64,000 nt of DNA, from positions 620,001 through 684,000 of the forward strand of contig NZ_JAEVLS010000003.1 of assembly GCF_016801985.1 (NCBI RefSeq). Reading direction: 5' to 3'. This DNA is from Steroidobacter gossypii. GTDB taxonomy: Bacteria; Pseudomonadota; Gammaproteobacteria; Steroidobacterales; Steroidobacteraceae. Positions 1 to 64,000 of this stretch are shown piece by piece. The notes under the pieces were generated by a model. The model did no database searches. It was not told the origin of the DNA and saw nothing but the letters and a program-made list of their open reading frames with translations. The translations under genes and the position numbers were made by a program. Each line of letters starts with the position of its first letter. Within the stretch, counting starts at the first letter, position 1.

Positions 1-3000
1 CGGCACTGGCGCGCTGACGCTCACCGGCAACCTCGACCTGCTCGGCAATGGAGCCACCTTCGGCGGCAGTTACACCGGAGGCGACAACACCGTTTCAGGC
101 GTCATCGCCGGCACCGGCAATCTCACCAGTAACGGCTCCGGCACATGGGTGCTCACTGGAGCCAACACCCGTAGCGGCGCCATCAACATTCAGAGCGGCA
201 CGTTGCGTGCCGGCAGCGCTTCCGCGTTCGGTACCACCACCGGCATCACCATCAACAACGGCACGCTCGATCTCAATGCCTTCGATCTCGAAACACCCAA
301 TCTCGACGGCGCGGGTGGCACCCTGGCGCTCGGCGGCGCAAATCTCACGTTCAACGGCGCCTCGGCTGTCACAGGCGCGTACGGCGGCAGCATCACTGGC
401 ACTGGCGGCATCGTCAAGCTCGGCGCCAGCACGCAGACGCTCTCCGGCTCGAATCTATATACCGGCGATACCACCATCGGCGGGGGCACGTTGGCGCTGA
501 ACTTTTCCGCGACCGGCGCTCCGACCGCAGACATCCTATCGAGCCAATCGACGTTGAATCTCGGCGGCGGCAATCTCGTCGTCACTGGCGCTGCCGGCGA
601 GAACAACGTGCAAACGTTCGACGGCGTGAACATCACGGCCGGCAACAACAATATCAGCGCGACCTCCGGATCGGGGGGCAGCATGTTGCTCAATCTGGGC
701 GCGATCAATCGCAGCGGCGGCCTGGTCGACTTCGACCTGCCGACCGATGGCTTCATCACCACGACCAGCGATGCGCTCGGCGGCTGGGCCACCGTCAACA
801 ACGGCAGCAGCTACGCCAAGATCGACGAGAACGGCCGCATCCTCGCATTCACCGAGTCGGACTACACGATAGCGAACAACCCGGCCGACTGGGCCGACGG
901 CCAGTTCATCAGCGACGACAGCACGGGCTTCAACACGCCGAGCACCGTCGACAGTCCGGATGGCACGTTGCAACTCGGCGGCTTGCGCTATACGGCCGCG
1001 AGGTCCACGACGCTGAACATTGCAGGCGGCGACACGTTGGGCATCGACGGCGCCATCCTCGTAACGCCCACCGTGGGAGCATTCAATCAAACCATCCAGG
1101 GTGGATCCCTGACCGGCATGGCGGGCGGCGGCACGCTCGGCATCCAGCAGAACAGCACCGGCCGGTTCTTCATCAACTCGCAGATCGTCGACAACGGCGG
1201 CGCCATCGGTTTCACCAAATCCGGCGGCGGCGAAGTCGTGCTCTCCAATACAAACAGCACGTACACCGGCGCCACCATCGTCACGCAAGGCACGTTGGAA
1301 GTGGCCAGCATCGCCAACGGCGGACAGGCGAGCAGCATCGGCCAATCCTCGGCGGCTTCCTCGAACCTGGTGCTGGAAGGGGCGGAGCTGCGCTATGCCG
1401 GCGGCGGCGAGACCACCGATCGCGGCTTCACCGTCAATCGATCAGGCTCGGTGGCCAATAGCACCATCGGCGTCGCCAACGCCGCCGCCAATCTGGAATT
1501 CACGGGCGTGGTGACTGGCGGCGAGGGGGCGGGCCTGATCAAAACCGGGGCGGGTACGTTGACGCTTTCGAATGGCGCGAACGACTACACCGGCATCACC
1601 AGCGTCAACGTCGGCACCCTCTCGATCACGACGCTTGCGAATGGGGGCGAGGTCAGCAGCATCGGCGCATCGAGCAGCGACTCCACCAACCTGGTTCTCT
1701 CCGGTGGCGGTCGATTGCAATACACCGGTGGCAGCGTGACCAGCGATCGCGGCTTCACGCTCGCAGGCAGCGGCGGTGTGATCGAAGTGACCGATCTCAA
1801 CAGCACGCTTACCTTGGGTGGCACGGCGACGGGAACCGGCGCCTCGGCGCTGCGCAAGGAAGGCGCCGGCACGCTCGTGCTCGCGGGCACGAATACATAC
1901 ACTGGCGCGACGACGGTGAACGCCGGTGTCCTGCGCGCCGGCTCGGAAGCAGCCTTCGGCGGCCCGAGTCTGATGACCCTCGCAGACACCGCGGGAGTGA
2001 CGCTCGATCTCGCCGGCTATGACAACAAGGTTGGCGGACTCTCGGGCGGCGGGGTCAGTGGCGGCAACGTGCTTCTGGGCGATGCCACACTGACGATCGG
2101 AGGCGCGAACGCCAGCTACAGCGGCACCATCAGCGGTGACGGTGGACTCTACAAAGAGAACAGCAGCGTTCAGACCATGGTGGACTGCAATCATTCCTAC
2201 CTTGGTCCGACCACGATCTGGGCTGGCACGCTCAGAGTCGATTGTCTGGCCGATGGCGGAGCGCCCAGCGGCATCGGCGCGTCCAGCAGCGATGCATCCA
2301 ATCTCTTCTTACGCGGCACGCTCGACTACACAGGCGGAGACGTCACGATCGACCGCGGCTTTCAAGCGGCCACGGGAACATTGAGCGTGTCCAACGCTGG
2401 CGCCACGCTGCAGCTCGACGGGCAGGTGACGGGCACGAACTTCTGGAAGGACGGCGCCGGCACGCTCGTGCTCTCCAACAGTTCCAATGCCCAGACGGAT
2501 TACACAGGCATGTCCGGCGGCACGCTGCGCGCGGCGGCCAGCGGCGTCTTCGGCGCCGGTGGTCTGCGATTCAACGGCCCAAACGCGACCGTCGATCTCG
2601 ATGGCTTCGACAACAGCGTGCGCTACCTCCACACCAATGTGGAGGTAGCGAACCAGCGCATCCTTCTCAACGGCGCGAACCTCACGATCAGCGAGGGTGG
2701 CGGCACGTTCTCGGGAGCGATCAACGGCGCCGGCACCCTGATCAAGAGCGGCGGCAGTGTCCAGGCGCTCAGCGGCTGCGCATCCAACTACAGCGGCAGC
2801 ACCACCATCAACGGCGGCTGGTTGCGAGTGACGTGCCTGAACGACGGCGGCGTGGACAGCTCGATCGGAAGATCCAGCTCGGCCCCGACCAATCTCATCA
2901 TCAACGCCGGATTGGAATACAACGGCGCGGGCAGCTCCAGCGACCGGCAATTCACCGTCGGCGCCGCCGGCGCGACTCTCTCGGCGGCCGGCACTGGTGC

Positions 3001-6000
3001 AGTGAATTTCACGAGCACTGCGCCGATCACGTTTACGGGCACGAATGCTCGTACTCTGACGCTGCGAGGCTCCAACACGAACGATAACACGCTCTCCGCC
3101 CAGATCACGGACGCAGACTCGGGCGTGGTTCGGGTGACCAAGACCGACGATGGCACCTGGGTGCTGGGCAACGAGACCAATACATACACGGGCATCACGC
3201 GCATCGACGGGGGCGTGCTCGCGGTGACCAAGCTCGCCGACGGTTTGCAGGCAAGCAGCATAGGGGCATCCTCCGGCGCCGCCACGAATCTGGTCATCGG
3301 CAACGGTTCGACACTGCGCTACACGGGCGCGACCGAGAGCAGCACCAATCGTCAGTTCACGTTGTCGCAAGGTGTCACCTACATCCAGTCGTCGGGTCTC
3401 GGCGCACTCAAGTTCACCAACACCGGCAATGTGACGCTCGCTGGCAGCGGCGATCGCACCATCGCGCTCGGCGGCACCAACACCGGCGACAACACCATGG
3501 GCGGAACCATCGCCGATGCGAGCGCCACCGGCAGGACCACCCTGGCGAAGAACGATTCGGGCACCTGGATTCTCACCGGCAACAACACCTACACCGGCAA
3601 CACCGTCATCAACGCCGGCAATCTGATGATCGGCAATGGCGGCAACACCGGCAATGCCGGCGCCGGCAATGTGATCGTCGACTCGGCTGCTTCAACCTTA
3701 TCCATCAACCGTAGCGACACGTTCGACTTCAACGGCACCCTCAGCGGTCCGGGCCGGCTCGCGCAGGTCGGCGCCGGAACCACGCGTCTCACGTCTACCA
3801 GTAACAGCATCGGCGCGACGACCGTCAGCGCCGGCACCCTCGAGGTTGACGGCGCGCTCAGTTCATCGACGTTCGCGATGAACGGCGCATCGACGCTGAA
3901 CGTGGATGGCACGGTGCAGGGGGCGAATGGCGCGGCGTCGACATTCACGGGCGACTCCGGTGCCAGCACCATCAATGTGAGAACCGGCGGGACGCTGGTT
4001 GCGAGTGGCGATCTCGGCGACGGTAGCGACGTACTGAACCTGACGGGCACTCTGAGCACGACCGCTGGTGTGCTCAACCTCGGCGCGGGCAATGACACGT
4101 TCACGTTGAACGACGGTGCCATCATCAACGGATTGGGTGTGAACGCGGGCGCGGCGACCACAGGAGACGTCCTGCTCTTGAACAACGCGGCGGCACTCAC
4201 GTTCAACGGCGGCACGACCATCGGCTTCGAGACGCTGCTCAAACAGAACAGCGGCGTCGCGACCATGACGGGCACTCAAACCTTCACCGCGGGCACGACG
4301 ATCGACGCCGGCACGCTCGATGTGGATGGCACATTGCAGACGAGCACCGTGGCAGTAAACAACGGCGCGACGCTGAACGTCGACGGCGCCGTGCAAGCAG
4401 CCACTGCGGCTCTGAGCGATGGCGCGATCTTGAACGTCGCTGGCACCATGCAGGCCGCCGGCGGAACGCCGACCGCGATTACCGGTACGGCCGGCGCCAA
4501 CACAATCGTGATCGAGCAAGGCGCAATCTTGCGTGGCAGCGGCGATCTTGGCGACGGCAACGACGTGCTCGATGTCGCTGGCACTTTGAACACAGGCGGT
4601 GGCACGTTCTCGCTCGGCGCTGGCAACGATACGTTCGTCGTGCACGACACCACGGCTGTGATCGGCACGCTCGACGCCGGTGCTGGCGACGATATGCTCA
4701 ACGTGAACGTGAGCGCCGGAAGCGTCGTGCCTCTCGGCAGCACGACAGGGTTCGAATCGCTCGGCAAGTCTGGCTTCGGCCAGCTTGCGATCAATGGACC
4801 GTCCGACTTTGTCGATGTGCAGGTACAGGCCGGCGTGCTCGATGTGACATCGACCGGCAGCATCGAAACCCACCTGGCGACAGTGAGTTCGGGAGCAACG
4901 CTGAACGTGGATGGCTCGTTGCTGTTCACGGCAGGCGCCGACCAGTTCACGATCGCCGGCAATGTGACAGGCGGCGGCAACGTCGACATGCTGGATGGCG
5001 ATGACGTCCTCACCATTCAGGACGGCGCGGCCATCAACATTGCAATCGATGCCGGCAGCGCCGTCACTGGCGACATCGTGACGCTCGACAGCGCGGCCGC
5101 ACTCACGTTCGACGGCACGAACGTTACCGGCTTCGAACAGTTGGTCAAGCAAAACGCAGGCACAGCGACGCTGGCAGGAACTCACAACTACGACGTCGCC
5201 ACGATCAACGGCGGCACGCTCGACGTCGATGGGACTCTCGATGCGGGGACCGTCGCGTTGACGGATGGCGCCACGTTGAATGTCGACGGCGTCGTGCGGG
5301 CGAGCGCTATGGCTCCAACCTCACTCACCGGCACAGCCGGAGTGAATATCGTCGCGGTCGGCGCCGGCGGCAACTTGCTTGCGACGGGCGACCTTGGCGA
5401 CGGCGCCGATGTGCTCGACGTCTCCGGCACGCTCGACACAGGCGGCGGCACGCTGTCGCTTGGCGACGGCAACGACTCGTTCGTGATTCATGATGGCACG
5501 AATGTCATTGGCACGGTCGAGGGCGGAGCCGGTCTGGACACGCGCGTTTACGACATCAACCTGACAGCCGATGTCGGCGCGCTTTCGGGATTCGAAGGCC
5601 TGACGAAGACCGGCACTGGTGTGCTCAACATTAATGGCCCCGGCACGTCGGTTTTCGAGCAGGTCGAAGCGCTCGGCGGCACGCTGAACGTCGCGGCCGG
5701 CGGCGCCGTGGACGGCGTATCGAGCACGAGCGTCGGTCCGCAAGGAACGCTGCAGGTGGACGGTACATACAGCGGTACTGCGGGCAACGACACATTTACG
5801 GCGGCGGGCACGGTCAGCGGCGCCGGCACGATCGATCTTGGCGACGGCGACGACGTGCTGACCATTCAAGACGGCGCCGCATTGAACATGGTGATCGATG
5901 GCGGCGCTGCGAATGACACTGTCGCACTCGATAGTGCGTCGGCACTGACGTTCGCAGGCGCAGAGGTCTCAGGCTTCGAGCGACTCCTGAAACAGAACGT

Positions 6001-8959
6001 GGGCACAGCGACGTTGGTTGGTGTGCACAGCTACGACAACACTACCGTCGAAGGCGGTACGCTCGATGTCGAGGGCGTCGTCGAGACTGGCACGTTGTTT
6101 GTAAACGACGGGACGACGCTCAGGATCGACGGCACGGTGCAGGCACTCGGCGCGGCGCAAACGGCGATCACGGGGAGTGCCGGTGTGGATACAGTCGTCG
6201 TGAACGCGGGTGGCAGTCTGCTCGCCACCGGCGACCTCGGCGAGGGTGACGACGTGCTCGACGTTGCCGGTACGCTCGATACCGGCGCCGGCGCACTGTC
6301 GCTAGGCGACGGCGATGATTCGTTCGTGATCCATGACGGCACGATCGTTCTTGGTACGGTGGCGGGCGGCGCAGGTGTCGATACGCGAGTTTATGACATC
6401 ACGGGCACGGCACAGCTCGGCGCGCTTCAAGAGTTCGAAGGACTCACGAAGCGCAACACGGGCACGCTCACGATCACCGGCCCTGCGGCCACGACAGGAC
6501 TGCTCGAAGTCGCCGTCGAAGGCGGCACGCTCGGCATCGAAGCGAATGGCAACGTGACGGGCGTGCAGACGGCGACCGTCGCGGCCGGCGCGACCCTGAA
6601 TGTCGATGGCGATTTCGGCTTTACCCTGGGCGGCGACACGTTCACCGTCGCCGGAAACGTCGCTGGCCGCGGCTCCATCGACATGCTCGACGGCGACGAT
6701 CAGCTAACGCTGCTCGACGGCGCGGACCTGAGCGGCCTCGCGACCGCGCTGGAAGGTGGGGCCGGTCACGACACGCTGACCCTCGATGTCGACTCGGCCG
6801 CAAGGTTGGGTGGCGCAACCGGCTTCGAAACGTTGATCAAGCAGGGCAACGGAGCAGCAACGATCGCCGGGCCCGCCGGCTCTAGATTCGATACGGTGCT
6901 GGTGCGCGCAGGCGTGCTCGAAGTGGCGGTCGGTGCAGTGGTGGATCCGGTGACGACCGTCGTCGACGCGGGTGCGACGATGATGGTAGATGGCATTTAT
7001 AACGGCACCGCGGATGCCGACACTTTCACGCTGTCCGGCACGCTCGCTGGCAGCGGCACGATCGACCTGCTCGCGGGTGACGACGTTCTGACGATCAACA
7101 CCGGCTCGGACGTGTCGTTTAGCGGTGTGTTCGATGCGAACGCCGCGACCGCGGACCGGTTTGTGCTCGCCGGCGCCGGCGCCGATGCGTTCGACGCGAG
7201 CCTCATTGGCGCCGTGTTCCAGAACTTCGACGAATTCCGCAAGGAAGGAACAGGCACGTGGCGCTTGACCGGCAGCGGCGCGCAACATTGGACCGTTGCG
7301 GAAGGAACATTGATCGGCGACAGCACCAGTCTCGCAGGGGACATCGACAACGCTGCAACGGTGATCTTCGATCAGGCGACCGACGGGTCGTATGCAGGAG
7401 TGCTGTCTGGCAGCGGTACGCTGATCAAACAAAACACCGGCACGCTCGCAATGACGGCCACTCACGCCTTTGCCGGCGATACGCAGATCCAGAGCGGAAC
7501 CTTAGAGGTCGACGGCGTGCTCCCGGGCACTGTTACGGTGGGATCTGGTGGCACGCTATCTGGTGTCGGCATGGTGATGGATGTGAGATCGCTCGCGGGT
7601 GGTTTCGTCGCACCCGGCACGTCAGCGAATCCGTTCGGTACGCTGACAATCGCGGGCAATTACGATGGCGCGGGCGCTGTGCGCATCAACACCGAGCTCG
7701 GCAACGAAAGCTCCCCGACGAGCCGGCTGGTCATTCAGGGAAATGTGAGCGGCGCGTCCACGGTTGTCGTCAGTCGCGCTGGCGGAAACGGCGCGGCCAC
7801 GGCCGGCGATGGCATCGAGATCATTCAAGTCGACGGCGCGAGCGCGGCCGACAGCTTCCGACTGGCGCGGCCGGTTCAGGCGGGAGCGTATGAATATTTG
7901 CTGTATCAGGGCGGCGCGGCGGATGCGAACGACTGGTACCTGCGCTCGGAATTGATCGATCCCGACGCGCCCATCGATCCGGAGCAGCCGCCCACGCCCG
8001 CGTTCCGACCCGGGGCGGCGGGCTATGTGCTGGGGCATCAGGCCAATCTCGAGTATGGCTTCTCGGCATTGGGCAACTTGCGTGCGCGCGTGGGCGATCA
8101 GGGGCGTGTCACTGGCGCTGAATCTGACAATCATGCAGCGGATGCATGGATGAGGGTGTACGCGCACGAGCTCGATATCTCGGGCGCACGCTTCGAGACG
8201 GAGGATCTGAAGATGTCAACAGTGCATTTCGGCACCGACGTTTACTCGCATCAGGTCGGCAAGGCGAGCGTGCACCTGGGTGTGATGGCGAGCGTTGGCG
8301 AGAGCACGGCCACGTTCTTCGACGCCGCTCGCTCGGCAGCAGGCCTTGCGCCGCGCGCCGGCGAAGTAGAGAGCGATGTCATCGGTGGCGGCCTGTACTG
8401 GACGCGTCATGGCGGCGGCGGAGGCTATCTCGATCTAACGGCACAGCTGCTTCACTACCGCAACCGCTACCAGGATCAATATCTCGCGGCCAGCCATCAA
8501 AGCGGCTGGGGCGGCACGTTGTCGGCAGAAATCGGCAAAGCATTCGCGCTCGGTGGCAAGTGGCTGCTGGAGCCGCAGCTGCAGCTTGCGTATCAACGCC
8601 TCGAGTTGGGCGATTTCACGGATGAGGTTTCAGCAGTGTCGGCAGTTGACGAAGACGCGCTGCGTGGGCGCGCGGCCTTGCAGTTGCTGCGTGCTCCGAG
8701 TCGCTGGCTCGGAATGGACGACGCATCGCCTTACATCGGTGTGGGTGTCCAGCGGGATTTCAGGGACGCGGACTCGATCATGATAGGCAGCACGACCCTT
8801 GGCGAGGAGATTCCAGATACCACTGGCGATGCGAGCGTGGGTTTCACGGGAAGCGTTCGTCCCGGCATCGAGCTGCATCTCGACCTGCGTTATCAGAAGT
8901 CGACCGAGGGAGAAAGGGACGGCGTGCGCGGCAACTTCGGATTCCGCATGACGTTCTGA
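1..8959 (+). CDS. Giant autotransporter (type Va), 5' end outside window
   Basis: The frame is open from base 2 to a TGA at 8957-8959, so the start codon and signal peptide lie upstream of the window. The visible part has about 2,985 codons. The passenger is built of passenger-associated transport repeats (GTLxLxGxNTYTGxTTxxxGxLR), typical of a right-handed beta-helix. From about 4190 these give way to longer units containing GDGNDSF and DGDDVLTIQDG motifs that recall calcium-binding RTX repeats. A proline-rich linker (about 7950-8030) and a helical segment lead into a C-terminal autotransporter barrel of about 275 residues (about 8134-8956), which ends in the aromatic residue expected of an outer-membrane barrel (FRMTF). 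Expected location is the outer membrane with the passenger outside. Ligand is unknown; adhesion or aggregation is a guess from the family. Confidence 0.93.
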   Translation, partial: GTGALTLTGNLDLLGNGATFGGSYTGGDNTVSGVIAGTGNLTSNGSGTWVLTGANTRSGAINIQSGTLRAGSASAFGTTTGITINNGTLDLNAFDLETPNLDGAGGTLALGGANLTFNGASAVTGAYGGSITGTGGIVKLGASTQTLSGSNLYTGDTTIGGGTLALNFSATGAPTADILSSQSTLNLGGGNLVVTGAAGENNVQTFDGVNITAGNNNISATSGSGGSMLLNLGAINRSGGLVDFDLPTDGFITTTSDALGGWATVNNGSSYAKIDENGRILAFTESDYTIANNPADWADGQFISDDSTGFNTPSTVDSPDGTLQLGGLRYTAARSTTLNIAGGDTLGIDGAILVTPTVGAFNQTIQGGSLTGMAGGGTLGIQQNSTGRFFINSQIVDNGGAIGFTKSGGGEVVLSNTNSTYTGATIVTQGTLEVASIANGGQASSIGQSSAASSNLVLEGAELRYAGGGETTDRGFTVNRSGSVANSTIGVANAAANLEFTGVVTGGEGAGLIKTGAGTLTLSNGANDYTGITSVNVGTLSITTLANGGEVSSIGASSSDSTNLVLSGGGRLQYTGGSVTSDRGFTLAGSGGVIEVTDLNSTLTLGGTATGTGASALRKEGAGTLVLAGTNTYTGATTVNAGVLRAGSEAAFGGPSLMTLADTAGVTLDLAGYDNKVGGLSGGGVSGGNVLLGDATLTIGGANASYSGTISGDGGLYKENSSVQTMVDCNHSYLGPTTIWAGTLRVDCLADGGAPSGIGASSSDASNLFLRGTLDYTGGDVTIDRGFQAATGTLSVSNAGATLQLDGQVTGTNFWKDGAGTLVLSNSSNAQTDYTGMSGGTLRAAASGVFGAGGLRFNGPNATVDLDGFDNSVRYLHTNVEVANQRILLNGANLTISEGGGTFSGAINGAGTLIKSGGSVQALSGCASNYSGSTTINGGWLRVTCLNDGGVDSSIGRSSSAPTNLIINAGLEYNGAGSSSDRQFTVGAAGATLSAAGTGAVNFTSTAPITFTGTNARTLTLRGSNTNDNTLSAQITDADSGVVRVTKTDDGTWVLGNETNTYTGITRIDGGVLAVTKLADGLQASSIGASSGAATNLVIGNGSTLRYTGATESSTNRQFTLSQGVTYIQSSGLGALKFTNTGNVTLAGSGDRTIALGGTNTGDNTMGGTIADASATGRTTLAKNDSGTWILTGNNTYTGNTVINAGNLMIGNGGNTGNAGAGNVIVDSAASTLSINRSDTFDFNGTLSGPGRLAQVGAGTTRLTSTSNSIGATTVSAGTLEVDGALSSSTFAMNGASTLNVDGTVQGANGAASTFTGDSGASTINVRTGGTLVASGDLGDGSDVLNLTGTLSTTAGVLNLGAGNDTFTLNDGAIINGLGVNAGAATTGDVLLLNNAAALTFNGGTTIGFETLLKQNSGVATMTGTQTFTAGTTIDAGTLDVDGTLQTSTVAVNNGATLNVDGAVQAATAALSDGAILNVAGTMQAAGGTPTAITGTAGANTIVIEQGAILRGSGDLGDGNDVLDVAGTLNTGGGTFSLGAGNDTFVVHDTTAVIGTLDAGAGDDMLNVNVSAGSVVPLGSTTGFESLGKSGFGQLAINGPSDFVDVQVQAGVLDVTSTGSIETHLATVSSGATLNVDGSLLFTAGADQFTIAGNVTGGGNVDMLDGDDVLTIQDGAAINIAIDAGSAVTGDIVTLDSAAALTFDGTNVTGFEQLVKQNAGTATLAGTHNYDVATINGGTLDVDGTLDAGTVALTDGATLNVDGVVRASAMAPTSLTGTAGVNIVAVGAGGNLLATGDLGDGADVLDVSGTLDTGGGTLSLGDGNDSFVIHDGTNVIGTVEGGAGLDTRVYDINLTADVGALSGFEGLTKTGTGVLNINGPGTSVFEQVEALGGTLNVAAGGAVDGVSSTSVGPQGTLQVDGTYSGTAGNDTFTAAGTVSGAGTIDLGDGDDVLTIQDGAALNMVIDGGAANDTVALDSASALTFAGAEVSGFERLLKQNVGTATLVGVHSYDNTTVEGGTLDVEGVVETGTLFVNDGTTLRIDGTVQALGAAQTAITGSAGVDTVVVNAGGSLLATGDLGEGDDVLDVAGTLDTGAGALSLGDGDDSFVIHDGTIVLGTVAGGAGVDTRVYDITGTAQLGALQEFEGLTKRNTGTLTITGPAATTGLLEVAVEGGTLGIEANGNVTGVQTATVAAGATLNVDGDFGFTLGGDTFTVAGNVAGRGSIDMLDGDDQLTLLDGADLSGLATALEGGAGHDTLTLDVDSAARLGGATGFETLIKQGNGAATIAGPAGSRFDTVLVRAGVLEVAVGAVVDPVTTVVDAGATMMVDGIYNGTADADTFTLSGTLAGSGTIDLLAGDDVLTINTGSDVSFSGVFDANAATADRFVLAGAGADAFDASLIGAVFQNFDEFRKEGTGTWRLTGSGAQHWTVAEGTLIGDSTSLAGDIDNAATVIFDQATDGSYAGVLSGSGTLIKQNTGTLAMTATHAFAGDTQIQSGTLEVDGVLPGTVTVGSGGTLSGVGMVMDVRSLAGGFVAPGTSANPFGTLTIAGNYDGAGAVRINTELGNESSPTSRLVIQGNVSGASTVVVSRAGGNGAATAGDGIEIIQVDGASAADSFRLARPVQAGAYEYLLYQGGAADANDWYLRSELIDPDAPIDPEQPPTPAFRPGAAGYVLGHQANLEYGFSALGNLRARVGDQGRVTGAESDNHAADAWMRVYAHELDISGARFETEDLKMSTVHFGTDVYSHQVGKASVHLGVMASVGESTATFFDAARSAAGLAPRAGEVESDVIGGGLYWTRHGGGGGYLDLTAQLLHYRNRYQDQYLAASHQSGWGGTLSAEIGKAFALGGKWLLEPQLQLAYQRLELGDFTDEVSAVSAVDEDALRGRAALQLLRAPSRWLGMDDASPYIGVGVQRDFRDADSIMIGSTTLGEEIPDTTGDASVGFTGSVRPGIELHLDLRYQKSTEGERDGVRGNFGFRMTF
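2621..2650. other. Perfect 13-bp hairpin inside the autotransporter gene
   Basis: The arm CGCTACCTCCACA at 2621-2633 is followed by the loop CCAA at 2634-2637 and by the exact reverse complement at 2638-2650. It lies within the reading frame (coding RYLHTNVEVA) and causes no frame disruption. A 13-bp perfect stem with a four-base loop is far stronger than expected by chance in coding sequence. Its function is not known. Confidence 0.8.
4191..6850 (+). repeat. Tandem 280-300-residue passenger repeats
   Basis: The protein motif (A/S)ALTF followed by GFExLxKQN recurs at about 4191, 5098 and 5938, with a degenerate fourth head (GFETLIKQ) near 6820. The periods are about 906 and 840 bases. Each unit carries a GTLDVDGT strand, a TLNVDGxV strand, a GDLGDGxDVLDVxGTLDTG block, a GDGNDSFVIHDG block and a DGDDVLTIQDGA block. 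The units are diverged in sequence but keep the same order, which suggests growth by unit duplication. Confidence 0.75.
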
Positions 8960-9014
8960 GCCCTGGATGCTTTTCGAAGCGCTCGGGGTCCCGAGCACTT
9001 CCGCTCGTCTGCAG

Positions 9015-9042
9015 TTTGAATCAACTAGATTCAAATTGAATC
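9015..9042. promoter_or_regulatory. Inverted repeat TTTGAATC/GATTCAAA plus a third half-site
   Basis: TTTGAATC at 9015-9022 and its exact reverse complement GATTCAAA at 9028-9035 are separated by AACTA. A further direct TTGAATC follows at 9036-9042. This AT-rich island lies 56 bases after the autotransporter stop and before the LuxR-type regulator. It lacks the GC stem of a terminator and looks more like an operator. Its presence argues that the regulator starts downstream of it. No binding protein is shown. Confidence 0.5.
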
Positions 9043-9149
9043 CATCTCAGGGCATGGCGGCCGGCATCGGCGGCCTCATCGTGACCGCCGTCTCATTTGG
9101 AGAGAATTCCTCCGGCTACCCTTTCAGCGTTGGTTCGAGAGAGAGCAAA

Positions 9150-9869
9150 TTGCACAGTCAGCAACGTCGAGGTTTGCAGCAGGGCGCGGGCGGGCCAGCG
9201 CCGGCCACGGGGCCCAATGTGCTGGTCGCGCAGTCGCTGCCCGACCGTGGCCTGCGATTCGCCTCGCTCTTGCGCCAGGCTTTTCCGAAAGGATGGGTCA
9301 TGGTCAGCGGCTCGGTGCGGGATGCCGTGGCCGTTCTGGAGCACCAACCGATCGATATGGCGGTGATCGATCCCCGTCTGCCCGATGGCTCGGGCTTGCA
9401 CGTGGTACAGCGATGCTTGCGGACGAGCCAGTTGACCCGCAGCGTCATCACACTCGCCGAGCACGACGAGATCTACTTCATGGAGGCGCTTGCGGCGGGC
9501 GCGTTGGGTTACCTGCTCGAGAACGAGCCCGACAGCGTGGTCATCCGCCAGTTGCAATTGCTCGCTGAAGGGATACCGCCGCTTGCGCCTGCCGTGGCTG
9601 GGCGGCTGTTGCATTACTTCACGGCCCGGCCAACCTCGTTCAAGGCGGGTCTTGCTGCAAATGATCAAGCCGAGGAAGTCCGTCTGTCGGATGCAGAAGA
9701 ACGAGTACTGACGCTCATCGCCGTAGGCAGATGGATCGGCGATGTCGCTCGATTGCTCGAGATGTCCACCGATGACGTGTGCGGACACGTGAAGAGCATC
9801 TATCTGAAGCGCCACCTGGCCTCCCGCGCCGAGACTGCGCTCGAATTCAACTATCCCAGCGTGGCGTGA
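9150..9869 (+). CDS. LuxR/NarL-type regulator with atypical receiver domain
   Basis: Numbering is from a TTG start at 9150, chosen because GAGAGAGAG sits just upstream and because this gives 239 residues, the usual size. An in-frame ATG at 9054 is possible; earlier starts would place the 9015-9042 repeat inside the gene. Residues about 23-140 are receiver-like with a possible phosphoacceptor D74 (AVIDPRLPDG). The N-terminal acidic pair is missing (VLVAQ) and the conserved lysine is glutamate (GYLLE), so normal phosphorylation is doubtful. Residues about 177-232 form a divergent LuxR helix-turn-helix. No histidine kinase is adjacent. It lies between two autotransporter genes and 54 bases before an MscS gene, so local control is plausible but unproven. 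Confidence 0.8.
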   Translation: MHSQQRRGLQQGAGGPAPATGPNVLVAQSLPDRGLRFASLLRQAFPKGWVMVSGSVRDAVAVLEHQPIDMAVIDPRLPDGSGLHVVQRCLRTSQLTRSVITLAEHDEIYFMEALAAGALGYLLENEPDSVVIRQLQLLAEGIPPLAPAVAGRLLHYFTARPTSFKAGLAANDQAEEVRLSDAEERVLTLIAVGRWIGDVARLLEMSTDDVCGHVKSIYLKRHLASRAETALEFNYPSVA

Positions 9870-9923
9870 CATCCAGCTCGCATGCAAACGCCATCCTGGT
9901 CAGAAGAAGGAACGGTGTTGATC

Positions 9924-10793
9924 ATGGAAACCCTGAGCGCAATCGATCAATTCAAGAGCACGGCGGTGGATCTTTCGGTGCGCTTCGGGCCGAAGCTGCT
10001 CGCCGCCATGGTGATCTTCGCGATCGGCGTCACCGTCAGCCGCTGGGTCGGCGTCATGTTGATGCGCGGTCTGGAACGAATCGAGCTGGAGCCCCCGGTG
10101 CGCTCGCTGCTCTCACGCATCGCTCGCACGATCGTGCTCGGCCTGTTCATGATCATGGCCTTGCAGAATCTGGGCGTCGAGTTGCTGCCGCTGATTGCCG
10201 GCCTCGGTGTGCTCGGCGCGGGCATCGCGCTGGCCATGCAGGGATTGTTGAGCGACGTGGCCGCCGGACTGTCGATCATCTTCTCCAGGCCGTTTCGCGT
10301 GGGCGAATACATCTCGGTCGTGGACGAGGAGGGTACGGTCGAGGACATCTCATTGTTCAGCACCACGCTTGCGCATCCGGATGGCTCGCGCGTGGTGATC
10401 CCGAACCGCAAGATCGTCGGCGAGATTTATCACAACTTCGGCACGACGCGAGAGCTGGAAATCTCGGTCGGCGTGGCCTACGACACCGATTTCGACCGCG
10501 CCGTGGCTGCAATTCAGGAGGTGCTGGCTGCGAACACACGCGTTTTGCCGGAGCCAGCGCCCCTCGTGCAAGCAGTGCGGCTTGCGGACTCCTGCGTAGA
10601 GATGGAACTGAAGTGCTGTGTTGGCGTCGACGACTACATTCCGGCCCGCGGTGAGCTGACGAGAGCCATCGTGGAAATCTGCCGCGAACGACGCATCGAG
10701 ATTCCATTCCCACGTCGGGACGTGCACGTCATCGGTGACGCGCTATTGCGTGATGCGCTTGATGAGCATCGTGCCCAGCAACGAAGCGCGTAG
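9924..10793 (+). CDS. Small mechanosensitive ion channel, MscS family
   Basis: The product has 289 residues from ATG 9924, close to the 286 of E. coli MscS. In-frame GTG 9915 and TTG 9918 behind the AAGAAGGA ribosome site are alternatives. Three N-terminal membrane segments lie at about 22-48, 66-90 and 92-120. The third is the pore helix, with the Gly/Ala-rich packing pattern and the family sequence GIALAMQGLLSDVAAG. The cytoplasmic beta domain follows (FRVGEYISV, then VVIPNRKI), then the C-terminal vestibule. Family members sit in the inner membrane as heptamers and release solutes on hypo-osmotic shock. It lies between the LuxR regulator and the second autotransporter; no functional link is visible. 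Confidence 0.93.
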   Translation: METLSAIDQFKSTAVDLSVRFGPKLLAAMVIFAIGVTVSRWVGVMLMRGLERIELEPPVRSLLSRIARTIVLGLFMIMALQNLGVELLPLIAGLGVLGAGIALAMQGLLSDVAAGLSIIFSRPFRVGEYISVVDEEGTVEDISLFSTTLAHPDGSRVVIPNRKIVGEIYHNFGTTRELEISVGVAYDTDFDRAVAAIQEVLAANTRVLPEPAPLVQAVRLADSCVEMELKCCVGVDDYIPARGELTRAIVEICRERRIEIPFPRRDVHVIGDALLRDALDEHRAQQRSA

Positions 10794-10896
10794 GCAAGCG
10801 AATGTGCTTTCGTTGCAAGCGCGCTTATTGTTTGTTTTTCTGGCGCGGCCTTGCTGATCCAGCAGCGGCCGTGCATGGTCGAGAGGAGAGAATAAG

Positions 10897-13800
10897 ATGA
10901 GCATCGAGCGGCAGCCCTTGCAGGCGGCGATCAGACTAGCATTGCATGATGCTCGCGTGAGGGGTCCGAGATCGAAGGCAAGTGCCATGGCGCTGCTGGC
11001 GTTGTCTGCGGCGGCCTGGTCGCCGCACACGAGAGCCGCCGACTACACAGCCGCGAACGAAACGGAGCTCCGCGATGCCATCGATGCTGCGAACGCCCAC
11101 GCGGATGCGAGCTCGACCATCACGCTGACAGGCGACATTACGCTCGCGAGCAACATCGCTTTTTCTGCGCTGACCAAGCCGATCACGATCAACAGCAACG
11201 GGTTCGCGCTGAACGCTCAGAGCGGCACCATTCCCGGCGGCACTCTTACGTTCTCCGGCAGCCCCCTGACCCTGATGGGTAGCGGCCAATTCCGAGGTGG
11301 CGACAGTGCCGATGGCACTAGCGGGATCAACGGCGGCGCCGCGCTCGCTCTGAGCGGCGGTTCCCTGATCAATCAAGCCTCGATCACCGGTGGCACCGGC
11401 GGCGATAACAGTGTCACTTTCGGCGGTAACGGCGGGGCAGGCGTGTTCGCCACGGACCTCACATTGAGGAACGACGGCTCGATCACGGGAGGTATGGGAG
11501 GCAACAAGACGGCCGGCGCTACTGGCCTCGGGGGTAATGGCAATAACGGCGTACTGATGACGGGTGGCGCGTTGACGAACAACGGGACGCTCACCGGAGG
11601 ACGCGGTGGCGACTCTAGTACCACCGCTACTCCGGGGGTCGGCGGTCATGGCGCCGGTCTGAACGGCGGCGTTCATGTCAACAACGGGGTCATACGCGGC
11701 GGTATGGGCGGATTGAACGCGTCGAACGTCGGCGGTGGCTCTGGATATGGAGTGCAGCTCCAGGGCACCGCGGAGCTCACAAACAACGTCAATGGCCTGA
11801 TAGAGGGTGGCGCCGGCAACCCCGCCGCCACCAACACCAACAATGGCGGCACCGGCGTCATGCTCTCGGGGAACACTCGGCTGATCAACCATGGAACGAT
11901 ACGAGGAGGCAGCAGCCCGTTCTTCAACAATACTCTTTCCGCGTATGGCAACGGCGTCTATCAGAACACCACCGGCACATCCACGATCGAGAACACCGGC
12001 ACCATCGAGGGCGCGCCTGGGGCGCGCGCGATCGGGGCTCCCAATGTGTCCTTTGTCAATATCAGTCTGACTGTCATCAACAGCGGCACCCTCCGCGCAG
12101 GCGCGGGCCAACCCAACGCGATCGAATTCGGCACGAACGCGGCCGCCGTCAGCATTCTGGAGTTGCATCCGGGCTCGGTGATTGAAGGCAACGTTGTCGC
12201 GCCGTCCACGAACGTCAACGACACGTTCCGGCTCGGCGGCGAGGGCGAAGGCAGCTTTGACGTCTCCACCATCAACACGCAGTACTCGGGCTTCTCGAGG
12301 CTCGAGAAAACCGGCACGAGTGTCTGGACCCTGACGGGCGCCAGCTCGGGTGCCACCGTCGGTTGGCATCTATTGGGCGGCACCATCTCGGCATCGAACG
12401 CCGGGCAATTGTTTCCCAGCTTGAACTTCTACAATGGCGCAAGCCTGCGAAACACCGCCGCCTTCTCGTACGGACGGCCCACCTATTTCAACGCCGGCGG
12501 CGGAGTGATCGATACCGAGGCCGATCTCACGCTGACCAGCAGCCTTCAGGGAACGGGCAGCTTGACCAAGAGAGGCGCCGCCACCCTGATCATCTCCAGC
12601 ACGTTCAACATCTACAGCGGCGGCACCGTCATCGAGGACGGCACTGTGCAGTTCGGCAATGGCGGACCGGGATTCAATACTGCGATACCAGCCAATGGCA
12701 ATATCACGAACGACGGCGTGCTCGCCTTCAACTACTCGGCAGCCCGCGCTTACAACAACCTCATTTCCGGCACCGGCAGCGTGATCCAGCGCGGCACGGG
12801 CGCGATGACGCTGGCCGGCAACAACACCTACACGGGCGCGACGAACGTCGATGCCGGCGCACTGCTCATCAACGGCGATCAGTCCGCTGCGACGGGCCTC
12901 GTCACCGTGGCGAACGGCGCAACGCTGGGCGGCAGCGGCATCATTGGCGGCGCAGTCACCGTTGCCGACGGCGGCCATCTCGCACCGGGTAACAGCCCCG
13001 GCACGCTGACGATGGGCGCGCTCACGCTGAGCAGCGGTTCGGTTCTCGATTTCGAGCTCGGTGAAGCCAATGCGGTCGGCGGCACGTACAACGATCTGAT
13101 CAACGTCAACGGCGATCTCACGCTCGATGGCACACTGAATGTTGCTCTCTCGGCCGGCGGTACGTACGGCGCGGGCATTTATCGCCTCATCAACTACACC
13201 GGCACGCTGACGGACAATGGTTTGGACCTCGGGTTGATGCCCGCGAGCTCGGCCAACTACGTGCAGACCTCGGTCGCCAATCAAGTGAACCTGATCAACA
13301 CGCAGGGTCTGGTGCTGAACTACTGGGATGGCGCCGACCACGCGCGCAACGATGGAGAGATCGGCGGCGGCAGCGGTGTTTGGCAAGCCGGCGGCAACGA
13401 TAACTGGACCACGGCGGACGCAGCGATCAACGCCGATTATCAGGACGGCGCGATGGTCATCTTCGGTGGCACGGGCGGCACCGTCACGGTCGATGACAGT
13501 CTCGGCGGCATCATCGTCTCGGGAATGCAGTTCGCAAGCGATGACTATCGCATCGAAGGCGATGCGATCTCGCTCGGCGCCGGTTCGAACACCGTGCGCG
13601 TGGGCGACGGCACCGAAGCTGGCACAGGCTTCACAGCAACCATCGCAAGCGCGCTCACTGGCAGCGGCACGCTAGACAAGACGGATCTCGGCACGCTCGT
13701 GCTCACCGGTGAGAATACCTACACCGGCGGCACCACGATCTCCGGAGGCACGTTGCAAGTGGGGGACGGCGGAACATCCGGCAGCCTCACGGGCGATGTC

Positions 13801-15879
13801 ACAAACAACGCGACGCTCGCGTTCAATCGTTCCGATGCGCTGTCGGTTGATGGCGTGATCTCCGGCACTGGTGTCGTGCGCCAGGTGGGCAGCGGCTCGA
13901 CCGTGCTCACGGGCGCCGGCTCGACCGTCAGCACGCTCGACGTTCAGCATGGCTCGCTGGAGCTGGCCAGTGGAGCCAGCCTGTCATCGAATACAACCAC
14001 GATCGCGGCCGGCGCGACGCTGCGCAATGCGGGTACGTTCGAGGGCACGGTCGGCGATGACACGCTCGCGCTCGGCGGAACATTGATCGGTGCAGTGAGC
14101 TTGCTCGATGGCAACGATCAGGTGCAGATCGCGGCAGGCGCGGATTTCTCGCAAGCCGCATTGGACGGTGGCGCCGGCGTCGACACCATAGAGCTGGTCT
14201 ACGACAGCGCGCTCACGGTGCCGGAGAACTTCGCGGCGACCGCGTTCGAGCAGTTGACCAAGCGTGGTCGCGGCGAGCTCACGTTCTCCGGCACCATGGA
14301 TGCCTTCAGTGATGGCATCACGGTTGCCGAAGGCGACGTGCAACTCTCCAACGCGACCATCGTAACCAACGAATTCCGGATCGAGCAGGGCGTGACCCTT
14401 GGCGGCACGGGCTCGCTCAGCGGCAACCTCGTCAACGCAGGAATGCTTTCTCCGGGTCACAGTCCGGGCACCATCCACGTCGGCGGCAACTATACGCAAT
14501 CTGCCAGCGGCACTCTGATTTCAGAAATCAGCCGTGCTGGAACAGATCTACTCGACGTGGACGGCAGCGCGAGCCTGGCCGGAACGCATCGAGTCAATGT
14601 GGAGTACGGCATGTATCTCGACGCCGCCACACATACGCTGATTCAGGCTGATGGCGGCATCAGCGGTGAGTTCAGCTCGATCGAGATGAACCCCAGCGCA
14701 TTGATGACGGCACAGCGAGAGTTGAGCGCGAATGCGTTGACGGTCAGCTTTGCACGCGCGCCGATGACGAGCGTCGTTGACCCGCAATCCGGTCGAGGAC
14801 GTTTCGCGGCCTGGCTGGAAGAGCAAATCACTGCAGGCAGCCTGACGCCGAGCATGACCGACTACATCGATTCGTTGCTGCAGCAGCCGACGGCCGAAGG
14901 CGTACAAGCGCTGCTCAGCGAGCGTGGCGAGCCGGTGGCGAGCGTGAGTCAGAACAGCGTATCGATCCTCGGCGCAGGCTTTGCTCGCAGTGTGTTCGAA
15001 CGTTTCACGCTGAGCGAAACGGCGCAGTGTGCTCCGACGGAGCAAGGCTCGAATGACACGCTCAATTGCTTCTGGGGACAGGGGCTGCGGCGGTGGGGGC
15101 AGGCCGGTGGCGACTCGCGCTACGATTGGACCAACGATGGACTACAGATTGGCGCGGATCGACAGCTGTCCTCCGGCTGGTCGCTCGGCGGCACGTTCGG
15201 ATATGCCGATAGCGCGGTGCGTGATCTCAGCGCAGCTCGCAACGAAGTGCGTTCCAAGCTCGGCGGCCTCTACGCCAACTACAATCCCGGGCGGCTGAGC
15301 CTGGGCGCGATGGCGTTCTACAGCGCCAATGACAACGAGACTCGTCGCAGTGTTCTGGTCGGGAGCACCCGCCAGGAAGCGCGGGCCGACTTCGATAGCG
15401 ACAGCTACGGCGCGGCCATTCGCCTCGGCTATCGCATGACCAGCGAAGCGGGGCCGCTCGTGCGGCCATTCATCGAAGCGTTCTACGATCACACGGAGGA
15501 CGCTCGATTCAGCGAGCGCAATGCCGGCGAAGGCAACATGAGCGCACATATCCATGACCGCGACGGTTTGCGCGGCACATTGGGGCTGCAACTCGCCGAC
15601 AGCTACGAAGGCTACGGGCAGGTGTTCCGGCCGGCGCTCGAGATCGGCGTCGCCCATCAGTTCGAAGATGCGCGCTCGACGCTCGATCTGCAGCCGTTCA
15701 GCGGCATGCCCTCGTTCCGCACTCACGGACCGGCGCTGGATCGCACGGCCTACATCGCCCGCGCTTCGCTCAATGTATCGCTCAGCGCAAATGCTTCGCT
15801 TGCGCTCGGCTATGGCGGCGAGTTCGCGGACGACTATTCGCAGAACGAGGGCAATTTGAGCATCCGCGTGGCTTGGTAA
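10897..15879 (+). CDS. Autotransporter (type Va), 1,660 residues
   Basis: ATG 10897 is preceded by GAGAGGAGAG. The long N-terminal signal region (about 1-47) ends with a hydrophobic stretch and a probable cut after HTRA. The first passenger segment (TAANETELRDAIDAAN) resembles the start of pectate-lyase-like beta-helix adhesins. Residues about 120-330 are very glycine/asparagine-rich (GGxGG turns), followed by transport repeats (GNNTYTGATNVDAG near 630 and GENTYTGGTTISGG near 940). A linker carrying C-x13-C (QCAPTEQGSNDTLNC) precedes the barrel (about 1387-1660), which ends in RVAW. It is predicted to be an outer-membrane protein with an exported passenger. No protease active site is evident, so an adhesin role is more likely. 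It is not a close copy of the upstream autotransporter. Confidence 0.95.
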   Translation: MSIERQPLQAAIRLALHDARVRGPRSKASAMALLALSAAAWSPHTRAADYTAANETELRDAIDAANAHADASSTITLTGDITLASNIAFSALTKPITINSNGFALNAQSGTIPGGTLTFSGSPLTLMGSGQFRGGDSADGTSGINGGAALALSGGSLINQASITGGTGGDNSVTFGGNGGAGVFATDLTLRNDGSITGGMGGNKTAGATGLGGNGNNGVLMTGGALTNNGTLTGGRGGDSSTTATPGVGGHGAGLNGGVHVNNGVIRGGMGGLNASNVGGGSGYGVQLQGTAELTNNVNGLIEGGAGNPAATNTNNGGTGVMLSGNTRLINHGTIRGGSSPFFNNTLSAYGNGVYQNTTGTSTIENTGTIEGAPGARAIGAPNVSFVNISLTVINSGTLRAGAGQPNAIEFGTNAAAVSILELHPGSVIEGNVVAPSTNVNDTFRLGGEGEGSFDVSTINTQYSGFSRLEKTGTSVWTLTGASSGATVGWHLLGGTISASNAGQLFPSLNFYNGASLRNTAAFSYGRPTYFNAGGGVIDTEADLTLTSSLQGTGSLTKRGAATLIISSTFNIYSGGTVIEDGTVQFGNGGPGFNTAIPANGNITNDGVLAFNYSAARAYNNLISGTGSVIQRGTGAMTLAGNNTYTGATNVDAGALLINGDQSAATGLVTVANGATLGGSGIIGGAVTVADGGHLAPGNSPGTLTMGALTLSSGSVLDFELGEANAVGGTYNDLINVNGDLTLDGTLNVALSAGGTYGAGIYRLINYTGTLTDNGLDLGLMPASSANYVQTSVANQVNLINTQGLVLNYWDGADHARNDGEIGGGSGVWQAGGNDNWTTADAAINADYQDGAMVIFGGTGGTVTVDDSLGGIIVSGMQFASDDYRIEGDAISLGAGSNTVRVGDGTEAGTGFTATIASALTGSGTLDKTDLGTLVLTGENTYTGGTTISGGTLQVGDGGTSGSLTGDVTNNATLAFNRSDALSVDGVISGTGVVRQVGSGSTVLTGAGSTVSTLDVQHGSLELASGASLSSNTTTIAAGATLRNAGTFEGTVGDDTLALGGTLIGAVSLLDGNDQVQIAAGADFSQAALDGGAGVDTIELVYDSALTVPENFAATAFEQLTKRGRGELTFSGTMDAFSDGITVAEGDVQLSNATIVTNEFRIEQGVTLGGTGSLSGNLVNAGMLSPGHSPGTIHVGGNYTQSASGTLISEISRAGTDLLDVDGSASLAGTHRVNVEYGMYLDAATHTLIQADGGISGEFSSIEMNPSALMTAQRELSANALTVSFARAPMTSVVDPQSGRGRFAAWLEEQITAGSLTPSMTDYIDSLLQQPTAEGVQALLSERGEPVASVSQNSVSILGAGFARSVFERFTLSETAQCAPTEQGSNDTLNCFWGQGLRRWGQAGGDSRYDWTNDGLQIGADRQLSSGWSLGGTFGYADSAVRDLSAARNEVRSKLGGLYANYNPGRLSLGAMAFYSANDNETRRSVLVGSTRQEARADFDSDSYGAAIRLGYRMTSEAGPLVRPFIEAFYDHTEDARFSERNAGEGNMSAHIHDRDGLRGTLGLQLADSYEGYGQVFRPALEIGVAHQFEDARSTLDLQPFSGMPSFRTHGPALDRTAYIARASLNVSLSANASLALGYGGEFADDYSQNEGNLSIRVAW

Positions 15880-16066
15880 CGTAAGTTCCGAACAGCTCGT
15901 GTGCTGCGTCTGCCGAGCGCGCCGAAGCGGCCGCGACCTCAATCGAAGGTCGATGTATGGGGGAACGCAGATCGCATGGATCATGCAGGACGGACGGAAT
16001 GACGTGAACGCCGCGCTCACAGCGAGGATGGACGCGCTCTAGGGGCGGCTGCCACGCAAGCGTCAA

Positions 16067-16231
16067 TCAGCTCGTCCCTCGCATGACATCAATGAAAGCC
16101 CGCAACGTTGCCGGTACGTGACGAAAGCCGGGGTAATGCAGTCGTAGCCCACTCACGCGAGGCGATCAGTCCTCCAGAAAAGAGACAAGTCGGCCGTCGC
16201 TCACCCACGGTTGCGAGTCAACTTCCACGTT
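16067..16231 (-). pseudogene. LysR-family regulator, C-terminal remnant
   Basis: The minus strand encodes the signature end of a LysR-type regulator effector domain: SDGRLVSFLED, then SPRVSGLRLHYPGFRHVP, then ATLRAFIDVMRGTS and a stop (TCA at 16067-16069 on plus). A TGA interrupts the frame between LED and SPR, where family members usually have tryptophan, so one TGG to TGA change is likely. Nothing resembling the DNA-binding domain is found upstream. It is a decayed 3' end about 50 codons long. Its original target is unknown. Confidence 0.7.
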
Positions 16232-16489
16232 TGCAGCGATAATGGTGAGCGAGCGCGCAGGATCTAATAGCGAAGCAGATAGCATGGTTTGTCCTCCGGC
16301 GGGGCGGATGGCCGTCGTGAGGGTTCCGGAGGAAAGCGATCGCTGACTCCGAACCCTGTACGCCCAGTAACGCGGAGCGGTTGTATTCCGAGCCCCGGCG
16401 CGCGCCGCATATACAGCACGCCCTGCTTCAGGGCATCGGCCCGGAGGGGGTGAACCCCGGGCCACTGAGCGGTGGGCTGAAACAAAAAA

Positions 16490-16512
16490 GTCACATGGCG
16501 CTGTCACACTGG
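16490..16512 (+). promoter_or_regulatory. Paired GTCAC repeats upstream of first STN gene
   Basis: GTCACATGG at 16490-16498 and GTCACACTGG at 16503-16512 are 13 bases apart, about one helical turn, and follow a run of A residues. The second STN gene has a similar pair (GTCAC at 35833 and 35844). This is a candidate operator or promoter for the signalling cassette. The five-base core is short, so chance is possible. Confidence 0.35.
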
Positions 16513-16632
16513 CGAACTCACCATGATGCCCCTAGCTTGTCGAGCCGATGTCTTGTCCTGCCAACGCCAGCGAAGCGCTGTCGCGGGCAGCGGCTGCGCT
16601 CATCGCGTGGCGGGGCGCCAGGACTACGCGGG

Positions 16633-17352
16633 ATGGCAATTCGTGCCGCGCGCCTGAACGTCTGTGGCGCGATGGTGTGCATCTTGTCTGCGCTGACAGC
16701 CTCGTCCTGGGCTGCGGCAGCTCCGATGCCATCCGCACGCGCGCAGGCCGATCACTCAGGGGAGCACTTCGAGTTCGACATCCCGGCCCAACCATTGGCG
16801 GATGCGTTACGGCGCTTTGCATCGCTCACCCGGGAGCCGACCTTGTTTCGCAGTGACCTGGTCAATGGCCGAAGCTCCACGGCGGTTCGCGGACTGTACA
16901 CTTCCGAAGTTGCCTTGCATCGGTTGCTGGAGGGCACAGGCCTCACGGCCGAGAAATCGGATCAGGGTGGCCGCGGCGGTTTTGTCCTGAATGCGATTGA
17001 TCCCTCCGTGGTCGCGCCGCGGGTCGCCCTTGGCAATCTGGCAGGCTATCCCGGCCTGATTCAGGCGCGTGTTTGGGAAGCATTGTGCGCCCATGCTCGA
17101 ACCGCGCCTGGGACATACCGCACGCTGTTGCGCTTCGAGGTGGATGGCGCCGGCCAGATCCAACGGCCTCGCTTGCTCACATCCACGGGCGATGCGCACC
17201 GGGACGCGGCGATGCTGGCTACTTTGCTAGCCGTGCGCCTGGACGGACCGCCGCCGGCCGACCTGCCGCAGCCAGTGACCATGCTGATCGTGCCACGCGA
17301 TGCCGAGAACGGCGACGCGCCGAGTTGTGACGACGGAGCTTCCGGAGCATGA
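16633..17352 (+). CDS. STN-TonB hybrid periplasmic protein (cassette 1)
   Basis: The product has 239 residues from ATG 16633, chosen because AGGA lies nine bases upstream and a signal peptide follows directly (hydrophobic about 10-30). Residues about 45-120 form an STN domain (FDIPAQPLADALRRF, then VRGLYTSEVALHRLLEGTGL), the fold that TonB-dependent transducers use to contact FecR. Residues about 135-222 resemble a TonB C-terminal domain (LRFEVDGAGQIQRPRLLTSTG, then PQPVTMLIV). No beta-barrel follows, so this is a free periplasmic protein rather than a receptor. Its stop overlaps the sigma-factor start (ATGA), so the two are translationally coupled. A role as signal relay to the downstream FecR is inferred. 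It is paralogous to the gene at 35956. Confidence 0.85.
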   Translation: MAIRAARLNVCGAMVCILSALTASSWAAAAPMPSARAQADHSGEHFEFDIPAQPLADALRRFASLTREPTLFRSDLVNGRSSTAVRGLYTSEVALHRLLEGTGLTAEKSDQGGRGGFVLNAIDPSVVAPRVALGNLAGYPGLIQARVWEALCAHARTAPGTYRTLLRFEVDGAGQIQRPRLLTSTGDAHRDAAMLATLLAVRLDGPPPADLPQPVTMLIVPRDAENGDAPSCDDGASGA

Positions 17353-17924
17353 CCGAGGAAGTCCGCCCGCAATTGATCGATTACCTGGTCAAACACTACG
17401 GCACGCTCAAGCTGCGTGTGTCGCAGCTGCTAGGTAACACCGAGCTGGCGGGCGACGCCCTGCACGACGCCTGGCTGCGCCTGAAGACCAGGGAAGCGGA
17501 GGATGCAATTCACAGCCCGAGCAGTTACCTGGTGCGAATGGCCGTCAATCTCGCGGTCGACGTGCAACGCCGCCAGGGCCGTTCGGTGTCGCTCGAAGAA
17601 ATCAACGCGGCGATGGCGCTGTCCGACCCGCTCCCCGGTCCCGCCCGGACCGCGGAATCGCAGGCCGAGCTCGACGAACTGGTCAAGCTCGTGGAGCGCA
17701 TGCCGGCGCGCCGGCGCGAGGTTTTCATTCTGGTGCACTGGGAGGGGATTCGGCAGGACGAGGTGGCCAGACGCCTGGGATGCTCCAAGCGCACGGTCGA
17801 GTATGAGTTGCAGCGTGCTCACCAACATTTGACCGGACGGCTCAAGCCGGTCATAAAAAAAATTGCGGATGGACGGGGTCCCCATTCGTCTAGAAACATC
17901 CATGAAGACACGTGTGACAGATAG
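17349..17924 (+). CDS. FecI-type ECF sigma factor (cassette 1)
   Basis: The product has 191 residues. The sigma-2 region is about 8-80 (GDALHDAWLRLK, then SSYLVRMAVNLAVD) and the sigma-4 region about 115-165 (MPARRREVFILVHWEG, then DEVARRLGCSKRTVEYEL). It should direct RNA polymerase to a small regulon and be held by the FecR encoded next. The start overlaps the STN gene by four bases. The 3' end overlaps the FecR gene if that starts at 17902. A run of eight A residues at codons 169-172 lies exactly where loss of one base would join this frame to FecR. Likely targets are the adjacent giant TpsA gene and perhaps the cassette itself; this is inference from position. Confidence 0.92.
   Translation: MTEEVRPQLIDYLVKHYGTLKLRVSQLLGNTELAGDALHDAWLRLKTREAEDAIHSPSSYLVRMAVNLAVDVQRRQGRSVSLEEINAAMALSDPLPGPARTAESQAELDELVKLVERMPARRREVFILVHWEGIRQDEVARRLGCSKRTVEYELQRAHQHLTGRLKPVIKKIADGRGPHSSRNIHEDTCDR
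17855..17862 (+). other. A8 homopolymer at the sigma/anti-sigma junction
   Basis: Eight consecutive A residues read as (at)A AAA AAA A(tt) in the sigma-factor frame, in strongly GC-rich surroundings. Loss of one A, in DNA or by RNA-polymerase slippage, moves the ribosome into the frame of the anti-sigma gene with no stop between, giving a fused protein of about 517 residues. A ribosomal minus-one slip would instead stop within about ten codons. Confidence 0.6.
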
Positions 17925-18903
17925 CACGATTGCCAGCGACGACTTGCAAAGCCAGGCGTGGGTCTGGCTGCGCCTGCTCAACTCGGGCGAGGTCAAATCC
18001 TGGGATCTGGAAGGCTTTCAGCGCTGGCTGCAGGCCAGTCCCGCACATCGGGCGGCCTTCAATGCAGCCAGACAGCAGTGGGACGCGTTCAGACCCGCGG
18101 CCGGGGCGGTGTTACGCCGGAATGCCGACGCCGCCGCTTTTCATCAGCGCACGTTGCCCGGACGCCTGCAAAGCCGCCGAGCTTTTCTGACGGCCGCGGC
18201 CGGCGCCGCCGCCGTCGCCGGGATCGCCGTTCTGCATCCGTCCGCCGATCTTTGGCCTGCCGCCGGGCGATGGGGCGCGGACTACCGAACCGACACCGGC
18301 GAGCAGCGACAGATCGCGCTGAGCGATGTCGTCAAAGTCACAATGAACACTCAGACCAGCATCCGTCGGCAGACCGTGGGTGAGCGGATCGTCGGCATCG
18401 ATCTGCTGGCGGGCGAAGCGGCCATCGATCTGCCAGCGGCCTCCGCCAACGGTCAGCCGTTCGTCGTCGCCGCCGGTCGCGGCCGCAGCTTCGCCGAGAC
18501 CGCGCAATTCGAGGTGCGCTATCTGGACGGCAAAGTTTGCGTCACCTGTGTCGAAGGCGAGGTTCGGGTTGAGCACGCACAGGGAATCCGCAGGCTCGCG
18601 GCAGGCGAGCGAACGATTTATGACGAGCGCATGCTCAGCGGCGTGGACAGCATCGATCCCCGCCGAGCGTCGGCCTGGCGCAAGGGCGAACTGGTGTTCG
18701 ACAACGCGCGGCTCGCCGATGTGATCGCGGAAATCAATCGTTACCGCCCCGGCCGTGTCGTACTGATGAATGCAGCGATGCGCGACAAGCCGGTCAGCGG
18801 CAGTTTCTATATCGCCTCGCTGGATCAGGCGCTGGCGCTGCTCCAACGCACCTTCGATCTGAACGCCCGCACCTTGCCGGGCGGTCTGTTCGTGCTGAGC
18901 TAG
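17902..18903 (+). CDS. FecR-type anti-sigma factor (cassette 1)
   Basis: The product has 333 residues from ATG 17902; the frame is open further upstream to a TTG at 17863. Residues about 12-60 are the cytoplasmic sigma-binding FecR N-terminal domain (QAWVWLRLLNSGE, then FQRWL). SRRAFLTAAAGAAAVAGIA at 91-109 is a twin-arginine-type membrane segment, as known for FecR proteins that use Tat export. The periplasmic FecR domain is about 125-225 and includes a CxxC (C213, C216). The C-terminal 265-333 is the STN-like partner domain (FDNARLADVIAEINRYRP). By family knowledge it sequesters or activates FecI depending on a periplasmic STN contact, here most likely the hybrid protein two genes upstream. 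Confidence 0.9.
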   Translation: MKTRVTDSTIASDDLQSQAWVWLRLLNSGEVKSWDLEGFQRWLQASPAHRAAFNAARQQWDAFRPAAGAVLRRNADAAAFHQRTLPGRLQSRRAFLTAAAGAAAVAGIAVLHPSADLWPAAGRWGADYRTDTGEQRQIALSDVVKVTMNTQTSIRRQTVGERIVGIDLLAGEAAIDLPAASANGQPFVVAAGRGRSFAETAQFEVRYLDGKVCVTCVEGEVRVEHAQGIRRLAAGERTIYDERMLSGVDSIDPRRASAWRKGELVFDNARLADVIAEINRYRPGRVVLMNAAMRDKPVSGSFYIASLDQALALLQRTFDLNARTLPGGLFVLS

Positions 18904-18917
18904 CCCTTGCGCTAGCT
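18898..18917. terminator. Inverted repeat overlapping the FecR stop codon
   Basis: AGCTAGC at 18898-18904 and GCTAGCT at 18911-18917 form a 7-bp stem with a six-base loop, spanning the TAG stop of the anti-sigma gene. A second small repeat (GTTCG 18921-18925, CGAAC 18929-18933) follows at once. There is no T-tract, so this is a possible weak terminator or attenuator between the regulatory genes and the giant exoprotein gene. Confidence 0.35.
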
Positions 18918-18999
18918 GCTGTTCGTTACGAACGAATGACGTCGTCCTTTCATTCCGATGTGCATCCGATGCGCGAGCAACGAGCGCACGAATGAAACA

Positions 19000-19047
19000 G
19001 TCACGCTGAAAAATAGTTTGCGGACCGGGCCACGGCCGTTCGTCTTA
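19000..19047 (+). promoter_or_regulatory. Candidate ECF promoter of first giant TpsA gene
   Basis: GTCAC at 19000-19004, then an A-rich patch (GAAAAATAGTTTG), then CGTCTTA at 19041-19047, 32 bases before the GTG start. CGTC is a common ECF-type -10 core and the second TpsA gene shows a comparable order (GTCAC, A-run, TTCGTC). The spacing between the parts differs by several bases in the two copies, which weakens the case. Confidence 0.35.
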
Positions 19048-19078
19048 GCCCACCAAAAATCAGCGGCGGGCTTTTCAG

Positions 19079-22000
19079 GTGAATACACGCGGGCGCATTA
19101 CCACGGACCGACAGACGAAGAAACTCAATCTTCGAGCCAGCCCGATCGCGCGGGCCATCGCACTGACGCTGGCGGCGAGCGGCGCGAGCGGTGTGGCGCA
19201 TGCCCAGTCTGCCTTCAGTCCATCCTGGTTCGCGGCCAAGGGCGCGGCACAGAATAACGCGGCCACGACCGGCCGCCTGCCCAACGGCCAGCCGGCACAT
19301 AGTCTCAATCCGGCCCAGCTGCAGTCACAGGCTGCACGCGAGCGGTTGCAACTTTCGATCGACAATCTCGGCACGGCGGCGCACGCCATCGCTTTTCAAC
19401 AACGTTTGCAGGCGCAGGCCCGCGCCGCTGCGCGCGCTCGTCCCGGTGTGCCCGATGGCCTGACCGAAGGCGGCCTCGAAGTCGATACGAATCCGCTCAC
19501 CGCGGGTTGGCTCAACGCTAAAGATCCGACACAGGTTCAGCAGGACGGTCGAACCACGGTCACCATCGAGCAGACCGGCGACAAGGCCATCCTCAACTGG
19601 GAAACATTCAACGTCGGGCGCAACACCACGGTGAAGTTCGAGCAGGACGCCAGCTGGTCGGTGCTCAACCGCGTCAACGATCCCCAGGCGCGCCCGTCGG
19701 AAATTCAGGGCCGGATCCAAGCCGAAGGCACGGTGTTCCTGGTCAACCGCAACGGCGTCCTGTTCGATGGCTCGTCACAGGTGAATGTGCGCAACCTCGC
19801 CGCCGCGGCGGTGAACATGACCGACGCGCAGTTCAGCAGGGGGCTGTATAGCGACACCCAGGGCGCGGGCACCAATACTCGCCACATTCCGTCCTTCGCC
19901 AACGACCTCGAAACCACCGCGAGCAGCTTCAGCTACGGTGCGGCAACCGGCAAGGTGATCGTAGAGCAGGGCGCCGAGATCGCGACACATGTGCCTCAAT
20001 CGGTCACCGAAGGCGGCGGTTACGTGCTGCTACTCGGTGGCGAGGTGCATAACGCCGGTGAAATAGCCACCGCCAATGGTCAGACGATGCTCGCCGCCGG
20101 CGATGCCTTCGTGATCCGCAAAGGGATGAGCACCGAGGAGAACCAGGCCTCGACCACGCGCGGCAACGTGGTGAGTGCGCTGCGCCTGGCCGACGGCGTC
20201 GATCAATCCGGTGAGCCGGTGCCCAATCCCGCAGGTGGCGTGCGCAACAGCGGATTGATCGAAGCGACCACTGGCGACATCACGCTGGTGGGCCACGATG
20301 TACGCCAGGACGGCACGCTGGTGTCGACAACTTCGGTGCACACCCGCGGCACGATTCACCTGCTCAACGACAAGACCGATACCGATGGCGAGGTCACGCT
20401 CGGGGCCGGCAGCGTGACGGCGATCGTGCTGGACGAGAGCGCGACCACTGCGCTCGACGTGCAGCGCGAGGCGTTGATCAGGGACTCGGATATCGATGGC
20501 GACGGCATCCGGCACCGGCGCGACCAGTCGCTGGTGCAGATCGTCAGCGGTGGCGACGTCACATTCGAAAGCGACAGCCTGACGCTCGCCACCAGCGGCC
20601 AGGTGTTCGTCGATGCTGCAGCCACAAGCGAGGTGCAGGCCAACGCGCGCATCGACGTCTCCGGCCACGTGGGCGTGCGAATCGCGATGGAGGCGAACAA
20701 CGTCGAGATCAACGTCCAGGGCTTCGAGCAACGCGACGCGCCGGTCAACCGCGACGGCGACAACCTGCGCAACCACACCATCGTGCTGGATCGACGCGAC
20801 CTGGTGCTGGTGCCGGCCGGCACCAACGGTCACGAGACCGATCGGTGGTACACGGCGGGCGGGCTGCTCGAGGTAGGCGGGTATCTCGGCATCACGGGCC
20901 ACGGCATCGGCGAATGGTCGGCGCAGGGTGGCACCGTGCAGTTCAGCGGCGCCGAGCTGCTGACGCGGGCGGGATCGAGCATCAACCTGTCGGGCGGAAC
21001 ACTGGACGTGCAGAGCGGCTACGTCTACCAGACCTGGCTCAAGGGCATCGACGGCAACCTGTACAACGCTTCGAGCGCCCCGGGCGACCTGCTGTACACC
21101 GGCCTGTACCGGGGCTTCGAGTCGACTCATGAACGCTGGGGATCGGGCAGCACTGATTACTACCATAACCCGCTCATCGCGCCAGACAGGCGCATCGAGA
21201 ACGGCTACACGGTGGGGCGCGATGCCGGGCGCCTGGTGGTATCGACTCAGAGGGCGACACTAGAAGGCGACATCGAAACGGCGACGTTCCAAGGCAATCG
21301 TCAGATCGATGCACGTGAGCCAGGACTCGATGGCTACCAGCAGTCGCAGACGGCGGCCGCGCGCCGTGGCGAGTTGGTGATCGGCACCTGGACGCCGGTG
21401 TACGACAGAAACGACCGGAACCTGCGTTACACCCCGGGTGCGGTCGCGGAGCAGCTCGTCATCGGCGCAGCGGACGCGGTGCCGGTGGAAAGCAGTGAAG
21501 AAGAACCGGCACCGAACCGGATCGTGCTCGGTGGCGACTGGCTGAACGAGCTGGAACTGGGCGCGCTGCGCGCGTACGCGACCGGCGGCGTCGAGGTGAA
21601 CGAGGCCCTGACCGTAGCGCATGGCGGAGTGGTCGCACTGCATGCGACGCAGGTGGACATCAATGCCGGCGTCACCGCCCGCGGCGGCGACATCGCGCTG
21701 GGGAACATCGTCGATGTGTACGTCAGCAACACCACCGGCTGGGAGGAGCGCACCATCGTGACCACCCCGCCGGAAGGCTACGCATCGCGCGCCGTGATCG
21801 GCGCAGGCGTGACGCTGGATGCGCGCGGCGTGTGGAGCAACCTGCAACTCGATCCGACCGACATCGGGGGAGTGCCATACGCGGACGGCGGCAACGTCAC
21901 CGTCCGTAGCAGCGGCGACGTATTCGTGGGCTCGGGCAGCTTGATCGACACGTCCTCGGGCGCAACGCTGATGGCCGACGACAGCCTGCACGGCGGCAGA

Positions 22001-25000
22001 GGCGGGGACATCACCGTGATCGCCAATGGGTTCCCGGTCGCGGGCAATGCGGGCGGGCGGCTGGTGCTGGAGGGCGAACTGCGCGGCCATGGCGTCGAGG
22101 GCGGCGGCACGCTGCATCTGCAGACCGGCGATGCGGTGGTGATCGGCGGTCAGACCGGCGGCAGCGATGGGTTCCTGCACGAGGGCGAAACTTCGCTCGT
22201 CGATCTGGTGACGCTGGAGGAGTTCACCATCGACCAGGGCGCGATCCTACCATTGGACTACACCTACACGCGCACGCGCGCAGCCCCCGGCGAAGCATTG
22301 GGAGGCGTTCCGACCATCGTGCAGAGCCAGCCCTCAACGCACCTCACGCTGGCGGCGCCGTGGACGCCGCCCAGGCCGGCCGCCGGCACCTACAGGTTGA
22401 TCACATCGGCGGGTAGCTATCAGATCATCAGCAACTCCACGCCGCCGCAGCTCCCAGCGGGGACCGTGATCCGGGCCATCAACCCCCCGCAGAGTTTCCC
22501 CTCGGGGTACGTCGTGCCGGCGGACGTTTTCCCCAACGGCATCCCCATCGAGCCGACGATCGGCGTGATAAGGGCGGGCAACCCGGCGCCCGTCGAGATC
22601 ACCTTCGCCGCCGGCACGCGCATTGCGGCCGGGCAGCAGTTGCCGCGAACGATCGCGGTCAAGCCGCTCTTCGAGCTCGATGTCGCCACCTTCCGGCAGG
22701 GCTTCTCGCGCTATGAGGTCGTCGGCGTCGGCGGCCTGGCGGTCGCGTCGGGCGCCGCCGTTGACGTCAGCATGCCCGTCCTGCGCGTCGATCCCGCCAC
22801 AGCGCGCACTGTCGCTACCGGGAGCGACCCGGCCACGGCGCTGTCGGTCTGGGAGCCTCCGCTCTTCACCGAAGTGCCGCGCGAGGGTCGCCTGTCGCAG
22901 CGCTCGGGTGCCGACCTGCTGCTACAGGCCGGCCTCGCGGGCCAGAGCGCCATGCCGACGCTATGGGTGGGCCGCGATGCCGACATCGCCGTGGATCCGG
23001 GCAGCAGCATCCGGTTGGCCGGCAACGGCCAGATCACCATCGACGGCCGGCTGCATGCGGCCGGCGGGAGCATCGACGTGCTGCCCCTGGGCTACGGCGC
23101 GACCGCCGAAGTGAGGAATGCGCGGGGGCACGACGGCTCCATCTGGATCGGAGAGCGGGCGGTGCTGGACGTGGCGGGCATCGCATCTACCGCGCTGGAC
23201 GCGCAGGGCCGGCGCTATGGCCGCGTGCTGGACGGCGGCAGTATCCAAATCGGTGGCACGTACCAGGGCGATGCCACGATTGCCGGCTCGGTGGACAACT
23301 TCATCGTCATCCGCCCGGGGGCGTTGCTGGACGCGTCCGGCACGTCCGCCGCGCTCGACCTGCCTTCGCTCGGCCAGACTGTGGTCGCCTCGGACGGCGG
23401 CCTGATTCATCTGAGCAGCTTCAACGGTCTCCATGTCGACGGCCAGCTGCGCGCAGCCAGTGGTGGCGCCGGCGCGGCCGGCGGCACGCTGTCCCTGGCG
23501 CTGGAAACGCCCAACTACGCCACCGCCGCCAGCCCGTCATCGCGCGTGCTGCAGCATCGCGAGCTGCAACTGGTGCGGGAACAAGCGCCGGCGGTGCTTG
23601 CGGAGGATCTGAAACCCGGAGAAGCCGATCCCGCGCTGGTCTATGGCCACGCGCAGCTGGCCGTGGACCGCGTCGAAGCCGGCGGGTTCGACAACCTCAG
23701 CCTGCTGGTCAACGGCGTGCTGAGCATCGAAGGCGGAGTCGACCTGGCGCTCGGCCAGAGCCTTCGGCTCGCCGCCTCCAACATCTCTCTGCAGGAAGGC
23801 TCGGGCGAAGGGTCCCGCGTGCGACTCGCGGCACCCTACGTGCGGCTGGCGAACACCACGCGCTCCCAGCGCGACAACCACATCATGCCGCGCCCGACGG
23901 CGACCGGCGCGTTGGCCGGCCAGCCCAGCATACCCGAGGGCACGCACCTGCTGATCGAGTCATCGTTGCTCGATGTCATCGAGCAGCTGTCGTTCGGGAC
24001 TTATGGCTACGCCCAGCCATCGGCCGGCTCGCCGTTGATCGAACGGCCGGCTTTCGATCTGGTGGAGCTGCGCAGCCAGGGCGACATGCGCTTCCTGGCC
24101 TCCAGCGTCGGCGTGGGCAGCATCACGGGACTGACGACCAACGGCGACCTCATCCTGGCGGCCAGCCAGATCTATCCGACGATGAGCGCGAGAGTCGATA
24201 TCACCGCCGGCCGCCAGGGTTACTTCGACCAATGGGGGAATTGGCGGTTCGACCTCGACCCGACACGCAGTCTGCGCATCGAGCAGATCGGCAACCCCGC
24301 GCCGCGGACGCCGTTCTCGGTCTTCGGTTCGATCACGTTGTCGTCGGCCCACATCGACCAGGGCGGCATCCTGCGCGCGCCCCTGGGGACCATTACGCTC
24401 GGGTCCGCGGGGACCGCCGGCGCGTCCACTCGGCTGGTGCTGCGACCCGACAGCATCACCTCCGTCAGCGCGGCGGGATTGGTCATGCCGTATGGCGGCA
24501 CAGTGGATGGCCTGACCTACACCTATGACGGCCTCGATGCGTTCTACCACGGCATCGGCAGTGGGCTCGGCAGCGTGCTGCTGCGGGGCGACGACATTGA
24601 GGCGCAGGAGGGCGCGGTCATCGATCTGTCCGGCGGCGGCGAGCTGACCGGCGCCGGTTTCCTGATCGGCCGTGGCGGCTCCACCGATGCGCGGCTGCAT
24701 CCGCTCGTGCAGATGGATGCCGAAGGGGGCGGCTTCGTGCTGCCGGGGCTGACCACCAACCCGGTCTACGCCATCGTGCCCGGCGTGCAGCCGGACGCGG
24801 CGCCGGTGGTCGCGGAGAAGGGAGCCGGCGATCCTGTCGTCGGCCGACAGATCACCATTGGTGATGGGGTGCCGGGCCTGCCGGCGGGCACGTATACGCT
24901 GCTGCCGTCGACCTACGCGCTGCTGCCGGGTGCTTTCCGTGTGGAGCTGAACGGCCTCGCGTCCAGCGTCGCGGCCTTCGGCCGCACCACTGCCATGCGT

Positions 25001-28000
25001 AACGGTTCGTACACCACGGCCGCGCGCCTCGGTATCGCCAGCACTGACATCGTCGATACGTTGACCACGCAAGTGATCGTGAGCTCGGCGGACACACTGC
25101 GCCGCTACTCGCAGTACAAGGAGACCAACTACGCGCAGTTCGGCCTCAACTGGGCGCAACGCGACGGTGTGCCGCGGCCGCAGCTCGAGCGCGATGCCCG
25201 CGTCCTGCTGCTGGCGCCGGGAAAGACTCTGGAGATGGCCGACGGGGTGGTGAATCTGAACGCGGCCGAGCACGGCCGTGCTGGCACCGTGGTACTGCAG
25301 GGCGACCGGATAGAAATCCTGCCCGATGGTGCCACGCCCAGCGAAGACTTCGACGGCATCGCCGTCCACGCCAGCACCCTCAACGGCATCGGTGCGGGCA
25401 CTATCAGCGTCGGCGCGATGCCAAACTCCACCTTCGCGCTGATGCGCGGCTACGGCTCCACCCAGGATGCCTGGCGGGTCGGCTTCACCACCCCCGGCGG
25501 CAGTGCGGATGAGATCGTCCTGCGCGAGGGGGCCGTGCTATCGGCGTCCCAGGTGTTTCTGGTTGGCAGCGAAATCACCGTCGAACAGGGCGCGAGTATC
25601 GACACGCTCGGGCGTGGGGCAGCGCCGTGGAGCTCAGCCGACGGCTATGTTCTGTCGCCGGGCGACGGCATGCTCGCGGTCAGCAACGGCTGGCTGGACG
25701 CGTTGCCCTCCAGCAGCGCGTCCGGTTCGGGCTACATCCATATCGGCACCTGCGCGCAAGGCGCGAGCTGTGGCGGCGAGACCCGGCTGTACTCGGAAGG
25801 CACGATCACAGCGGTGACCCAGTCCTTCCTGCTCGAAGATTCCGTGCGCTATGGCACGCGCAACCTGGTGCTCGCGCTCGGCGGCATCAATGTGGGCAGC
25901 GATGCCGCCATTGCCCGGGCGGCCGCGGAGGGCGTGCTGACGTCCGGTCTGACCCTCAACCAGGACCTGCTCGACCGACTGTTGCGGGGCGACACCTCGA
26001 CTGGTGCACCCGCGCTGGAAAACCTGGTGCTCAAGGCCGCCGACTCGATCAACTTCTATGGCTCCGTTGACCTCTCCACGATAGATCCCGTCAGCGGAGA
26101 GTCGGCGCTGGAGCGACTGGTGCTGGGTGCGCCAGCCGTCTACGGCTATGGCGAGGCCGGTGACGTCGCCCGCATCGAAACTGACATCCTGGTGTGGAAT
26201 GGCGCTTCGAGCCCGGCTGGCAATGTCATTGCCGGGGGAGCCGGCACCGGGGACGGTCAGTTCGTCGTGGATGCGCGCATCATCGAATTCGGCTACGGCC
26301 CCAACAGCCAGCCGGACAGCGTCGCCACGTCCGATCGGCTGACGGTGGGCTTCGCCGCGGTCAACCTCAACGCCAGCGAGCGCATCACCGCGAATCACAA
26401 GGGCACATTGTCGGTGTACCACTCGCAGGGCCAGCAGGATGCGGCGACCGGCGCATGGAGCTACAGCGGCGGCGACCTCAACATCAACACGCCGCTGCTC
26501 ACCGGCCAAGCCGGCTCGGTCAATACGATCACGGCGGGCGGCAGCATCAACGCCGTGGCGCCGGAGGGCTCGAGTTCCCCGTTGCCGGACAACGCCACGC
26601 TGGCAGACGCTTTGGGCGCCGAGTTGTCGCTGCATGCGGGCCAGCAACTGGTCGTGGACACCGCCGTGCTGCTGCCGAGCGGCAAGCTGCGATTGACCGC
26701 CGAAGAAGACGTGACGCTGCAGGACGGCGCACAGCTGGACCTCGCCGGAAGGAAGATCGATTTCTTCGACGTCAGCAAGTACAGCTGGGGCGGCGAGGTG
26801 ACCCTCGACAGCCGCGGCGGCAACGTCGTGCAGCATGCGGACTCGCGGATCGATCTCTCGGCGCAGTACAACCGCGCCGGCAGGCTCACTGCCATCGCCT
26901 TGGACGGCACGGTGGATCTGGCGGGCGAGATCGCGGGCGGCAGCAGTGGTCACTATGACGCTGGCGGCACGCAGGTGCCGTTTGCTTCCGGCTACCTCGA
27001 CATTCGCGGCCGCCACATCGCCGACTTCGCGGGCCTGAATGCGCGCCTGACCGAAGGTGAGGTGTTCGGCGGCCGCAGTTTCCAGCTGAAGGAAGGCGAT
27101 CTGGTCATCGGAGATGAACTGAAGGCGCGTGAGATCAACGTGTCGGTGGACAACGGCCGCTTGACTGTCAACGGCACCATCAACGCCAGTGGCGAACAGG
27201 CCGGCAGCATCCGTCTGGCTGCGAACGACGGCGTGACGCTGGCCGGCACGGCGGTGCTCGACGCCAGCGCAAGCGTGCTGCGTAAGGACAGCTACGGGCA
27301 GGTGATCGAGGCGCCGAATCGCGCGGTGATCGAAATCGACTCGGGCGACGGTCGGCTGGTGCTGGAGAGCGGCGCACGCATGGACCTGCGCGTCGAAGGT
27401 GCGAACGCGAACTACGGCACGGTGGCGCTGAACGCGCCGCGCCTGGGTGGAGCGACGGGCAACGACGTGGACATCGACGCCAACGGCACGGTGGATATCG
27501 CCGGTGCCCGCTCGATCTCGGTCAACGCTTTCCATCGCTACGACGACGCCGACGTGGGCACCGACCCGGGAGTCGACGGCCGCACCTACCAGGTGATCGA
27601 TCAGGCGTATCTGGACGCCAAGCATGCAGACAGCGACGTCTTCATCGACAATGCGCTGGCCAATGGCGCACTGATGGATGGCAAGCTGCGCGGATTGCGC
27701 GCGTACGCGGATGCATTCCATCTGCGGCCGGGCGTTGAGATCACGAGCAACGCGGCCGTCAATCCCGACGGCGATCTGCACGTGGACGGCGACCTCGATC
27801 TTTCGGGCCACCGCTACACCAGCGTCAATCCACACACGCAGCGCACCGGCACTTACGGTTCGGGCGAGGCGGGCGCGCTGGTGCTGCGCGCCGAGGGCGA
27901 TCTGGTGCTCTTCGGCAGCATCAGCGACGGCTTCGATACCTCGCGAGTCGGCGAAACGCCGGACGACAACGGCTGGGTGTTGCCAGCGGGCCGCATGCCC

Positions 28001-31000
28001 TTTGGCGGCGACCTGATCATTCCTCACGGCGGTGTGGCCACGCTGGATGCCGGCACGGTGTTCAAGGCGGGACGCACGCTGAACTACGACTTGCCGGTGG
28101 CGGGCCTGACCCTTCCGGCGGGCACCGTGCTGCCGGCGACGATGCCATTGGGCCAGGAACTGACGCTCGCGGCGGGGACCGTGCTCGGCGCCGACGTGCG
28201 CGACGGTGCCGGCAACCTGCTGCACGCAGCGGGCACTGTGTTGAGGGAGCCGCTGGTGCTGGCAGCCGGCATGCAACTCGGCGCCGGGTTCCGCTTGCCT
28301 GCCCAGGTGCAACTGGCCGCGACCGCCTGGCCGAAAGGCGCGGAGCTGCCGGTCAACATGACCCTGGCGCAGCCGCTGACGCTCGCGAAAGGCGCCATCG
28401 TGCCATCCGAGACCGATGTGCTGCTGCCCGGCGGTGCCGTGATGGTCGATCTGCGGCCGACCGGCGCGGACGGCGCTCAGGGCCGCAATCTGGCCGTGGC
28501 TCCGATGCTGGCGGCCGGCTCGCAATCTTGGGACATCCGCTTGGTGGCCGGCGCCGATCCGGAAGCGGCCGACCCGCGCCTGACGCAGCCGGGCGGTACG
28601 GCGAGGCTGCGCCTGGCCGATACGCACTTCGGCCTGGGCTACGAAGCTACCGAGGTGCCGGGTACCGGCACGCCGCCAACCTATGGCTGGGGCACTTCCG
28701 AGTCGGCCCTGACGTTCTGGAACGATCTTGAAGCGTGGTTCGGTGTCGTCATCACGGCGGGCAGCGCCGTCAGCGACGCCGATGTGCAGATGCTCAAGGA
28801 CGTCGGGCTCATCGGTGAGAGTGTCACGGAGCTGAACGACTGGGGCTATGGCACGGTCGTGACCGTGATCGATCCGGGCACTCCGCCGGATCTGGAGTAC
28901 GAGCCGGCCCCCGTGCGCCAGCAGCTGTACAGCGTGGTGCGCACCGGCACCGGCGATCTCGAGCTGATCTCCGGCGGCGACTTCGAAATGACCTCGCCGT
29001 ATGGCGTCTACACCGCCGGCACGCCCTCGGTTTCGATGGGAAGCCGCTTCGATCTGCCGCGTGGTCGGCTGGCCGATGGTACGGTCTTGCGCGAGGAAGG
29101 GGCCCAGTATGAATCGCTGGTCGACGGCGGCGCGGACAGCCTGTATGCGGCCTGGTATCCGGAACACGGCGGCAACGTGCTGCTGAGTGCCGGCGGGGAC
29201 CTGATCGGCGACTTGATCGGCTACAACGGCAACAGACTGGATTACGGCTACGGGTTCGCCGACACCCGCGGACAGTTCGAGACCACGGCGGTGAACACCT
29301 GGCTGTGGCGGCAGGGCAGTGGCAGCGTTGAGCCGGGCCCGGAGGCGGTCCCCACGGCGTGGTGGGTCAACTTCGGCACCTATGTTGACGGTCCGCGGAA
29401 CGGCCAGTACGACAGCTACGGCCAATGGCTGTTCGGCAACGATCCGTTCCTGGTGGGTTTCACCGGCATCGGCACGCTGGGCGGCGGCAACCTGACCGTC
29501 CAGGCAGGCGGCGACGCGGGCATGATCGACATCCGCGGCAACGCGACCTTGAACGGGCTGACCCAGGTGGACAGCAATATCCACACGCCGCGCAGTCAGG
29601 GCCTGCACCTGGCCATCGGCAGCACCGGGCGGATCACGGCCGACGGCACCCTGGTGCAGACGGGCGGCGGCGACTTCGACCTGCGCCTGGGTGGCACGCT
29701 GAACCCGAACGCACAGTTGCGTCGCAACGAACACGACCTCAACAGCACCTTCGTCAACCTGCGCGGCGCCAGCCGGATCGAGGCCGGCGCCATCGGCGGT
29801 CTGCAACTGCGCTACGGCGTGCTCGACCACGTCGATACGCGCACCGGCGGTCCGTATGCGGCCGGTCGCGTATTTGCGGGCGGTGGCCCGGTGGTGGTGC
29901 TCGGCGATTCCACGATGCGCATCGACACCCGCGGCGATCTGGTGCTCGGCGGCGCCGGCGATCCGGGGCGCATGCCGTTGCTCAACAGCACGCCGTTCTC
30001 CTATCAGGGAACGCATCTGGAAGGTGGAGGGTGGAGCTGGTTCTCGCTGTGGACGCCGGCTACCGCCATCGACCTGTTCAGTGCGGGCGGACACCTGACC
30101 CCGACCACTGCCTGGGCCGAGGGCAGTTCGCAAGAAGATCTGCGCGTTGCGGTCATGGACCGCAACCAGTCGGCGTCCGACGATGGCTACTTCTATCCCT
30201 CGATCCTGCGTGCAGCCGCCGCCAACGGCAGCGTGTACTACGGCGTGGGCACGACCAACCTCAGGAACAGCTACGGTCAGACCCCGTTGCGGGTCCAGCA
30301 TGGGGTGACACTGGCGCCTTCGCCGCTCGATGCGCAGTTCACGAACGTCACCGGCCATGGCGAACTGCAGTTGCTGGCCGGCCAATCCATCTTCGGCAGC
30401 GGACTGACGTTCAGCGCGTCGACCGCCGATCCGTGGGCCATGACCAGCCCTTTCCGGCCAGGTTTCGTCGGGAGGGTTGCCGAAACCGGCGGCGGTCGGT
30501 CCGGCAACGAGCCGGTGATCGTTCACAACTCGACCGGGGAGATTGCGGACCGCAATGTCTGGGTGGGTGATCGCACCGGCCGCTCCGCTGTCGCGAACTT
30601 GTTCAACTTCGGTAGCAGTGCCACGTCCGCGCATGCTGTGGTGGGGCGAGTGCCGTCGCGCTACTACGCCGTCGAGGGCGACATCGTAGGGCTGCGCGTC
30701 GGCAACGAGGTGCTGCTGGGCTTTCCGGCGGGAGCGGCTGGCTCACGCTATGAAGCATCCGTTCCGGTTGCGATTCGCGCGGGGCGTGACATTTCCGATT
30801 CCGGCACGCAGCTGGGACGCAACGACACGGTCACCGCCGGTGGAGGCGGTACTGGCGGTGCCCGCGGCAACTTGATCGCGCACGCGTTCGGCGACGACGT
30901 CTCGATCGTGGAAGCGGGGCGCGACATTCGCCACAGCAGCTTCTACGTCCTCGGTCCTGGCCTGCTGGAGGTTAGTGCCGGGCGCGACCTTTATTTCGCC

Positions 31001-32698
31001 AACAGAGGCGAGCTCAAGAGCCTGGGTCCTGTGGTCAACGTCACGCCGGGCAACCGCAGCGGAGGCGCCGGTATCTCGGTGTCGGCGGGTCTGGGCGAGG
31101 GCGCGCACTGGGATGCGTTCGCCGCGCGCTACCTCGATCCGGCCAACCAGGCGAACCCGGGCCTGCCGCTCGCTGACCAGCCGGGCAAAGCGGTGTACGT
31201 CTACAGCGGCGAGCTGACGCTGGCGCAGTGGCTGCAGCGCGAATTCGGCTATGCCGGCGACGACAGCGGTGCGCAGGCGTTCCTGGCCGAGAAGCAGGCC
31301 GAACTGGACGCGACGCGAGAGGCGGCGCTGGCCCAGGGGCGCACCGCGGCCAATCGTTCGCTGGCGAGGGAATATAAGCTCGAGGGCCAGCTGCATCTGG
31401 TCAACTGGCTGGGCGAGCGCTTCGGCGGACGCAACGGACTCGGCCTGCACTTCGATGCGGCGACGATGGACGCGCCCGCGTTCTTCGCGGCGCTGCCTCC
31501 GGAGCAGCAACGCGCTTATCTGCGCAACGTGTACTACGCCGAGCTGAAGGCCGCCGGCCGCGAGTACAACGATGTCGGCGGCAGGCGATTCGGCAGCTAT
31601 CTGCGCGGGCGCGAGGCCATCGCCACGCTGTTCCCCGAGCAGGACGCCGCCGGCAACGCGCTGAGCTACGAAGGCGACCTCACGTTGTTCAGCAGCGCGC
31701 TGTACATCGACGAATACGTCACCAGCAACGGCATCTTCAAAGAACGTCCGACGCCCGGCCTGCGCTACATCACCGAGGAGGAATGGATTGCCCTGGGACG
31801 TCCCGGCTATGGCGTGCCGTTCTACACGGTGCAGGACGCCGGCATCCACACCAACTTCGGTGGCGACATCAACATTCTCACCCCGGGCGGACGCACCCTG
31901 GTGGGCATCGACGGCGCCTTCGCCCCCGGCCCGCAGTCCGGCCTGATGACCCAGGGCGAGGGCGACATCAACATCTATGCGCAGGACGACATCCTGATGG
32001 GTCAGAGCCGCATCTTCACCACGTTCGGCGGCAACATCCTGGCCTGGTCCGCGGAAGGCGACATCAACGCTGGCCGCGGCGCCAAGACCACGGTGGTCTA
32101 CACACCGCAGCGGCGCGTCTACGACAGTGTCGGCAACGTCACGCTGTCGCCAAGCTCGCCAAACAACGGCGCCGGTATCGCCACGCTGAATCCGATTCCG
32201 GAGATCCCGCCTGGCGACATCGACCTGATCGCACCGCTGGGCACGATCGACGCGGGCGAAGCGGGCATTCGTGTGTCGGGCAACGTCAACCTGGCAGCGC
32301 TGCAGGTGGTCAACGCCGAGAACATCCAGGTGCAGGGCGAAGCCACGGGCGTGCCGGTGTTGGCGCAGGTGAATGTTTCTGCACTGACGGACGCCAGCCA
32401 AGCCGCGACTACGGCAGTGACTGCCGCGCAGGAAGTCATGCGACGCGAACGGGCAGCCACGCGGGAGAGCTTGCCGTCGATCTTCAGCGTGCGAGTCTTA
32501 GGCTTCGGCAATGAAACGTCGAGAGACGATCGTGCCGATACAGGGGCAACGTCACGCTCCAATTTGCAGTCCGGCGTGCAGCGCTCGTACGACCCGAGCA
32601 AGCTGGCGCAGATCGTCGGGCTCGGCAACAACATCGACCCGAAACATTGGGCTCGCTTGACCGAAGAAGAACGCCGACGGCTGCAACAGGATCGCTGA
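19079..32698 (+). CDS. Giant filamentous-haemagglutinin-type exoprotein (TpsA), 4,539 residues
   Basis: The start is GTG 19079 without a strong ribosome site. A signal peptide (about 1-42, cut after VAHA) is followed by QSAFSPSWFAAKGAAQ, a motif shared with its paralogue. The TPS secretion domain spans about 130-410, with IEQTGDKAILNWETFNVG and NRNGVLF (residues 224-230, in place of the NPNG of classical FHA). A long beta-helix of GGxxx(V/I)xxGG repeats fills the centre. Residues about 4050-4190 are a helical insertion (LAQWLQREFGYAG). The DUF3739-type region (about 4250-4400, GDINIYAQDD, SAEGDINAGRGAK) precedes a conserved C-terminal FSVRVLGFG at 4469-4477. The only cysteines I see are C2225 and C2231. 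It is expected to be secreted by the TpsB at 52934, as none lies closer. Adhesion or biofilm function is inferred from the family. Confidence 0.93.
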   Translation: MNTRGRITTDRQTKKLNLRASPIARAIALTLAASGASGVAHAQSAFSPSWFAAKGAAQNNAATTGRLPNGQPAHSLNPAQLQSQAARERLQLSIDNLGTAAHAIAFQQRLQAQARAAARARPGVPDGLTEGGLEVDTNPLTAGWLNAKDPTQVQQDGRTTVTIEQTGDKAILNWETFNVGRNTTVKFEQDASWSVLNRVNDPQARPSEIQGRIQAEGTVFLVNRNGVLFDGSSQVNVRNLAAAAVNMTDAQFSRGLYSDTQGAGTNTRHIPSFANDLETTASSFSYGAATGKVIVEQGAEIATHVPQSVTEGGGYVLLLGGEVHNAGEIATANGQTMLAAGDAFVIRKGMSTEENQASTTRGNVVSALRLADGVDQSGEPVPNPAGGVRNSGLIEATTGDITLVGHDVRQDGTLVSTTSVHTRGTIHLLNDKTDTDGEVTLGAGSVTAIVLDESATTALDVQREALIRDSDIDGDGIRHRRDQSLVQIVSGGDVTFESDSLTLATSGQVFVDAAATSEVQANARIDVSGHVGVRIAMEANNVEINVQGFEQRDAPVNRDGDNLRNHTIVLDRRDLVLVPAGTNGHETDRWYTAGGLLEVGGYLGITGHGIGEWSAQGGTVQFSGAELLTRAGSSINLSGGTLDVQSGYVYQTWLKGIDGNLYNASSAPGDLLYTGLYRGFESTHERWGSGSTDYYHNPLIAPDRRIENGYTVGRDAGRLVVSTQRATLEGDIETATFQGNRQIDAREPGLDGYQQSQTAAARRGELVIGTWTPVYDRNDRNLRYTPGAVAEQLVIGAADAVPVESSEEEPAPNRIVLGGDWLNELELGALRAYATGGVEVNEALTVAHGGVVALHATQVDINAGVTARGGDIALGNIVDVYVSNTTGWEERTIVTTPPEGYASRAVIGAGVTLDARGVWSNLQLDPTDIGGVPYADGGNVTVRSSGDVFVGSGSLIDTSSGATLMADDSLHGGRGGDITVIANGFPVAGNAGGRLVLEGELRGHGVEGGGTLHLQTGDAVVIGGQTGGSDGFLHEGETSLVDLVTLEEFTIDQGAILPLDYTYTRTRAAPGEALGGVPTIVQSQPSTHLTLAAPWTPPRPAAGTYRLITSAGSYQIISNSTPPQLPAGTVIRAINPPQSFPSGYVVPADVFPNGIPIEPTIGVIRAGNPAPVEITFAAGTRIAAGQQLPRTIAVKPLFELDVATFRQGFSRYEVVGVGGLAVASGAAVDVSMPVLRVDPATARTVATGSDPATALSVWEPPLFTEVPREGRLSQRSGADLLLQAGLAGQSAMPTLWVGRDADIAVDPGSSIRLAGNGQITIDGRLHAAGGSIDVLPLGYGATAEVRNARGHDGSIWIGERAVLDVAGIASTALDAQGRRYGRVLDGGSIQIGGTYQGDATIAGSVDNFIVIRPGALLDASGTSAALDLPSLGQTVVASDGGLIHLSSFNGLHVDGQLRAASGGAGAAGGTLSLALETPNYATAASPSSRVLQHRELQLVREQAPAVLAEDLKPGEADPALVYGHAQLAVDRVEAGGFDNLSLLVNGVLSIEGGVDLALGQSLRLAASNISLQEGSGEGSRVRLAAPYVRLANTTRSQRDNHIMPRPTATGALAGQPSIPEGTHLLIESSLLDVIEQLSFGTYGYAQPSAGSPLIERPAFDLVELRSQGDMRFLASSVGVGSITGLTTNGDLILAASQIYPTMSARVDITAGRQGYFDQWGNWRFDLDPTRSLRIEQIGNPAPRTPFSVFGSITLSSAHIDQGGILRAPLGTITLGSAGTAGASTRLVLRPDSITSVSAAGLVMPYGGTVDGLTYTYDGLDAFYHGIGSGLGSVLLRGDDIEAQEGAVIDLSGGGELTGAGFLIGRGGSTDARLHPLVQMDAEGGGFVLPGLTTNPVYAIVPGVQPDAAPVVAEKGAGDPVVGRQITIGDGVPGLPAGTYTLLPSTYALLPGAFRVELNGLASSVAAFGRTTAMRNGSYTTAARLGIASTDIVDTLTTQVIVSSADTLRRYSQYKETNYAQFGLNWAQRDGVPRPQLERDARVLLLAPGKTLEMADGVVNLNAAEHGRAGTVVLQGDRIEILPDGATPSEDFDGIAVHASTLNGIGAGTISVGAMPNSTFALMRGYGSTQDAWRVGFTTPGGSADEIVLREGAVLSASQVFLVGSEITVEQGASIDTLGRGAAPWSSADGYVLSPGDGMLAVSNGWLDALPSSSASGSGYIHIGTCAQGASCGGETRLYSEGTITAVTQSFLLEDSVRYGTRNLVLALGGINVGSDAAIARAAAEGVLTSGLTLNQDLLDRLLRGDTSTGAPALENLVLKAADSINFYGSVDLSTIDPVSGESALERLVLGAPAVYGYGEAGDVARIETDILVWNGASSPAGNVIAGGAGTGDGQFVVDARIIEFGYGPNSQPDSVATSDRLTVGFAAVNLNASERITANHKGTLSVYHSQGQQDAATGAWSYSGGDLNINTPLLTGQAGSVNTITAGGSINAVAPEGSSSPLPDNATLADALGAELSLHAGQQLVVDTAVLLPSGKLRLTAEEDVTLQDGAQLDLAGRKIDFFDVSKYSWGGEVTLDSRGGNVVQHADSRIDLSAQYNRAGRLTAIALDGTVDLAGEIAGGSSGHYDAGGTQVPFASGYLDIRGRHIADFAGLNARLTEGEVFGGRSFQLKEGDLVIGDELKAREINVSVDNGRLTVNGTINASGEQAGSIRLAANDGVTLAGTAVLDASASVLRKDSYGQVIEAPNRAVIEIDSGDGRLVLESGARMDLRVEGANANYGTVALNAPRLGGATGNDVDIDANGTVDIAGARSISVNAFHRYDDADVGTDPGVDGRTYQVIDQAYLDAKHADSDVFIDNALANGALMDGKLRGLRAYADAFHLRPGVEITSNAAVNPDGDLHVDGDLDLSGHRYTSVNPHTQRTGTYGSGEAGALVLRAEGDLVLFGSISDGFDTSRVGETPDDNGWVLPAGRMPFGGDLIIPHGGVATLDAGTVFKAGRTLNYDLPVAGLTLPAGTVLPATMPLGQELTLAAGTVLGADVRDGAGNLLHAAGTVLREPLVLAAGMQLGAGFRLPAQVQLAATAWPKGAELPVNMTLAQPLTLAKGAIVPSETDVLLPGGAVMVDLRPTGADGAQGRNLAVAPMLAAGSQSWDIRLVAGADPEAADPRLTQPGGTARLRLADTHFGLGYEATEVPGTGTPPTYGWGTSESALTFWNDLEAWFGVVITAGSAVSDADVQMLKDVGLIGESVTELNDWGYGTVVTVIDPGTPPDLEYEPAPVRQQLYSVVRTGTGDLELISGGDFEMTSPYGVYTAGTPSVSMGSRFDLPRGRLADGTVLREEGAQYESLVDGGADSLYAAWYPEHGGNVLLSAGGDLIGDLIGYNGNRLDYGYGFADTRGQFETTAVNTWLWRQGSGSVEPGPEAVPTAWWVNFGTYVDGPRNGQYDSYGQWLFGNDPFLVGFTGIGTLGGGNLTVQAGGDAGMIDIRGNATLNGLTQVDSNIHTPRSQGLHLAIGSTGRITADGTLVQTGGGDFDLRLGGTLNPNAQLRRNEHDLNSTFVNLRGASRIEAGAIGGLQLRYGVLDHVDTRTGGPYAAGRVFAGGGPVVVLGDSTMRIDTRGDLVLGGAGDPGRMPLLNSTPFSYQGTHLEGGGWSWFSLWTPATAIDLFSAGGHLTPTTAWAEGSSQEDLRVAVMDRNQSASDDGYFYPSILRAAAANGSVYYGVGTTNLRNSYGQTPLRVQHGVTLAPSPLDAQFTNVTGHGELQLLAGQSIFGSGLTFSASTADPWAMTSPFRPGFVGRVAETGGGRSGNEPVIVHNSTGEIADRNVWVGDRTGRSAVANLFNFGSSATSAHAVVGRVPSRYYAVEGDIVGLRVGNEVLLGFPAGAAGSRYEASVPVAIRAGRDISDSGTQLGRNDTVTAGGGGTGGARGNLIAHAFGDDVSIVEAGRDIRHSSFYVLGPGLLEVSAGRDLYFANRGELKSLGPVVNVTPGNRSGGAGISVSAGLGEGAHWDAFAARYLDPANQANPGLPLADQPGKAVYVYSGELTLAQWLQREFGYAGDDSGAQAFLAEKQAELDATREAALAQGRTAANRSLAREYKLEGQLHLVNWLGERFGGRNGLGLHFDAATMDAPAFFAALPPEQQRAYLRNVYYAELKAAGREYNDVGGRRFGSYLRGREAIATLFPEQDAAGNALSYEGDLTLFSSALYIDEYVTSNGIFKERPTPGLRYITEEEWIALGRPGYGVPFYTVQDAGIHTNFGGDINILTPGGRTLVGIDGAFAPGPQSGLMTQGEGDINIYAQDDILMGQSRIFTTFGGNILAWSAEGDINAGRGAKTTVVYTPQRRVYDSVGNVTLSPSSPNNGAGIATLNPIPEIPPGDIDLIAPLGTIDAGEAGIRVSGNVNLAALQVVNAENIQVQGEATGVPVLAQVNVSALTDASQAATTAVTAAQEVMRRERAATRESLPSIFSVRVLGFGNETSRDDRADTGATSRSNLQSGVQRSYDPSKLAQIVGLGNNIDPKHWARLTEEERRRLQQDR

Positions 32699-32722
32699 GC
32701 CGGCAAATCACACGAGCGCATT

Positions 32723-32759
32723 CCTGAGCTGTTCCCTGCCTGACGGGGAACAGCTCGGG
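32723..32759. terminator. Strong hairpin after the first TpsA gene
   Basis: GAGCTGTTCCC at 32726-32736 pairs exactly with GGGAACAGCTC at 32746-32756; flanking CCT/GGG (with one wobble) extend the stem to 14 pairs. The loop is nine bases. It lies 27 bases after the stop and 39 before the next sigma-factor gene. No T-tract follows, so it may protect or process mRNA as well as terminate. Confidence 0.6.
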
Positions 32760-32794
32760 GACGGCTTTGCCTCGACCACGGCAGTAACGACATC

Positions 32795-33376
32795 ATGAAC
32801 ACGAGTGTTGAGCACCGCCCGACGCTGCGCGATGTTTTGGTTACGAACTACGACCGGCTCACGCGCCGGCTGGCGCGCTATCTGGGGTGTCCGGAGCTGG
32901 CCAGCGATTGCCTGCACGACGCCTGGTTGCGTCTGGGCGATAGCACCGCTCCACCGGCGATTCAAAGCGCAGACGCGTACGTCTATCGCGTGGCGTACAA
33001 CGCTGCGATGGATCGCTTGCGTCGCGAGCGGTCGTTGCAAGGTGCGCAGCTGGTCGACAGCGATCTCGATCTGTTCGTGGATCCTACGCCCAGCCCGGAG
33101 GCGGTGACCCAGGCACGATCCGACCTCGGCGCCGTGGCGCAGGCGTTTCAGTGCTTGCCCTGGCGTCACCAATCCGTGCTGGTTGCTCTGCGCATCGAGG
33201 AGCGCACGCGCGAGGATGTGGCTCGTCGACACGGGATCTCGCTGCGCACGTTGGACACCACTTTGCGCCAAGCGCTACAGCACTGCGCCGAGAAAGCTCA
33301 ACAACCTATCCTCGCCGGCGTGAGCACGTCCCGTCGCAGACTGCCCACGCGTTGTCTGAGGTCTGAGGCGGCGTGA
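32795..33376 (+). CDS. FecI-like ECF sigma factor without adjacent FecR
   Basis: The product has 193 residues from ATG 32795. The sigma-2 region is about 10-85 (LVTNYDRLTRRLARYLGCPELASDCLHDAWLRL, in pieces matching the other two sigma factors) and sigma-4 about 115-165 (FQCLPWRHQSVLVALRIEERTREDVARRHGISLRTLDTTLRQAL region). A basic tail of about 20 residues (STSRRRLPTRCLRSEAA) is not found in the paralogues. Unlike them, it has no STN or FecR partner; the next gene, 187 bases on, is an exported trypsin-like protease. The promoter-like element at 33477, also found before the TpsB gene, lies 100 bases after its stop, so this factor is a good candidate to read both. Its anti-sigma partner, if any, is unknown. 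Confidence 0.9.
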   Translation: MNTSVEHRPTLRDVLVTNYDRLTRRLARYLGCPELASDCLHDAWLRLGDSTAPPAIQSADAYVYRVAYNAAMDRLRRERSLQGAQLVDSDLDLFVDPTPSPEAVTQARSDLGAVAQAFQCLPWRHQSVLVALRIEERTREDVARRHGISLRTLDTTLRQALQHCAEKAQQPILAGVSTSRRRLPTRCLRSEAA

Positions 33377-33476
33377 AAGCTGGCCGATGTGTGCTTCAGC
33401 CGGGGTTCGATGTTCGCCGGGCTGTCGCATCTGCTGAAGCGCGAGGCCGACGGCAGCCAGCAATCATTAAAGTTCT

Positions 33477-33514
33477 GTGACAAACGGCAGTGCCGGGGCT
33501 CGAGCACCGTCTAT
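33477..33514 (+). promoter_or_regulatory. Promoter-like element shared with TpsB gene (copy 1)
   Basis: GTGACAAACGGCAGT at 33477-33491, 17 bases, then GTCTAT at 33509-33514, 50 bases before the protease ATG. The same 15-mer, 17-base spacing and GTCTAT recur at 52770-52807 before the TpsB gene, while the spacer differs in sequence. The layout matches an ECF promoter (-35 near GGCAGT, -10 CGTCTAT). Confidence 0.65.
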
Positions 33515-33563
33515 TTCAGGAAACGCCGCGCGCGGTTCAAGCGCGGGCTATGGGATTGACGGC

Positions 33564-34313
33564 ATGACGGTTGGGAAACACCAGGTCGGGGGCACGCATC
33601 GCGTGTGGGCAGCATTCGCGCTCATGGCGATGAGTTCGCTTGCGGGGCGCGGCGTCGGCGCTGCGGAGCTGCAGACGCAAGCGAGCGGCGTCTTCCTCAA
33701 TGCCGCTGGCGACGTGCTTACGGCCCGGCATGCGGTGGCCGATTGCGAATCTCTATTTCTGGTCAAGGATGGCCGCATCGCCGAGGCAAGGATCCGGGCA
33801 CTGAGTGAACGATCGGATCTGGCGGTGCTGCGTTCGGCGCTCCAGCCCTACCTCAACGCGACACTGCCGCGCACCGATCTGGATTCGCTCAACGGCATCG
33901 GAGTCTTCGCCGAAAGCTATGAGAGTCTGCAGCGTTTGCCTGATCGCCACAGGGTAGTCAGCAACGCCATGACCATTCCAGGCAGAGGAGACCTGCAGCT
34001 GCTTTCCGACGTGAAACCGGGCGCGAGCGGCAGCGCCGTGCTGGGCAGTGGAGGGTTGTTGATCGGCATCGTGACCGGGCGAGCGGCATTCGGACCGTCG
34101 AGCGACGCAGGTGTCGTCGCCTTGAGCAAAGCGGCTTCTTCACGCCCCCGCCACGGCGTCACCCGCGTCCGGGCTGTCCCGCTGCGCGAGATCAAACTCT
34201 TTCTGCTCGACAATCAGATTCCATTCCAGCAAAGCGACGCTGCGCAGCTCGGGCCATTGCAATCGCCAGCGGCGCGCGCGGCGACGCTGGCGGTCGGAGT
34301 CATCTGCGGCTGA
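33564..34313 (+). CDS. Exported trypsin-like serine protease
   Basis: The product has 249 residues from ATG 33564. This start is preferred over an upstream GTG at 33477 because that GTG is the first base triplet of the shared promoter element. A signal peptide spans about 1-34 (cut near GVGAA). The chymotrypsin-fold triad is visible: H56 (VLTARHAV), D85 (ERSDLAVLR) and S155 (PGASGSAVL), in family order and spacing. There is no PDZ domain, so it is smaller than HtrA/DegP. It is probably periplasmic. The adjacency to an ECF sigma factor lacking a FecR and the shared promoter with TpsB suggest a job in surface-protein maturation, quality control or signal proteolysis; which one cannot be told from sequence. 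Confidence 0.85.
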   Translation: MTVGKHQVGGTHRVWAAFALMAMSSLAGRGVGAAELQTQASGVFLNAAGDVLTARHAVADCESLFLVKDGRIAEARIRALSERSDLAVLRSALQPYLNATLPRTDLDSLNGIGVFAESYESLQRLPDRHRVVSNAMTIPGRGDLQLLSDVKPGASGSAVLGSGGLLIGIVTGRAAFGPSSDAGVVALSKAASSRPRHGVTRVRAVPLREIKLFLLDNQIPFQQSDAAQLGPLQSPAARAATLAVGVICG

Positions 34314-34339
34314 TCGGCATCTCCACTCCAGTTGTACTC

Positions 34340-34846
34340 ATGTCCATGCATCGTATCGACCAACGCAGCCACGGCTCGCATCATCCCATCAGACGCTCAC
34401 GGCTGGCGACAGTCTGGCGTCAGGTCCTGAAGCTGCTCGGATCGCTCGGTTTGGGATGGACTGCAGCCACGATGCCTTCTTCGGTCACGGCCGCGGAGTC
34501 ACAGGCGCCCGAGCACTGGCTCAGTTATGCGCAACTGGTGAGCAACCAGTTTCAGACGTGGCTGAGCGACTCGGGTGATGAATCCGTCGTTCGCCTGCAT
34601 GCCTTCATGCAGGAGCGCATGCTCCAGGAAGGAACATCCGCGCCGCCGGCGGCGCTGGTTGTGCGCGTGTGGATCGCAAGCAGCGGAAAAGTTGAGCGCC
34701 TGGAGTTTGCTTCGCTCGGCAGCGCGCAAGCCGACGCCGATCTGCGCTCCTTGCTCACATCACGGCCGCTGTCGGAATCGCCGCCTCCCGACATGCGTCA
34801 GCCGTTGATTCTGCAGCTGGATCTTACGTTCGTCACGGCGGTTTGA
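34340..34846 (+). CDS. Exported protein with TonB-type C-terminal domain
   Basis: The product has 168 residues from ATG 34340. A long signal region spans about 1-52, with a twin arginine at 18-19 and a hydrophobic stretch at 31-46. Residues about 58-165 follow the pattern of the TonB-like halves of the two STN hybrids and the TonB at 56832: VRVWIASSGKVERLEFASLG, then a five-proline-spaced turn and PLILQL near the end. It lacks an STN domain and any proline-rich spanning arm, so it is unlikely to reach the outer membrane by itself. It lies 26 bases after the protease and 16 before the response regulator, in a probable operon. Function is unknown. Confidence 0.7.
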   Translation: MSMHRIDQRSHGSHHPIRRSRLATVWRQVLKLLGSLGLGWTAATMPSSVTAAESQAPEHWLSYAQLVSNQFQTWLSDSGDESVVRLHAFMQERMLQEGTSAPPAALVVRVWIASSGKVERLEFASLGSAQADADLRSLLTSRPLSESPPPDMRQPLILQLDLTFVTAV

Positions 34847-34862
34847 GCTTGTTTGATGCGCC

Positions 34863-35642
34863 ATGGATGTTGAAAGCAATTCGATCGCTGCCTCGCGCGA
34901 CCAGGGCATCAAGCAAACGAGGGATTCCTCCCTGGTGTCGCTACATGCCGCGGAGTTGTTGATCGTCGATGCCGACGCCGGCATTCGCGAGGCGCTGAGC
35001 TTCTTGTTGCGACGGAACGGCTGGCGTTGTCGCGAAGCGCATGATGCGGATGCGGCGCGCAGTTGTATCGGCGACGGCAACCCGGGCCTGATCCTGCTCG
35101 ATTGGCTGTTGCCCGATGTGACCGGTCTGGGGTATCTGCACCAGCTCAAACGTGACCCGAAGACGTCCGGCATCCCGGTCATCATCATGAGCACTCGCGC
35201 TACGGAGCGGGACAAAGTTGCAGGCCTCGATAGCGGCGCGGATGACTACGTCCTCAAACCGATTGCGTCAGCCGAGCTGGTCTCGCGCATTCAGGCGATA
35301 CTGCGTCGGGTAAAAAGGATGGGCGACACGCGCGGCCCGCTCTCGGTCGGCGGGCTGACACTGGATCCGGCGAGTCATCGCGTGCTGGCGGATGGCCGGA
35401 CCTGCGCGCTCGGCCCCACCGAATTCAAGTTGCTCGAATACCTGATGAGCGACATGGGGCGCGTGCATACTCGTCAGCAGCTGCGCCATCAGGTGTGGAC
35501 GAGCAACGAGTCCGTCAACGAGCGCACGGTGGATGTCTATGTGCGGCGTCTTCGGCAGGTGTTGCAACCGTTTGGATATGATCGCCTGGTCCAGACGGTT
35601 CACGGTTCAGGCTATCGTTTTGTGGATACGTTGGAAGAATAG
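34863..35642 (+). CDS. OmpR/PhoB-type response regulator
   Basis: The product has 259 residues from ATG 34863. A receiver domain (about 31-150) shows acidic D36 and D38, phosphoacceptor D80 (LILLDWLLPDVTG), switch S110/T111 and K132 (YVLKPI), so it looks phosphorylatable. The winged-helix output domain is about 160-255 (LGPTEFKLLEYLM, then VHTRQQLRHQVW, then RTVDVYVRRLR). A 30-residue N-terminal extension is unusual. No histidine kinase is encoded in the window, so it is an orphan here. It ends the gene group that separates the two TpsA cassettes; the 14-bp palindrome 190 bases downstream is one possible target. Confidence 0.92.
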   Translation: MDVESNSIAASRDQGIKQTRDSSLVSLHAAELLIVDADAGIREALSFLLRRNGWRCREAHDADAARSCIGDGNPGLILLDWLLPDVTGLGYLHQLKRDPKTSGIPVIIMSTRATERDKVAGLDSGADDYVLKPIASAELVSRIQAILRRVKRMGDTRGPLSVGGLTLDPASHRVLADGRTCALGPTEFKLLEYLMSDMGRVHTRQQLRHQVWTSNESVNERTVDVYVRRLRQVLQPFGYDRLVQTVHGSGYRFVDTLEE

Positions 35643-35955
35643 GCGGCCGGGGCGCCGGACCACTCACCTGAATCTCGTGCGACTGCGCGGGGCGTGCCGT
35701 CGTCAGCATTGAGTTGGCGCGGTCCTCGCTCCGTTGCAAGAGAAGCATCGCTGAAGGACGGTGCGATGGCGCTCGTCCTCACCTCGCCCAGGAGTCGTTT
35801 TGCGAGCCGAGCGGCGAGATGGCCTGGAGGCTGTCACGTGACAGTCACATATCCCTCTTAGCATCCGTTCCGAAAATCCCCATCCGGTTCCCCGAGCCCA
35901 CATACGCCGGCGTCACCAGCAACGGCAGCAACTCACTATCTTTGTAAAGTTACAC
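35643..35955. other. Regulatory spacer before second cassette, 313 bases
   Basis: No gene is supported. It holds a perfect palindrome with an extra half-site (35831-35850) and an AT-rich stretch just before the STN gene (CTATCTTTGTAAAGTTACAC, 35936-35955). Confidence 0.6.
35831..35850. promoter_or_regulatory. Palindrome CTGTCACGTGACAG with extra GTCAC
   Basis: CTGTCACGTGACAG at 35831-35844 is a perfect 14-bp palindrome. Its right end overlaps a further AGTCACAT (35843-35850), so GTCAC occurs twice 11 bases apart on plus. It lies 112 bases before the STN gene of cassette 2 and is a likely operator for a dimeric regulator or an ECF promoter part. Confidence 0.5.
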
Positions 35956-36693
35956 GTGGGTCGGATCAAGAGCAGCAGCGCGTGGGTAACGGCCCGAGCT
36001 CGTCGGCAGTCCCGGGCGGCCGCACTGTGGCTGGCGACCAGCGTGACCGCTCTTGGAGTCGTGAGTTCATCGTCCATGGCGCAAGCGGCCGCAGCGATGC
36101 CCTTCGACATTCCGGCGCAGCCGCTGCAGGCGGCGCTCGAACAGTTCATGAAAGTGACGGCACATTCTGGTCTCTACGACAGCGCTCTTACGAGCGGTCG
36201 ATACTCGGCGGAAGTCAAAGGCGTGATGGAGCCCGAAGCCGCGTTGCGCCGCCTGGTTGTTGCGAGCGGTCTCAATGTTCACTACGACGCAGGCGAGACT
36301 TTCAGCATCACGGCAGGGCCGGTGCCACAGCAGGTTGCGGATCCTGCGCCACGCGGCCCGTATTGGAATGAAGAGCAAAACAAGGTGCGATACTTCGGCG
36401 TGCTCCAGGCGCGCGTCAGGGAAGTTTTCTGCCGATATCCCGTCACGGCGCCCGGCGGGTACCGGGTCGCGCTGAGCCTGTGGATAGATTCGTCGGGCGA
36501 GATCGAGCAGGTCCGCCTGCTCGACAGCAGCGGCGCGGCCGATCGCGACGCTCTTATTATTAGTGGTCTGCGTGGCCGGCGGTTGCCGTTGCCGCCACCT
36601 GCGGGCATCCAGCAGCCTATCACCATGCTCGTGGCGCCCGCGCCGTCCGATGCAGCAGGAGAGTGCATCGGCATGGATTCGAAGCATGAGTGA
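35956..36693 (+). CDS. STN-TonB hybrid periplasmic protein (cassette 2)
   Basis: The product has 245 residues from GTG 35956. A signal peptide spans about 1-46 (hydrophobic 21-38, cut near AQAAA). The STN domain is about 48-120 (MPFDIPAQPLQAALEQF, then VKGVMEPEAALRRLVVASGL). The TonB-type C-terminal domain is about 145-228 (LSLWIDSSGEIEQVRLLDSSG, read in two strands, then QQPITMLVAP). Gene order and domain order match the hybrid at 16633, and both end with a Cys-containing acidic tail (ECIGMDSKHE here, SCDDGASGA there). Its stop overlaps the sigma factor by eight bases (ATGAGTGA). It probably relays a periplasmic signal to the FecR at 37289; the signal is unknown. Confidence 0.85.
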   Translation: MGRIKSSSAWVTARARRQSRAAALWLATSVTALGVVSSSSMAQAAAAMPFDIPAQPLQAALEQFMKVTAHSGLYDSALTSGRYSAEVKGVMEPEAALRRLVVASGLNVHYDAGETFSITAGPVPQQVADPAPRGPYWNEEQNKVRYFGVLQARVREVFCRYPVTAPGGYRVALSLWIDSSGEIEQVRLLDSSGAADRDALIISGLRGRRLPLPPPAGIQQPITMLVAPAPSDAAGECIGMDSKHE

Positions 36694-37219
36694 TCAGCGC
36701 GGCTACAAGCGTTCGCAGTTGCGGGATTTTCTGGTTGCGCACTACGAAGAGCTCAAGCGGCGCTTGACCTACCGACTGGGCAACGCGGAGGTTGCCGGCG
36801 ACGCTCTGCACGATGCCTACGTGCGCCTGCAAAGCAAGGGAGAGTCCGAGCTCGCCGATGCGCACATCGCGCAGCCAGCCGCATACTTGCATCGCATGGC
36901 ATTTCACCTAGCCATCGATCGAGAGCGCACCGTGGAACGCCGCTTGACCACCGCCGAGATCGACGAGGTGCTGGGCATCACCGATCCGGCGCCGGGCCCG
37001 GCCAAGATCGCCGAAGACAGGCAGGATCTGCAGGATCTGTTACGTGATATGGAGGCGCTGCCGCCTCGTCGTCGCGAGATTCTGCTGGCGGTACGACTGG
37101 ATGGAGCCACGCGAGAGCAGCTCGCGGCGCTATACGGGATCTCGCTGCGCACGGTGGATAGAGAGCTGGAAAAGGCCTACGCGTTTTGTTTCGAACGCCT
37201 GACGAAGGACAGGCCGTGA
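36686..37219 (+). CDS. FecI-type ECF sigma factor (cassette 2)
   Basis: The product has 177 residues from ATG 36686, chosen because it overlaps the STN stop just as in cassette 1 and removes an unrelated upstream extension. Sigma-2 is about 8-80 (FLVAHYEELKRRLTYRLG, GDALHDAYVRLQ) and sigma-4 about 112-165 (ALPPRRREILLAVRLDG, then EQLAALYGISLRTVDREL). It is clearly paralogous to the sigma factors at 17349 and 32795 but diverged, which suggests separate promoter specificity. The cognate anti-sigma gene follows after 69 bases. Confidence 0.92.
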   Translation: MSDQRGYKRSQLRDFLVAHYEELKRRLTYRLGNAEVAGDALHDAYVRLQSKGESELADAHIAQPAAYLHRMAFHLAIDRERTVERRLTTAEIDEVLGITDPAPGPAKIAEDRQDLQDLLRDMEALPPRRREILLAVRLDGATREQLAALYGISLRTVDRELEKAYAFCFERLTKDRP

Positions 37220-37288
37220 CAGAAAACATGTCGGTTTCCGCGGCCTCAATCCGTCTGGTAAGCACGATTCGGGAAAATTTCATCAACG

Positions 37289-38248
37289 ATGCCATTCGCT
37301 GATTCGAACGGCACGGCCGCGCTCGAGCGGCAGGCGCAAGCATGGGTCCTGCGGATCAAATCCGGAGAGGCGACCCCGAGCGACCTGCAGGCCCTGCGCG
37401 ACTGGTGCGCACTGAGCGCCTTGCATGCGCAGGCGTTCGATCGTGCGCGCTGTTCCTGGGACGAAATCGGGCAGGTCGGGCGGGTGTTTAGGGCCAGTCA
37501 TCCGCAGCCTGAACGCATCGATCTGCCGACGCGCCGAATGTTTCTTGGTGGCGCGCTGGCGACGGCGGGCGCGGCAGCGGTCGCGGCCGCGGCAGTTCCG
37601 CCGTTCGGACTCTGGCCCTCGCTCATCGAGCTCAATGCCGACTATCGCACGGCGACCGGCGAACAGCTGCGTATCGAATTGGCCGGCCGCATACAGGTTC
37701 ACCTGAACACTCAATCCAGCATGAACGTGCGCCCAGGCGGGAACGCCGGCGATGAAGTCGAGTTGCTCGCCGGCGAAGCGGCGATCGACAGCGGCACACG
37801 TCCGCTGCAAATTGTCGCCGGCAAGGGACGAATGCTATTGAGCTCGGGCGGAATCGAGGTGCGGTTCCTCAATGATCGTGTCTGCGTTACGTGCCTTCGC
37901 GACAGCGTCGAGATTCAGCACCCCGCGGGCGCGCTGGTCCTGCTGGCTCGGCAGCAAGTGCAGTACCGCGATCATGAGATCGCGGCGATGAGCAAGATCG
38001 ACACTTCTGTGACATCGGCGTGGCGAGCCGGAATGGTGACGTTCCGGGACACTCCGTTGCCAGACGTCGTCGCGGAGATCAATCGCTACCGGCCGGGGCG
38101 AGTGGTCCTGCTCGGCGAGCGCCTCGATACACGCAAGGTGAGCGGACAATTCCACATCGCGCGTCTCGACCAGGCAATCGATCGAATCGAAGAGGCGTTT
38201 GGCGCCACCGTGAGAAGATTACCGGGGGACGTGGTCCTGCTCAGTTGA
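37289..38248 (+). CDS. FecR-type anti-sigma factor (cassette 2)
   Basis: The product has 319 residues from ATG 37289. The N-terminal sigma-binding domain is about 12-60 (QAQAWVLRIKSGEATPSDLQ region). TRRMFLGGALATAGAAAVAA at 81-100 is again a twin-arginine-type membrane segment. The periplasmic FecR domain is about 115-210 with a CxxC (C199, C202) at the position of the one in the cassette 1 protein. The C-terminal STN-interacting domain is about 250-319 (FRDTPLPDVVAEINRYRPGR). Unlike cassette 1, it does not overlap the sigma gene. Expected partner proteins are the sigma factor at 36686 and the hybrid at 35956. Confidence 0.9.
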   Translation: MPFADSNGTAALERQAQAWVLRIKSGEATPSDLQALRDWCALSALHAQAFDRARCSWDEIGQVGRVFRASHPQPERIDLPTRRMFLGGALATAGAAAVAAAAVPPFGLWPSLIELNADYRTATGEQLRIELAGRIQVHLNTQSSMNVRPGGNAGDEVELLAGEAAIDSGTRPLQIVAGKGRMLLSSGGIEVRFLNDRVCVTCLRDSVEIQHPAGALVLLARQQVQYRDHEIAAMSKIDTSVTSAWRAGMVTFRDTPLPDVVAEINRYRPGRVVLLGERLDTRKVSGQFHIARLDQAIDRIEEAFGATVRRLPGDVVLLS

Positions 38249-38266
38249 TCCGCGAGGCGGGGGCGA

Positions 38267-38307
38267 CTGTCACAAAAAATTCGCCGAGCCGGGTGGCAGT
38301 TTTCGTC
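38267..38307 (+). promoter_or_regulatory. Candidate promoter of second giant TpsA gene
   Basis: CTGTCAC at 38267-38273 followed by a six-A run and then TTCGTC at 38302-38307, about 80 bases before the start codon. The order resembles the region before the first TpsA gene, though spacing differs. GGCAGT, part of the protease/TpsB element, also occurs at 38295-38300. Confidence 0.35.
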
Positions 38308-38388
38308 GGGGTAAACACGACAGTGCAATGAGGACGGGAGCATCGGCTGCCGGCCTGCCTGTGAGCCAATACCGCCGAAGGACTCGTG

Positions 38389-41300
38389 ATGCCCGCCAGC
38401 TCTACCCTCAAGAATGAAGCTCCGTTTTCGCTACGGCATTCTCGCCACTCGACATCGCCCAATGAACTGAGTCGCGCCGGCCGACCGACACCGTTGGCGC
38501 GCGCCATCGCACTCGCTCTGGCCAGCGTCGCAGGCAGCGCGAGTGGCATGGCTCACGCGCAGCAGGCATTCAGTCCTGCCTGGTTCAGTGCCAAAGGAGC
38601 GGCACAAAGCACTGCCGCTACGACTGGTCGAGCCCCGAATGGGCAGGCAGCGTCGTCACTGACCGGAGCTCGGCAACAGCAACGCGCCAGCGAACAGGCA
38701 CAGCGCTCGATCAACAATCTGAACTTCGCCGCACGCGTCATTGCCGCACAGCAGGCAGCGCAAGCCGCTGCCCGGCAGGCGGCGCTGAACGCGCCATCCG
38801 ACATTCCCGATGGACTGACGGACGGTGGACTGAAAGTAGATACCAACGCCTTGACCGCGGGCTGGCTCAATGCCGAGGCGCCGGTGCAAACGATCGTCGA
38901 TGGCCGGACCCACGTCACGATCGAGCAGACGGGCGACAAGGCGATCCTGAATTGGGAGACCTTCAATGTCGGCCGTAACACCACGGTCGATTTCGAACAG
39001 CAGGCGAGCTGGACGGCGCTCAACCGCGTCAACGATCCGCAGGCGCGGCCGAGTCAGGTCGCCGGGCAGATCAAGGCCGATGGCTCGGTTTACATCATCA
39101 ACCGGAATGGCGTCATCTTCACCGGCAGCAGCCAGATCGATACCGCCAGCCTCACGGCGAGCGCGCTGAATATCAGCGACGACCAGTTCGAGACGAATTT
39201 CATCACCACTGCCTGGAATCAGAACGAGCCCACCTTCCAGGTCGACAATGGCTTCGTTGCCGGCGCCATCGAAGTGCAGGCCGGTGCGCAGCTCGAGGCC
39301 GCGAAGAACGGCCGCATTTTGCTGCTCGGCGGCGATGTGAGTAACGAAGGCACATTGCGCGCGAAAGATGGCCAAGTGTTGTTGGGCGCGTCGCAGTCAG
39401 CCGTTTATCTGGCGGCGAGCAACGACCCTGCCATGCGCGGCCTGCGCATCCAGATCGGTGGTAACGGAGGCCACGCTCGCAACGGCGGCGTTATCGATAC
39501 ACCGCGCGGCAATGTCACCTTGGCAGGGCGCGATGTGACTTTGGGTGCGCTCGACGCGAACGGGCAGCGGCTCGCAGGTGTGCTCACCGCTACGACGACA
39601 GTGACCGCCAATGGCTCCGTCATCTTGCAGGCCGGCGATCTGGCGAGCAAGAAATTGAGCGAAGCCAGCGTATTCATCGGCTGGGCGCCGTCGCGCACCG
39701 GCACTGTTGCCATCGAGCCCGGTGCCATCGTTCAGGTGCTGCCGGAGCTCGCGAACACACAGACGGTGGCGAGCGAGGCACTGCTCGCACCCTCGCGCAT
39801 CGAGCTGCAAGGAATGACGCTGCATGTCGGCGCCGGCGCGATGTTGCAAGCGCCGGCGGGCGATCTGGTGCTCTCGGCATTCGATGCGAGCTCGACTGCG
39901 CCGTTCTTCGACGCCAGCCAGGTCTATGTCGATCAGGGCGCCATCCTCGATGTTTCGGGCACTCGCGACGTGGCGCTGTCAGTGTTGCGAAATTTCGTGC
40001 AGGTGGAGCTGCGTGGCGCGGAGCTGGCCGACAATCCGCTCATTTATGACGAGCTGTACGGCAAGAAAGTCTGGATCGACATTCGCGATCACGGCGCGTT
40101 CGAAGATCCGTTGATGCGGTCGATCGAGTGGCTCGAGGACCGGCCTGGAGCATGGCAGGGCTCGCCACTGTTCAACGCCGCCGGATACGTCGGGCTGATC
40201 CAGCGCGGCATCGGCGAGCTGACCAGTCGCGGTGGCGACATAACGATCGAGTCGCGCGGCGATGTGATCGTGCGCGAAGGTTCGCAGTTGAACGTCAGCG
40301 GAGGCGCGCTCGAATACGCCGGAGGCATGACGCCAGTCTCGTATGTCATCGACTCCGGCGGACGTTTTGTTCCGGTCGGACAGGCCGAGTACGGCCAGCT
40401 GTATCAGGGCATCGCCGGTGTCTTTGCCGCGAATCACGTGCGCTGGGGAGCGCAGGAGCAGTACGCGAACCGGTTCATTCCCAAAACGTATCGTTACGAG
40501 GAAGGCTACACGGAAGGCCAGGCGGCCGGTGCGGTCCGTCTGGTTGGCAATCGCGTTGCCGTGCATGGAGACATTTTCGCCATCGCCGAAGCGGGCGAAC
40601 GCCAGCAGCGTGAAGGTGAGATACCTACGGGCGGTACGCTGATCGTTGGCGCGAATCCCGCTGACCCGATACCGCTGAGCGCCCGAACATTCGATCACAT
40701 GTTGGACGGTGACGTGTTGATCCAGCAGCACAGGGCGAGCGTACTCGCTCCCGCCTTCGGTGATCGCCTCGGCGAGGAGCACGTTACGGTGCTGTCGGCG
40801 CAAGCGATCGAAGACGGCGGCGTCGGCCAGCTCGAAATCTACAGCAACAGCCAGATCGTTCTCGACGAGAGCGTCGATCTCGATCTCGGCGCTGGCGGCG
40901 CTTTGCAACTCGGCGCCAGTGATATCACTGTCGGCGGCACCGTGCGTGCGGCCGGCGGCACGATCACACTACATGCCGACAAGACGCGCGACCATCTCGA
41001 AGCCACTCCATCAATTGCAATCGGCAGCGGCGCGGTGCTCGATACATCTGGCGAATGGCGCAACGCGTTCGTAGACGGCGCACTGCCGGGCGTGCTCGAC
41101 GGCGGCACGGTCAGTTTGCTGACCCAGGGTGTGACACCCGCCGGCATCGCCACTACGCAAGTCGCGAGTGGCGATGAGTATCCCGCCGGTTCGATCACGC
41201 TGGCCGACGGCGCTGTGATCGACGTATCCGCGGGCGGTCGCGTCGATCGCTCGGGCACGGAAGTGCAATTCGGTGACGCCGGCGCGATCACGATCGGTGC

Positions 41301-44300
41301 GCATGAGGTGGACCTCTCAGAAGGTGTCGAGCTGCGCGGCTACGCTCTAGCGACCCAGTTCGAAGCAGGGCGGGGTGGCAGTCTCGTTTTGATTGGCGCC
41401 GGTGATGTCATTGGCGGCGAGGGTGTCGACGGCACCGGCCAAGGCCGACATTTCGATACGAACTTCTTCAATGCTGGCGGGTTCAATCACTACAGCATCG
41501 ACGGCATCGACAGCCTCACGGTGGAAGCGAATACACAGTTGCGGCTAGCGCAGCGTAACCGTCTCATTCTCGATCCGCGCCGCCCGGGCAGTGGCGTCGC
41601 GCTCAGCGAACTGGGCGAGGAAACGATTCTCGCTGATGGCATACGGCCGTTCTCGAATCTGACATTGCGCGCGGGCCGGACCACGTGGACGCCGAGCGGC
41701 AGCAGCTTCACTGTGGAGAGCATCAGCGGGTCGGTGCTGCTCGGACAGAATAGTCTCATCGACGTCGGTATCGGCGGCTCGTTCTCGACCGCTGCGCCGG
41801 ATCAGGTTGTGATCGCCGGCACCGTGATCGCGCCCGGCGGCAGCATCACAGCGGGAATCAATGTGCCGCCTCTGCTCGACACACCTGCGGAGCCGCGCGC
41901 CATCTGGCTCACCGAAGAAGCGGAACTGCTGGCTCGTGGCGCATTCTTGCCCACTCCGAACATTCACGGACAGCGGACCGGCCAGGTGTTGGCCGGCGGC
42001 ACGGTGAAACTTGACGCCTCGGCCATGGGCCACGTGGTCACCGAAGCCGGATCGGTGATCGATGTCTCGGGCGCCGTGGCACAGGTGGATGTTCCGGATT
42101 ACGTCATTCAGGACCGTTCGGACATTCCGCTCGAACGCAGCATCGCGCCCCAGGTTCGTAATGAAACGGTCTGGAGCGATGGCGGCCGCGTCGTGCTGAC
42201 CATGCGTGACGGTGGTTACCTGGATGGCAACATTGCGGCTCACGCGGCGCATGAAGCCGCGTCGGGCGGCGCTATCGCCGTGTTGATCGGCGCAGATCCC
42301 TCCAACCAGAACTTCCGAGAGAACAACGATTCCGTCAACCAGCGCACGCTCGTGCTGGGTCAGGATCACCAAGCGCGTCGACCGCAGATGGTGACACTCG
42401 ATGCGGAAGGGCGCATCACTCAACTCGAAGCCGACCCAGGGCAGCCGCAGCGCTCTGTATACGTCAGCGCTGACGGCGTGACGCAGTCGGGCGCGCAGTC
42501 GCTGCAGCTGGCTGCGCATGACGTCATCGCCTTCGACGGCGATGTTGAATTGGCGCTGTCGGGATCTCTCAATCTGCAGGCCGGCACGCTGCGTGTCGAT
42601 GCGGCCGAGGGCGCCGGGTCGGCGCGCGTTGAACTATCGGCTGCGCACGTCGCCATCGGCGTTAGCGATAGCTCGCTTTTGCGTTATGTGCCTGCCACTA
42701 CGGCGAGCGCCGGAGTGGGAGACCTTGTCATCCATGCCGATGAGCTGTTGAGCTTCGGCGGCCGCGCCGTGCTGGCCAATATCGATAGTGCGAGTTTCCT
42801 GAGCGACGGCGATCTGCGCTTCGATGGCGGCCTTCTGTATCAGCAGCTGTTCGATTCCTTCGGCAATCCCATTCGCAATGCTGCCGGCATCGACCAATGG
42901 AATTATCTGCCCACGGGCACGCTATCTGCAGCCGGTGACCTCACGTTCGGTGCGCGGCAACTCTATCCGGGCATCGGCTCGAATTTCACCGTCGAGACTT
43001 CCGGCGATGACGCGACGCTGTCCATCCTGCCTGGCGATGTTACGGCGCCACTGCCGTGGTCGGCGGGTGGAAACCTCACGCTGCGAGCTGCGAATATCGT
43101 CCATGCGGGCGTGCTGCGCGCGCCGGCCGGCCAGATCAGGCTGGACGCGGGCGACACCGGCACCGTGACGCTTGCGGCGGGTAGCTTGATCGATGTTTCA
43201 GCTCATGATCGCAATCTGCCTTATGGCACAGTGATCAATGGCGATTGGTATGTCGATTTCGGCTCCGTGCCGGATCCGCTGAACTCGACTCGGAATACAC
43301 TCGCTCGCTCGCTCATCCAGATTCCGCCCGATAAGCGGGTGAGCGTGGCCGGCGAATCGATCGACATTCAATCCGGCGCGGTGGTGGACCTGTCCGGCGG
43401 CGGTGACATCACTGCGTACGAGTTCACACCCGGCACGGGCGGCTCGCGAAACATACTGCAAGGCGCTGGCGTCTACGCGGTCCTGCCGGGCGCGCAGCCG
43501 GGTACGGCGCCGATGGTGGGCGGCAAGGAGATTCCTCCGGGCGAGAGCGTCTATCTCTCTGGCGTGCCGGGCCTCTCGGACGGTCTCTATACGCTGCTGC
43601 CAGCTCAGTACGCGTTACTGCCGGGCGCGTTCCGCGTGTCGCTCGCCGGAGCCTCCGATCAGGGGCTCGGACTGTTAGGCACACGTAATGATGGAAGTTA
43701 TGTGGTCTCCGGCTGGCGCGGCTCGTCGCTCCACGGTTCGCGCGATGCGCGCAACTCGACCTGGCTGGTCATGCCCGGGGACGTGGTGCGCGAGTACTCC
43801 GAGTTCACCGAAGTGGTCGGCAATGAATTTTTCGCCGAGCATGCGAGTGACGCAAACCGCGTCGTGCCGCCGCTGATGGCCGACGCGGGCCAGCTGGTGT
43901 TGAACGCGGCGAGCGCGCTCAATCTCGAAGGTCGGTTCAATCTCGCCGCAGGCAAGGGCGGGCGCGGCGGCCTGGCGGACATCGCGTCGAACTCGATCGC
44001 CGTGGTCGCGGACGGAGCCGGACCTGTTGACGGATATTCGCTCACGATCGAAGCAAGTGCGCTCACGGACATCGGCGCACAAAGCTTGCTGCTCGGTGGC
44101 ACTCGCGTCACCGGCGTGGACGGGCAGACGTTGATGCCTGTTTCGAATCGCGTCCTGATCGCCAACGACGAAGCTGCCGCGCTGGTCGGGCCGGAAATTC
44201 TGCTGGCAACCGCTAGCGATATCGATAGCAACGGGGGTGTTTCCGGCACGGGCGCCATTACCGTTGCGAGCGGCGCAGTGATCCGCGCCGAGGGCAACTA

Positions 44301-47300
44301 TGTCGGTGCCAGCACCGCGTTGTCCATCGGCAACGCGCAGGCGAGATCGCCGGCGGGAACGGGCATGGGGTCGCTGCTCGTGGTGAGCAATGCGAAAGAG
44401 CTGCTCGTGCAGCGTCATGACATCGCAGGTCCAGGCTCGCAAATCACAGGCGAGATCGATGTGCAAGGTGGCGCCACGCTGACGGCCACGGAAAGCATTC
44501 TGTTCGACGCCACAACGACTTCGACGATCGACGAAGCGGCGCGGGTGCGGGCCCGCTCGTTGGAGATCGCCTCCAGCGTCGTGAGCTTCGGCGCTGCACC
44601 GACCGGCACACCGGGTTTCATCGCCACGCCGAATACACTTGCGGCGCTGAGTTCGGCGGAGCGCCTGGTACTGCGCAGCTACGGCACGATCGATTTCTAC
44701 GGCAATGGCTCGTTCGACCTGCGTGATCCGGCCACTGGTCTGTCACAAGTGAAGGAGCTGGTGCTCGATGGCGGCGCGCTCGTGCAACGTCAGGAGGGTG
44801 ATATCGCCGTCGGCGCCGGCACGCTCACCCTGCGTAACACCAGCGGCTCGCTCGGTGAGGGATCCGAGCCAGGCACGACTCAGGGCGCGCTGGTTCTCGA
44901 CGCCAAGCGCATACGGATCGCGCAAGGCGACAGCCGGTTGCTCGGCTTCGACAGCGCGACTCTTGCCGCCGGAAGTATTGAATTCGGCGGCGCCGGATCT
45001 CTGGTCGCAGGCGCTGAGGCCGTCACCGATCTGGTCGTTGCGAGTCCGCTCATCACCACGACCGACGCGGCAAATCAATCGATCGCCGCGACCGGCACGC
45101 TGCGGCTTGCTCGAGGCGATCATGCGCCTCCGGCGGAAAGTGACATCGAGGTGGGCACGGGCGGCGTGCTGGAGATCGACGGTGCCACAATCGACGTCGA
45201 CACCAGGATCCTGATGCCGTCCGGCGTGCTGACGGTCGATGCGAAGCAAGCGCTGAACGTCGGCCCGAACGCCACGCTCGACGTGAGCGGTCGCGACGAG
45301 CAGTTCTTCGATCAGAAGCGAACCCTGCCGGCGGGCAACATTACGCTGATCTCGCAGACCGGCGACGTGCACGTTCACAGTGGCGCGTTGTTGAATCTGT
45401 CCGATCCGAAGGGCGGCGGCAAACTGACCGTCACCGTGCCGGAAGGCAGCTTCACGATCGAGGGTGAAGCACGCGGCGGCAGCCTCCTGCTCGATGCCGG
45501 CGCGCTGCCGGGCTTCGGTGCGATGCAGGCTGTGCTCAACGATGGCGGCTTCGCCGTGTCTCGCAGCGTACGCCTGCGATCGGGCGATGCGCTCATCGAC
45601 GGCGTGACCAGGACACGCAATTTCAGTCTTTCCACCGACGAGGGCAGCATCACAGTCACCGGCACCATCGATGCGTCGGGCCCGACCGGCGGCAGCATCA
45701 AACTCACGGCCGCCGATGACATCACGCTCGTGGCAGGCTCGAAGCTCAGCGTCGTCGGCCAGAACTTCGATGGCTCCGGCAAAGGCGGCTCGGTGTTCCT
45801 GAGCGCGGGCGCGCATCGCATCGTCGACGGCCAGGATGTCACCAACTACGGCGCGATCGTGGATATCCAGGCAGGCTCGCTGATCGATCTCGGCGTGGCG
45901 AACGCTGCCGCGGCTGCCAAGATCGTTTCGCTCGACGCCATCGGCAGCAGCGTCGCGTTGCCTGCAGCCAATGCACTCGGGTTTCCGGATGGCACGCCCG
46001 CCGACACGACGATTGTTTCCAGTGTCGCCGCGACGATCGTTTATGCCGATGGCACAACCGCGGAGCTGGCTCCGAACACACCGGTGTCGCTGCCCAAGGG
46101 CGCGATACTGAAGCTCAGCGCCGCGGGCACCGTAAGCGTCGCAAGCGGCGGCGGCAAAGTTGCCGTCGTGCTGCCGACCACCGGCGCCTTCACGACGAAT
46201 GGCGCGACGACAGTCACTTCTGTGCCAGTGACTCTGAATGCACCAGGCAGCACGATCACGCTCGCGGGCGGCACGCCCGTCATTCTCCCGAATGGAACGC
46301 CGGGCGATGACATCATCACGACCACGGCCGAGAGCGTCAGCATCACCACTGTGAGTGAAGGCAGCCAGGTGACGCTCACCGCCGGCACGAGCACGCTCGA
46401 GTTGACTTCCGGCAGCAGTGTCACGGTCGCATCCGGTGCGCCGGATGCTTCATTCACAGTGGGCGATGACGCGGTCACAGTCGACAGCGGTACGTCGAGC
46501 TCGGTGGTCACGCTCACGCGTGGTGCCGGCAGCAGCGTCAAGTCGGCGAGCACCTCGTGGTGGGAGAACGGAATCACGTTCTCTCAAGGTGTGGCGGCGG
46601 GCTCGCGGGTCACCATCGAGGACACCGGCACGGGCGCCGCACCCACCAGGTACGAAATCTATCAACCGGTAGGCGCGGCCGACACCACGATCACTTTGGA
46701 GGGCAACGGTACCATCCGGCTGCCGGCGGGCAACGCTGTCGTCGGCGCTCCCCGGGTTGCTTTCCCCAGCGGTTCTCCCGCCGGCGCGACTTTGGTTGCC
46801 AATCAGGCGGTCACTGTCTACGCGCCGGATGGCAGCGCCACGGCCGTCGCTCAGAATCAGCCGTTTGTCGTGCCGGCCGGCGGCAGCGTGCAAGTGACGA
46901 ACCTGAGCCGGGCGAATCTGGTCATGAGCGAGAACAGCACTCCATTTCAGGTGATGCTGGACAACCGGAACTACAGTCGCAGCGGCAGCGGCACGAATTA
47001 CGAGGTGATGGACTTCGCGTCGACGCAGTTCGAGACCATCGCGGCCCAAACCCGGATGTTCATGCGCTCGGCGACTTCGATCCAAAGTCCGATCGTGGTC
47101 AGGTCCACCGATACCGCGCTGTCGCTGGGACTGAGCGGCGCATGGGAAGTCACCGATGCCACGGTCGCCGGGCTCGGAGCCGGTACGCGGCTTGAATTTT
47201 CCAGAGATGGAGTCTTCGCGCCGTCAGGCAACGGCGAGTTTGCATTGAGCCTGAGCAGCGGCCGGCAGTACGTCGCAAATCGCACCGAGCTCGGCCGGCT

Positions 47301-50300
47301 CGCGGCCGGCACGGTGCTCACATTGGGACAGGATGGGCGACTGGACTTCGCGTCCGGTACTTCCGGGGCGATCCCGGTGTTGCTGCCCGCGGCTGCAAGG
47401 TTCGCCAGCAGTGGCGCGTCCGTGTTCGATCTCGGCGGCGGCCAAGCCGGTACGTTGCATCTGCGTGCGCCGCAGACGAACGGCGGCACTGGCCTGGGCA
47501 TCGCGCCGATCAACGGCACCATTCTCGGCGCGGCCAGCATCATCGCGGAAGGCTATAAAGTCTACGACCTGACCGACAGCAACGGTCTCATCACATCGAC
47601 CGTGCAGACTCAGGTGCGCACCGACGCGGAAGCATTCGCGTCGCACACGGCCGCCATCAAAGCGGGGCTGCTCGCGAACAATCCTGGGCTGTCTTCAGTG
47701 TTGTTGGTCGCGCCAGGCGCGGAGATCATCAATGCGAATACCGATGCCGCCGGTAACTTGACCGCGCAGTTGGGCGCGAACGGCACCATCGGACTGCCCG
47801 CGAATACCACGATCACTTTGCCGGCTGGATTGAGCGACGGCCGCCTGGTCGGATCCGAAAACATCACTCTGGAGCTCGTGATACCGGCCGATGGTGCACG
47901 CGTCTCCCTGGTGACGGAGAGCTATCTCACCGTGCCCGCGGGCGTGCCCATCAGTTTTCCGGAAGGCACGACCGGCGGCACCACGCTGAGCTCGCTGCAG
48001 TGGGGCGGCACCATCATCGAGCCGGACGGCACGACGCGCCCTCTCTACAGCGACAACCCCACGGCATTGCAGCCCGGCAGCTTGATCATTCTCGAGCAGG
48101 CTGCCGCGATCACCGCGAGCGGCGGCGTGCCACTTATCGCGCAGTTGCCCGCGGGCTCATTCGCCATGCGCAATGCTTCTTTGCTGGCGCTGCCTGCGGG
48201 CACGACCGTGAAGAGTCATTACGCCAGCGATCTAACGTTGCGTGCGGTCAGCGATGTCGATCCCGCAGCGCTGCCGATAGTCTTGCCGAACAGCGGCAAC
48301 TTCATCGTCAACGGCGTTGCTTTCGGCGCCGCTGCCGGTGGCGCCGCGCAGCTGACTTTGGTCACGCCGGACAGCGATGGCGTGTCGGTCACACCGGACG
48401 CTTCGGTATCTCTGCCGAATGGCGGCTCGGTTCGCGTCAGCGCGCCCGGTGCGGTGTACGCAGCGGACGGCAGCGTCGTTGCGAGTTTCAACGCGGGCGA
48501 CATCGTGACCGTAGCCGCCGGCAACACGATCAGGCTCGCCAGCGCCGGCACCGTCACGACACAACAACCCAACCTGGCGATCAGAGTGGCGGGGGCGGGC
48601 TTCGCACCGGTGAGCCCGGCGAACTTCACCGAGATGACGCTCTTCAACGAGCAAAGCTCGATCTCGGGTACGGCGGGCGCGCGCGTCACATTGATCGATG
48701 AGGTGACCGCGGAGTTTGTCTTCCACAGCAGCGCGGATGCGACGATCTACGATTGGGACGGCAACGTGTTCGACGTGATCCCGGCCGGCGGCAGTGCCTG
48801 GCTCGTCAGCGGCTTCACCGTCGAGTTGTCCACGGCGGGCACTCTCACGCTGGAGCCTCAATCCTGGCAGACGCCGAATATTTCCGCGGTCGTTCAGTCA
48901 GGCAGTTTCCAGGCGCTCGGCAGCACACACTTCGTCCAGATTCCCATGCCGACGGCCACGCTCGCCGCGCCAAGCGGCGATGTGCGCCTGCCGGCCGATT
49001 GGAATCTGGCCGACGATCGATTCGGAGCGGATCGCGTGCCAGGTATTCTCACATTGCGTGCGGCGGGTGACATCGTTCTCGATGGTTCGCTGTCCGACGG
49101 CTTCGCCGGTGGTGTCACGGGCAGCACGCTGCTGTCAGACCGTTCCTGGTCCTATCGCCTGGTCGGCGGCGCCGATTTCGCGGGTGCCGACGTGCTGGCG
49201 GTGCGGCCCGAGTTCCAACTCGCCGAAGGCAAGGGCAATGTGATTCTCGCTCCGGGCACATCGAACCGGGTCGTGCGCACGGGCACGGGTGAGATCGACG
49301 TGGCGGCAGGCCGTGACATCGAGCTGCGCTCATCGATGACAGCCGCGGGCTTGCGTTATTCAAGCCTGTACACCGCAGGCCGCCCCGGCAACGTGCAGCC
49401 GGGCGGAGGCGCGTTCTCCACGCTGCCGGACGGAAGAGTCGCGTACGGCGGAGGCTCGTTCACGCTCGCCCTCGGCGGCGGCGATATTTCCTTGACGGCG
49501 CAACGTGACATCGTCGGCGCCGCTCGTGACACGGGGGACTCCGTCTCGACAGGCAAGCCGCAGGAGTTCAGCGACTGGGTGTTGACGCGGGGTGAAACCG
49601 ATCGGCAGACAGGATTGTTCTCCGAACAGCCCGCTTGGGGTATCGCGTACGCGAATCACAGGGAAGGCGCTTCCACCCTGGGCGGCGGCAATATCACGGT
49701 GAACGCCGGCCGCGATCTGTTACAGATGAATGTCGCCGCGGCGAACAGTGGTGTTTACGTCGGCGCCGGTCCGCGGTCGGCGGCGCTGCAAACATTGGGC
49801 GGTGGTGACGTAAGTGTAACGACCGGCAGAGACGTGCTCGGCAGCCAGGTCTATGTCGCTCAGGGCGCGGGACTGTTGGACGTCGGCAGGAATATCGGCG
49901 CGGTGCAGAGCCGCCTGTGGAGTTGGGCTGGGGTTCCGGTCCCTTTCAACCAGTACGATTCGCGACTCGCGCTTGGCGATGCGAGCTTCGATGTGGTGAC
50001 TCGCGGCGACGCTGCGATCGCCGGCGTGTTCAACCCCACGCTGACCTACGCACTCACGGGCAGCAACGGCATCGGCAGCTACACTTATCTATCAACCTAT
50101 ACGGATCGCAGCGCCATCTCCATTGCGTCCATTGCCGGCGACGTGTGGCTGTCTTCAAATCCCGGACTGGCCGCGTCCGGCAGAACCGCGACCATTCCCA
50201 ACGGACCGAGTTTCCAGGAAGGCTTCAAGTACACGCTCTACCCTGGCACCGTCGAGGCTGTGTCCTTCACCGGCGATCTGAAGGTCGGCAGCGACGCGGG

Positions 50301-52209
50301 TGCCGGCATCGCCAGCGGCATGCTGATGGCGCCGGCGCGCGACGGCGATCTCACTCTGCTGGCGGCCGGCGATATTCGCTTCGAGTTGATCAGGCACTAC
50401 GACAACGCGCTGCGCAATGTGGTGATGTCGGACGCCGATCCTTCCGTGCTGCTCACCCCGACCCGGGATCTGACGGTGCTCGCAACAGCGATCGCTCAAC
50501 CGCAGCCGGATTTCTATCCAGCCTACGATCGATCGAGCGGCCACGCGGAGAGCTTATATCGCAGGGAGGATGCGAACCCGGTCCGCATTTACGCTCGCGA
50601 AGGCGACATCATCGGCGTGCCGTTCACCTCCGAGCGCGCCAACGGTCCGACCATTGTCATGCCCAAGCGAGCCGAGATCCGGGCCGGCCGCGACATCATC
50701 GATCTGTCGTTCATCGGCCAGCATTTCGAGGAGGGGCAGACGACGAACATCGTGGCCGGGCGCGATTTCCGCGAGCAGGGCATCGTCGAGATCGATGGCT
50801 GGGGCGACGGCAACGGCGTCTGGATCGGCGGTCCTGGCCGGTTGGAGATGAGCGCCGGACGCAATTTCGATCTGGCCAAGAGCGCCGGCATTCAGAGCGT
50901 CGGCGATCAACTCAACCCGTTCCTGCCGGAGGATGTGAGCGCCGATATTTCGCTTACTGTGGGCACGGGCGCGGGCGCGCCGGACTACGCCGGTTTCGCC
51001 GCTGCGTATATCGATCCTGCTGCGCGCAGCGGTCGACATAATTATGCGGCGGAGCTGCTCGAGTTCATGCGCGAGCGCTCCGGCAACGACGCCCTCGATG
51101 CCAATGGGGCGTGGGCGCTCTTCAACGAGCTGCCCGAAGGCGAGCGCAACGCGTTCGTGCGTGAGATTCATTTCAAGGAGCTGGCGCGCGTCGGCACCGA
51201 GGCCGTTCGCAGCGGCACAGGCAACTACAATGCCGGCTATGACGCCGTCGAGACTCTGTTCCCGACGCTGGACGAGGACGATCCCACCCCTGGCTACGCC
51301 GGCGAGCTGTCGCTGCGCTACAGCCAGATCAAATCGTGGTACGACGGCGATATAAACATTCTCGCGCCGGGCGGCGGCATCGATGGCGGCGTGGCGGTGG
51401 TAGGGCCGGAAATCAGCCAGAGCAGAACGAGTACCAGCGGCGGCGTGACAACCACCGCGCTCAAGAACGCCAACTTGCTTGGCATCGTCTCCCTACGCGG
51501 CGGCGACATCAACATCATGGCTCACGACCACGTGATCGTGAATCAAAGCCGCGTGTTCGCGATCGGCGGCGGCGATCTGATCGTGTGGTCTTCCGAAGGG
51601 GACATCAACGCCGGTAAAGGCGCGAAGACGGCGCTGCTCGCGCCGCCGCCTCGGCTGGTGTTCGATCCCGCCACGGGAGGGTTCTCGCTGGAGCTGACCG
51701 GTGCCGCTTCTGGTTCGGGCCTCGCGACGTTGATCACGGAGCCCGATCAGGAGCCCGGCGATGTTTGGTTGATGGCGCCGCACGGCGTGGTCGATGCTGG
51801 CGACGCGGGCATTCGCGTCGCAGGTAACTTGATCATCGCGGCACAGGAAGTACGTGGCGTGGACAATATCGAAGTCGAAGGCCTGTCCTTTGGCGTGCCG
51901 GCGAATACTGTGAATGTCGCCGCGTTGAGCAACGCCAGCGTGACGGCGGCACAGGCTGCAACCGCGGCACAAGAGGTGGTCCAACGTGAGCGAGCTGCCG
52001 CGCGTCAGGCTTTGCCTTCGGTGTTCTCGGTGCGTGTTCTGGGTTTCGGCGAGGAGCGTGCTCTACTGAAACAGCAACCCGGCCGATCGGGTGCGCAGCC
52101 TTCCTACGACCCGGGCAGCGCCATCCAGGTGTTGGGCGATGGCGAGCTGACGGAGTCGCAGAAATCGAAGCTGACTACCACGGAGCTGCGCAACTGGCGG
52201 CGGCAATGA
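38389..52209 (+). CDS. Giant filamentous-haemagglutinin-type exoprotein (TpsA), 4,606 residues
   Basis: ATG 38389 lies eight bases after AAGGA; the adjoining GTG 38386 is less well placed. The signal region is long (about 1-57, cut after GMAHA) and is followed by QQAFSPAWFSAKGAAQ. The TPS domain (about 140-400) carries IEQTGDKAILNWETFNVG and NRNGVIF (238-244). A central beta-helix follows. About 1,000 residues (nt 45950-49000) are a Thr/Ser/Gly-rich insertion not seen at this length in the paralogue. A short helical segment (near nt 51050-51250), the DUF3739-type region (GDINIMAHDH, SSEGDINAGKGAK) and a C-terminal FSVRVLGFG complete it. I see no cysteine. It shares its whole architecture with the exoprotein at 19079 and probably uses the TpsB at 52934, which lies on the same strand 724 bases on. 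Confidence 0.93.
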   Translation: MPASSTLKNEAPFSLRHSRHSTSPNELSRAGRPTPLARAIALALASVAGSASGMAHAQQAFSPAWFSAKGAAQSTAATTGRAPNGQAASSLTGARQQQRASEQAQRSINNLNFAARVIAAQQAAQAAARQAALNAPSDIPDGLTDGGLKVDTNALTAGWLNAEAPVQTIVDGRTHVTIEQTGDKAILNWETFNVGRNTTVDFEQQASWTALNRVNDPQARPSQVAGQIKADGSVYIINRNGVIFTGSSQIDTASLTASALNISDDQFETNFITTAWNQNEPTFQVDNGFVAGAIEVQAGAQLEAAKNGRILLLGGDVSNEGTLRAKDGQVLLGASQSAVYLAASNDPAMRGLRIQIGGNGGHARNGGVIDTPRGNVTLAGRDVTLGALDANGQRLAGVLTATTTVTANGSVILQAGDLASKKLSEASVFIGWAPSRTGTVAIEPGAIVQVLPELANTQTVASEALLAPSRIELQGMTLHVGAGAMLQAPAGDLVLSAFDASSTAPFFDASQVYVDQGAILDVSGTRDVALSVLRNFVQVELRGAELADNPLIYDELYGKKVWIDIRDHGAFEDPLMRSIEWLEDRPGAWQGSPLFNAAGYVGLIQRGIGELTSRGGDITIESRGDVIVREGSQLNVSGGALEYAGGMTPVSYVIDSGGRFVPVGQAEYGQLYQGIAGVFAANHVRWGAQEQYANRFIPKTYRYEEGYTEGQAAGAVRLVGNRVAVHGDIFAIAEAGERQQREGEIPTGGTLIVGANPADPIPLSARTFDHMLDGDVLIQQHRASVLAPAFGDRLGEEHVTVLSAQAIEDGGVGQLEIYSNSQIVLDESVDLDLGAGGALQLGASDITVGGTVRAAGGTITLHADKTRDHLEATPSIAIGSGAVLDTSGEWRNAFVDGALPGVLDGGTVSLLTQGVTPAGIATTQVASGDEYPAGSITLADGAVIDVSAGGRVDRSGTEVQFGDAGAITIGAHEVDLSEGVELRGYALATQFEAGRGGSLVLIGAGDVIGGEGVDGTGQGRHFDTNFFNAGGFNHYSIDGIDSLTVEANTQLRLAQRNRLILDPRRPGSGVALSELGEETILADGIRPFSNLTLRAGRTTWTPSGSSFTVESISGSVLLGQNSLIDVGIGGSFSTAAPDQVVIAGTVIAPGGSITAGINVPPLLDTPAEPRAIWLTEEAELLARGAFLPTPNIHGQRTGQVLAGGTVKLDASAMGHVVTEAGSVIDVSGAVAQVDVPDYVIQDRSDIPLERSIAPQVRNETVWSDGGRVVLTMRDGGYLDGNIAAHAAHEAASGGAIAVLIGADPSNQNFRENNDSVNQRTLVLGQDHQARRPQMVTLDAEGRITQLEADPGQPQRSVYVSADGVTQSGAQSLQLAAHDVIAFDGDVELALSGSLNLQAGTLRVDAAEGAGSARVELSAAHVAIGVSDSSLLRYVPATTASAGVGDLVIHADELLSFGGRAVLANIDSASFLSDGDLRFDGGLLYQQLFDSFGNPIRNAAGIDQWNYLPTGTLSAAGDLTFGARQLYPGIGSNFTVETSGDDATLSILPGDVTAPLPWSAGGNLTLRAANIVHAGVLRAPAGQIRLDAGDTGTVTLAAGSLIDVSAHDRNLPYGTVINGDWYVDFGSVPDPLNSTRNTLARSLIQIPPDKRVSVAGESIDIQSGAVVDLSGGGDITAYEFTPGTGGSRNILQGAGVYAVLPGAQPGTAPMVGGKEIPPGESVYLSGVPGLSDGLYTLLPAQYALLPGAFRVSLAGASDQGLGLLGTRNDGSYVVSGWRGSSLHGSRDARNSTWLVMPGDVVREYSEFTEVVGNEFFAEHASDANRVVPPLMADAGQLVLNAASALNLEGRFNLAAGKGGRGGLADIASNSIAVVADGAGPVDGYSLTIEASALTDIGAQSLLLGGTRVTGVDGQTLMPVSNRVLIANDEAAALVGPEILLATASDIDSNGGVSGTGAITVASGAVIRAEGNYVGASTALSIGNAQARSPAGTGMGSLLVVSNAKELLVQRHDIAGPGSQITGEIDVQGGATLTATESILFDATTTSTIDEAARVRARSLEIASSVVSFGAAPTGTPGFIATPNTLAALSSAERLVLRSYGTIDFYGNGSFDLRDPATGLSQVKELVLDGGALVQRQEGDIAVGAGTLTLRNTSGSLGEGSEPGTTQGALVLDAKRIRIAQGDSRLLGFDSATLAAGSIEFGGAGSLVAGAEAVTDLVVASPLITTTDAANQSIAATGTLRLARGDHAPPAESDIEVGTGGVLEIDGATIDVDTRILMPSGVLTVDAKQALNVGPNATLDVSGRDEQFFDQKRTLPAGNITLISQTGDVHVHSGALLNLSDPKGGGKLTVTVPEGSFTIEGEARGGSLLLDAGALPGFGAMQAVLNDGGFAVSRSVRLRSGDALIDGVTRTRNFSLSTDEGSITVTGTIDASGPTGGSIKLTAADDITLVAGSKLSVVGQNFDGSGKGGSVFLSAGAHRIVDGQDVTNYGAIVDIQAGSLIDLGVANAAAAAKIVSLDAIGSSVALPAANALGFPDGTPADTTIVSSVAATIVYADGTTAELAPNTPVSLPKGAILKLSAAGTVSVASGGGKVAVVLPTTGAFTTNGATTVTSVPVTLNAPGSTITLAGGTPVILPNGTPGDDIITTTAESVSITTVSEGSQVTLTAGTSTLELTSGSSVTVASGAPDASFTVGDDAVTVDSGTSSSVVTLTRGAGSSVKSASTSWWENGITFSQGVAAGSRVTIEDTGTGAAPTRYEIYQPVGAADTTITLEGNGTIRLPAGNAVVGAPRVAFPSGSPAGATLVANQAVTVYAPDGSATAVAQNQPFVVPAGGSVQVTNLSRANLVMSENSTPFQVMLDNRNYSRSGSGTNYEVMDFASTQFETIAAQTRMFMRSATSIQSPIVVRSTDTALSLGLSGAWEVTDATVAGLGAGTRLEFSRDGVFAPSGNGEFALSLSSGRQYVANRTELGRLAAGTVLTLGQDGRLDFASGTSGAIPVLLPAAARFASSGASVFDLGGGQAGTLHLRAPQTNGGTGLGIAPINGTILGAASIIAEGYKVYDLTDSNGLITSTVQTQVRTDAEAFASHTAAIKAGLLANNPGLSSVLLVAPGAEIINANTDAAGNLTAQLGANGTIGLPANTTITLPAGLSDGRLVGSENITLELVIPADGARVSLVTESYLTVPAGVPISFPEGTTGGTTLSSLQWGGTIIEPDGTTRPLYSDNPTALQPGSLIILEQAAAITASGGVPLIAQLPAGSFAMRNASLLALPAGTTVKSHYASDLTLRAVSDVDPAALPIVLPNSGNFIVNGVAFGAAAGGAAQLTLVTPDSDGVSVTPDASVSLPNGGSVRVSAPGAVYAADGSVVASFNAGDIVTVAAGNTIRLASAGTVTTQQPNLAIRVAGAGFAPVSPANFTEMTLFNEQSSISGTAGARVTLIDEVTAEFVFHSSADATIYDWDGNVFDVIPAGGSAWLVSGFTVELSTAGTLTLEPQSWQTPNISAVVQSGSFQALGSTHFVQIPMPTATLAAPSGDVRLPADWNLADDRFGADRVPGILTLRAAGDIVLDGSLSDGFAGGVTGSTLLSDRSWSYRLVGGADFAGADVLAVRPEFQLAEGKGNVILAPGTSNRVVRTGTGEIDVAAGRDIELRSSMTAAGLRYSSLYTAGRPGNVQPGGGAFSTLPDGRVAYGGGSFTLALGGGDISLTAQRDIVGAARDTGDSVSTGKPQEFSDWVLTRGETDRQTGLFSEQPAWGIAYANHREGASTLGGGNITVNAGRDLLQMNVAAANSGVYVGAGPRSAALQTLGGGDVSVTTGRDVLGSQVYVAQGAGLLDVGRNIGAVQSRLWSWAGVPVPFNQYDSRLALGDASFDVVTRGDAAIAGVFNPTLTYALTGSNGIGSYTYLSTYTDRSAISIASIAGDVWLSSNPGLAASGRTATIPNGPSFQEGFKYTLYPGTVEAVSFTGDLKVGSDAGAGIASGMLMAPARDGDLTLLAAGDIRFELIRHYDNALRNVVMSDADPSVLLTPTRDLTVLATAIAQPQPDFYPAYDRSSGHAESLYRREDANPVRIYAREGDIIGVPFTSERANGPTIVMPKRAEIRAGRDIIDLSFIGQHFEEGQTTNIVAGRDFREQGIVEIDGWGDGNGVWIGGPGRLEMSAGRNFDLAKSAGIQSVGDQLNPFLPEDVSADISLTVGTGAGAPDYAGFAAAYIDPAARSGRHNYAAELLEFMRERSGNDALDANGAWALFNELPEGERNAFVREIHFKELARVGTEAVRSGTGNYNAGYDAVETLFPTLDEDDPTPGYAGELSLRYSQIKSWYDGDINILAPGGGIDGGVAVVGPEISQSRTSTSGGVTTTALKNANLLGIVSLRGGDINIMAHDHVIVNQSRVFAIGGGDLIVWSSEGDINAGKGAKTALLAPPPRLVFDPATGGFSLELTGAASGSGLATLITEPDQEPGDVWLMAPHGVVDAGDAGIRVAGNLIIAAQEVRGVDNIEVEGLSFGVPANTVNVAALSNASVTAAQAATAAQEVVQRERAAARQALPSVFSVRVLGFGEERALLKQQPGRSGAQPSYDPGSAIQVLGDGELTESQKSKLTTTELRNWRRQ
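45950..49000 (+). repeat. Low-complexity repeat insertion in second TpsA
   Basis: About 1,000 residues made of short recurring phrases: LP(A/N)GTxxG, VxLPxGxxxxL, (Y/A)(A/P)DG(T/S)xxxL and GAxVTL. They are rich in Thr, Ser, Gly and Ala and poor in charge, unlike the surrounding beta-helix. The TpsA at 19079 has only a short similar stretch (nt about 28090-28430, AAGTVL phrases), so this seems a lineage-specific expansion. Confidence 0.6.
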
Positions 52210-52271
52210 ATCTGTTGGGAGGGATCTTCGCGGGATGACCCACCGCCCGCACCGATCGTCAGCTCACGAGC

Positions 52272-52289
52272 AGGGCCATGGACGGCCCT
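52272..52289. terminator. Small hairpin between convergent genes
   Basis: AGGGCC at 52272-52277 and GGCCCT at 52284-52289 form a 6-bp GC stem with a six-base loop. It lies between the end of the second TpsA gene and the end of the convergent minus-strand gene, so it could serve both. There is no T-tract. Confidence 0.3.
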
Positions 52290-52340
52290 TCGCGACGGCC
52301 GGCTGAAATCGGTCAGCGCAGCGAGCCTCGATCGGCGTCC

Positions 52341-52697
52341 CTATTTAACGGGAAGCAGCGGCGAAGCCGGCGTGGGCGTTGGCGGACGCTGCGGTCGGGC
52401 GGACGTGCCGAACGTATTCCCCATCCGATGCGAAGTGGCCGCGCGATTGAACAAGCCCAGTTGATTGGAAGCGCGATTCACGATGGCTTCCGATGCCACT
52501 GTCGTGGCCCTTGTGTTCCTTGCATCCGCGCTCGGTGTGAGTTTCTCGGTCAGGCAGGAGAAGGAGGGCGCGCGTTGACCGTTGACCGCTACATCCACGC
52601 AGATCTGTTTTGCGGGCGTCGTGGGCGCCTCGGCGCTCAGTACCGCAGGCGGTGTCGACACCCCGAGTAGCAATGCGAGCAGCGGCCGGATGTGCAT
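52341..52697 (-). CDS. Small exported protein of unknown function
   Basis: The product has 118 residues on the minus strand. The start is well supported: GGAAGGAAC precedes the ATG by four bases. A signal peptide spans about 1-22 (HIRPLLALLLGVSTPPAVLSA). The mature part has two cysteines (C33, C48; ICVDVAVNGQRAPSFSC) that could form a disulfide, then a segment with NQLGLFNRAATSHRMGNTFG and a Pro-rich tail (RPQRPPTPTPASP). I do not recognise a named family. It is convergent with the second TpsA gene and divergent from the TpsB gene; the shared ECF-like element at 52770 lies 73 bases behind its start and points towards TpsB. A role as an accessory of the TpsB system is a guess from position. 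Confidence 0.7.
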   Translation of the reverse strand: MHIRPLLALLLGVSTPPAVLSAEAPTTPAKQICVDVAVNGQRAPSFSCLTEKLTPSADARNTRATTVASEAIVNRASNQLGLFNRAATSHRMGNTFGTSARPQRPPTPTPASPLLPVK

Positions 52698-52769
52698 GGA
52701 TGTTCCTTCCTGCGGAGTTGGCTGACGAGCATATGTCAGCGCGTGCAGCAGTCAAAATATGAAGTTTTC

Positions 52770-52807
52770 GTGACAAACGGCAGTCGTGCCGCGCTGCGCG
52801 TGTCTAT
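52770..52807 (+). promoter_or_regulatory. Promoter-like element shared with protease gene (copy 2)
   Basis: GTGACAAACGGCAGT at 52770-52784, 17 bases, then GTCTAT at 52802-52807, 127 bases before the TpsB ATG. It is identical in both blocks and spacing to 33477-33514, and both are preceded by AAGTT. This is the likely ECF promoter of the TpsB-ExbBD-TonB operon. Confidence 0.65.
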
Positions 52808-52933
52808 GAGGCATTCCTTACATGACGCCTGGCCGGCAGGTACGCCAGCCGCGGATTTTTCTTGCGTAGTGTCCAACCGGGCAAGTGCGCGGGGCGGCAT
52901 GTCGTATTCGTTTCGCAGACCGAGCTTCGTTCG

Positions 52934-54550
52934 ATGCACGATTGTCAAGAAAAGGGGACGCCGCCGACTTTGATCGCGGCGGTGAGTGTCGCTCTGCTGG
53001 CGCTGAACTCAGTCGCCGCAGCGCAAGCTCAGCAAGCTGAAGCGGCCGCCCAAACCGATGCGCGACGCTTCGACGTTGCGGAATATGTCGTCAAAGGCAA
53101 CACCGTGCTCGATGCTCGCTCGATCGAGAAGGCGGTGACGCCGTTCCTGGGCCCGCAGCGTACGCTGCAAGATCTCGAAGCCGCGCGCGACGCCTTGCTC
53201 GCCGCCTATCAGGCGAAGGGCTATCAATCGGTCTACGTCGATGTGCCCCAGCAGCCGATGACCGGTGGCGTCGTGTACCTGCTCGTCAGCGAAACCAAGG
53301 TCGGTCGCGTGCGAGTGGTCGGTGCGAAATACAGCTCGCCCCTGGCGGTGCGCGATCAGGTGCCGGCGCTCAAGCAAGGCGAGGTTCCCGATTTCAACCA
53401 GGCACAAGCCGAGTTGACGGCGCTCAACCGCAGCGGAGCTCGCCAGGTCATGCCGCTGGTGAAGCAGGGCAGCCTGCCGGGCACCATGGATGTGGATCTG
53501 AAAGTCGAGGACAGCAAGCCGTGGCGCACCAGCATGGGCTTGAACAACGACAGCAGCCCCGATACGGAAGATCTCCGTGCACTCGCGTCCCTCGGTTACG
53601 ACAACCTCTGGCAACGCGCTCACAGCGCTTCCGTGAGCTTCTTCGTGGCGCCGCAGGACCCCGATGAAACAAACGTGTGGTCGGCATCGTACATCGCGCC
53701 GATCGGCGCGAACTGGAGCCTGGAGACCTCGGGATACATCTCCGACAGCGACGTCGCGACGGTCGGCGGCACGACGGTGCTTGGCAAGGGCCATTCGGTG
53801 GGCTTGAAGGCCACGTACACGGCGCCGATGACGGGCGCGTGGTGGCACAGCTGGAGCGCCGGCGTGGACTTCAAGGATAACGACGAAGCACTCACGTTCG
53901 ATAACGCCGGGGATTTCGTACCGCTCAGGTACGCGCCCATCACAGTGGCTTACTCGGGCTTCACACAAACCGAGCGCTTGCAACTGGCTCTCGGATCCTC
54001 CGCCGTGATCGGCACGCGCAGCTTTTTCGGCTACAACAGCAACTCGGCCCAGTTCGATTACAAACGTTATAAGGCGTCGCCGAGCTTCCTGGTGCTGAAG
54101 TCGGACGTGAATGCCACTTACACATTCGGCAACGAATTGCAGCTGGGGCTGCGCCTGGCCGGCCAGATCACCGACTCTCCGCTGGTGTCCAGCGAACAAA
54201 TCGCAGCGGGCGGCATGAATTCGGTGCGTGGCTATTTGTCTGCGGAAGCAACCGGCGACTATGGCGTGGTCGGCTCGCTCGAGTTCCGCACCATGCCGCT
54301 GAACTGGTTCACGCCGTGGGTCGATAGCTGGCGCGCTTACGTGTTCACCGATGCCGGACACCTGCGCATCACCGACGGTCTGCCCGAGCAGGATAGCGAG
54401 TTCACGCTGTTCTCCGCCGGCCTGGGGACGACGTTCCGTATCGCTCAGTACATCACCGCGCGGCTGGACGTCGGCTATCCGATAGAAACATCCCTGCGCA
54501 CCGAACGCGACGAGCCGAAAGTCAATTTCAGCCTCAACGCCAGCTACTGA
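52934..54550 (+). CDS. TpsB outer-membrane transporter (FhaC/ShlB family)
   Basis: The product has 538 residues from ATG 52934; the frame is open upstream but only this start is followed directly by a signal peptide (about 1-32). POTRA 1 is about 45-121 (FDVAEYVVKGNTVLD) and POTRA 2 about 123-194 (VGRVRVVGAKYSSP). The 16-strand barrel follows from about 198, with the conserved GGMNSVRGY near 426-434 that marks the loop 6 tip of Omp85/TpsB proteins. It ends in an aromatic residue (LNASY). It secretes TpsA proteins across the outer membrane after recognising their TPS domain. It is the only TpsB in the window, so it probably serves both giant exoproteins. The ExbB gene begins 58 bases downstream. 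Confidence 0.93.
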   Translation: MHDCQEKGTPPTLIAAVSVALLALNSVAAAQAQQAEAAAQTDARRFDVAEYVVKGNTVLDARSIEKAVTPFLGPQRTLQDLEAARDALLAAYQAKGYQSVYVDVPQQPMTGGVVYLLVSETKVGRVRVVGAKYSSPLAVRDQVPALKQGEVPDFNQAQAELTALNRSGARQVMPLVKQGSLPGTMDVDLKVEDSKPWRTSMGLNNDSSPDTEDLRALASLGYDNLWQRAHSASVSFFVAPQDPDETNVWSASYIAPIGANWSLETSGYISDSDVATVGGTTVLGKGHSVGLKATYTAPMTGAWWHSWSAGVDFKDNDEALTFDNAGDFVPLRYAPITVAYSGFTQTERLQLALGSSAVIGTRSFFGYNSNSAQFDYKRYKASPSFLVLKSDVNATYTFGNELQLGLRLAGQITDSPLVSSEQIAAGGMNSVRGYLSAEATGDYGVVGSLEFRTMPLNWFTPWVDSWRAYVFTDAGHLRITDGLPEQDSEFTLFSAGLGTTFRIAQYITARLDVGYPIETSLRTERDEPKVNFSLNASY

Positions 54551-54608
54551 AGCCGCGCCACCAATTTCCTTTCGCATTGTTTTGCTGCTTTCCGGAGATC
54601 CTCCTGTC

Positions 54609-56396
54609 ATGCGACGCATTCTCTCGTTGATCGCGCTCACTGTGCTGAGCGTTGCGCCAACCCTGGCACATGCCTGGTGGCAACCGGACTGGGCCTATCG
54701 CAAGCCCATCGTCGTCGACGCCGGACCGCAGGGCGCGGCGCTCGGCGCCGATGCCGGGCGCACACCGGTGCTCATCCGGCTGCATACCGGCAACTTCTCC
54801 TTCGAAGGCGTCAACGAGACCGGCTCCGACCTGCGTTTCATCGGCGGCGACGACAAGACCGTGCTGAATCATCAGATCGAGCAATTCGATCCGCTGCTCG
54901 GCCTCGCGCTCATCTGGGTGGATGTGCCGAACCTCACGGTGTCCGCGCCTCAACAGATCTGGATGTACTACGGCAACAAGGTCGCGCCGGCCTCCGGCAA
55001 TGGCCAGCTGACGTTCGATCCTGATTACACGCTCGTCTATCACTTCGGCGAGACCGGCGCGCCGCGCGATACGACCGCTTACGGCAACCATGGTCAGTCA
55101 CAGGTGGTGCCGGTGCAAGGCACGATCATCGGCACAGGGGCACAGCTCACTGGCACGCCGTTGATGCTGCCGGCTTCGCCCTCACTCGCGCTCGCCGCTG
55201 GCGCTCAAATGACTCTGTCGGCGTGGGTGCGCCCGGATGAGCTCGGCCCGCAGCAAGTCGTGTTCGCGCGTCGTGACGGCGCTGGCGAGCTCATCCTCGG
55301 CATTCATCGAGGCGTGCCGTTCGTGCAAGTCAACGGTCAGCGCACCGATCCCGGCCAGCCTGTGCAGGCCGGGCTGTGGTCGCATCTGGCGGTCAAGTCG
55401 GACGGCCAGAGCATCGCACTGTTCGTAAACGGTCGACCGACCGTGTCGCTGGCGGTGCAGCTGCCGGCGCTGAGTACGCCGGCTGCCATCGGCGGCGACG
55501 TGCCCGAAGGGGCGGCCGCAGCCAATGGTTTGCAGCCATTCACCGGCGCCATCGACGAAGTGCGGTTGTCGAAGGTCGCGCGGCCTGACGCGTTGATCCT
55601 CGCCGATGCGATTTCACAAGGCGCCGATTCGCGTCTGACTCAGTTCCAGCCGGACGAGCAGCAGGCGGGCAAGAGTCACTTCGGCTTCATCCTCGCCGCC
55701 ATGCCGCTGGATGCATGGATCGTCGTGGCGGTGCTCGGGCTCATGATGATCGTGTCGTGGGCGATCATGATCGGCAAAAGTCGTAGCTTTGGAGCGATCT
55801 CCCGCGCGAACGCGACGTTCATGTCGTATTTTCGCGAGACGGCTGGCGCGCCGCTGGATCACCTCGCAAACAGCAACAAAGTGCCGGTGAGCGTGAAGTC
55901 CGATGCTTCGTTGTGGCGTCTGTATTCGGTGGCCGTCGAAGAAATGCGCCGTCGTCACGAGCGTGGCTACGACCTGAACGCGGTTTCCAATGCCACCATC
56001 AGCGCCATTCGCGCAGCCATGGACGGCGTGATGGTGCGCGAGAACGAACAGCTCTCCAAGCGCATGAACTGGCTGTCGACCACCATCGAGGGCGCGCCTT
56101 ACGTCGGTCTGTTCGGCACCGTCATCGGCATCATGCTGGTGTTCGTGGTTGCCGCCATGGCCGGTGCCGTCGATATCAACTCGGTTGCGCCTGGCATGGC
56201 CGCGGCGCTGCTGTGTACGGCGGCGGGCCTTGGCGTCGCGATTCCCGCGCTGTTTGGTTACAACTGGCTGATCTCGCGCGCCGAAGCCATCGGCGCCGAC
56301 ATGACGGTGTTCGTCGACGAGTTCGCCACGCGTCTGGCCGAAGAGCAGGGCGAAGGCCGGCAGCTTCGTCCAGTGCCGCAGCAACAGCGCGCCTGA
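54609..56396 (+). CDS. ExbB/TolQ proton channel fused to DUF2341 and LamG-like domains
   Basis: The product has 595 residues from ATG 54609, behind GGAG. A signal peptide (1-22, cut after LAHA) is followed by a DUF2341 domain (about 25-125; WAYRKPIVVDAG, then IWMYYGNK) and a LamG/concanavalin-type beta-sandwich (about 145-340; TLSAWVRPDE, LWSHLAVKSDG, FTGAIDEVRLSKVA). A membrane helix at about 367-390 leads to the MotA/TolQ/ExbB domain (about 395-590) with two more helices (GLFGTVIGIMLVFVVAAMAG and AAALLCTAAGLGVAIPALFG). It should form the proton channel with the ExbD that starts 13 bases later. Ordinary ExbB proteins lack such a large periplasmic N-terminus; here it may touch a glycan, the exoprotein or TpsB. 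Confidence 0.88.
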   Translation: MRRILSLIALTVLSVAPTLAHAWWQPDWAYRKPIVVDAGPQGAALGADAGRTPVLIRLHTGNFSFEGVNETGSDLRFIGGDDKTVLNHQIEQFDPLLGLALIWVDVPNLTVSAPQQIWMYYGNKVAPASGNGQLTFDPDYTLVYHFGETGAPRDTTAYGNHGQSQVVPVQGTIIGTGAQLTGTPLMLPASPSLALAAGAQMTLSAWVRPDELGPQQVVFARRDGAGELILGIHRGVPFVQVNGQRTDPGQPVQAGLWSHLAVKSDGQSIALFVNGRPTVSLAVQLPALSTPAAIGGDVPEGAAAANGLQPFTGAIDEVRLSKVARPDALILADAISQGADSRLTQFQPDEQQAGKSHFGFILAAMPLDAWIVVAVLGLMMIVSWAIMIGKSRSFGAISRANATFMSYFRETAGAPLDHLANSNKVPVSVKSDASLWRLYSVAVEEMRRRHERGYDLNAVSNATISAIRAAMDGVMVRENEQLSKRMNWLSTTIEGAPYVGLFGTVIGIMLVFVVAAMAGAVDINSVAPGMAAALLCTAAGLGVAIPALFGYNWLISRAEAIGADMTVFVDEFATRLAEEQGEGRQLRPVPQQQRA

Positions 56397-56409
56397 AAAG
56401 GAAACATCC

Positions 56410-56820
56410 ATGGCAAGCGCAGCGAAAGGCACCATGAGCAAGCGTGGTGGCCGCATCAACATCACGCCGTTCGTCGACGTGCTGCTGGTGGTGCTGGTGA
56501 TCTTCATTCTCACCAGCAACGCCAGCATCCCGGGCATCAAGGTGGATCTGCCCAAGGCCAGCTCGACCGTGGCGCTCGAGAAGCCGAAGACCAAGGCGAT
56601 CACCATCGACAACACCGGCCAGGTGTTTCTCGATGCCTATCCGGTCACGCTGACCGAGCTGGAAGAGCGATTGCGCGCGGAAAAAGCGATCACGCCGGAT
56701 TTCCCAGTGATCGTGCGCGGTGACGCCGCCGTCCAGTACGCCAAGGTCGTGTCCGTGCTCGATCTGCTGCGTCGGATCGAGCTGTTCCAGATCGGCCTTG
56801 TCACTGGCAAGCCGAGCTGA
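56410..56820 (+). CDS. exbD: ExbD-type energy transducer
   Basis: The product has 136 residues from ATG 56410, with AAGGAAA eight bases upstream. A short cytoplasmic N-terminus (KRGGRINITP) leads into a single membrane helix with the essential aspartate D23 (FVDVLLVVLVIFILTSN). The periplasmic ExbD domain follows (GIKVDLPKASS, then ITIDNTGQVFLDAYPVTLTEL in strands, and VIVRGDAAVQYAKVVSVLDLL). It couples proton flow through the ExbB at 54609 to the TonB encoded 11 bases downstream. Confidence 0.93.
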   Translation: MASAAKGTMSKRGGRINITPFVDVLLVVLVIFILTSNASIPGIKVDLPKASSTVALEKPKTKAITIDNTGQVFLDAYPVTLTELEERLRAEKAITPDFPVIVRGDAAVQYAKVVSVLDLLRRIELFQIGLVTGKPS

Positions 56821-56831
56821 GGGCCTGGCGC

Positions 56832-57524
56832 GTGAAGTCCAGTTCGACTCCTCCATCGCAGCTCGCCGCGCCTGCATGGCGTCACTGGGGCGGTGTCGCC
56901 ACAGGTGTCGCCCTGCTCGCAGCGGTGAGCGCCTTCATCTGGTATCTGCTTTCGGACACGGCCGCGACCAAACGTGAGGTAGCGGCGACTCCGATGTTGA
57001 TGCTGCCGCCGCCTCCGCCGCCACCGCCGGAGCCGGAGAAACTGCCCGAGCCCGAACCGGAGATCGAGCCCGAAGTGGTCGAGCCCGAGCCGACGCCGCT
57101 CGATCAGCCGCTCGATGAAGCGCCACCGACGCCGGTGGAGAGTTTCAGCGATCCGGTCACCATCGCCGGCGAGGCGCAGGCGGGCACCGATGCCTTCGGA
57201 GTTCAGTCTGGCCGCGGCGGCGGAATGGCGGGCACCGGCGGGTTGGGCTCCGGCTCATATGCGCGTTATGTGTCGGCGATGCTACAGCAGGCACTGCTGC
57301 GCGATCCGCGCACACGCCATTTAGTGTTCAGCGAATTGCGCATCGATCTCTGGCTCGATGCCGACGGCAAGCCGGTGCGAGCCGAGCTGGTACGAAGCAG
57401 CGGCAACGAGAAGACCGACGCTGCCGTGCTGGAGCTGGTGCGCGAGCTCGAGAACATCGATGAACGGCCGCCAGCCTCGCTCTCTTTTCCGATGCGCGTG
57501 GCCATGCAGGGACGCCGTCCCTGA
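56832..57524 (+). CDS. TonB-type energy transducer
   Basis: The product has 230 residues from GTG 56832. A cytoplasmic stretch (1-18) is followed by a membrane helix (about 20-41, GGVATGVALLAAVSAFIWYLL in part). The Pro/Glu arm (about 58-105, eight successive prolines, then repeated PEPE) can span the periplasm. A Gly-rich hinge (about 125-142) precedes the C-terminal domain (about 143-226; YARYVSAMLQQALL, LWLDADGKPVRAELVRSSG). It completes an ExbB-ExbD-TonB set in one operon. The client is not obvious: no TonB-dependent receptor gene is present in the window, so the TpsB, the porin or the STN hybrids are the local candidates. Confidence 0.9.
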   Translation: MKSSSTPPSQLAAPAWRHWGGVATGVALLAAVSAFIWYLLSDTAATKREVAATPMLMLPPPPPPPPEPEKLPEPEPEIEPEVVEPEPTPLDQPLDEAPPTPVESFSDPVTIAGEAQAGTDAFGVQSGRGGGMAGTGGLGSGSYARYVSAMLQQALLRDPRTRHLVFSELRIDLWLDADGKPVRAELVRSSGNEKTDAAVLELVRELENIDERPPASLSFPMRVAMQGRRP

Positions 57525-57563
57525 CCGCATCCGTGACTTCGGTACCAATCAATTTCTCTTATC

Positions 57564-59432
57564 GTGAAGCGAACAATGAATCACTCCACTGATCCGCACG
57601 CCGCAAGCAGCGTGCACATTCAAGAGCGTCGAACCTTTGCGCCGCATGGACGGGCACGCCGCACGGTTGCGCTCGCCGTTGCCTCGGCGCTGGCGCTGAC
57701 GAGCACCGTGGGCGTCGCACAGGAGCAAACAGAGACCCCGGCGCAAGCCACACCGCCAGCTGAAAGCGCGATGATCAGACTGATCCGCGGATTGATGGAG
57801 AGCGGCGCGCTCACCCGCGATGTCGGCGAAGCGCTGCTGGTTCAGGCGCAGACCGAAGCAATGGCGGCTCAGCGGACCCAGGATCAAGCGGCCACCGCCG
57901 CGGCTGCAGTAGCCGCGCCGTCCGGCGCCACCGCGCTACGTCCTGAGCCGGGCGATGTGCGTGTTCCTTATATTTCCGAGAGTGTGCGCGATGAGATCCG
58001 CGCCGATCTCAAGCAAGAGGTGCTGGCCCAGGCCAAGCAGGAGGGGTGGGCGGCGCCGAACGAGACGCCCGCATGGGCCAAGCGCATCCGCTTCGACAGC
58101 GATGTACGCGTGCGCAGCGAATCGCGACTGTTCTCCGAAAGCAACAGCAACATTGAAATCGACTGGCCGCAGCTGAACGTGGGCGACGGCTACGACACCA
58201 ACCCGAATACCAACCTGGCGCTGCCGCCAGTCGCCAACACCCGTGAAGATCGCAAGAACCAATGGCGTGTTCGCGCGCGCGTGGGCCTGTTCGCCGATCT
58301 TTCCGAGCGCACGCAAGCCGCCGTGCGCATTGCCACTGGCGACGACAACAGCCCCGTGTCGACCAATGAAACAATGGGCGGCGGCCTCGACAAGGACGAC
58401 ATCTGGATCGACCAGGTCTGGTTGTCGCACAAGGTCACCGACTGGCTGAAGCTGACCGGTGGACGGTTCACGAATCCATTCGTGCCCTCGGACATGGCGT
58501 TCGATTCCACCGATCTGGTATTCGATGAAGATTTGAACTTCGACGGCGCGGTCATTCAGTTTGCGCAAGGCGTCGGTCCGGTCCGGCTGCTGAGCAACGC
58601 CGGCTATATCCCGCTCGAATATTCCTCGGACAGCTTCCCGCTTCGCAGTCAGGAGAAGATGGAAAGCGAGACCAAGTGGCTGCTGGCCGCGCAGCTGGGC
58701 GCGGATTGGGAGATCACTGACCGGCATCGCTTGCGCGGCACGGCGGCCTGGTACGACTTCAGAAACATCTCCGGCAAAGTCTCGGAGCCGTGCGCCTTGT
58801 ACGCCGGCGAGCAGAGTTGCAGCACTGACTGGTCGCGCCCTGCTTTCATGCAGAAGGGCAACACTCTGATGGCCCTGCGGGACGTGGCGCTCGATCCGCT
58901 CGATCCGGCAGGCACTCCAACGCCGCAGTACGTGGGGCTCGCGGCTGAGTTCGAACTGCTCGATGTGAATCTCAACTGGCAGGCGCGGGTGGGCGAGCGG
59001 TTCTATCTGCGCGTCGAAGCCGATTATGTACAAAACCTCGCTTACGACGAAGATGAGATGTGGGAGCGTGCCGCCCCCGACCGCATCGTGAACAACTTCG
59101 ACGGCTCGGGCGGCACGAACCGTGCGGCCTTCAAGAGCGGCGACAGCGCGTATCTGGTCAGGGCGACATTCGGCGCGCCCACGCTCGATGCTCCCGGCGA
59201 CTGGAACATGCAGGTGGGATACAAGCGCATAGAGCCGGATGCCTTGCCGGACGCTTACAACGATTCCGATTTCCACCTGGGCGGAACCAACGCACGCGGC
59301 TACTTTGTTGGCGGCTCGTATGCATTCGACAAGCGTGCCTGGTTCACCGGGCGCTGGATTGCAACAAAGGAGCTGTATGGTGCGCCGTTGTCCATCGATA
59401 CGCTGCAGCTCGATGTCAACGCGCGGTTCTGA
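57564..59432 (+). CDS. Putative outer-membrane porin (Porin_5 type)
   Basis: The product has 622 residues from GTG 57564 (or 618 from ATG 57576; neither has a strong ribosome site). A signal peptide spans about 30-53 (TVALAVASALALTSTVGVAQ). A periplasmic helical stretch follows (IRLIRGLMESGALTRDVGEALLVQAQTEA, in part; DEIRADLKQEVLAQAKQEG). From about 170 it is a beta-barrel with alternating aromatic strands (WRVRARVGLFADL, WLKLTGGRFTNPFVPSDMAFDSTDL, YFVGGSYAFDKRAWFTGRW in pieces) and a final LDVNARF. It matches the putative-porin family seen in many Gram-negatives. It lies 39 bases after TonB and overlaps the ribosome site of the next gene. The substrate is unknown. Confidence 0.85.
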   Translation: MKRTMNHSTDPHAASSVHIQERRTFAPHGRARRTVALAVASALALTSTVGVAQEQTETPAQATPPAESAMIRLIRGLMESGALTRDVGEALLVQAQTEAMAAQRTQDQAATAAAAVAAPSGATALRPEPGDVRVPYISESVRDEIRADLKQEVLAQAKQEGWAAPNETPAWAKRIRFDSDVRVRSESRLFSESNSNIEIDWPQLNVGDGYDTNPNTNLALPPVANTREDRKNQWRVRARVGLFADLSERTQAAVRIATGDDNSPVSTNETMGGGLDKDDIWIDQVWLSHKVTDWLKLTGGRFTNPFVPSDMAFDSTDLVFDEDLNFDGAVIQFAQGVGPVRLLSNAGYIPLEYSSDSFPLRSQEKMESETKWLLAAQLGADWEITDRHRLRGTAAWYDFRNISGKVSEPCALYAGEQSCSTDWSRPAFMQKGNTLMALRDVALDPLDPAGTPTPQYVGLAAEFELLDVNLNWQARVGERFYLRVEADYVQNLAYDEDEMWERAAPDRIVNNFDGSGGTNRAAFKSGDSAYLVRATFGAPTLDAPGDWNMQVGYKRIEPDALPDAYNDSDFHLGGTNARGYFVGGSYAFDKRAWFTGRWIATKELYGAPLSIDTLQLDVNARF

Positions 59433-59442
59433 GGAGGTTGCC

Positions 59443-60195
59443 GTGTCAAAAGCCATGTCATCTCTGAAGATTCCGACCTCGCCGGCGCATCGAACCGCTT
59501 CGCGTTGGCTGAGGACGATCGCAGCCACCGGCTTGCTGCTTGCCGCATCAGCCCACGCCCAGCAGGCGGATAGCATGGAAGACCGCCTGCGAGCTCAACT
59601 GCGGGTCACGACTGCTCAGTTGCAGGAGGTGCAAAACGAGCTAGCAAAGCTCAAGGCTGGCAAAAACAGCGGAGCTGCGCCCTCGGATGAGGTTGCGGCG
59701 CTGAAGGAGGAACTTGCGCAAAGCAAGGCTGAGCTCGAGAAGGAACGTCGAGCCCGCAGTCAGGCGGCCGCGGGCAATCAACAATTGCAGGAGCAGGCCA
59801 ATACATTCGTCGAGAAAGCGAACGCGCAGATCGCTCAGTATCGAAGCGCCTACGAGAACTTGCTGAAGATGGCCCGTGCCTCGGAAGCCGAGCGGCAACG
59901 ACTGGCCGGCGAAGCTGCCGGCCGAAGCGCGGCGATCCAACAGTGCGAAGCGAAGAACGGCGAGCTGTATGCACTGGGCAATGAAATCCTGCGTGCATAT
60001 GAGACAGTCGGGTTCGGTGATGTGCTGTCCTCGCGCCAGCCGTTCGCAGCCAAGGCGCGCGCGAAGTATGAAGAGATCGCCCAGGAATACGGCGACAAGC
60101 TCTATCAAGGCCAGTTCGATGCGCGCGCTGTGGCGCCGCCGGTTGCAGCAGCCGCGCCCGCGGGTGCGGCTGCCGAAGCCGCGAGACCGCAATAA
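59443..60195 (+). CDS. Periplasmic coiled-coil protein
   Basis: The product has 250 residues from GTG 59443, set by a very strong GAGGAGG six bases upstream that overlaps the porin stop. A signal peptide spans about 18-39 (LRTIAATGLLLAASAHAQ). Residues about 45-165 are a long heptad-rich coiled coil (MEDRLRAQLRVTTAQLQEV, AALKEELAQSKAELEKERR). A globular segment with C-x4-5 spacing follows (IQQCEAKNGELYALGNEILRAY, in part), then KYEEIAQEYGDKLYQGQFDA and an Ala/Pro tail. I know similar proteins next to Porin_5 and SapC genes but no proven function. It could space or hold surface proteins in the periplasm. Confidence 0.8.
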   Translation: MSKAMSSLKIPTSPAHRTASRWLRTIAATGLLLAASAHAQQADSMEDRLRAQLRVTTAQLQEVQNELAKLKAGKNSGAAPSDEVAALKEELAQSKAELEKERRARSQAAAGNQQLQEQANTFVEKANAQIAQYRSAYENLLKMARASEAERQRLAGEAAGRSAAIQQCEAKNGELYALGNEILRAYETVGFGDVLSSRQPFAAKARAKYEEIAQEYGDKLYQGQFDARAVAPPVAAAAPAGAAAEAARPQ

Positions 60196-60240
60196 ACGCA
60201 CTATCCCGAACCGAAAAGTATCAGATCATAGGAAGCTAAC

Positions 60241-61053
60241 GTGAAAGCCACCGACGCCGCCGCAGAGCAAACTTCACAGAACCCCTCGCTCCGAGGCGCG
60301 GCATCCGAACCCAGGTCCGCATCGAGTCCGCTGTTCTATCGACAGCCCGTGCCGCTTTCGTCCGTGACGCATGCGAGCTGGCGATTGAAAGGCGGCGATG
60401 TCGCGTATGCGTCCGATACCAATGCCCTGCCAGTGATGGTCGGCGAATTTGGGGCGGCCGCGCACTCCTATCCGCTGGTGTTCGCGGCAAAGGATGCCAG
60501 CCCCGTCGCCTTGGTGGGTCTGCAGCAGCTCAACGTTTTCGTGAGCGACGGTAAGTGGAGCGAGGGCCATTACATTCCGGCGTATGTGCGCCGCTATCCT
60601 TTCGTGTTCATTCACGTCGAGGATCAGGATCGCTTCGTGCTCGCGGTCGATGCTGGATCCGAGCGGATCGTGCGTCAAGGAGAGGAGGGCGTCCCGCTGT
60701 TCGATAACGGCGCTCCGACCGACGTGACCAAACAAGCGTTGGAGTTTTGCCGCGCGTTCACGGGCGAGCATCGTGCTACGAGCGCTTTCAGCGCAGCGCT
60801 GCGCGCGCAAGGCTTGCTGACTGCGCGACATGCGGATGTCGTAATGCCGAATGGCCGCAAGCTGTCGCTGAGCGGCTTCGAAGTCGTCGACGCAGAAAAG
60901 TTCGCCGCGCTGCCCGATGCTGTCGTAGTCGAGTGGCATCGCAAGGGCTGGTTGAGACTGGTGAACTTGCACCTCGCTTCGCTCGATCGATTCACTGATC
61001 TGCTGTCGCGCCAGAGCGCTCGCGATTCGAACGTCGGCGCGGTAGCGCATTGA
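60241..61053 (+). CDS. SapC family protein
   Basis: The product has 270 residues from GTG 60241, with AGGAAG eight bases upstream. No signal peptide is seen, so it is cytoplasmic. The SapC domain covers about 35-255: YRQPVPLSSVTHASWRLK, LPVMVGEFGAAAHSYPLVF, HYIPAYVRRYPFVF, DQDRFVLAVDAGS and LPDAVVVEWHRKGWL. The family is named after a Campylobacter surface-layer locus and its biochemistry is not settled. Its place among porin, coiled-coil and OmpH-like genes supports a job in surface-protein biogenesis or modification. Confidence 0.9.
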   Translation: MKATDAAAEQTSQNPSLRGAASEPRSASSPLFYRQPVPLSSVTHASWRLKGGDVAYASDTNALPVMVGEFGAAAHSYPLVFAAKDASPVALVGLQQLNVFVSDGKWSEGHYIPAYVRRYPFVFIHVEDQDRFVLAVDAGSERIVRQGEEGVPLFDNGAPTDVTKQALEFCRAFTGEHRATSAFSAALRAQGLLTARHADVVMPNGRKLSLSGFEVVDAEKFAALPDAVVVEWHRKGWLRLVNLHLASLDRFTDLLSRQSARDSNVGAVAH

Positions 61054-61079
61054 AACAAGTCGTCAAGAGAGATCTAGCA

Positions 61080-61724
61080 ATGAAACAGAACACGCATGTT
61101 CGCAAGGTGGTCGTCGCGCTGCTGCTTGCAGGCAGCCTGGCAGGTGGTCACGTGTCCGCGGCCGAGGGAGCTGGATCCGAAGAAGCGGGTCTGGGCGGAC
61201 CGGCGATCCCGGGCGTGTGCCTGCTCAGCCGCCAGGCGGTGTTCGCGAACGCGGCGGTCGGCAAGGATGCATCCGCCCAGATCGCCAAACTGACCGCAGA
61301 AGCTCAGCAAGAGGTGCTCGCCGAGCGCAAGCCGCTGGAAGAAGAAGCGCGCAACCTCGAAAGCCAGCGCGCCAACCTGGCTCCGGAGAAGTACGCGGAA
61401 CAGCAGCAGGCGCTGGCCCGTCGTTGGGCTGAGCTGCAAGGCAAGGCTGACCATCGCACTCGCGAGATCGAGGCCACTCGCCAGAAGGCGATCGAACGCA
61501 TCTCGGCGGAAGCGCAGCCGGTGGTCGCGGCGGAATACAAGGAACGCAAATGCGGTCTGCTGTTCGATCGCGGTATTGCGCTCGGTGGCAATCTGAGCGG
61601 CGACCTGACGGCGGCGGTGGTGCAGAAGCTGGACAAGAAGATCACCACCCTCCCGATCCAGCGCGAAGTGCTGCCCATGACGCCGGTCGCAGCCAACGCG
61701 CCGGTGGCGAATCCAGCTAGATGA
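61080..61724 (+). CDS. OmpH/Skp-like periplasmic chaperone
   Basis: The product has 214 residues from ATG 61080. A signal peptide spans about 1-27 (VVVALLLAGSLAGGHVSA). The mature protein opens with VCLLSRQAVFANAAVGKDASAQI, which matches the start of Skp domains (xxDxxxVFxxSxxGKxxxxxL). A charged coiled coil forms the tentacle (about 72-150; EVLAERKPLEEEARNLESQ, KADHRTREIEATRQKAIERI), then a return strand. It is longer than E. coli Skp (about 160). Skp-type trimers hold unfolded barrel proteins in the periplasm. As the last gene of this operon it could chaperone the TpsB, porin or the giant exoproteins in transit. Confidence 0.85.
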   Translation: MKQNTHVRKVVVALLLAGSLAGGHVSAAEGAGSEEAGLGGPAIPGVCLLSRQAVFANAAVGKDASAQIAKLTAEAQQEVLAERKPLEEEARNLESQRANLAPEKYAEQQQALARRWAELQGKADHRTREIEATRQKAIERISAEAQPVVAAEYKERKCGLLFDRGIALGGNLSGDLTAAVVQKLDKKITTLPIQREVLPMTPVAANAPVANPAR

Positions 61725-61786
61725 AACCGGTACGAATCGAAGGCCGCTCGACGAACTCGCCGGGTTGCACGACCAGGAAAGAGAAG

Positions 61787-62173
61787 ATGCCGCTGGACGA
61801 TCTGCGGTGGAGCCTCGAACACGCTGAGACCATGAGTCCCGCGAACATCGCCAGGGTGAAGGCGCTGGGCGGCGGCATCGCCCTGGACACCAAGATGGCG
61901 TTGCACGGGTGACGGATTCATCAAGACTTACGGTCGCGACAAGGCATTGCTGACTCCGCGGCTGCGCCAGCTCGTTGACACTGGAATCCCCCTGTCCATG
62001 ACCATGCCGTGGAGGAGTCCCAAATCAAATCTATTACCTCGGTGTTGACCGTCATGGACGGCCGGGTGGTGTACGGCGCGCAGGACTATCACTCGCTTTC
62101 GCCGGCATTGCCCGAGATCCTGCCGACTTGGTCGCCCATCAAACACTACGGCGGCTATCACCAGACTCGGTAA
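61787..62173 (+). pseudogene. YtcJ-type amidohydrolase, decayed 3' part
   Basis: Three pieces in different frames carry the C-terminal half of an Amidohydro_3 (YtcJ-like) enzyme. DDLRWSLEHAETMSPANIARVKALGGGIAL runs to a TGA at 61910-61912. GFIKTYGRDKALLTPRLRQLVDTGIPLSMT follows in the next frame. DHAVEESQIKSI, LTVMDGRVVYGAQDY and WSPIKHYGGYHQTR then end at TAA 62171-62173. The segment that normally lies between the second and third piece is missing, so there is at least one frameshift and one internal deletion. The metal-binding N-terminal half is absent. It is a dead remnant and marks the right edge of the surface-protein operon. Confidence 0.75.
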
Positions 62174-62830
62174 TGTGGCCGGCAGGCGGCGGTAACGCCG
62201 AGCCCGTGCGATCCACGCGTCGAATCGATTGCTTGAGCCACAATCAGCCATTGTTTCCACGAGCGGTCCTGGTACATACGGTCGATGACGATTGCGCGAG
62301 CGGGATCCAACTGAAAACCCCCGTGCCTATGGTTCGAGTCACCCCAGCATCGTCAAGCATCCACTTCGAGCCGTGAGCGTCATCCCGCTGCGTATTGAGT
62401 ACGGCTACCGAGTCCATCCCGAGAAGCACAATCCAGCCTCAGCGCTGAAATGCTTTCGGTTGAGTGGGGCTGCCGGCGCGGCTGAGAAACAGCGGCCTGC
62501 GGTGATCCGAAACATCGAACCGTCATTGCGACTTGGTTCGAGCCAGCCCGTCCAATCGCTCGATGGATGCATCGTAGTACGTTGGTAGTTCATTCCTGTT
62601 ATAGAAATGAAGCAATCGTATGCTAGCGTGGACGATTCGAGAGGAACTCGAAGCTGGGGCTGGGTGCGGCAAGTGAAAGTTCAGTTTGATGCTGCTGTTC
62701 TCGCGGCGCTCGCGTGTAGCACGGCGGTTGCTGATTGCCAAATCGCTCGCTCGGGCGATTTCTCGACGCGGCCACTACCCTGGTCGGTGCCGTAGTTCAG
62801 TTCCTGCACCGCCAAGCGGCATAGCGCACT
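62174..62830. other. Spacer without supported genes, 657 bases
   Basis: Short open frames occur on both strands but none shows a recognisable domain, signal peptide or ribosome site. Base composition is lower in GC than the neighbouring genes, especially around 62590-62640, which fits decayed or foreign sequence and may include the promoter of the next gene. Confidence 0.55.
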
Positions 62831-63982
62831 GTGCAGGCCAGAATGTTCAAGGTTACTGCGCCAGATGGCGCTGCGTCGGCTGGTCCGTTGATAGTGCGCT
62901 TTGGCGCACTCGGCGACATGGTCATTTTGCTTTCGATGGTGCGAGCGCTGTACGAGCGATGGGGGCGGGCCGTCGATATCGTCTCGAGCGGCTCATGGAA
63001 TCGATTCATCATACAGGGTCAGCCCGGCGTCGGTCGCGTATACCTGATCCGCTCGCGAGCCACGCCATATCTGTTGAGCCTCGATCAATGGCGCCTCTGC
63101 GCGGCACTGCGAGCGCGCGGAACCGGGCCTGTCTGGAACTGCGATGGCGACGCTAGAACGCGCGCACTACTGTCGCATGCCGATGTCCCGGCATCACACA
63201 TCGTTGACGCCGGACGCGTGGGCAGGTTTGCCAATGAACATGAAGTCGATCGATGGCTGCGCTTAGCCGCCATGACGCCTGTGGCGTACGAAGGGCAGTT
63301 GCCTTCTGCGAGCGTGCCTTCACATCTGCGGGTGCCTCCACTGGAGATCAGTGAACAGTGGCGCCGCGATGCGGATGTGTGGCTGAAAGCGAGACGATTG
63401 AACGACAAGCCGATTGTGCTGATTCAGGCGGGCAACAAACGCACCACTAAGTGGTGGCGACCGAGGGATCGGTCCAGCAATTCCAAGTACTGGCCTGAAA
63501 TCAAATGGGCTCAGGTGATCGACGCGCTCGCAGAGATCGAGCCGAACGCCGAATTCGTATTGTGTGGGGTTTCGAGCGAGCATGCGCTCAATCACGCGAT
63601 TGCGAGAAGCGTACGTACCTCGAGATTGCACAATCTCACAGGGGATCTTCCGTTGCCGCGATTGCTTGCCATTCAGCAGCGCGCGCTCGGCATGATTTCC
63701 GTCGATACTGGTCCTGCACACTGCGCGGCCGCCGTGGATTGCCCATTGGTGGTGCTGTTCGGGGCCGCAAATCCAGCAATGTACCTGCCACGCAGCAGGT
63801 ACAGCAGCGTCAAATGTGTGCGCGCGTTCGACGGAGCTGTCCCGTCGATGCGCGCGATAGCGGTCGAGGACGTGCTGAACGCTTGGGTCAGCTTGTCTCG
63901 AAACGAACGGCCGGAAGTTCCCAATCTGCATCAGCTGCAAATCCCGTCCGAAAAGATTGCCGCAGGCAGCGGCCTGCGCTAG
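62831..63982 (+). CDS. Glycosyltransferase family 9 (heptosyltransferase-like)
   Basis: The product has 383 residues from GTG 62831, or 379 from ATG 62843; the ribosome site is weak for both. The N-terminal half has the family opening LIVRFGALGDMVILLSMVRAL. The C-terminal half has the nucleotide-sugar binding features PIVLIQAGNKR and ISVDTGPAHCAAAVDCPLVVLFG. GT9 enzymes transfer heptose or related sugars from ADP-activated donors, usually to the LPS core in the cytoplasm. Some relatives glycosylate autotransporter and TPS adhesins. This protein lies behind two pseudogene-rich spacers and lacks the clear cysteine finger of dedicated adhesin heptosyltransferases, so LPS or capsule synthesis is the default reading. 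Confidence 0.87.
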   Translation: MQARMFKVTAPDGAASAGPLIVRFGALGDMVILLSMVRALYERWGRAVDIVSSGSWNRFIIQGQPGVGRVYLIRSRATPYLLSLDQWRLCAALRARGTGPVWNCDGDARTRALLSHADVPASHIVDAGRVGRFANEHEVDRWLRLAAMTPVAYEGQLPSASVPSHLRVPPLEISEQWRRDADVWLKARRLNDKPIVLIQAGNKRTTKWWRPRDRSSNSKYWPEIKWAQVIDALAEIEPNAEFVLCGVSSEHALNHAIARSVRTSRLHNLTGDLPLPRLLAIQQRALGMISVDTGPAHCAAAVDCPLVVLFGAANPAMYLPRSRYSSVKCVRAFDGAVPSMRAIAVEDVLNAWVSLSRNERPEVPNLHQLQIPSEKIAAGSGLR

Positions 63983-64000
63983 CGGGCGCAGTCGATCGAG

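Follow-up and report, generated by a model that had tools for sequence, protein, structure and literature searches.

The analysed window, a stretch of 64,000 nucleotides from Steroidobacter gossypii, carries two cassettes that each encode, in this order, a hybrid of an STN domain and a TonB_C domain, a FecI-like sigma factor, a FecR protein and a giant TpsA exoprotein, with one TpsB gene after both (Table 1), the arrangement that the initial annotation had described. With the chosen starts, of which that of hybrid 1 is uncertain (its frame is open from 16381), the hybrids are 239 and 245 residues long. The exoproteins and their transporter have the domains of two-partner secretion, namely a TPS domain in each TpsA and POTRA and ShlB barrel domains in TpsB. 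The small protein z, encoded between the cassettes, has no Pfam match at an E-value of 0.01 and was recognised through its similarity to the C-domains of the hybrids. The PhoB-family gene in the same interval adjoins a pho-box-like repeat.

Table 1. Genes and sequence features of the locus, numbered by position in the window.
Feature	Position	Strand	Remarks
Hybrid 1 (VreA-like)	16633..17352	+	STN and TolA/TonB-type C-domain; signal-peptide-like N-end (by eye)
ECF sigma factor 1 (VreI/FecI-like)	17349..17924	+	
FecR/VreR-like anti-sigma factor 1	17902..18903	+	FecR, DUF4880, FecR_C; Tat-like stretch
TpsA1	19079..32698	+	4539 aa, with TPS domain close to N-end and DUF3739 spanning residues 4317-4427
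TpsA1 tail motif PSIFSVRVLGFG	32474..32509	+	Begins 74 residues from C-end; stretch with pLDDT <50
Third ECF sigma factor	32795..33376	+	No adjoining FecR
Trypsin_2 family protein	33477..34313	+	Weak DegS-like similarity
z, small protein	34340..34846	+	TonB-type C-domain, no STN
PhoB-family response regulator	34863..35642	+	TIGR02154, 254 bits, below the cut-off of 296
Pho-box-like direct repeat	35831..35852	+	Upstream of hybrid 2; 11/14 consensus positions
Hybrid 2 (VreA-like)	35956..36693	+	
ECF sigma factor 2	36686..37219	+	
FecR/VreR-like anti-sigma factor 2	37289..38248	+	
TpsA2	38386..52209	+	4607 aa, with TPS domain and DUF3739 spanning residues 4395-4506
TpsA2 tail motif PSVFSVRVLGFG	52015..52050	+	Begins 64 residues from C-end
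TpsB	52862..54550	+	Sole TpsB of the cluster; POTRA_2, ShlB; start uncertain
ExbB	54582..56396	+	DUF2341 N-terminal; LamG-like domain
ExbD	56410..56820	+	
Dedicated TonB	56832..57524	+	
Putative porin	57564..59432	+	Porin_5 family

Judged by sequence comparison, both cassettes are almost certainly cell-surface signalling systems of the PUMA3 (VreA-VreI-VreR) type. A profile of the hybrids (A3, 18 rows, one from a Pseudomonas) matches a protein of Pseudomonas aeruginosa PA7, termed VreA-like here by its architecture and place and compared in PA7 rather than as PA0674 of PAO1, with an E-value of 5.6e-65 over model positions 6-197 of 201; the next-best matches in PA7 are the STN domains of receptors, from 4e-19. 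The hybrids join an STN domain to a TolA/TonB-type C-domain without a barrel, which is the build of PUMA3 proteins and which the initial annotation had also noted in the hybrids: neither a plug nor a β-barrel of the FecA/FpvA type was found behind the STN domain, and the hybrid frames stop after the C-domain. The STN assignment is founded on sequence, a two-row structure model of this half having a pLDDT below 50, and the N-ends, considered with regard to a TonB-style membrane anchor, resemble those of signal-peptide proteins by eye only. The vreA-vreI-vreR gene order is reproduced together with its overlapping first pair (by 4 and 8 bases), and TPS, ExbB-ExbD, TonB and putative porin genes are linked to the cassettes, as in PUMA3. 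A cysteine pair in the C-domain was rejected as a defining trait, being present in 17 of the 18 A3 rows, absent from one (L071) and half absent from PA7.

In the available part of a 2009 report, P. aeruginosa VreA is described as a barrel-less STN–TolA/TonB protein, mostly soluble and partly membrane-associated, that is linked to tpsA/tpsB/exbBD, with fourfold repeats in other places, and whose C-domain was suggested to touch an outer-membrane partner (PMC2729926). The free periplasmic relay tied to two-partner secretion that the initial annotation proposed thus agrees in architecture and general idea with the published VreA/PUMA3 model, and publications on VreA rule out the hybrid as a new kind of protein. 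The hybrid cassettes are not new, and the fresh part is the comparison across relatives.

A search for hybrids beside FecI/FecR and TpsA genes in other genomes, proposed earlier as a check, bears the arrangement out. All 17 hybrids outside the genome itself precede FecI and FecR genes; downstream of these, TpsA is next in nine, TpsA follows past a gap of ~11-12.5 kb in four (three from one genus), TpsB is next in two and ~6 kb on in one, and a contig ends in one. The gap carries type II secretion genes in both cases inspected, like the published P. aeruginosa locus. Each cassette of the window stands before a giant DUF3739-type TpsA that is probably under its control. Among 398 Pseudomonadota genomes, hybrids occur in 11 and DUF3739-type TpsA in 14, with all 11 falling within the 14; the corresponding p-values ignore the kinship of the genomes. 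The DUF2341-LamG part of ExbB is matched in 14/14 DUF3739 genomes (in G381 only through a contig-terminal fragment of 55 residues) and outside them in G222 alone, weakly and within a 4698-aa frame. The DUF3739 genomes without a hybrid are G116, G457 and G365, and in the first two the genes for TpsB, TpsA, ExbB, ExbD, TonB and Porin_5 are clustered. Since this ExbB accompanies all 14 and the hybrid only 11, TonB is the steadier partner of DUF3739-type TpsA.

A kinship between these two TonB-type components is suggested by their C-domains. Against a model of the hybrid C-domain, seven dedicated TonBs score 15-71 bits and six z-type proteins 16-41 bits, whereas 24 other TonB_C proteins score from -0.1 to 20.2 bits and overlap the dedicated TonBs at the low end (these 24 come from 30 loci, after removal of L327 as a hybrid and of the weak L323, L330, L331, L336 and L337). 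By this score, the hybrid C-domain is nearer to the operon's own TonB than to most other TonBs. In hybrid-less DUF3739 genomes, 12 of 14 C-domain-only matches to the hybrid profile (E-value 1e-10) lie on the contig of the DUF3739 gene, 11 of them less than 5 kb from it.

The DUF3739-type TpsA proteins have in common a C-terminal motif, [VL]x[VF]LGFG, located in a stretch of low-confidence structure prediction. Its core is conserved across 52 such proteins (L in 47, G in 49, F in 48 and G in 49), and in 16 proteins of family f20, of whose 35 previously unseen DUF3739 rows 28 were read for the tail and seven had no locus, it is written LxFLGF. In a leave-one-out comparison, 50 of 52 tails score above every 9-mer in all control sets, the best of which reach 7.1 bits in six TpsA tails, 10.1 in nine TpsB and 10.4 in eight Porin_5 proteins, by a single score that serves positives and controls alike and was seeded with the motif and trained on the same proteins that it rates. 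The two exceptions are G252a (5.2) and G365 (10.0); within TpsA1 the tail scores 21.6 against 8.8 for the best other place, and within TpsA2 21.4 against 10.0. The motif shares V-x-V-x-G with the TonB boxes of this genome's receptors (of the LEEVxVTG type) but differs from them in having no acidic residues and in its LGFG core, which the boxes lack. These patterns point to the TpsA tail as a candidate for what the hybrid relay senses. The initial annotation had looked instead to TpsB occupancy or a porin, and TpsB and Porin_5 genes do lie near those for ExbB-ExbD-TonB at the loci examined; neither of two TonB-box-like or tail-like patterns was found before the POTRA domains of nine TpsB, nor, by motif score, a tail-like motif in eight Porin_5 proteins, and a sensed partner of either kind now seems improbable.

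A serious possibility, if still short of probable, is that TpsB or a protease reads the tail motif as a signal for secretion, anchoring or maturation, with no tie to TonB or the hybrid. These TpsA are accompanied by TpsB and Porin_5 too, and in four hybrid-less relatives (G688, G681, G754 and G592) a loop with two cysteines comes after the motif and presumably also resembles anchors other than that of HMW1/HxuA. The likeness of this loop to the periplasmic C-terminal anchor of HMW1/HxuA, as given in the available portion of PMC5422565, fits such a signal. The counter-evidence is indirect: the motif travels with the DUF2341-ExbB gene and is missing in 6/6 TpsA without DUF3739, from five DUF3739 genomes that have their own TpsA export. 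The motif is followed by a C-terminal extension of 38-64 residues in 19/19 TpsA read from hybrid genomes, 15 of which carry, by eye, a second V-x-V-x-G-like element in it, whereas 30 of 31 other TpsA have 0-30 residues there (two of the 30 from G252, whose hybrid is divergent), a comparison that includes two Pseudomonas rows of unchecked hybrid status. The extension is also present in G511, a fragmented genome that yielded an ordinary receptor STN only. As proof of contact with the hybrid it was rejected: it follows TpsA phylogeny, with two independent pairs on well-supported branches, and the tree permits a single origin, so that it is not independent evidence.

The preferred explanation, that PUMA3-type cassettes are combined with a partner shared by hybrid and dedicated TonB, most likely the TpsA tail, is judged reasonably probable as a whole. 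By analogy with published cell-surface signalling systems, the STN half would dock on the STN-like end of FecR and may shield FecR from proteolysis. The TolA/TonB-type C-domain of the hybrid would be a free relative of the TonB domain dedicated to two-partner secretion and would contact the same partner, most likely the TpsA tail with [VL]x[VF]LGFG. By acting on this tail, the dedicated TonB would pull TpsA or set it free, and the hybrid would report to FecR the amount of tail left in the periplasm, thereby tuning sigma activity. The specific assignment of the tail as ligand of both the hybrid and the dedicated TonB C-domains is tentative. With similar reserve, we suggest that DUF3739-type secretion may be coupled to the proton gradient, with TonB-ExbB-ExbD acting on a TonB-box-like tail of the exoprotein and the hybrids serving as loose TonB domains fitted with a signalling domain that counts unreleased exoprotein. 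No earlier account of the TpsA-tail idea was found in one open-access library among the matches listed.

Regulatory data from P. aeruginosa bear on what the hybrid does. According to the accessible text of PMC4971064, the pdtA and phdA promoters remain at wild-type level without vreA in low phosphate, and that of PMC7035377 reports a vreA mutant equal to wild type in virulence; both, the only such experiments found, speak against the earlier proposal that the hybrid frees the sigma factor and so switches on the TpsA of its cassette. TpsA expression unaffected by loss of the hybrid, named at the outset as one of the results that would refute the proposal, is thus largely what the P. aeruginosa homologue displays, although the inducing signal may have been absent. 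The same lack of phenotype would suit a dispensable or vestigial hybrid, with sigma activity governed by expression and FecR alone, but the hybrid frames have no internal stops, residues are kept across classes, and hybrids equal DUF3739-type TpsA in number in 9/11 genomes; vestigial genes would decay, and this reading is unlikely. Somewhat less unlikely is a FoxA-like role in which the STN half just shields FecR, the C-domain just anchors, and TpsA is controlled mainly by phosphate (PhoB) and FecR turnover. The signalling domain of FoxA is cleaved free and protects FoxR in the absence of signal (PMC11637429, in the part available), and the PhoB-family regulator and pho-box-like repeat both adjoin hybrid 2. 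That repeat is suggestive only. Counting both strands, the window has four such matches, of which it is one; at 11/14 there is none ahead of hybrid 1 or of either TpsA gene, and no clear sigma-factor promoter common to the upstream regions of TpsA1, TpsA2 and TpsB was found. A FoxA-like role predicts higher activity on vreA deletion, where wild-type level was reported instead, and leaves unaccounted for both the conservation of the C-domain and its closeness to the dedicated TonB.

In the available part of PMC7035377, it is given as unknown what VreA does, what exbB2-exbD2-tonB4 are for and which signal induces PUMA3, and type V secretion is considered free of an external energy source in that of PMC5422565. 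A short conserved tail accompanying TonB genes would be a single peptide bearing on the first three matters.

Among known systems, the locus is closest in build to PUMA3 (PA0674-PA0676), with which it shares the hybrid and its gene order as well as the associated TpsA, TpsB, ExbB-ExbD, TonB and putative porin. It differs in having two cassettes, between which are encoded a further sigma factor, a trypsin-like protein, a protein with a solo TonB C-domain and a PhoB-like regulator, and in the absence of Hxc type II secretion genes from the interval that separates FecR from TpsA. The STN domain, FecI-type sigma factor and FecR-type anti-sigma factor are those of Fec, Pup, Fpv and Fox signalling, but the STN protein here lacks the barrel and plug of a TonB-dependent receptor. 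The hybrid C-domain resembles TonB/TolA energy transducers in fold, while an STN half stands where their proline-rich spanner would be, behind an N-end that is signal-peptide-like by eye. Like FhaB/FhaC, HMW1 and PdtA/PdtB, the exoproteins carry a TPS domain and their transporter POTRA and ShlB barrel domains; unlike two-partner secretion in general, they belong to the DUF3739 class with its tail motif and linked ExbB-ExbD-TonB, and PdtA of P. aeruginosa PA7 has both DUF3739 and the tail in common with the class of TpsA1 and TpsA2.

Two cassettes on the + strand of the window (contig positions 620001-684000 of a 7.1 Mb genome) each run from an STN-TolA/TonB hybrid through an ECF sigma factor and a FecR to a giant TpsA, and one TpsB is located after the second cassette, bearing out the order and the single TpsB claimed in the initial annotation. 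The interval from TpsA1 to hybrid 2 encodes a third ECF sigma factor, a trypsin-like protein, the small TonB-type protein z and a response regulator of the PhoB family. TpsB is followed by ExbB with a DUF2341-LamG front, ExbD, a dedicated TonB and a Porin_5 protein. Both FecR proteins match a Tat signal model (cut-off 16.7 bits), and the trypsin-like protein is a candidate FecR protease; z could act as a competitor of the hybrid or of TonB.

Features of the two cassettes and their neighbours
Feature	Coordinates	Remark
Large repeat-rich surface protein	149-8959	autotransporter-like end (by eye)
Large repeat-rich surface protein	10897-15879	autotransporter-like end (by eye)
Hybrid 1	16633-17352	STN + TolA/TonB-type C-domain, no barrel
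FecR, first cassette	17902-18903	Tat model 21.0 bits
TpsA1	19079-32698	4539 aa
Third ECF sigma factor	32795-33376	without own FecR, after TpsA1
Trypsin-like protein	33477-34313	weak DegS similarity; adjoins cassettes
z	34340-34846	solo TonB-type C-domain protein
Hybrid 2	35956-36693	as hybrid 1
FecR, second cassette	37289-38248	Tat model 18.6 bits
TpsA2	38386-52209	4607 aa
ExbB	54582-56396	N-terminal DUF2341 + LamG-like domain

Several neighbours have counterparts elsewhere. A FecR-less ECF sigma factor also follows TpsA at two loci of one genome (L081 3483-4175 and L091 16769-17473; 179-184 bits), a second trypsin-like protein stands beside cassettes at L085 (1149-1976), and z-type proteins recur close to cassettes at L081, L084, L085, L086 and L089. 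By eye, a response regulator and an MscS-like protein separate the two upstream surface proteins.

Hybrids are rare. The source genome has 32 FecR matches and 28 STN matches, 25 of the latter in frames of at least 788 aa; only two hybrids were found in it, both inside the window. With hybrid 2 as query, and at the thresholds used, 2 genomes in a set of 98 relatives carry a hybrid, as do 11 in a set of 398 Pseudomonadota, each set counting the own genome. FecI-like and FecR-like genes follow every one of the 17 hybrids located in other genomes (the entire survey). Past FecR, TpsA comes next at 9 loci and TpsB at 2, and the contig ends at 1. At the gapped loci, TpsA lies ∼11-12.5 kb on in four (three from one genus) and TpsB ∼6 kb on in one; the two gaps checked (L082 and L092) are occupied by genes for type II secretion together with one for a PBP-like protein, as reported for Pseudomonas aeruginosa.

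Both TpsA proteins carry DUF3739 near the C-end. This domain occurs in 14 of the 398 genomes, including all 11 with hybrids, and the DUF2341-LamG part of ExbB was matched in the same 14 (G381 through no more than a 55-residue fragment at the edge of a contig), the sole outside match being weak and in a 4698-aa frame (G222). Five of the 14 (G297, G421, G252, G116, and G457) were confirmed to encode an ExbB when compared with the full-length ExbB of the window, and the others except G381 have frames of 592-681 aa, fitting ExbB; hypergeometric values for co-occurrence are 4e-19 and 7e-25, relatedness ignored. Without a hybrid, G116 and G457 cluster TpsB, TpsA, ExbB, ExbD, TonB, and Porin_5, and G365 divides these genes between two contigs. 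In the family set f20, DUF3739 occurs in 35 of 299 genomes and a full-length hybrid in 3 of those 35. This class of TpsA is thus accompanied more steadily by the TonB system than by the hybrid, which is an addition to it.

A model of the hybrid C-domain scored seven dedicated TonBs at 15-71 bits and six z-type proteins at 16-41 bits, versus -0.1 to 20.2 bits for 24 other TonB_C proteins, so that the lowest dedicated and z-type scores fall within the range of the others. Hybrid-less DUF3739 genomes gave 14 C-domain-only profile matches at E 1e-10, of which 12 share a contig with a DUF3739 gene (11 within 5 kb, one at 19 kb); one of the remaining two adjoins its ExbB (G365) and the other is on a different contig (G503). 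Kinship and location together suggest that hybrid, z, and dedicated TonB recognize the same kind of partner.

C-terminal to DUF3739, a variable stretch holds one conserved motif, [VL]x[VF]LGFG, whose core residues L, G, F, and G are present in 47, 49, 48, and 49 of 52 proteins (21 phylum sample, 28 f20, 3 Pseudomonas). In an alignment anchored on the motif, and hence biased in its favor, positions 1-7 carry 2.2-4.7 bits, the preceding five residues 1.6-2.3, and the outer flanks 0.5-1.7. Under one score throughout (leave-one-out for positives, best 9-mer for controls), 50 of 52 tails exceed all controls (best 7.1 bits in 6 TpsA tails, 10.1 in 9 TpsB, and 10.4 in 8 Porin_5), the exceptions being G252a (5.2 bits) and G365 (10.0 bits); all 80 Pseudomonas loci reach at least 12.8. 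The tail scores 21.6 bits in TpsA1 versus 8.8 at the second-best site, and 21.4 in TpsA2 versus 10.0 at the second-best site in the whole protein, AIQVLGDGE (residue 4579), a second element within the C-terminal extension. In G116 and in 18 of the 25 f20 proteins read from hybrid-less genomes (G511 excluded), at most 5 residues follow the nine-residue motif window; in the hybrid-less TpsA of L273, L275, L277, and L284, a two-cysteine loop immediately follows the motif. The tail stretch has pLDDT <50 in the TpsA1 model, read as probable disorder. Its V-x-V-x-G part resembles the TonB boxes of own-genome receptors, whereas the LGFG core does not.

Beyond the identities, order, co-occurrence, and motif demonstrated here, the TpsA tail is a candidate ligand of the C-domain; TonB would act on TpsA, and the hybrid would count unreleased TpsA. 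The value of the comparison is that an open question is reduced to a short-peptide experiment.

A P. aeruginosa PA7 genome, found via a Pseudomonas locus carrying the TpsA C-end, gave one match spanning both halves of the hybrid profile (18 rows, one from a Pseudomonas, G227) at E 5.6e-65, with receptor STN domains beginning at E 4e-19; a FecR-like frame follows this protein and the TpsA C-end is some 25 kb away. On its architecture and location it is taken as VreA, the comparison being with strain PA7. In the literature, VreA is a mostly soluble STN-TolA/TonB protein proposed to touch VreR as well as a partner in the outer membrane (PMC2729926); STN-FecR contact and anti-sigma factor protection are likewise published (PMC11637429). 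The vreA deletion results count against the tail-ligand and hybrid-counter proposal: as published, the regulon in low phosphate is independent of vreA, with pdtA driven jointly by PhoB and the sigma factor (PMC4971064), and VreA is given no virulence role, the TonB system being described as uncharacterized (PMC7035377). A Klebsiella pneumoniae plasmid (NZ_CP065459.1, L261 16043-18231) encodes, one after another, a TonB C-terminal domain protein that shares 44% identity with a hybrid from Pseudomonas, a sigma factor, and a protein with DUF4880. Genome G297 has four hybrids, three ahead of TpsA and one ahead of TpsB-ExbB-ExbD, matching the arrangement described in Rhodopseudomonas palustris (PMC2729926). 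The window cassettes belong to the already known VreA kind of system.
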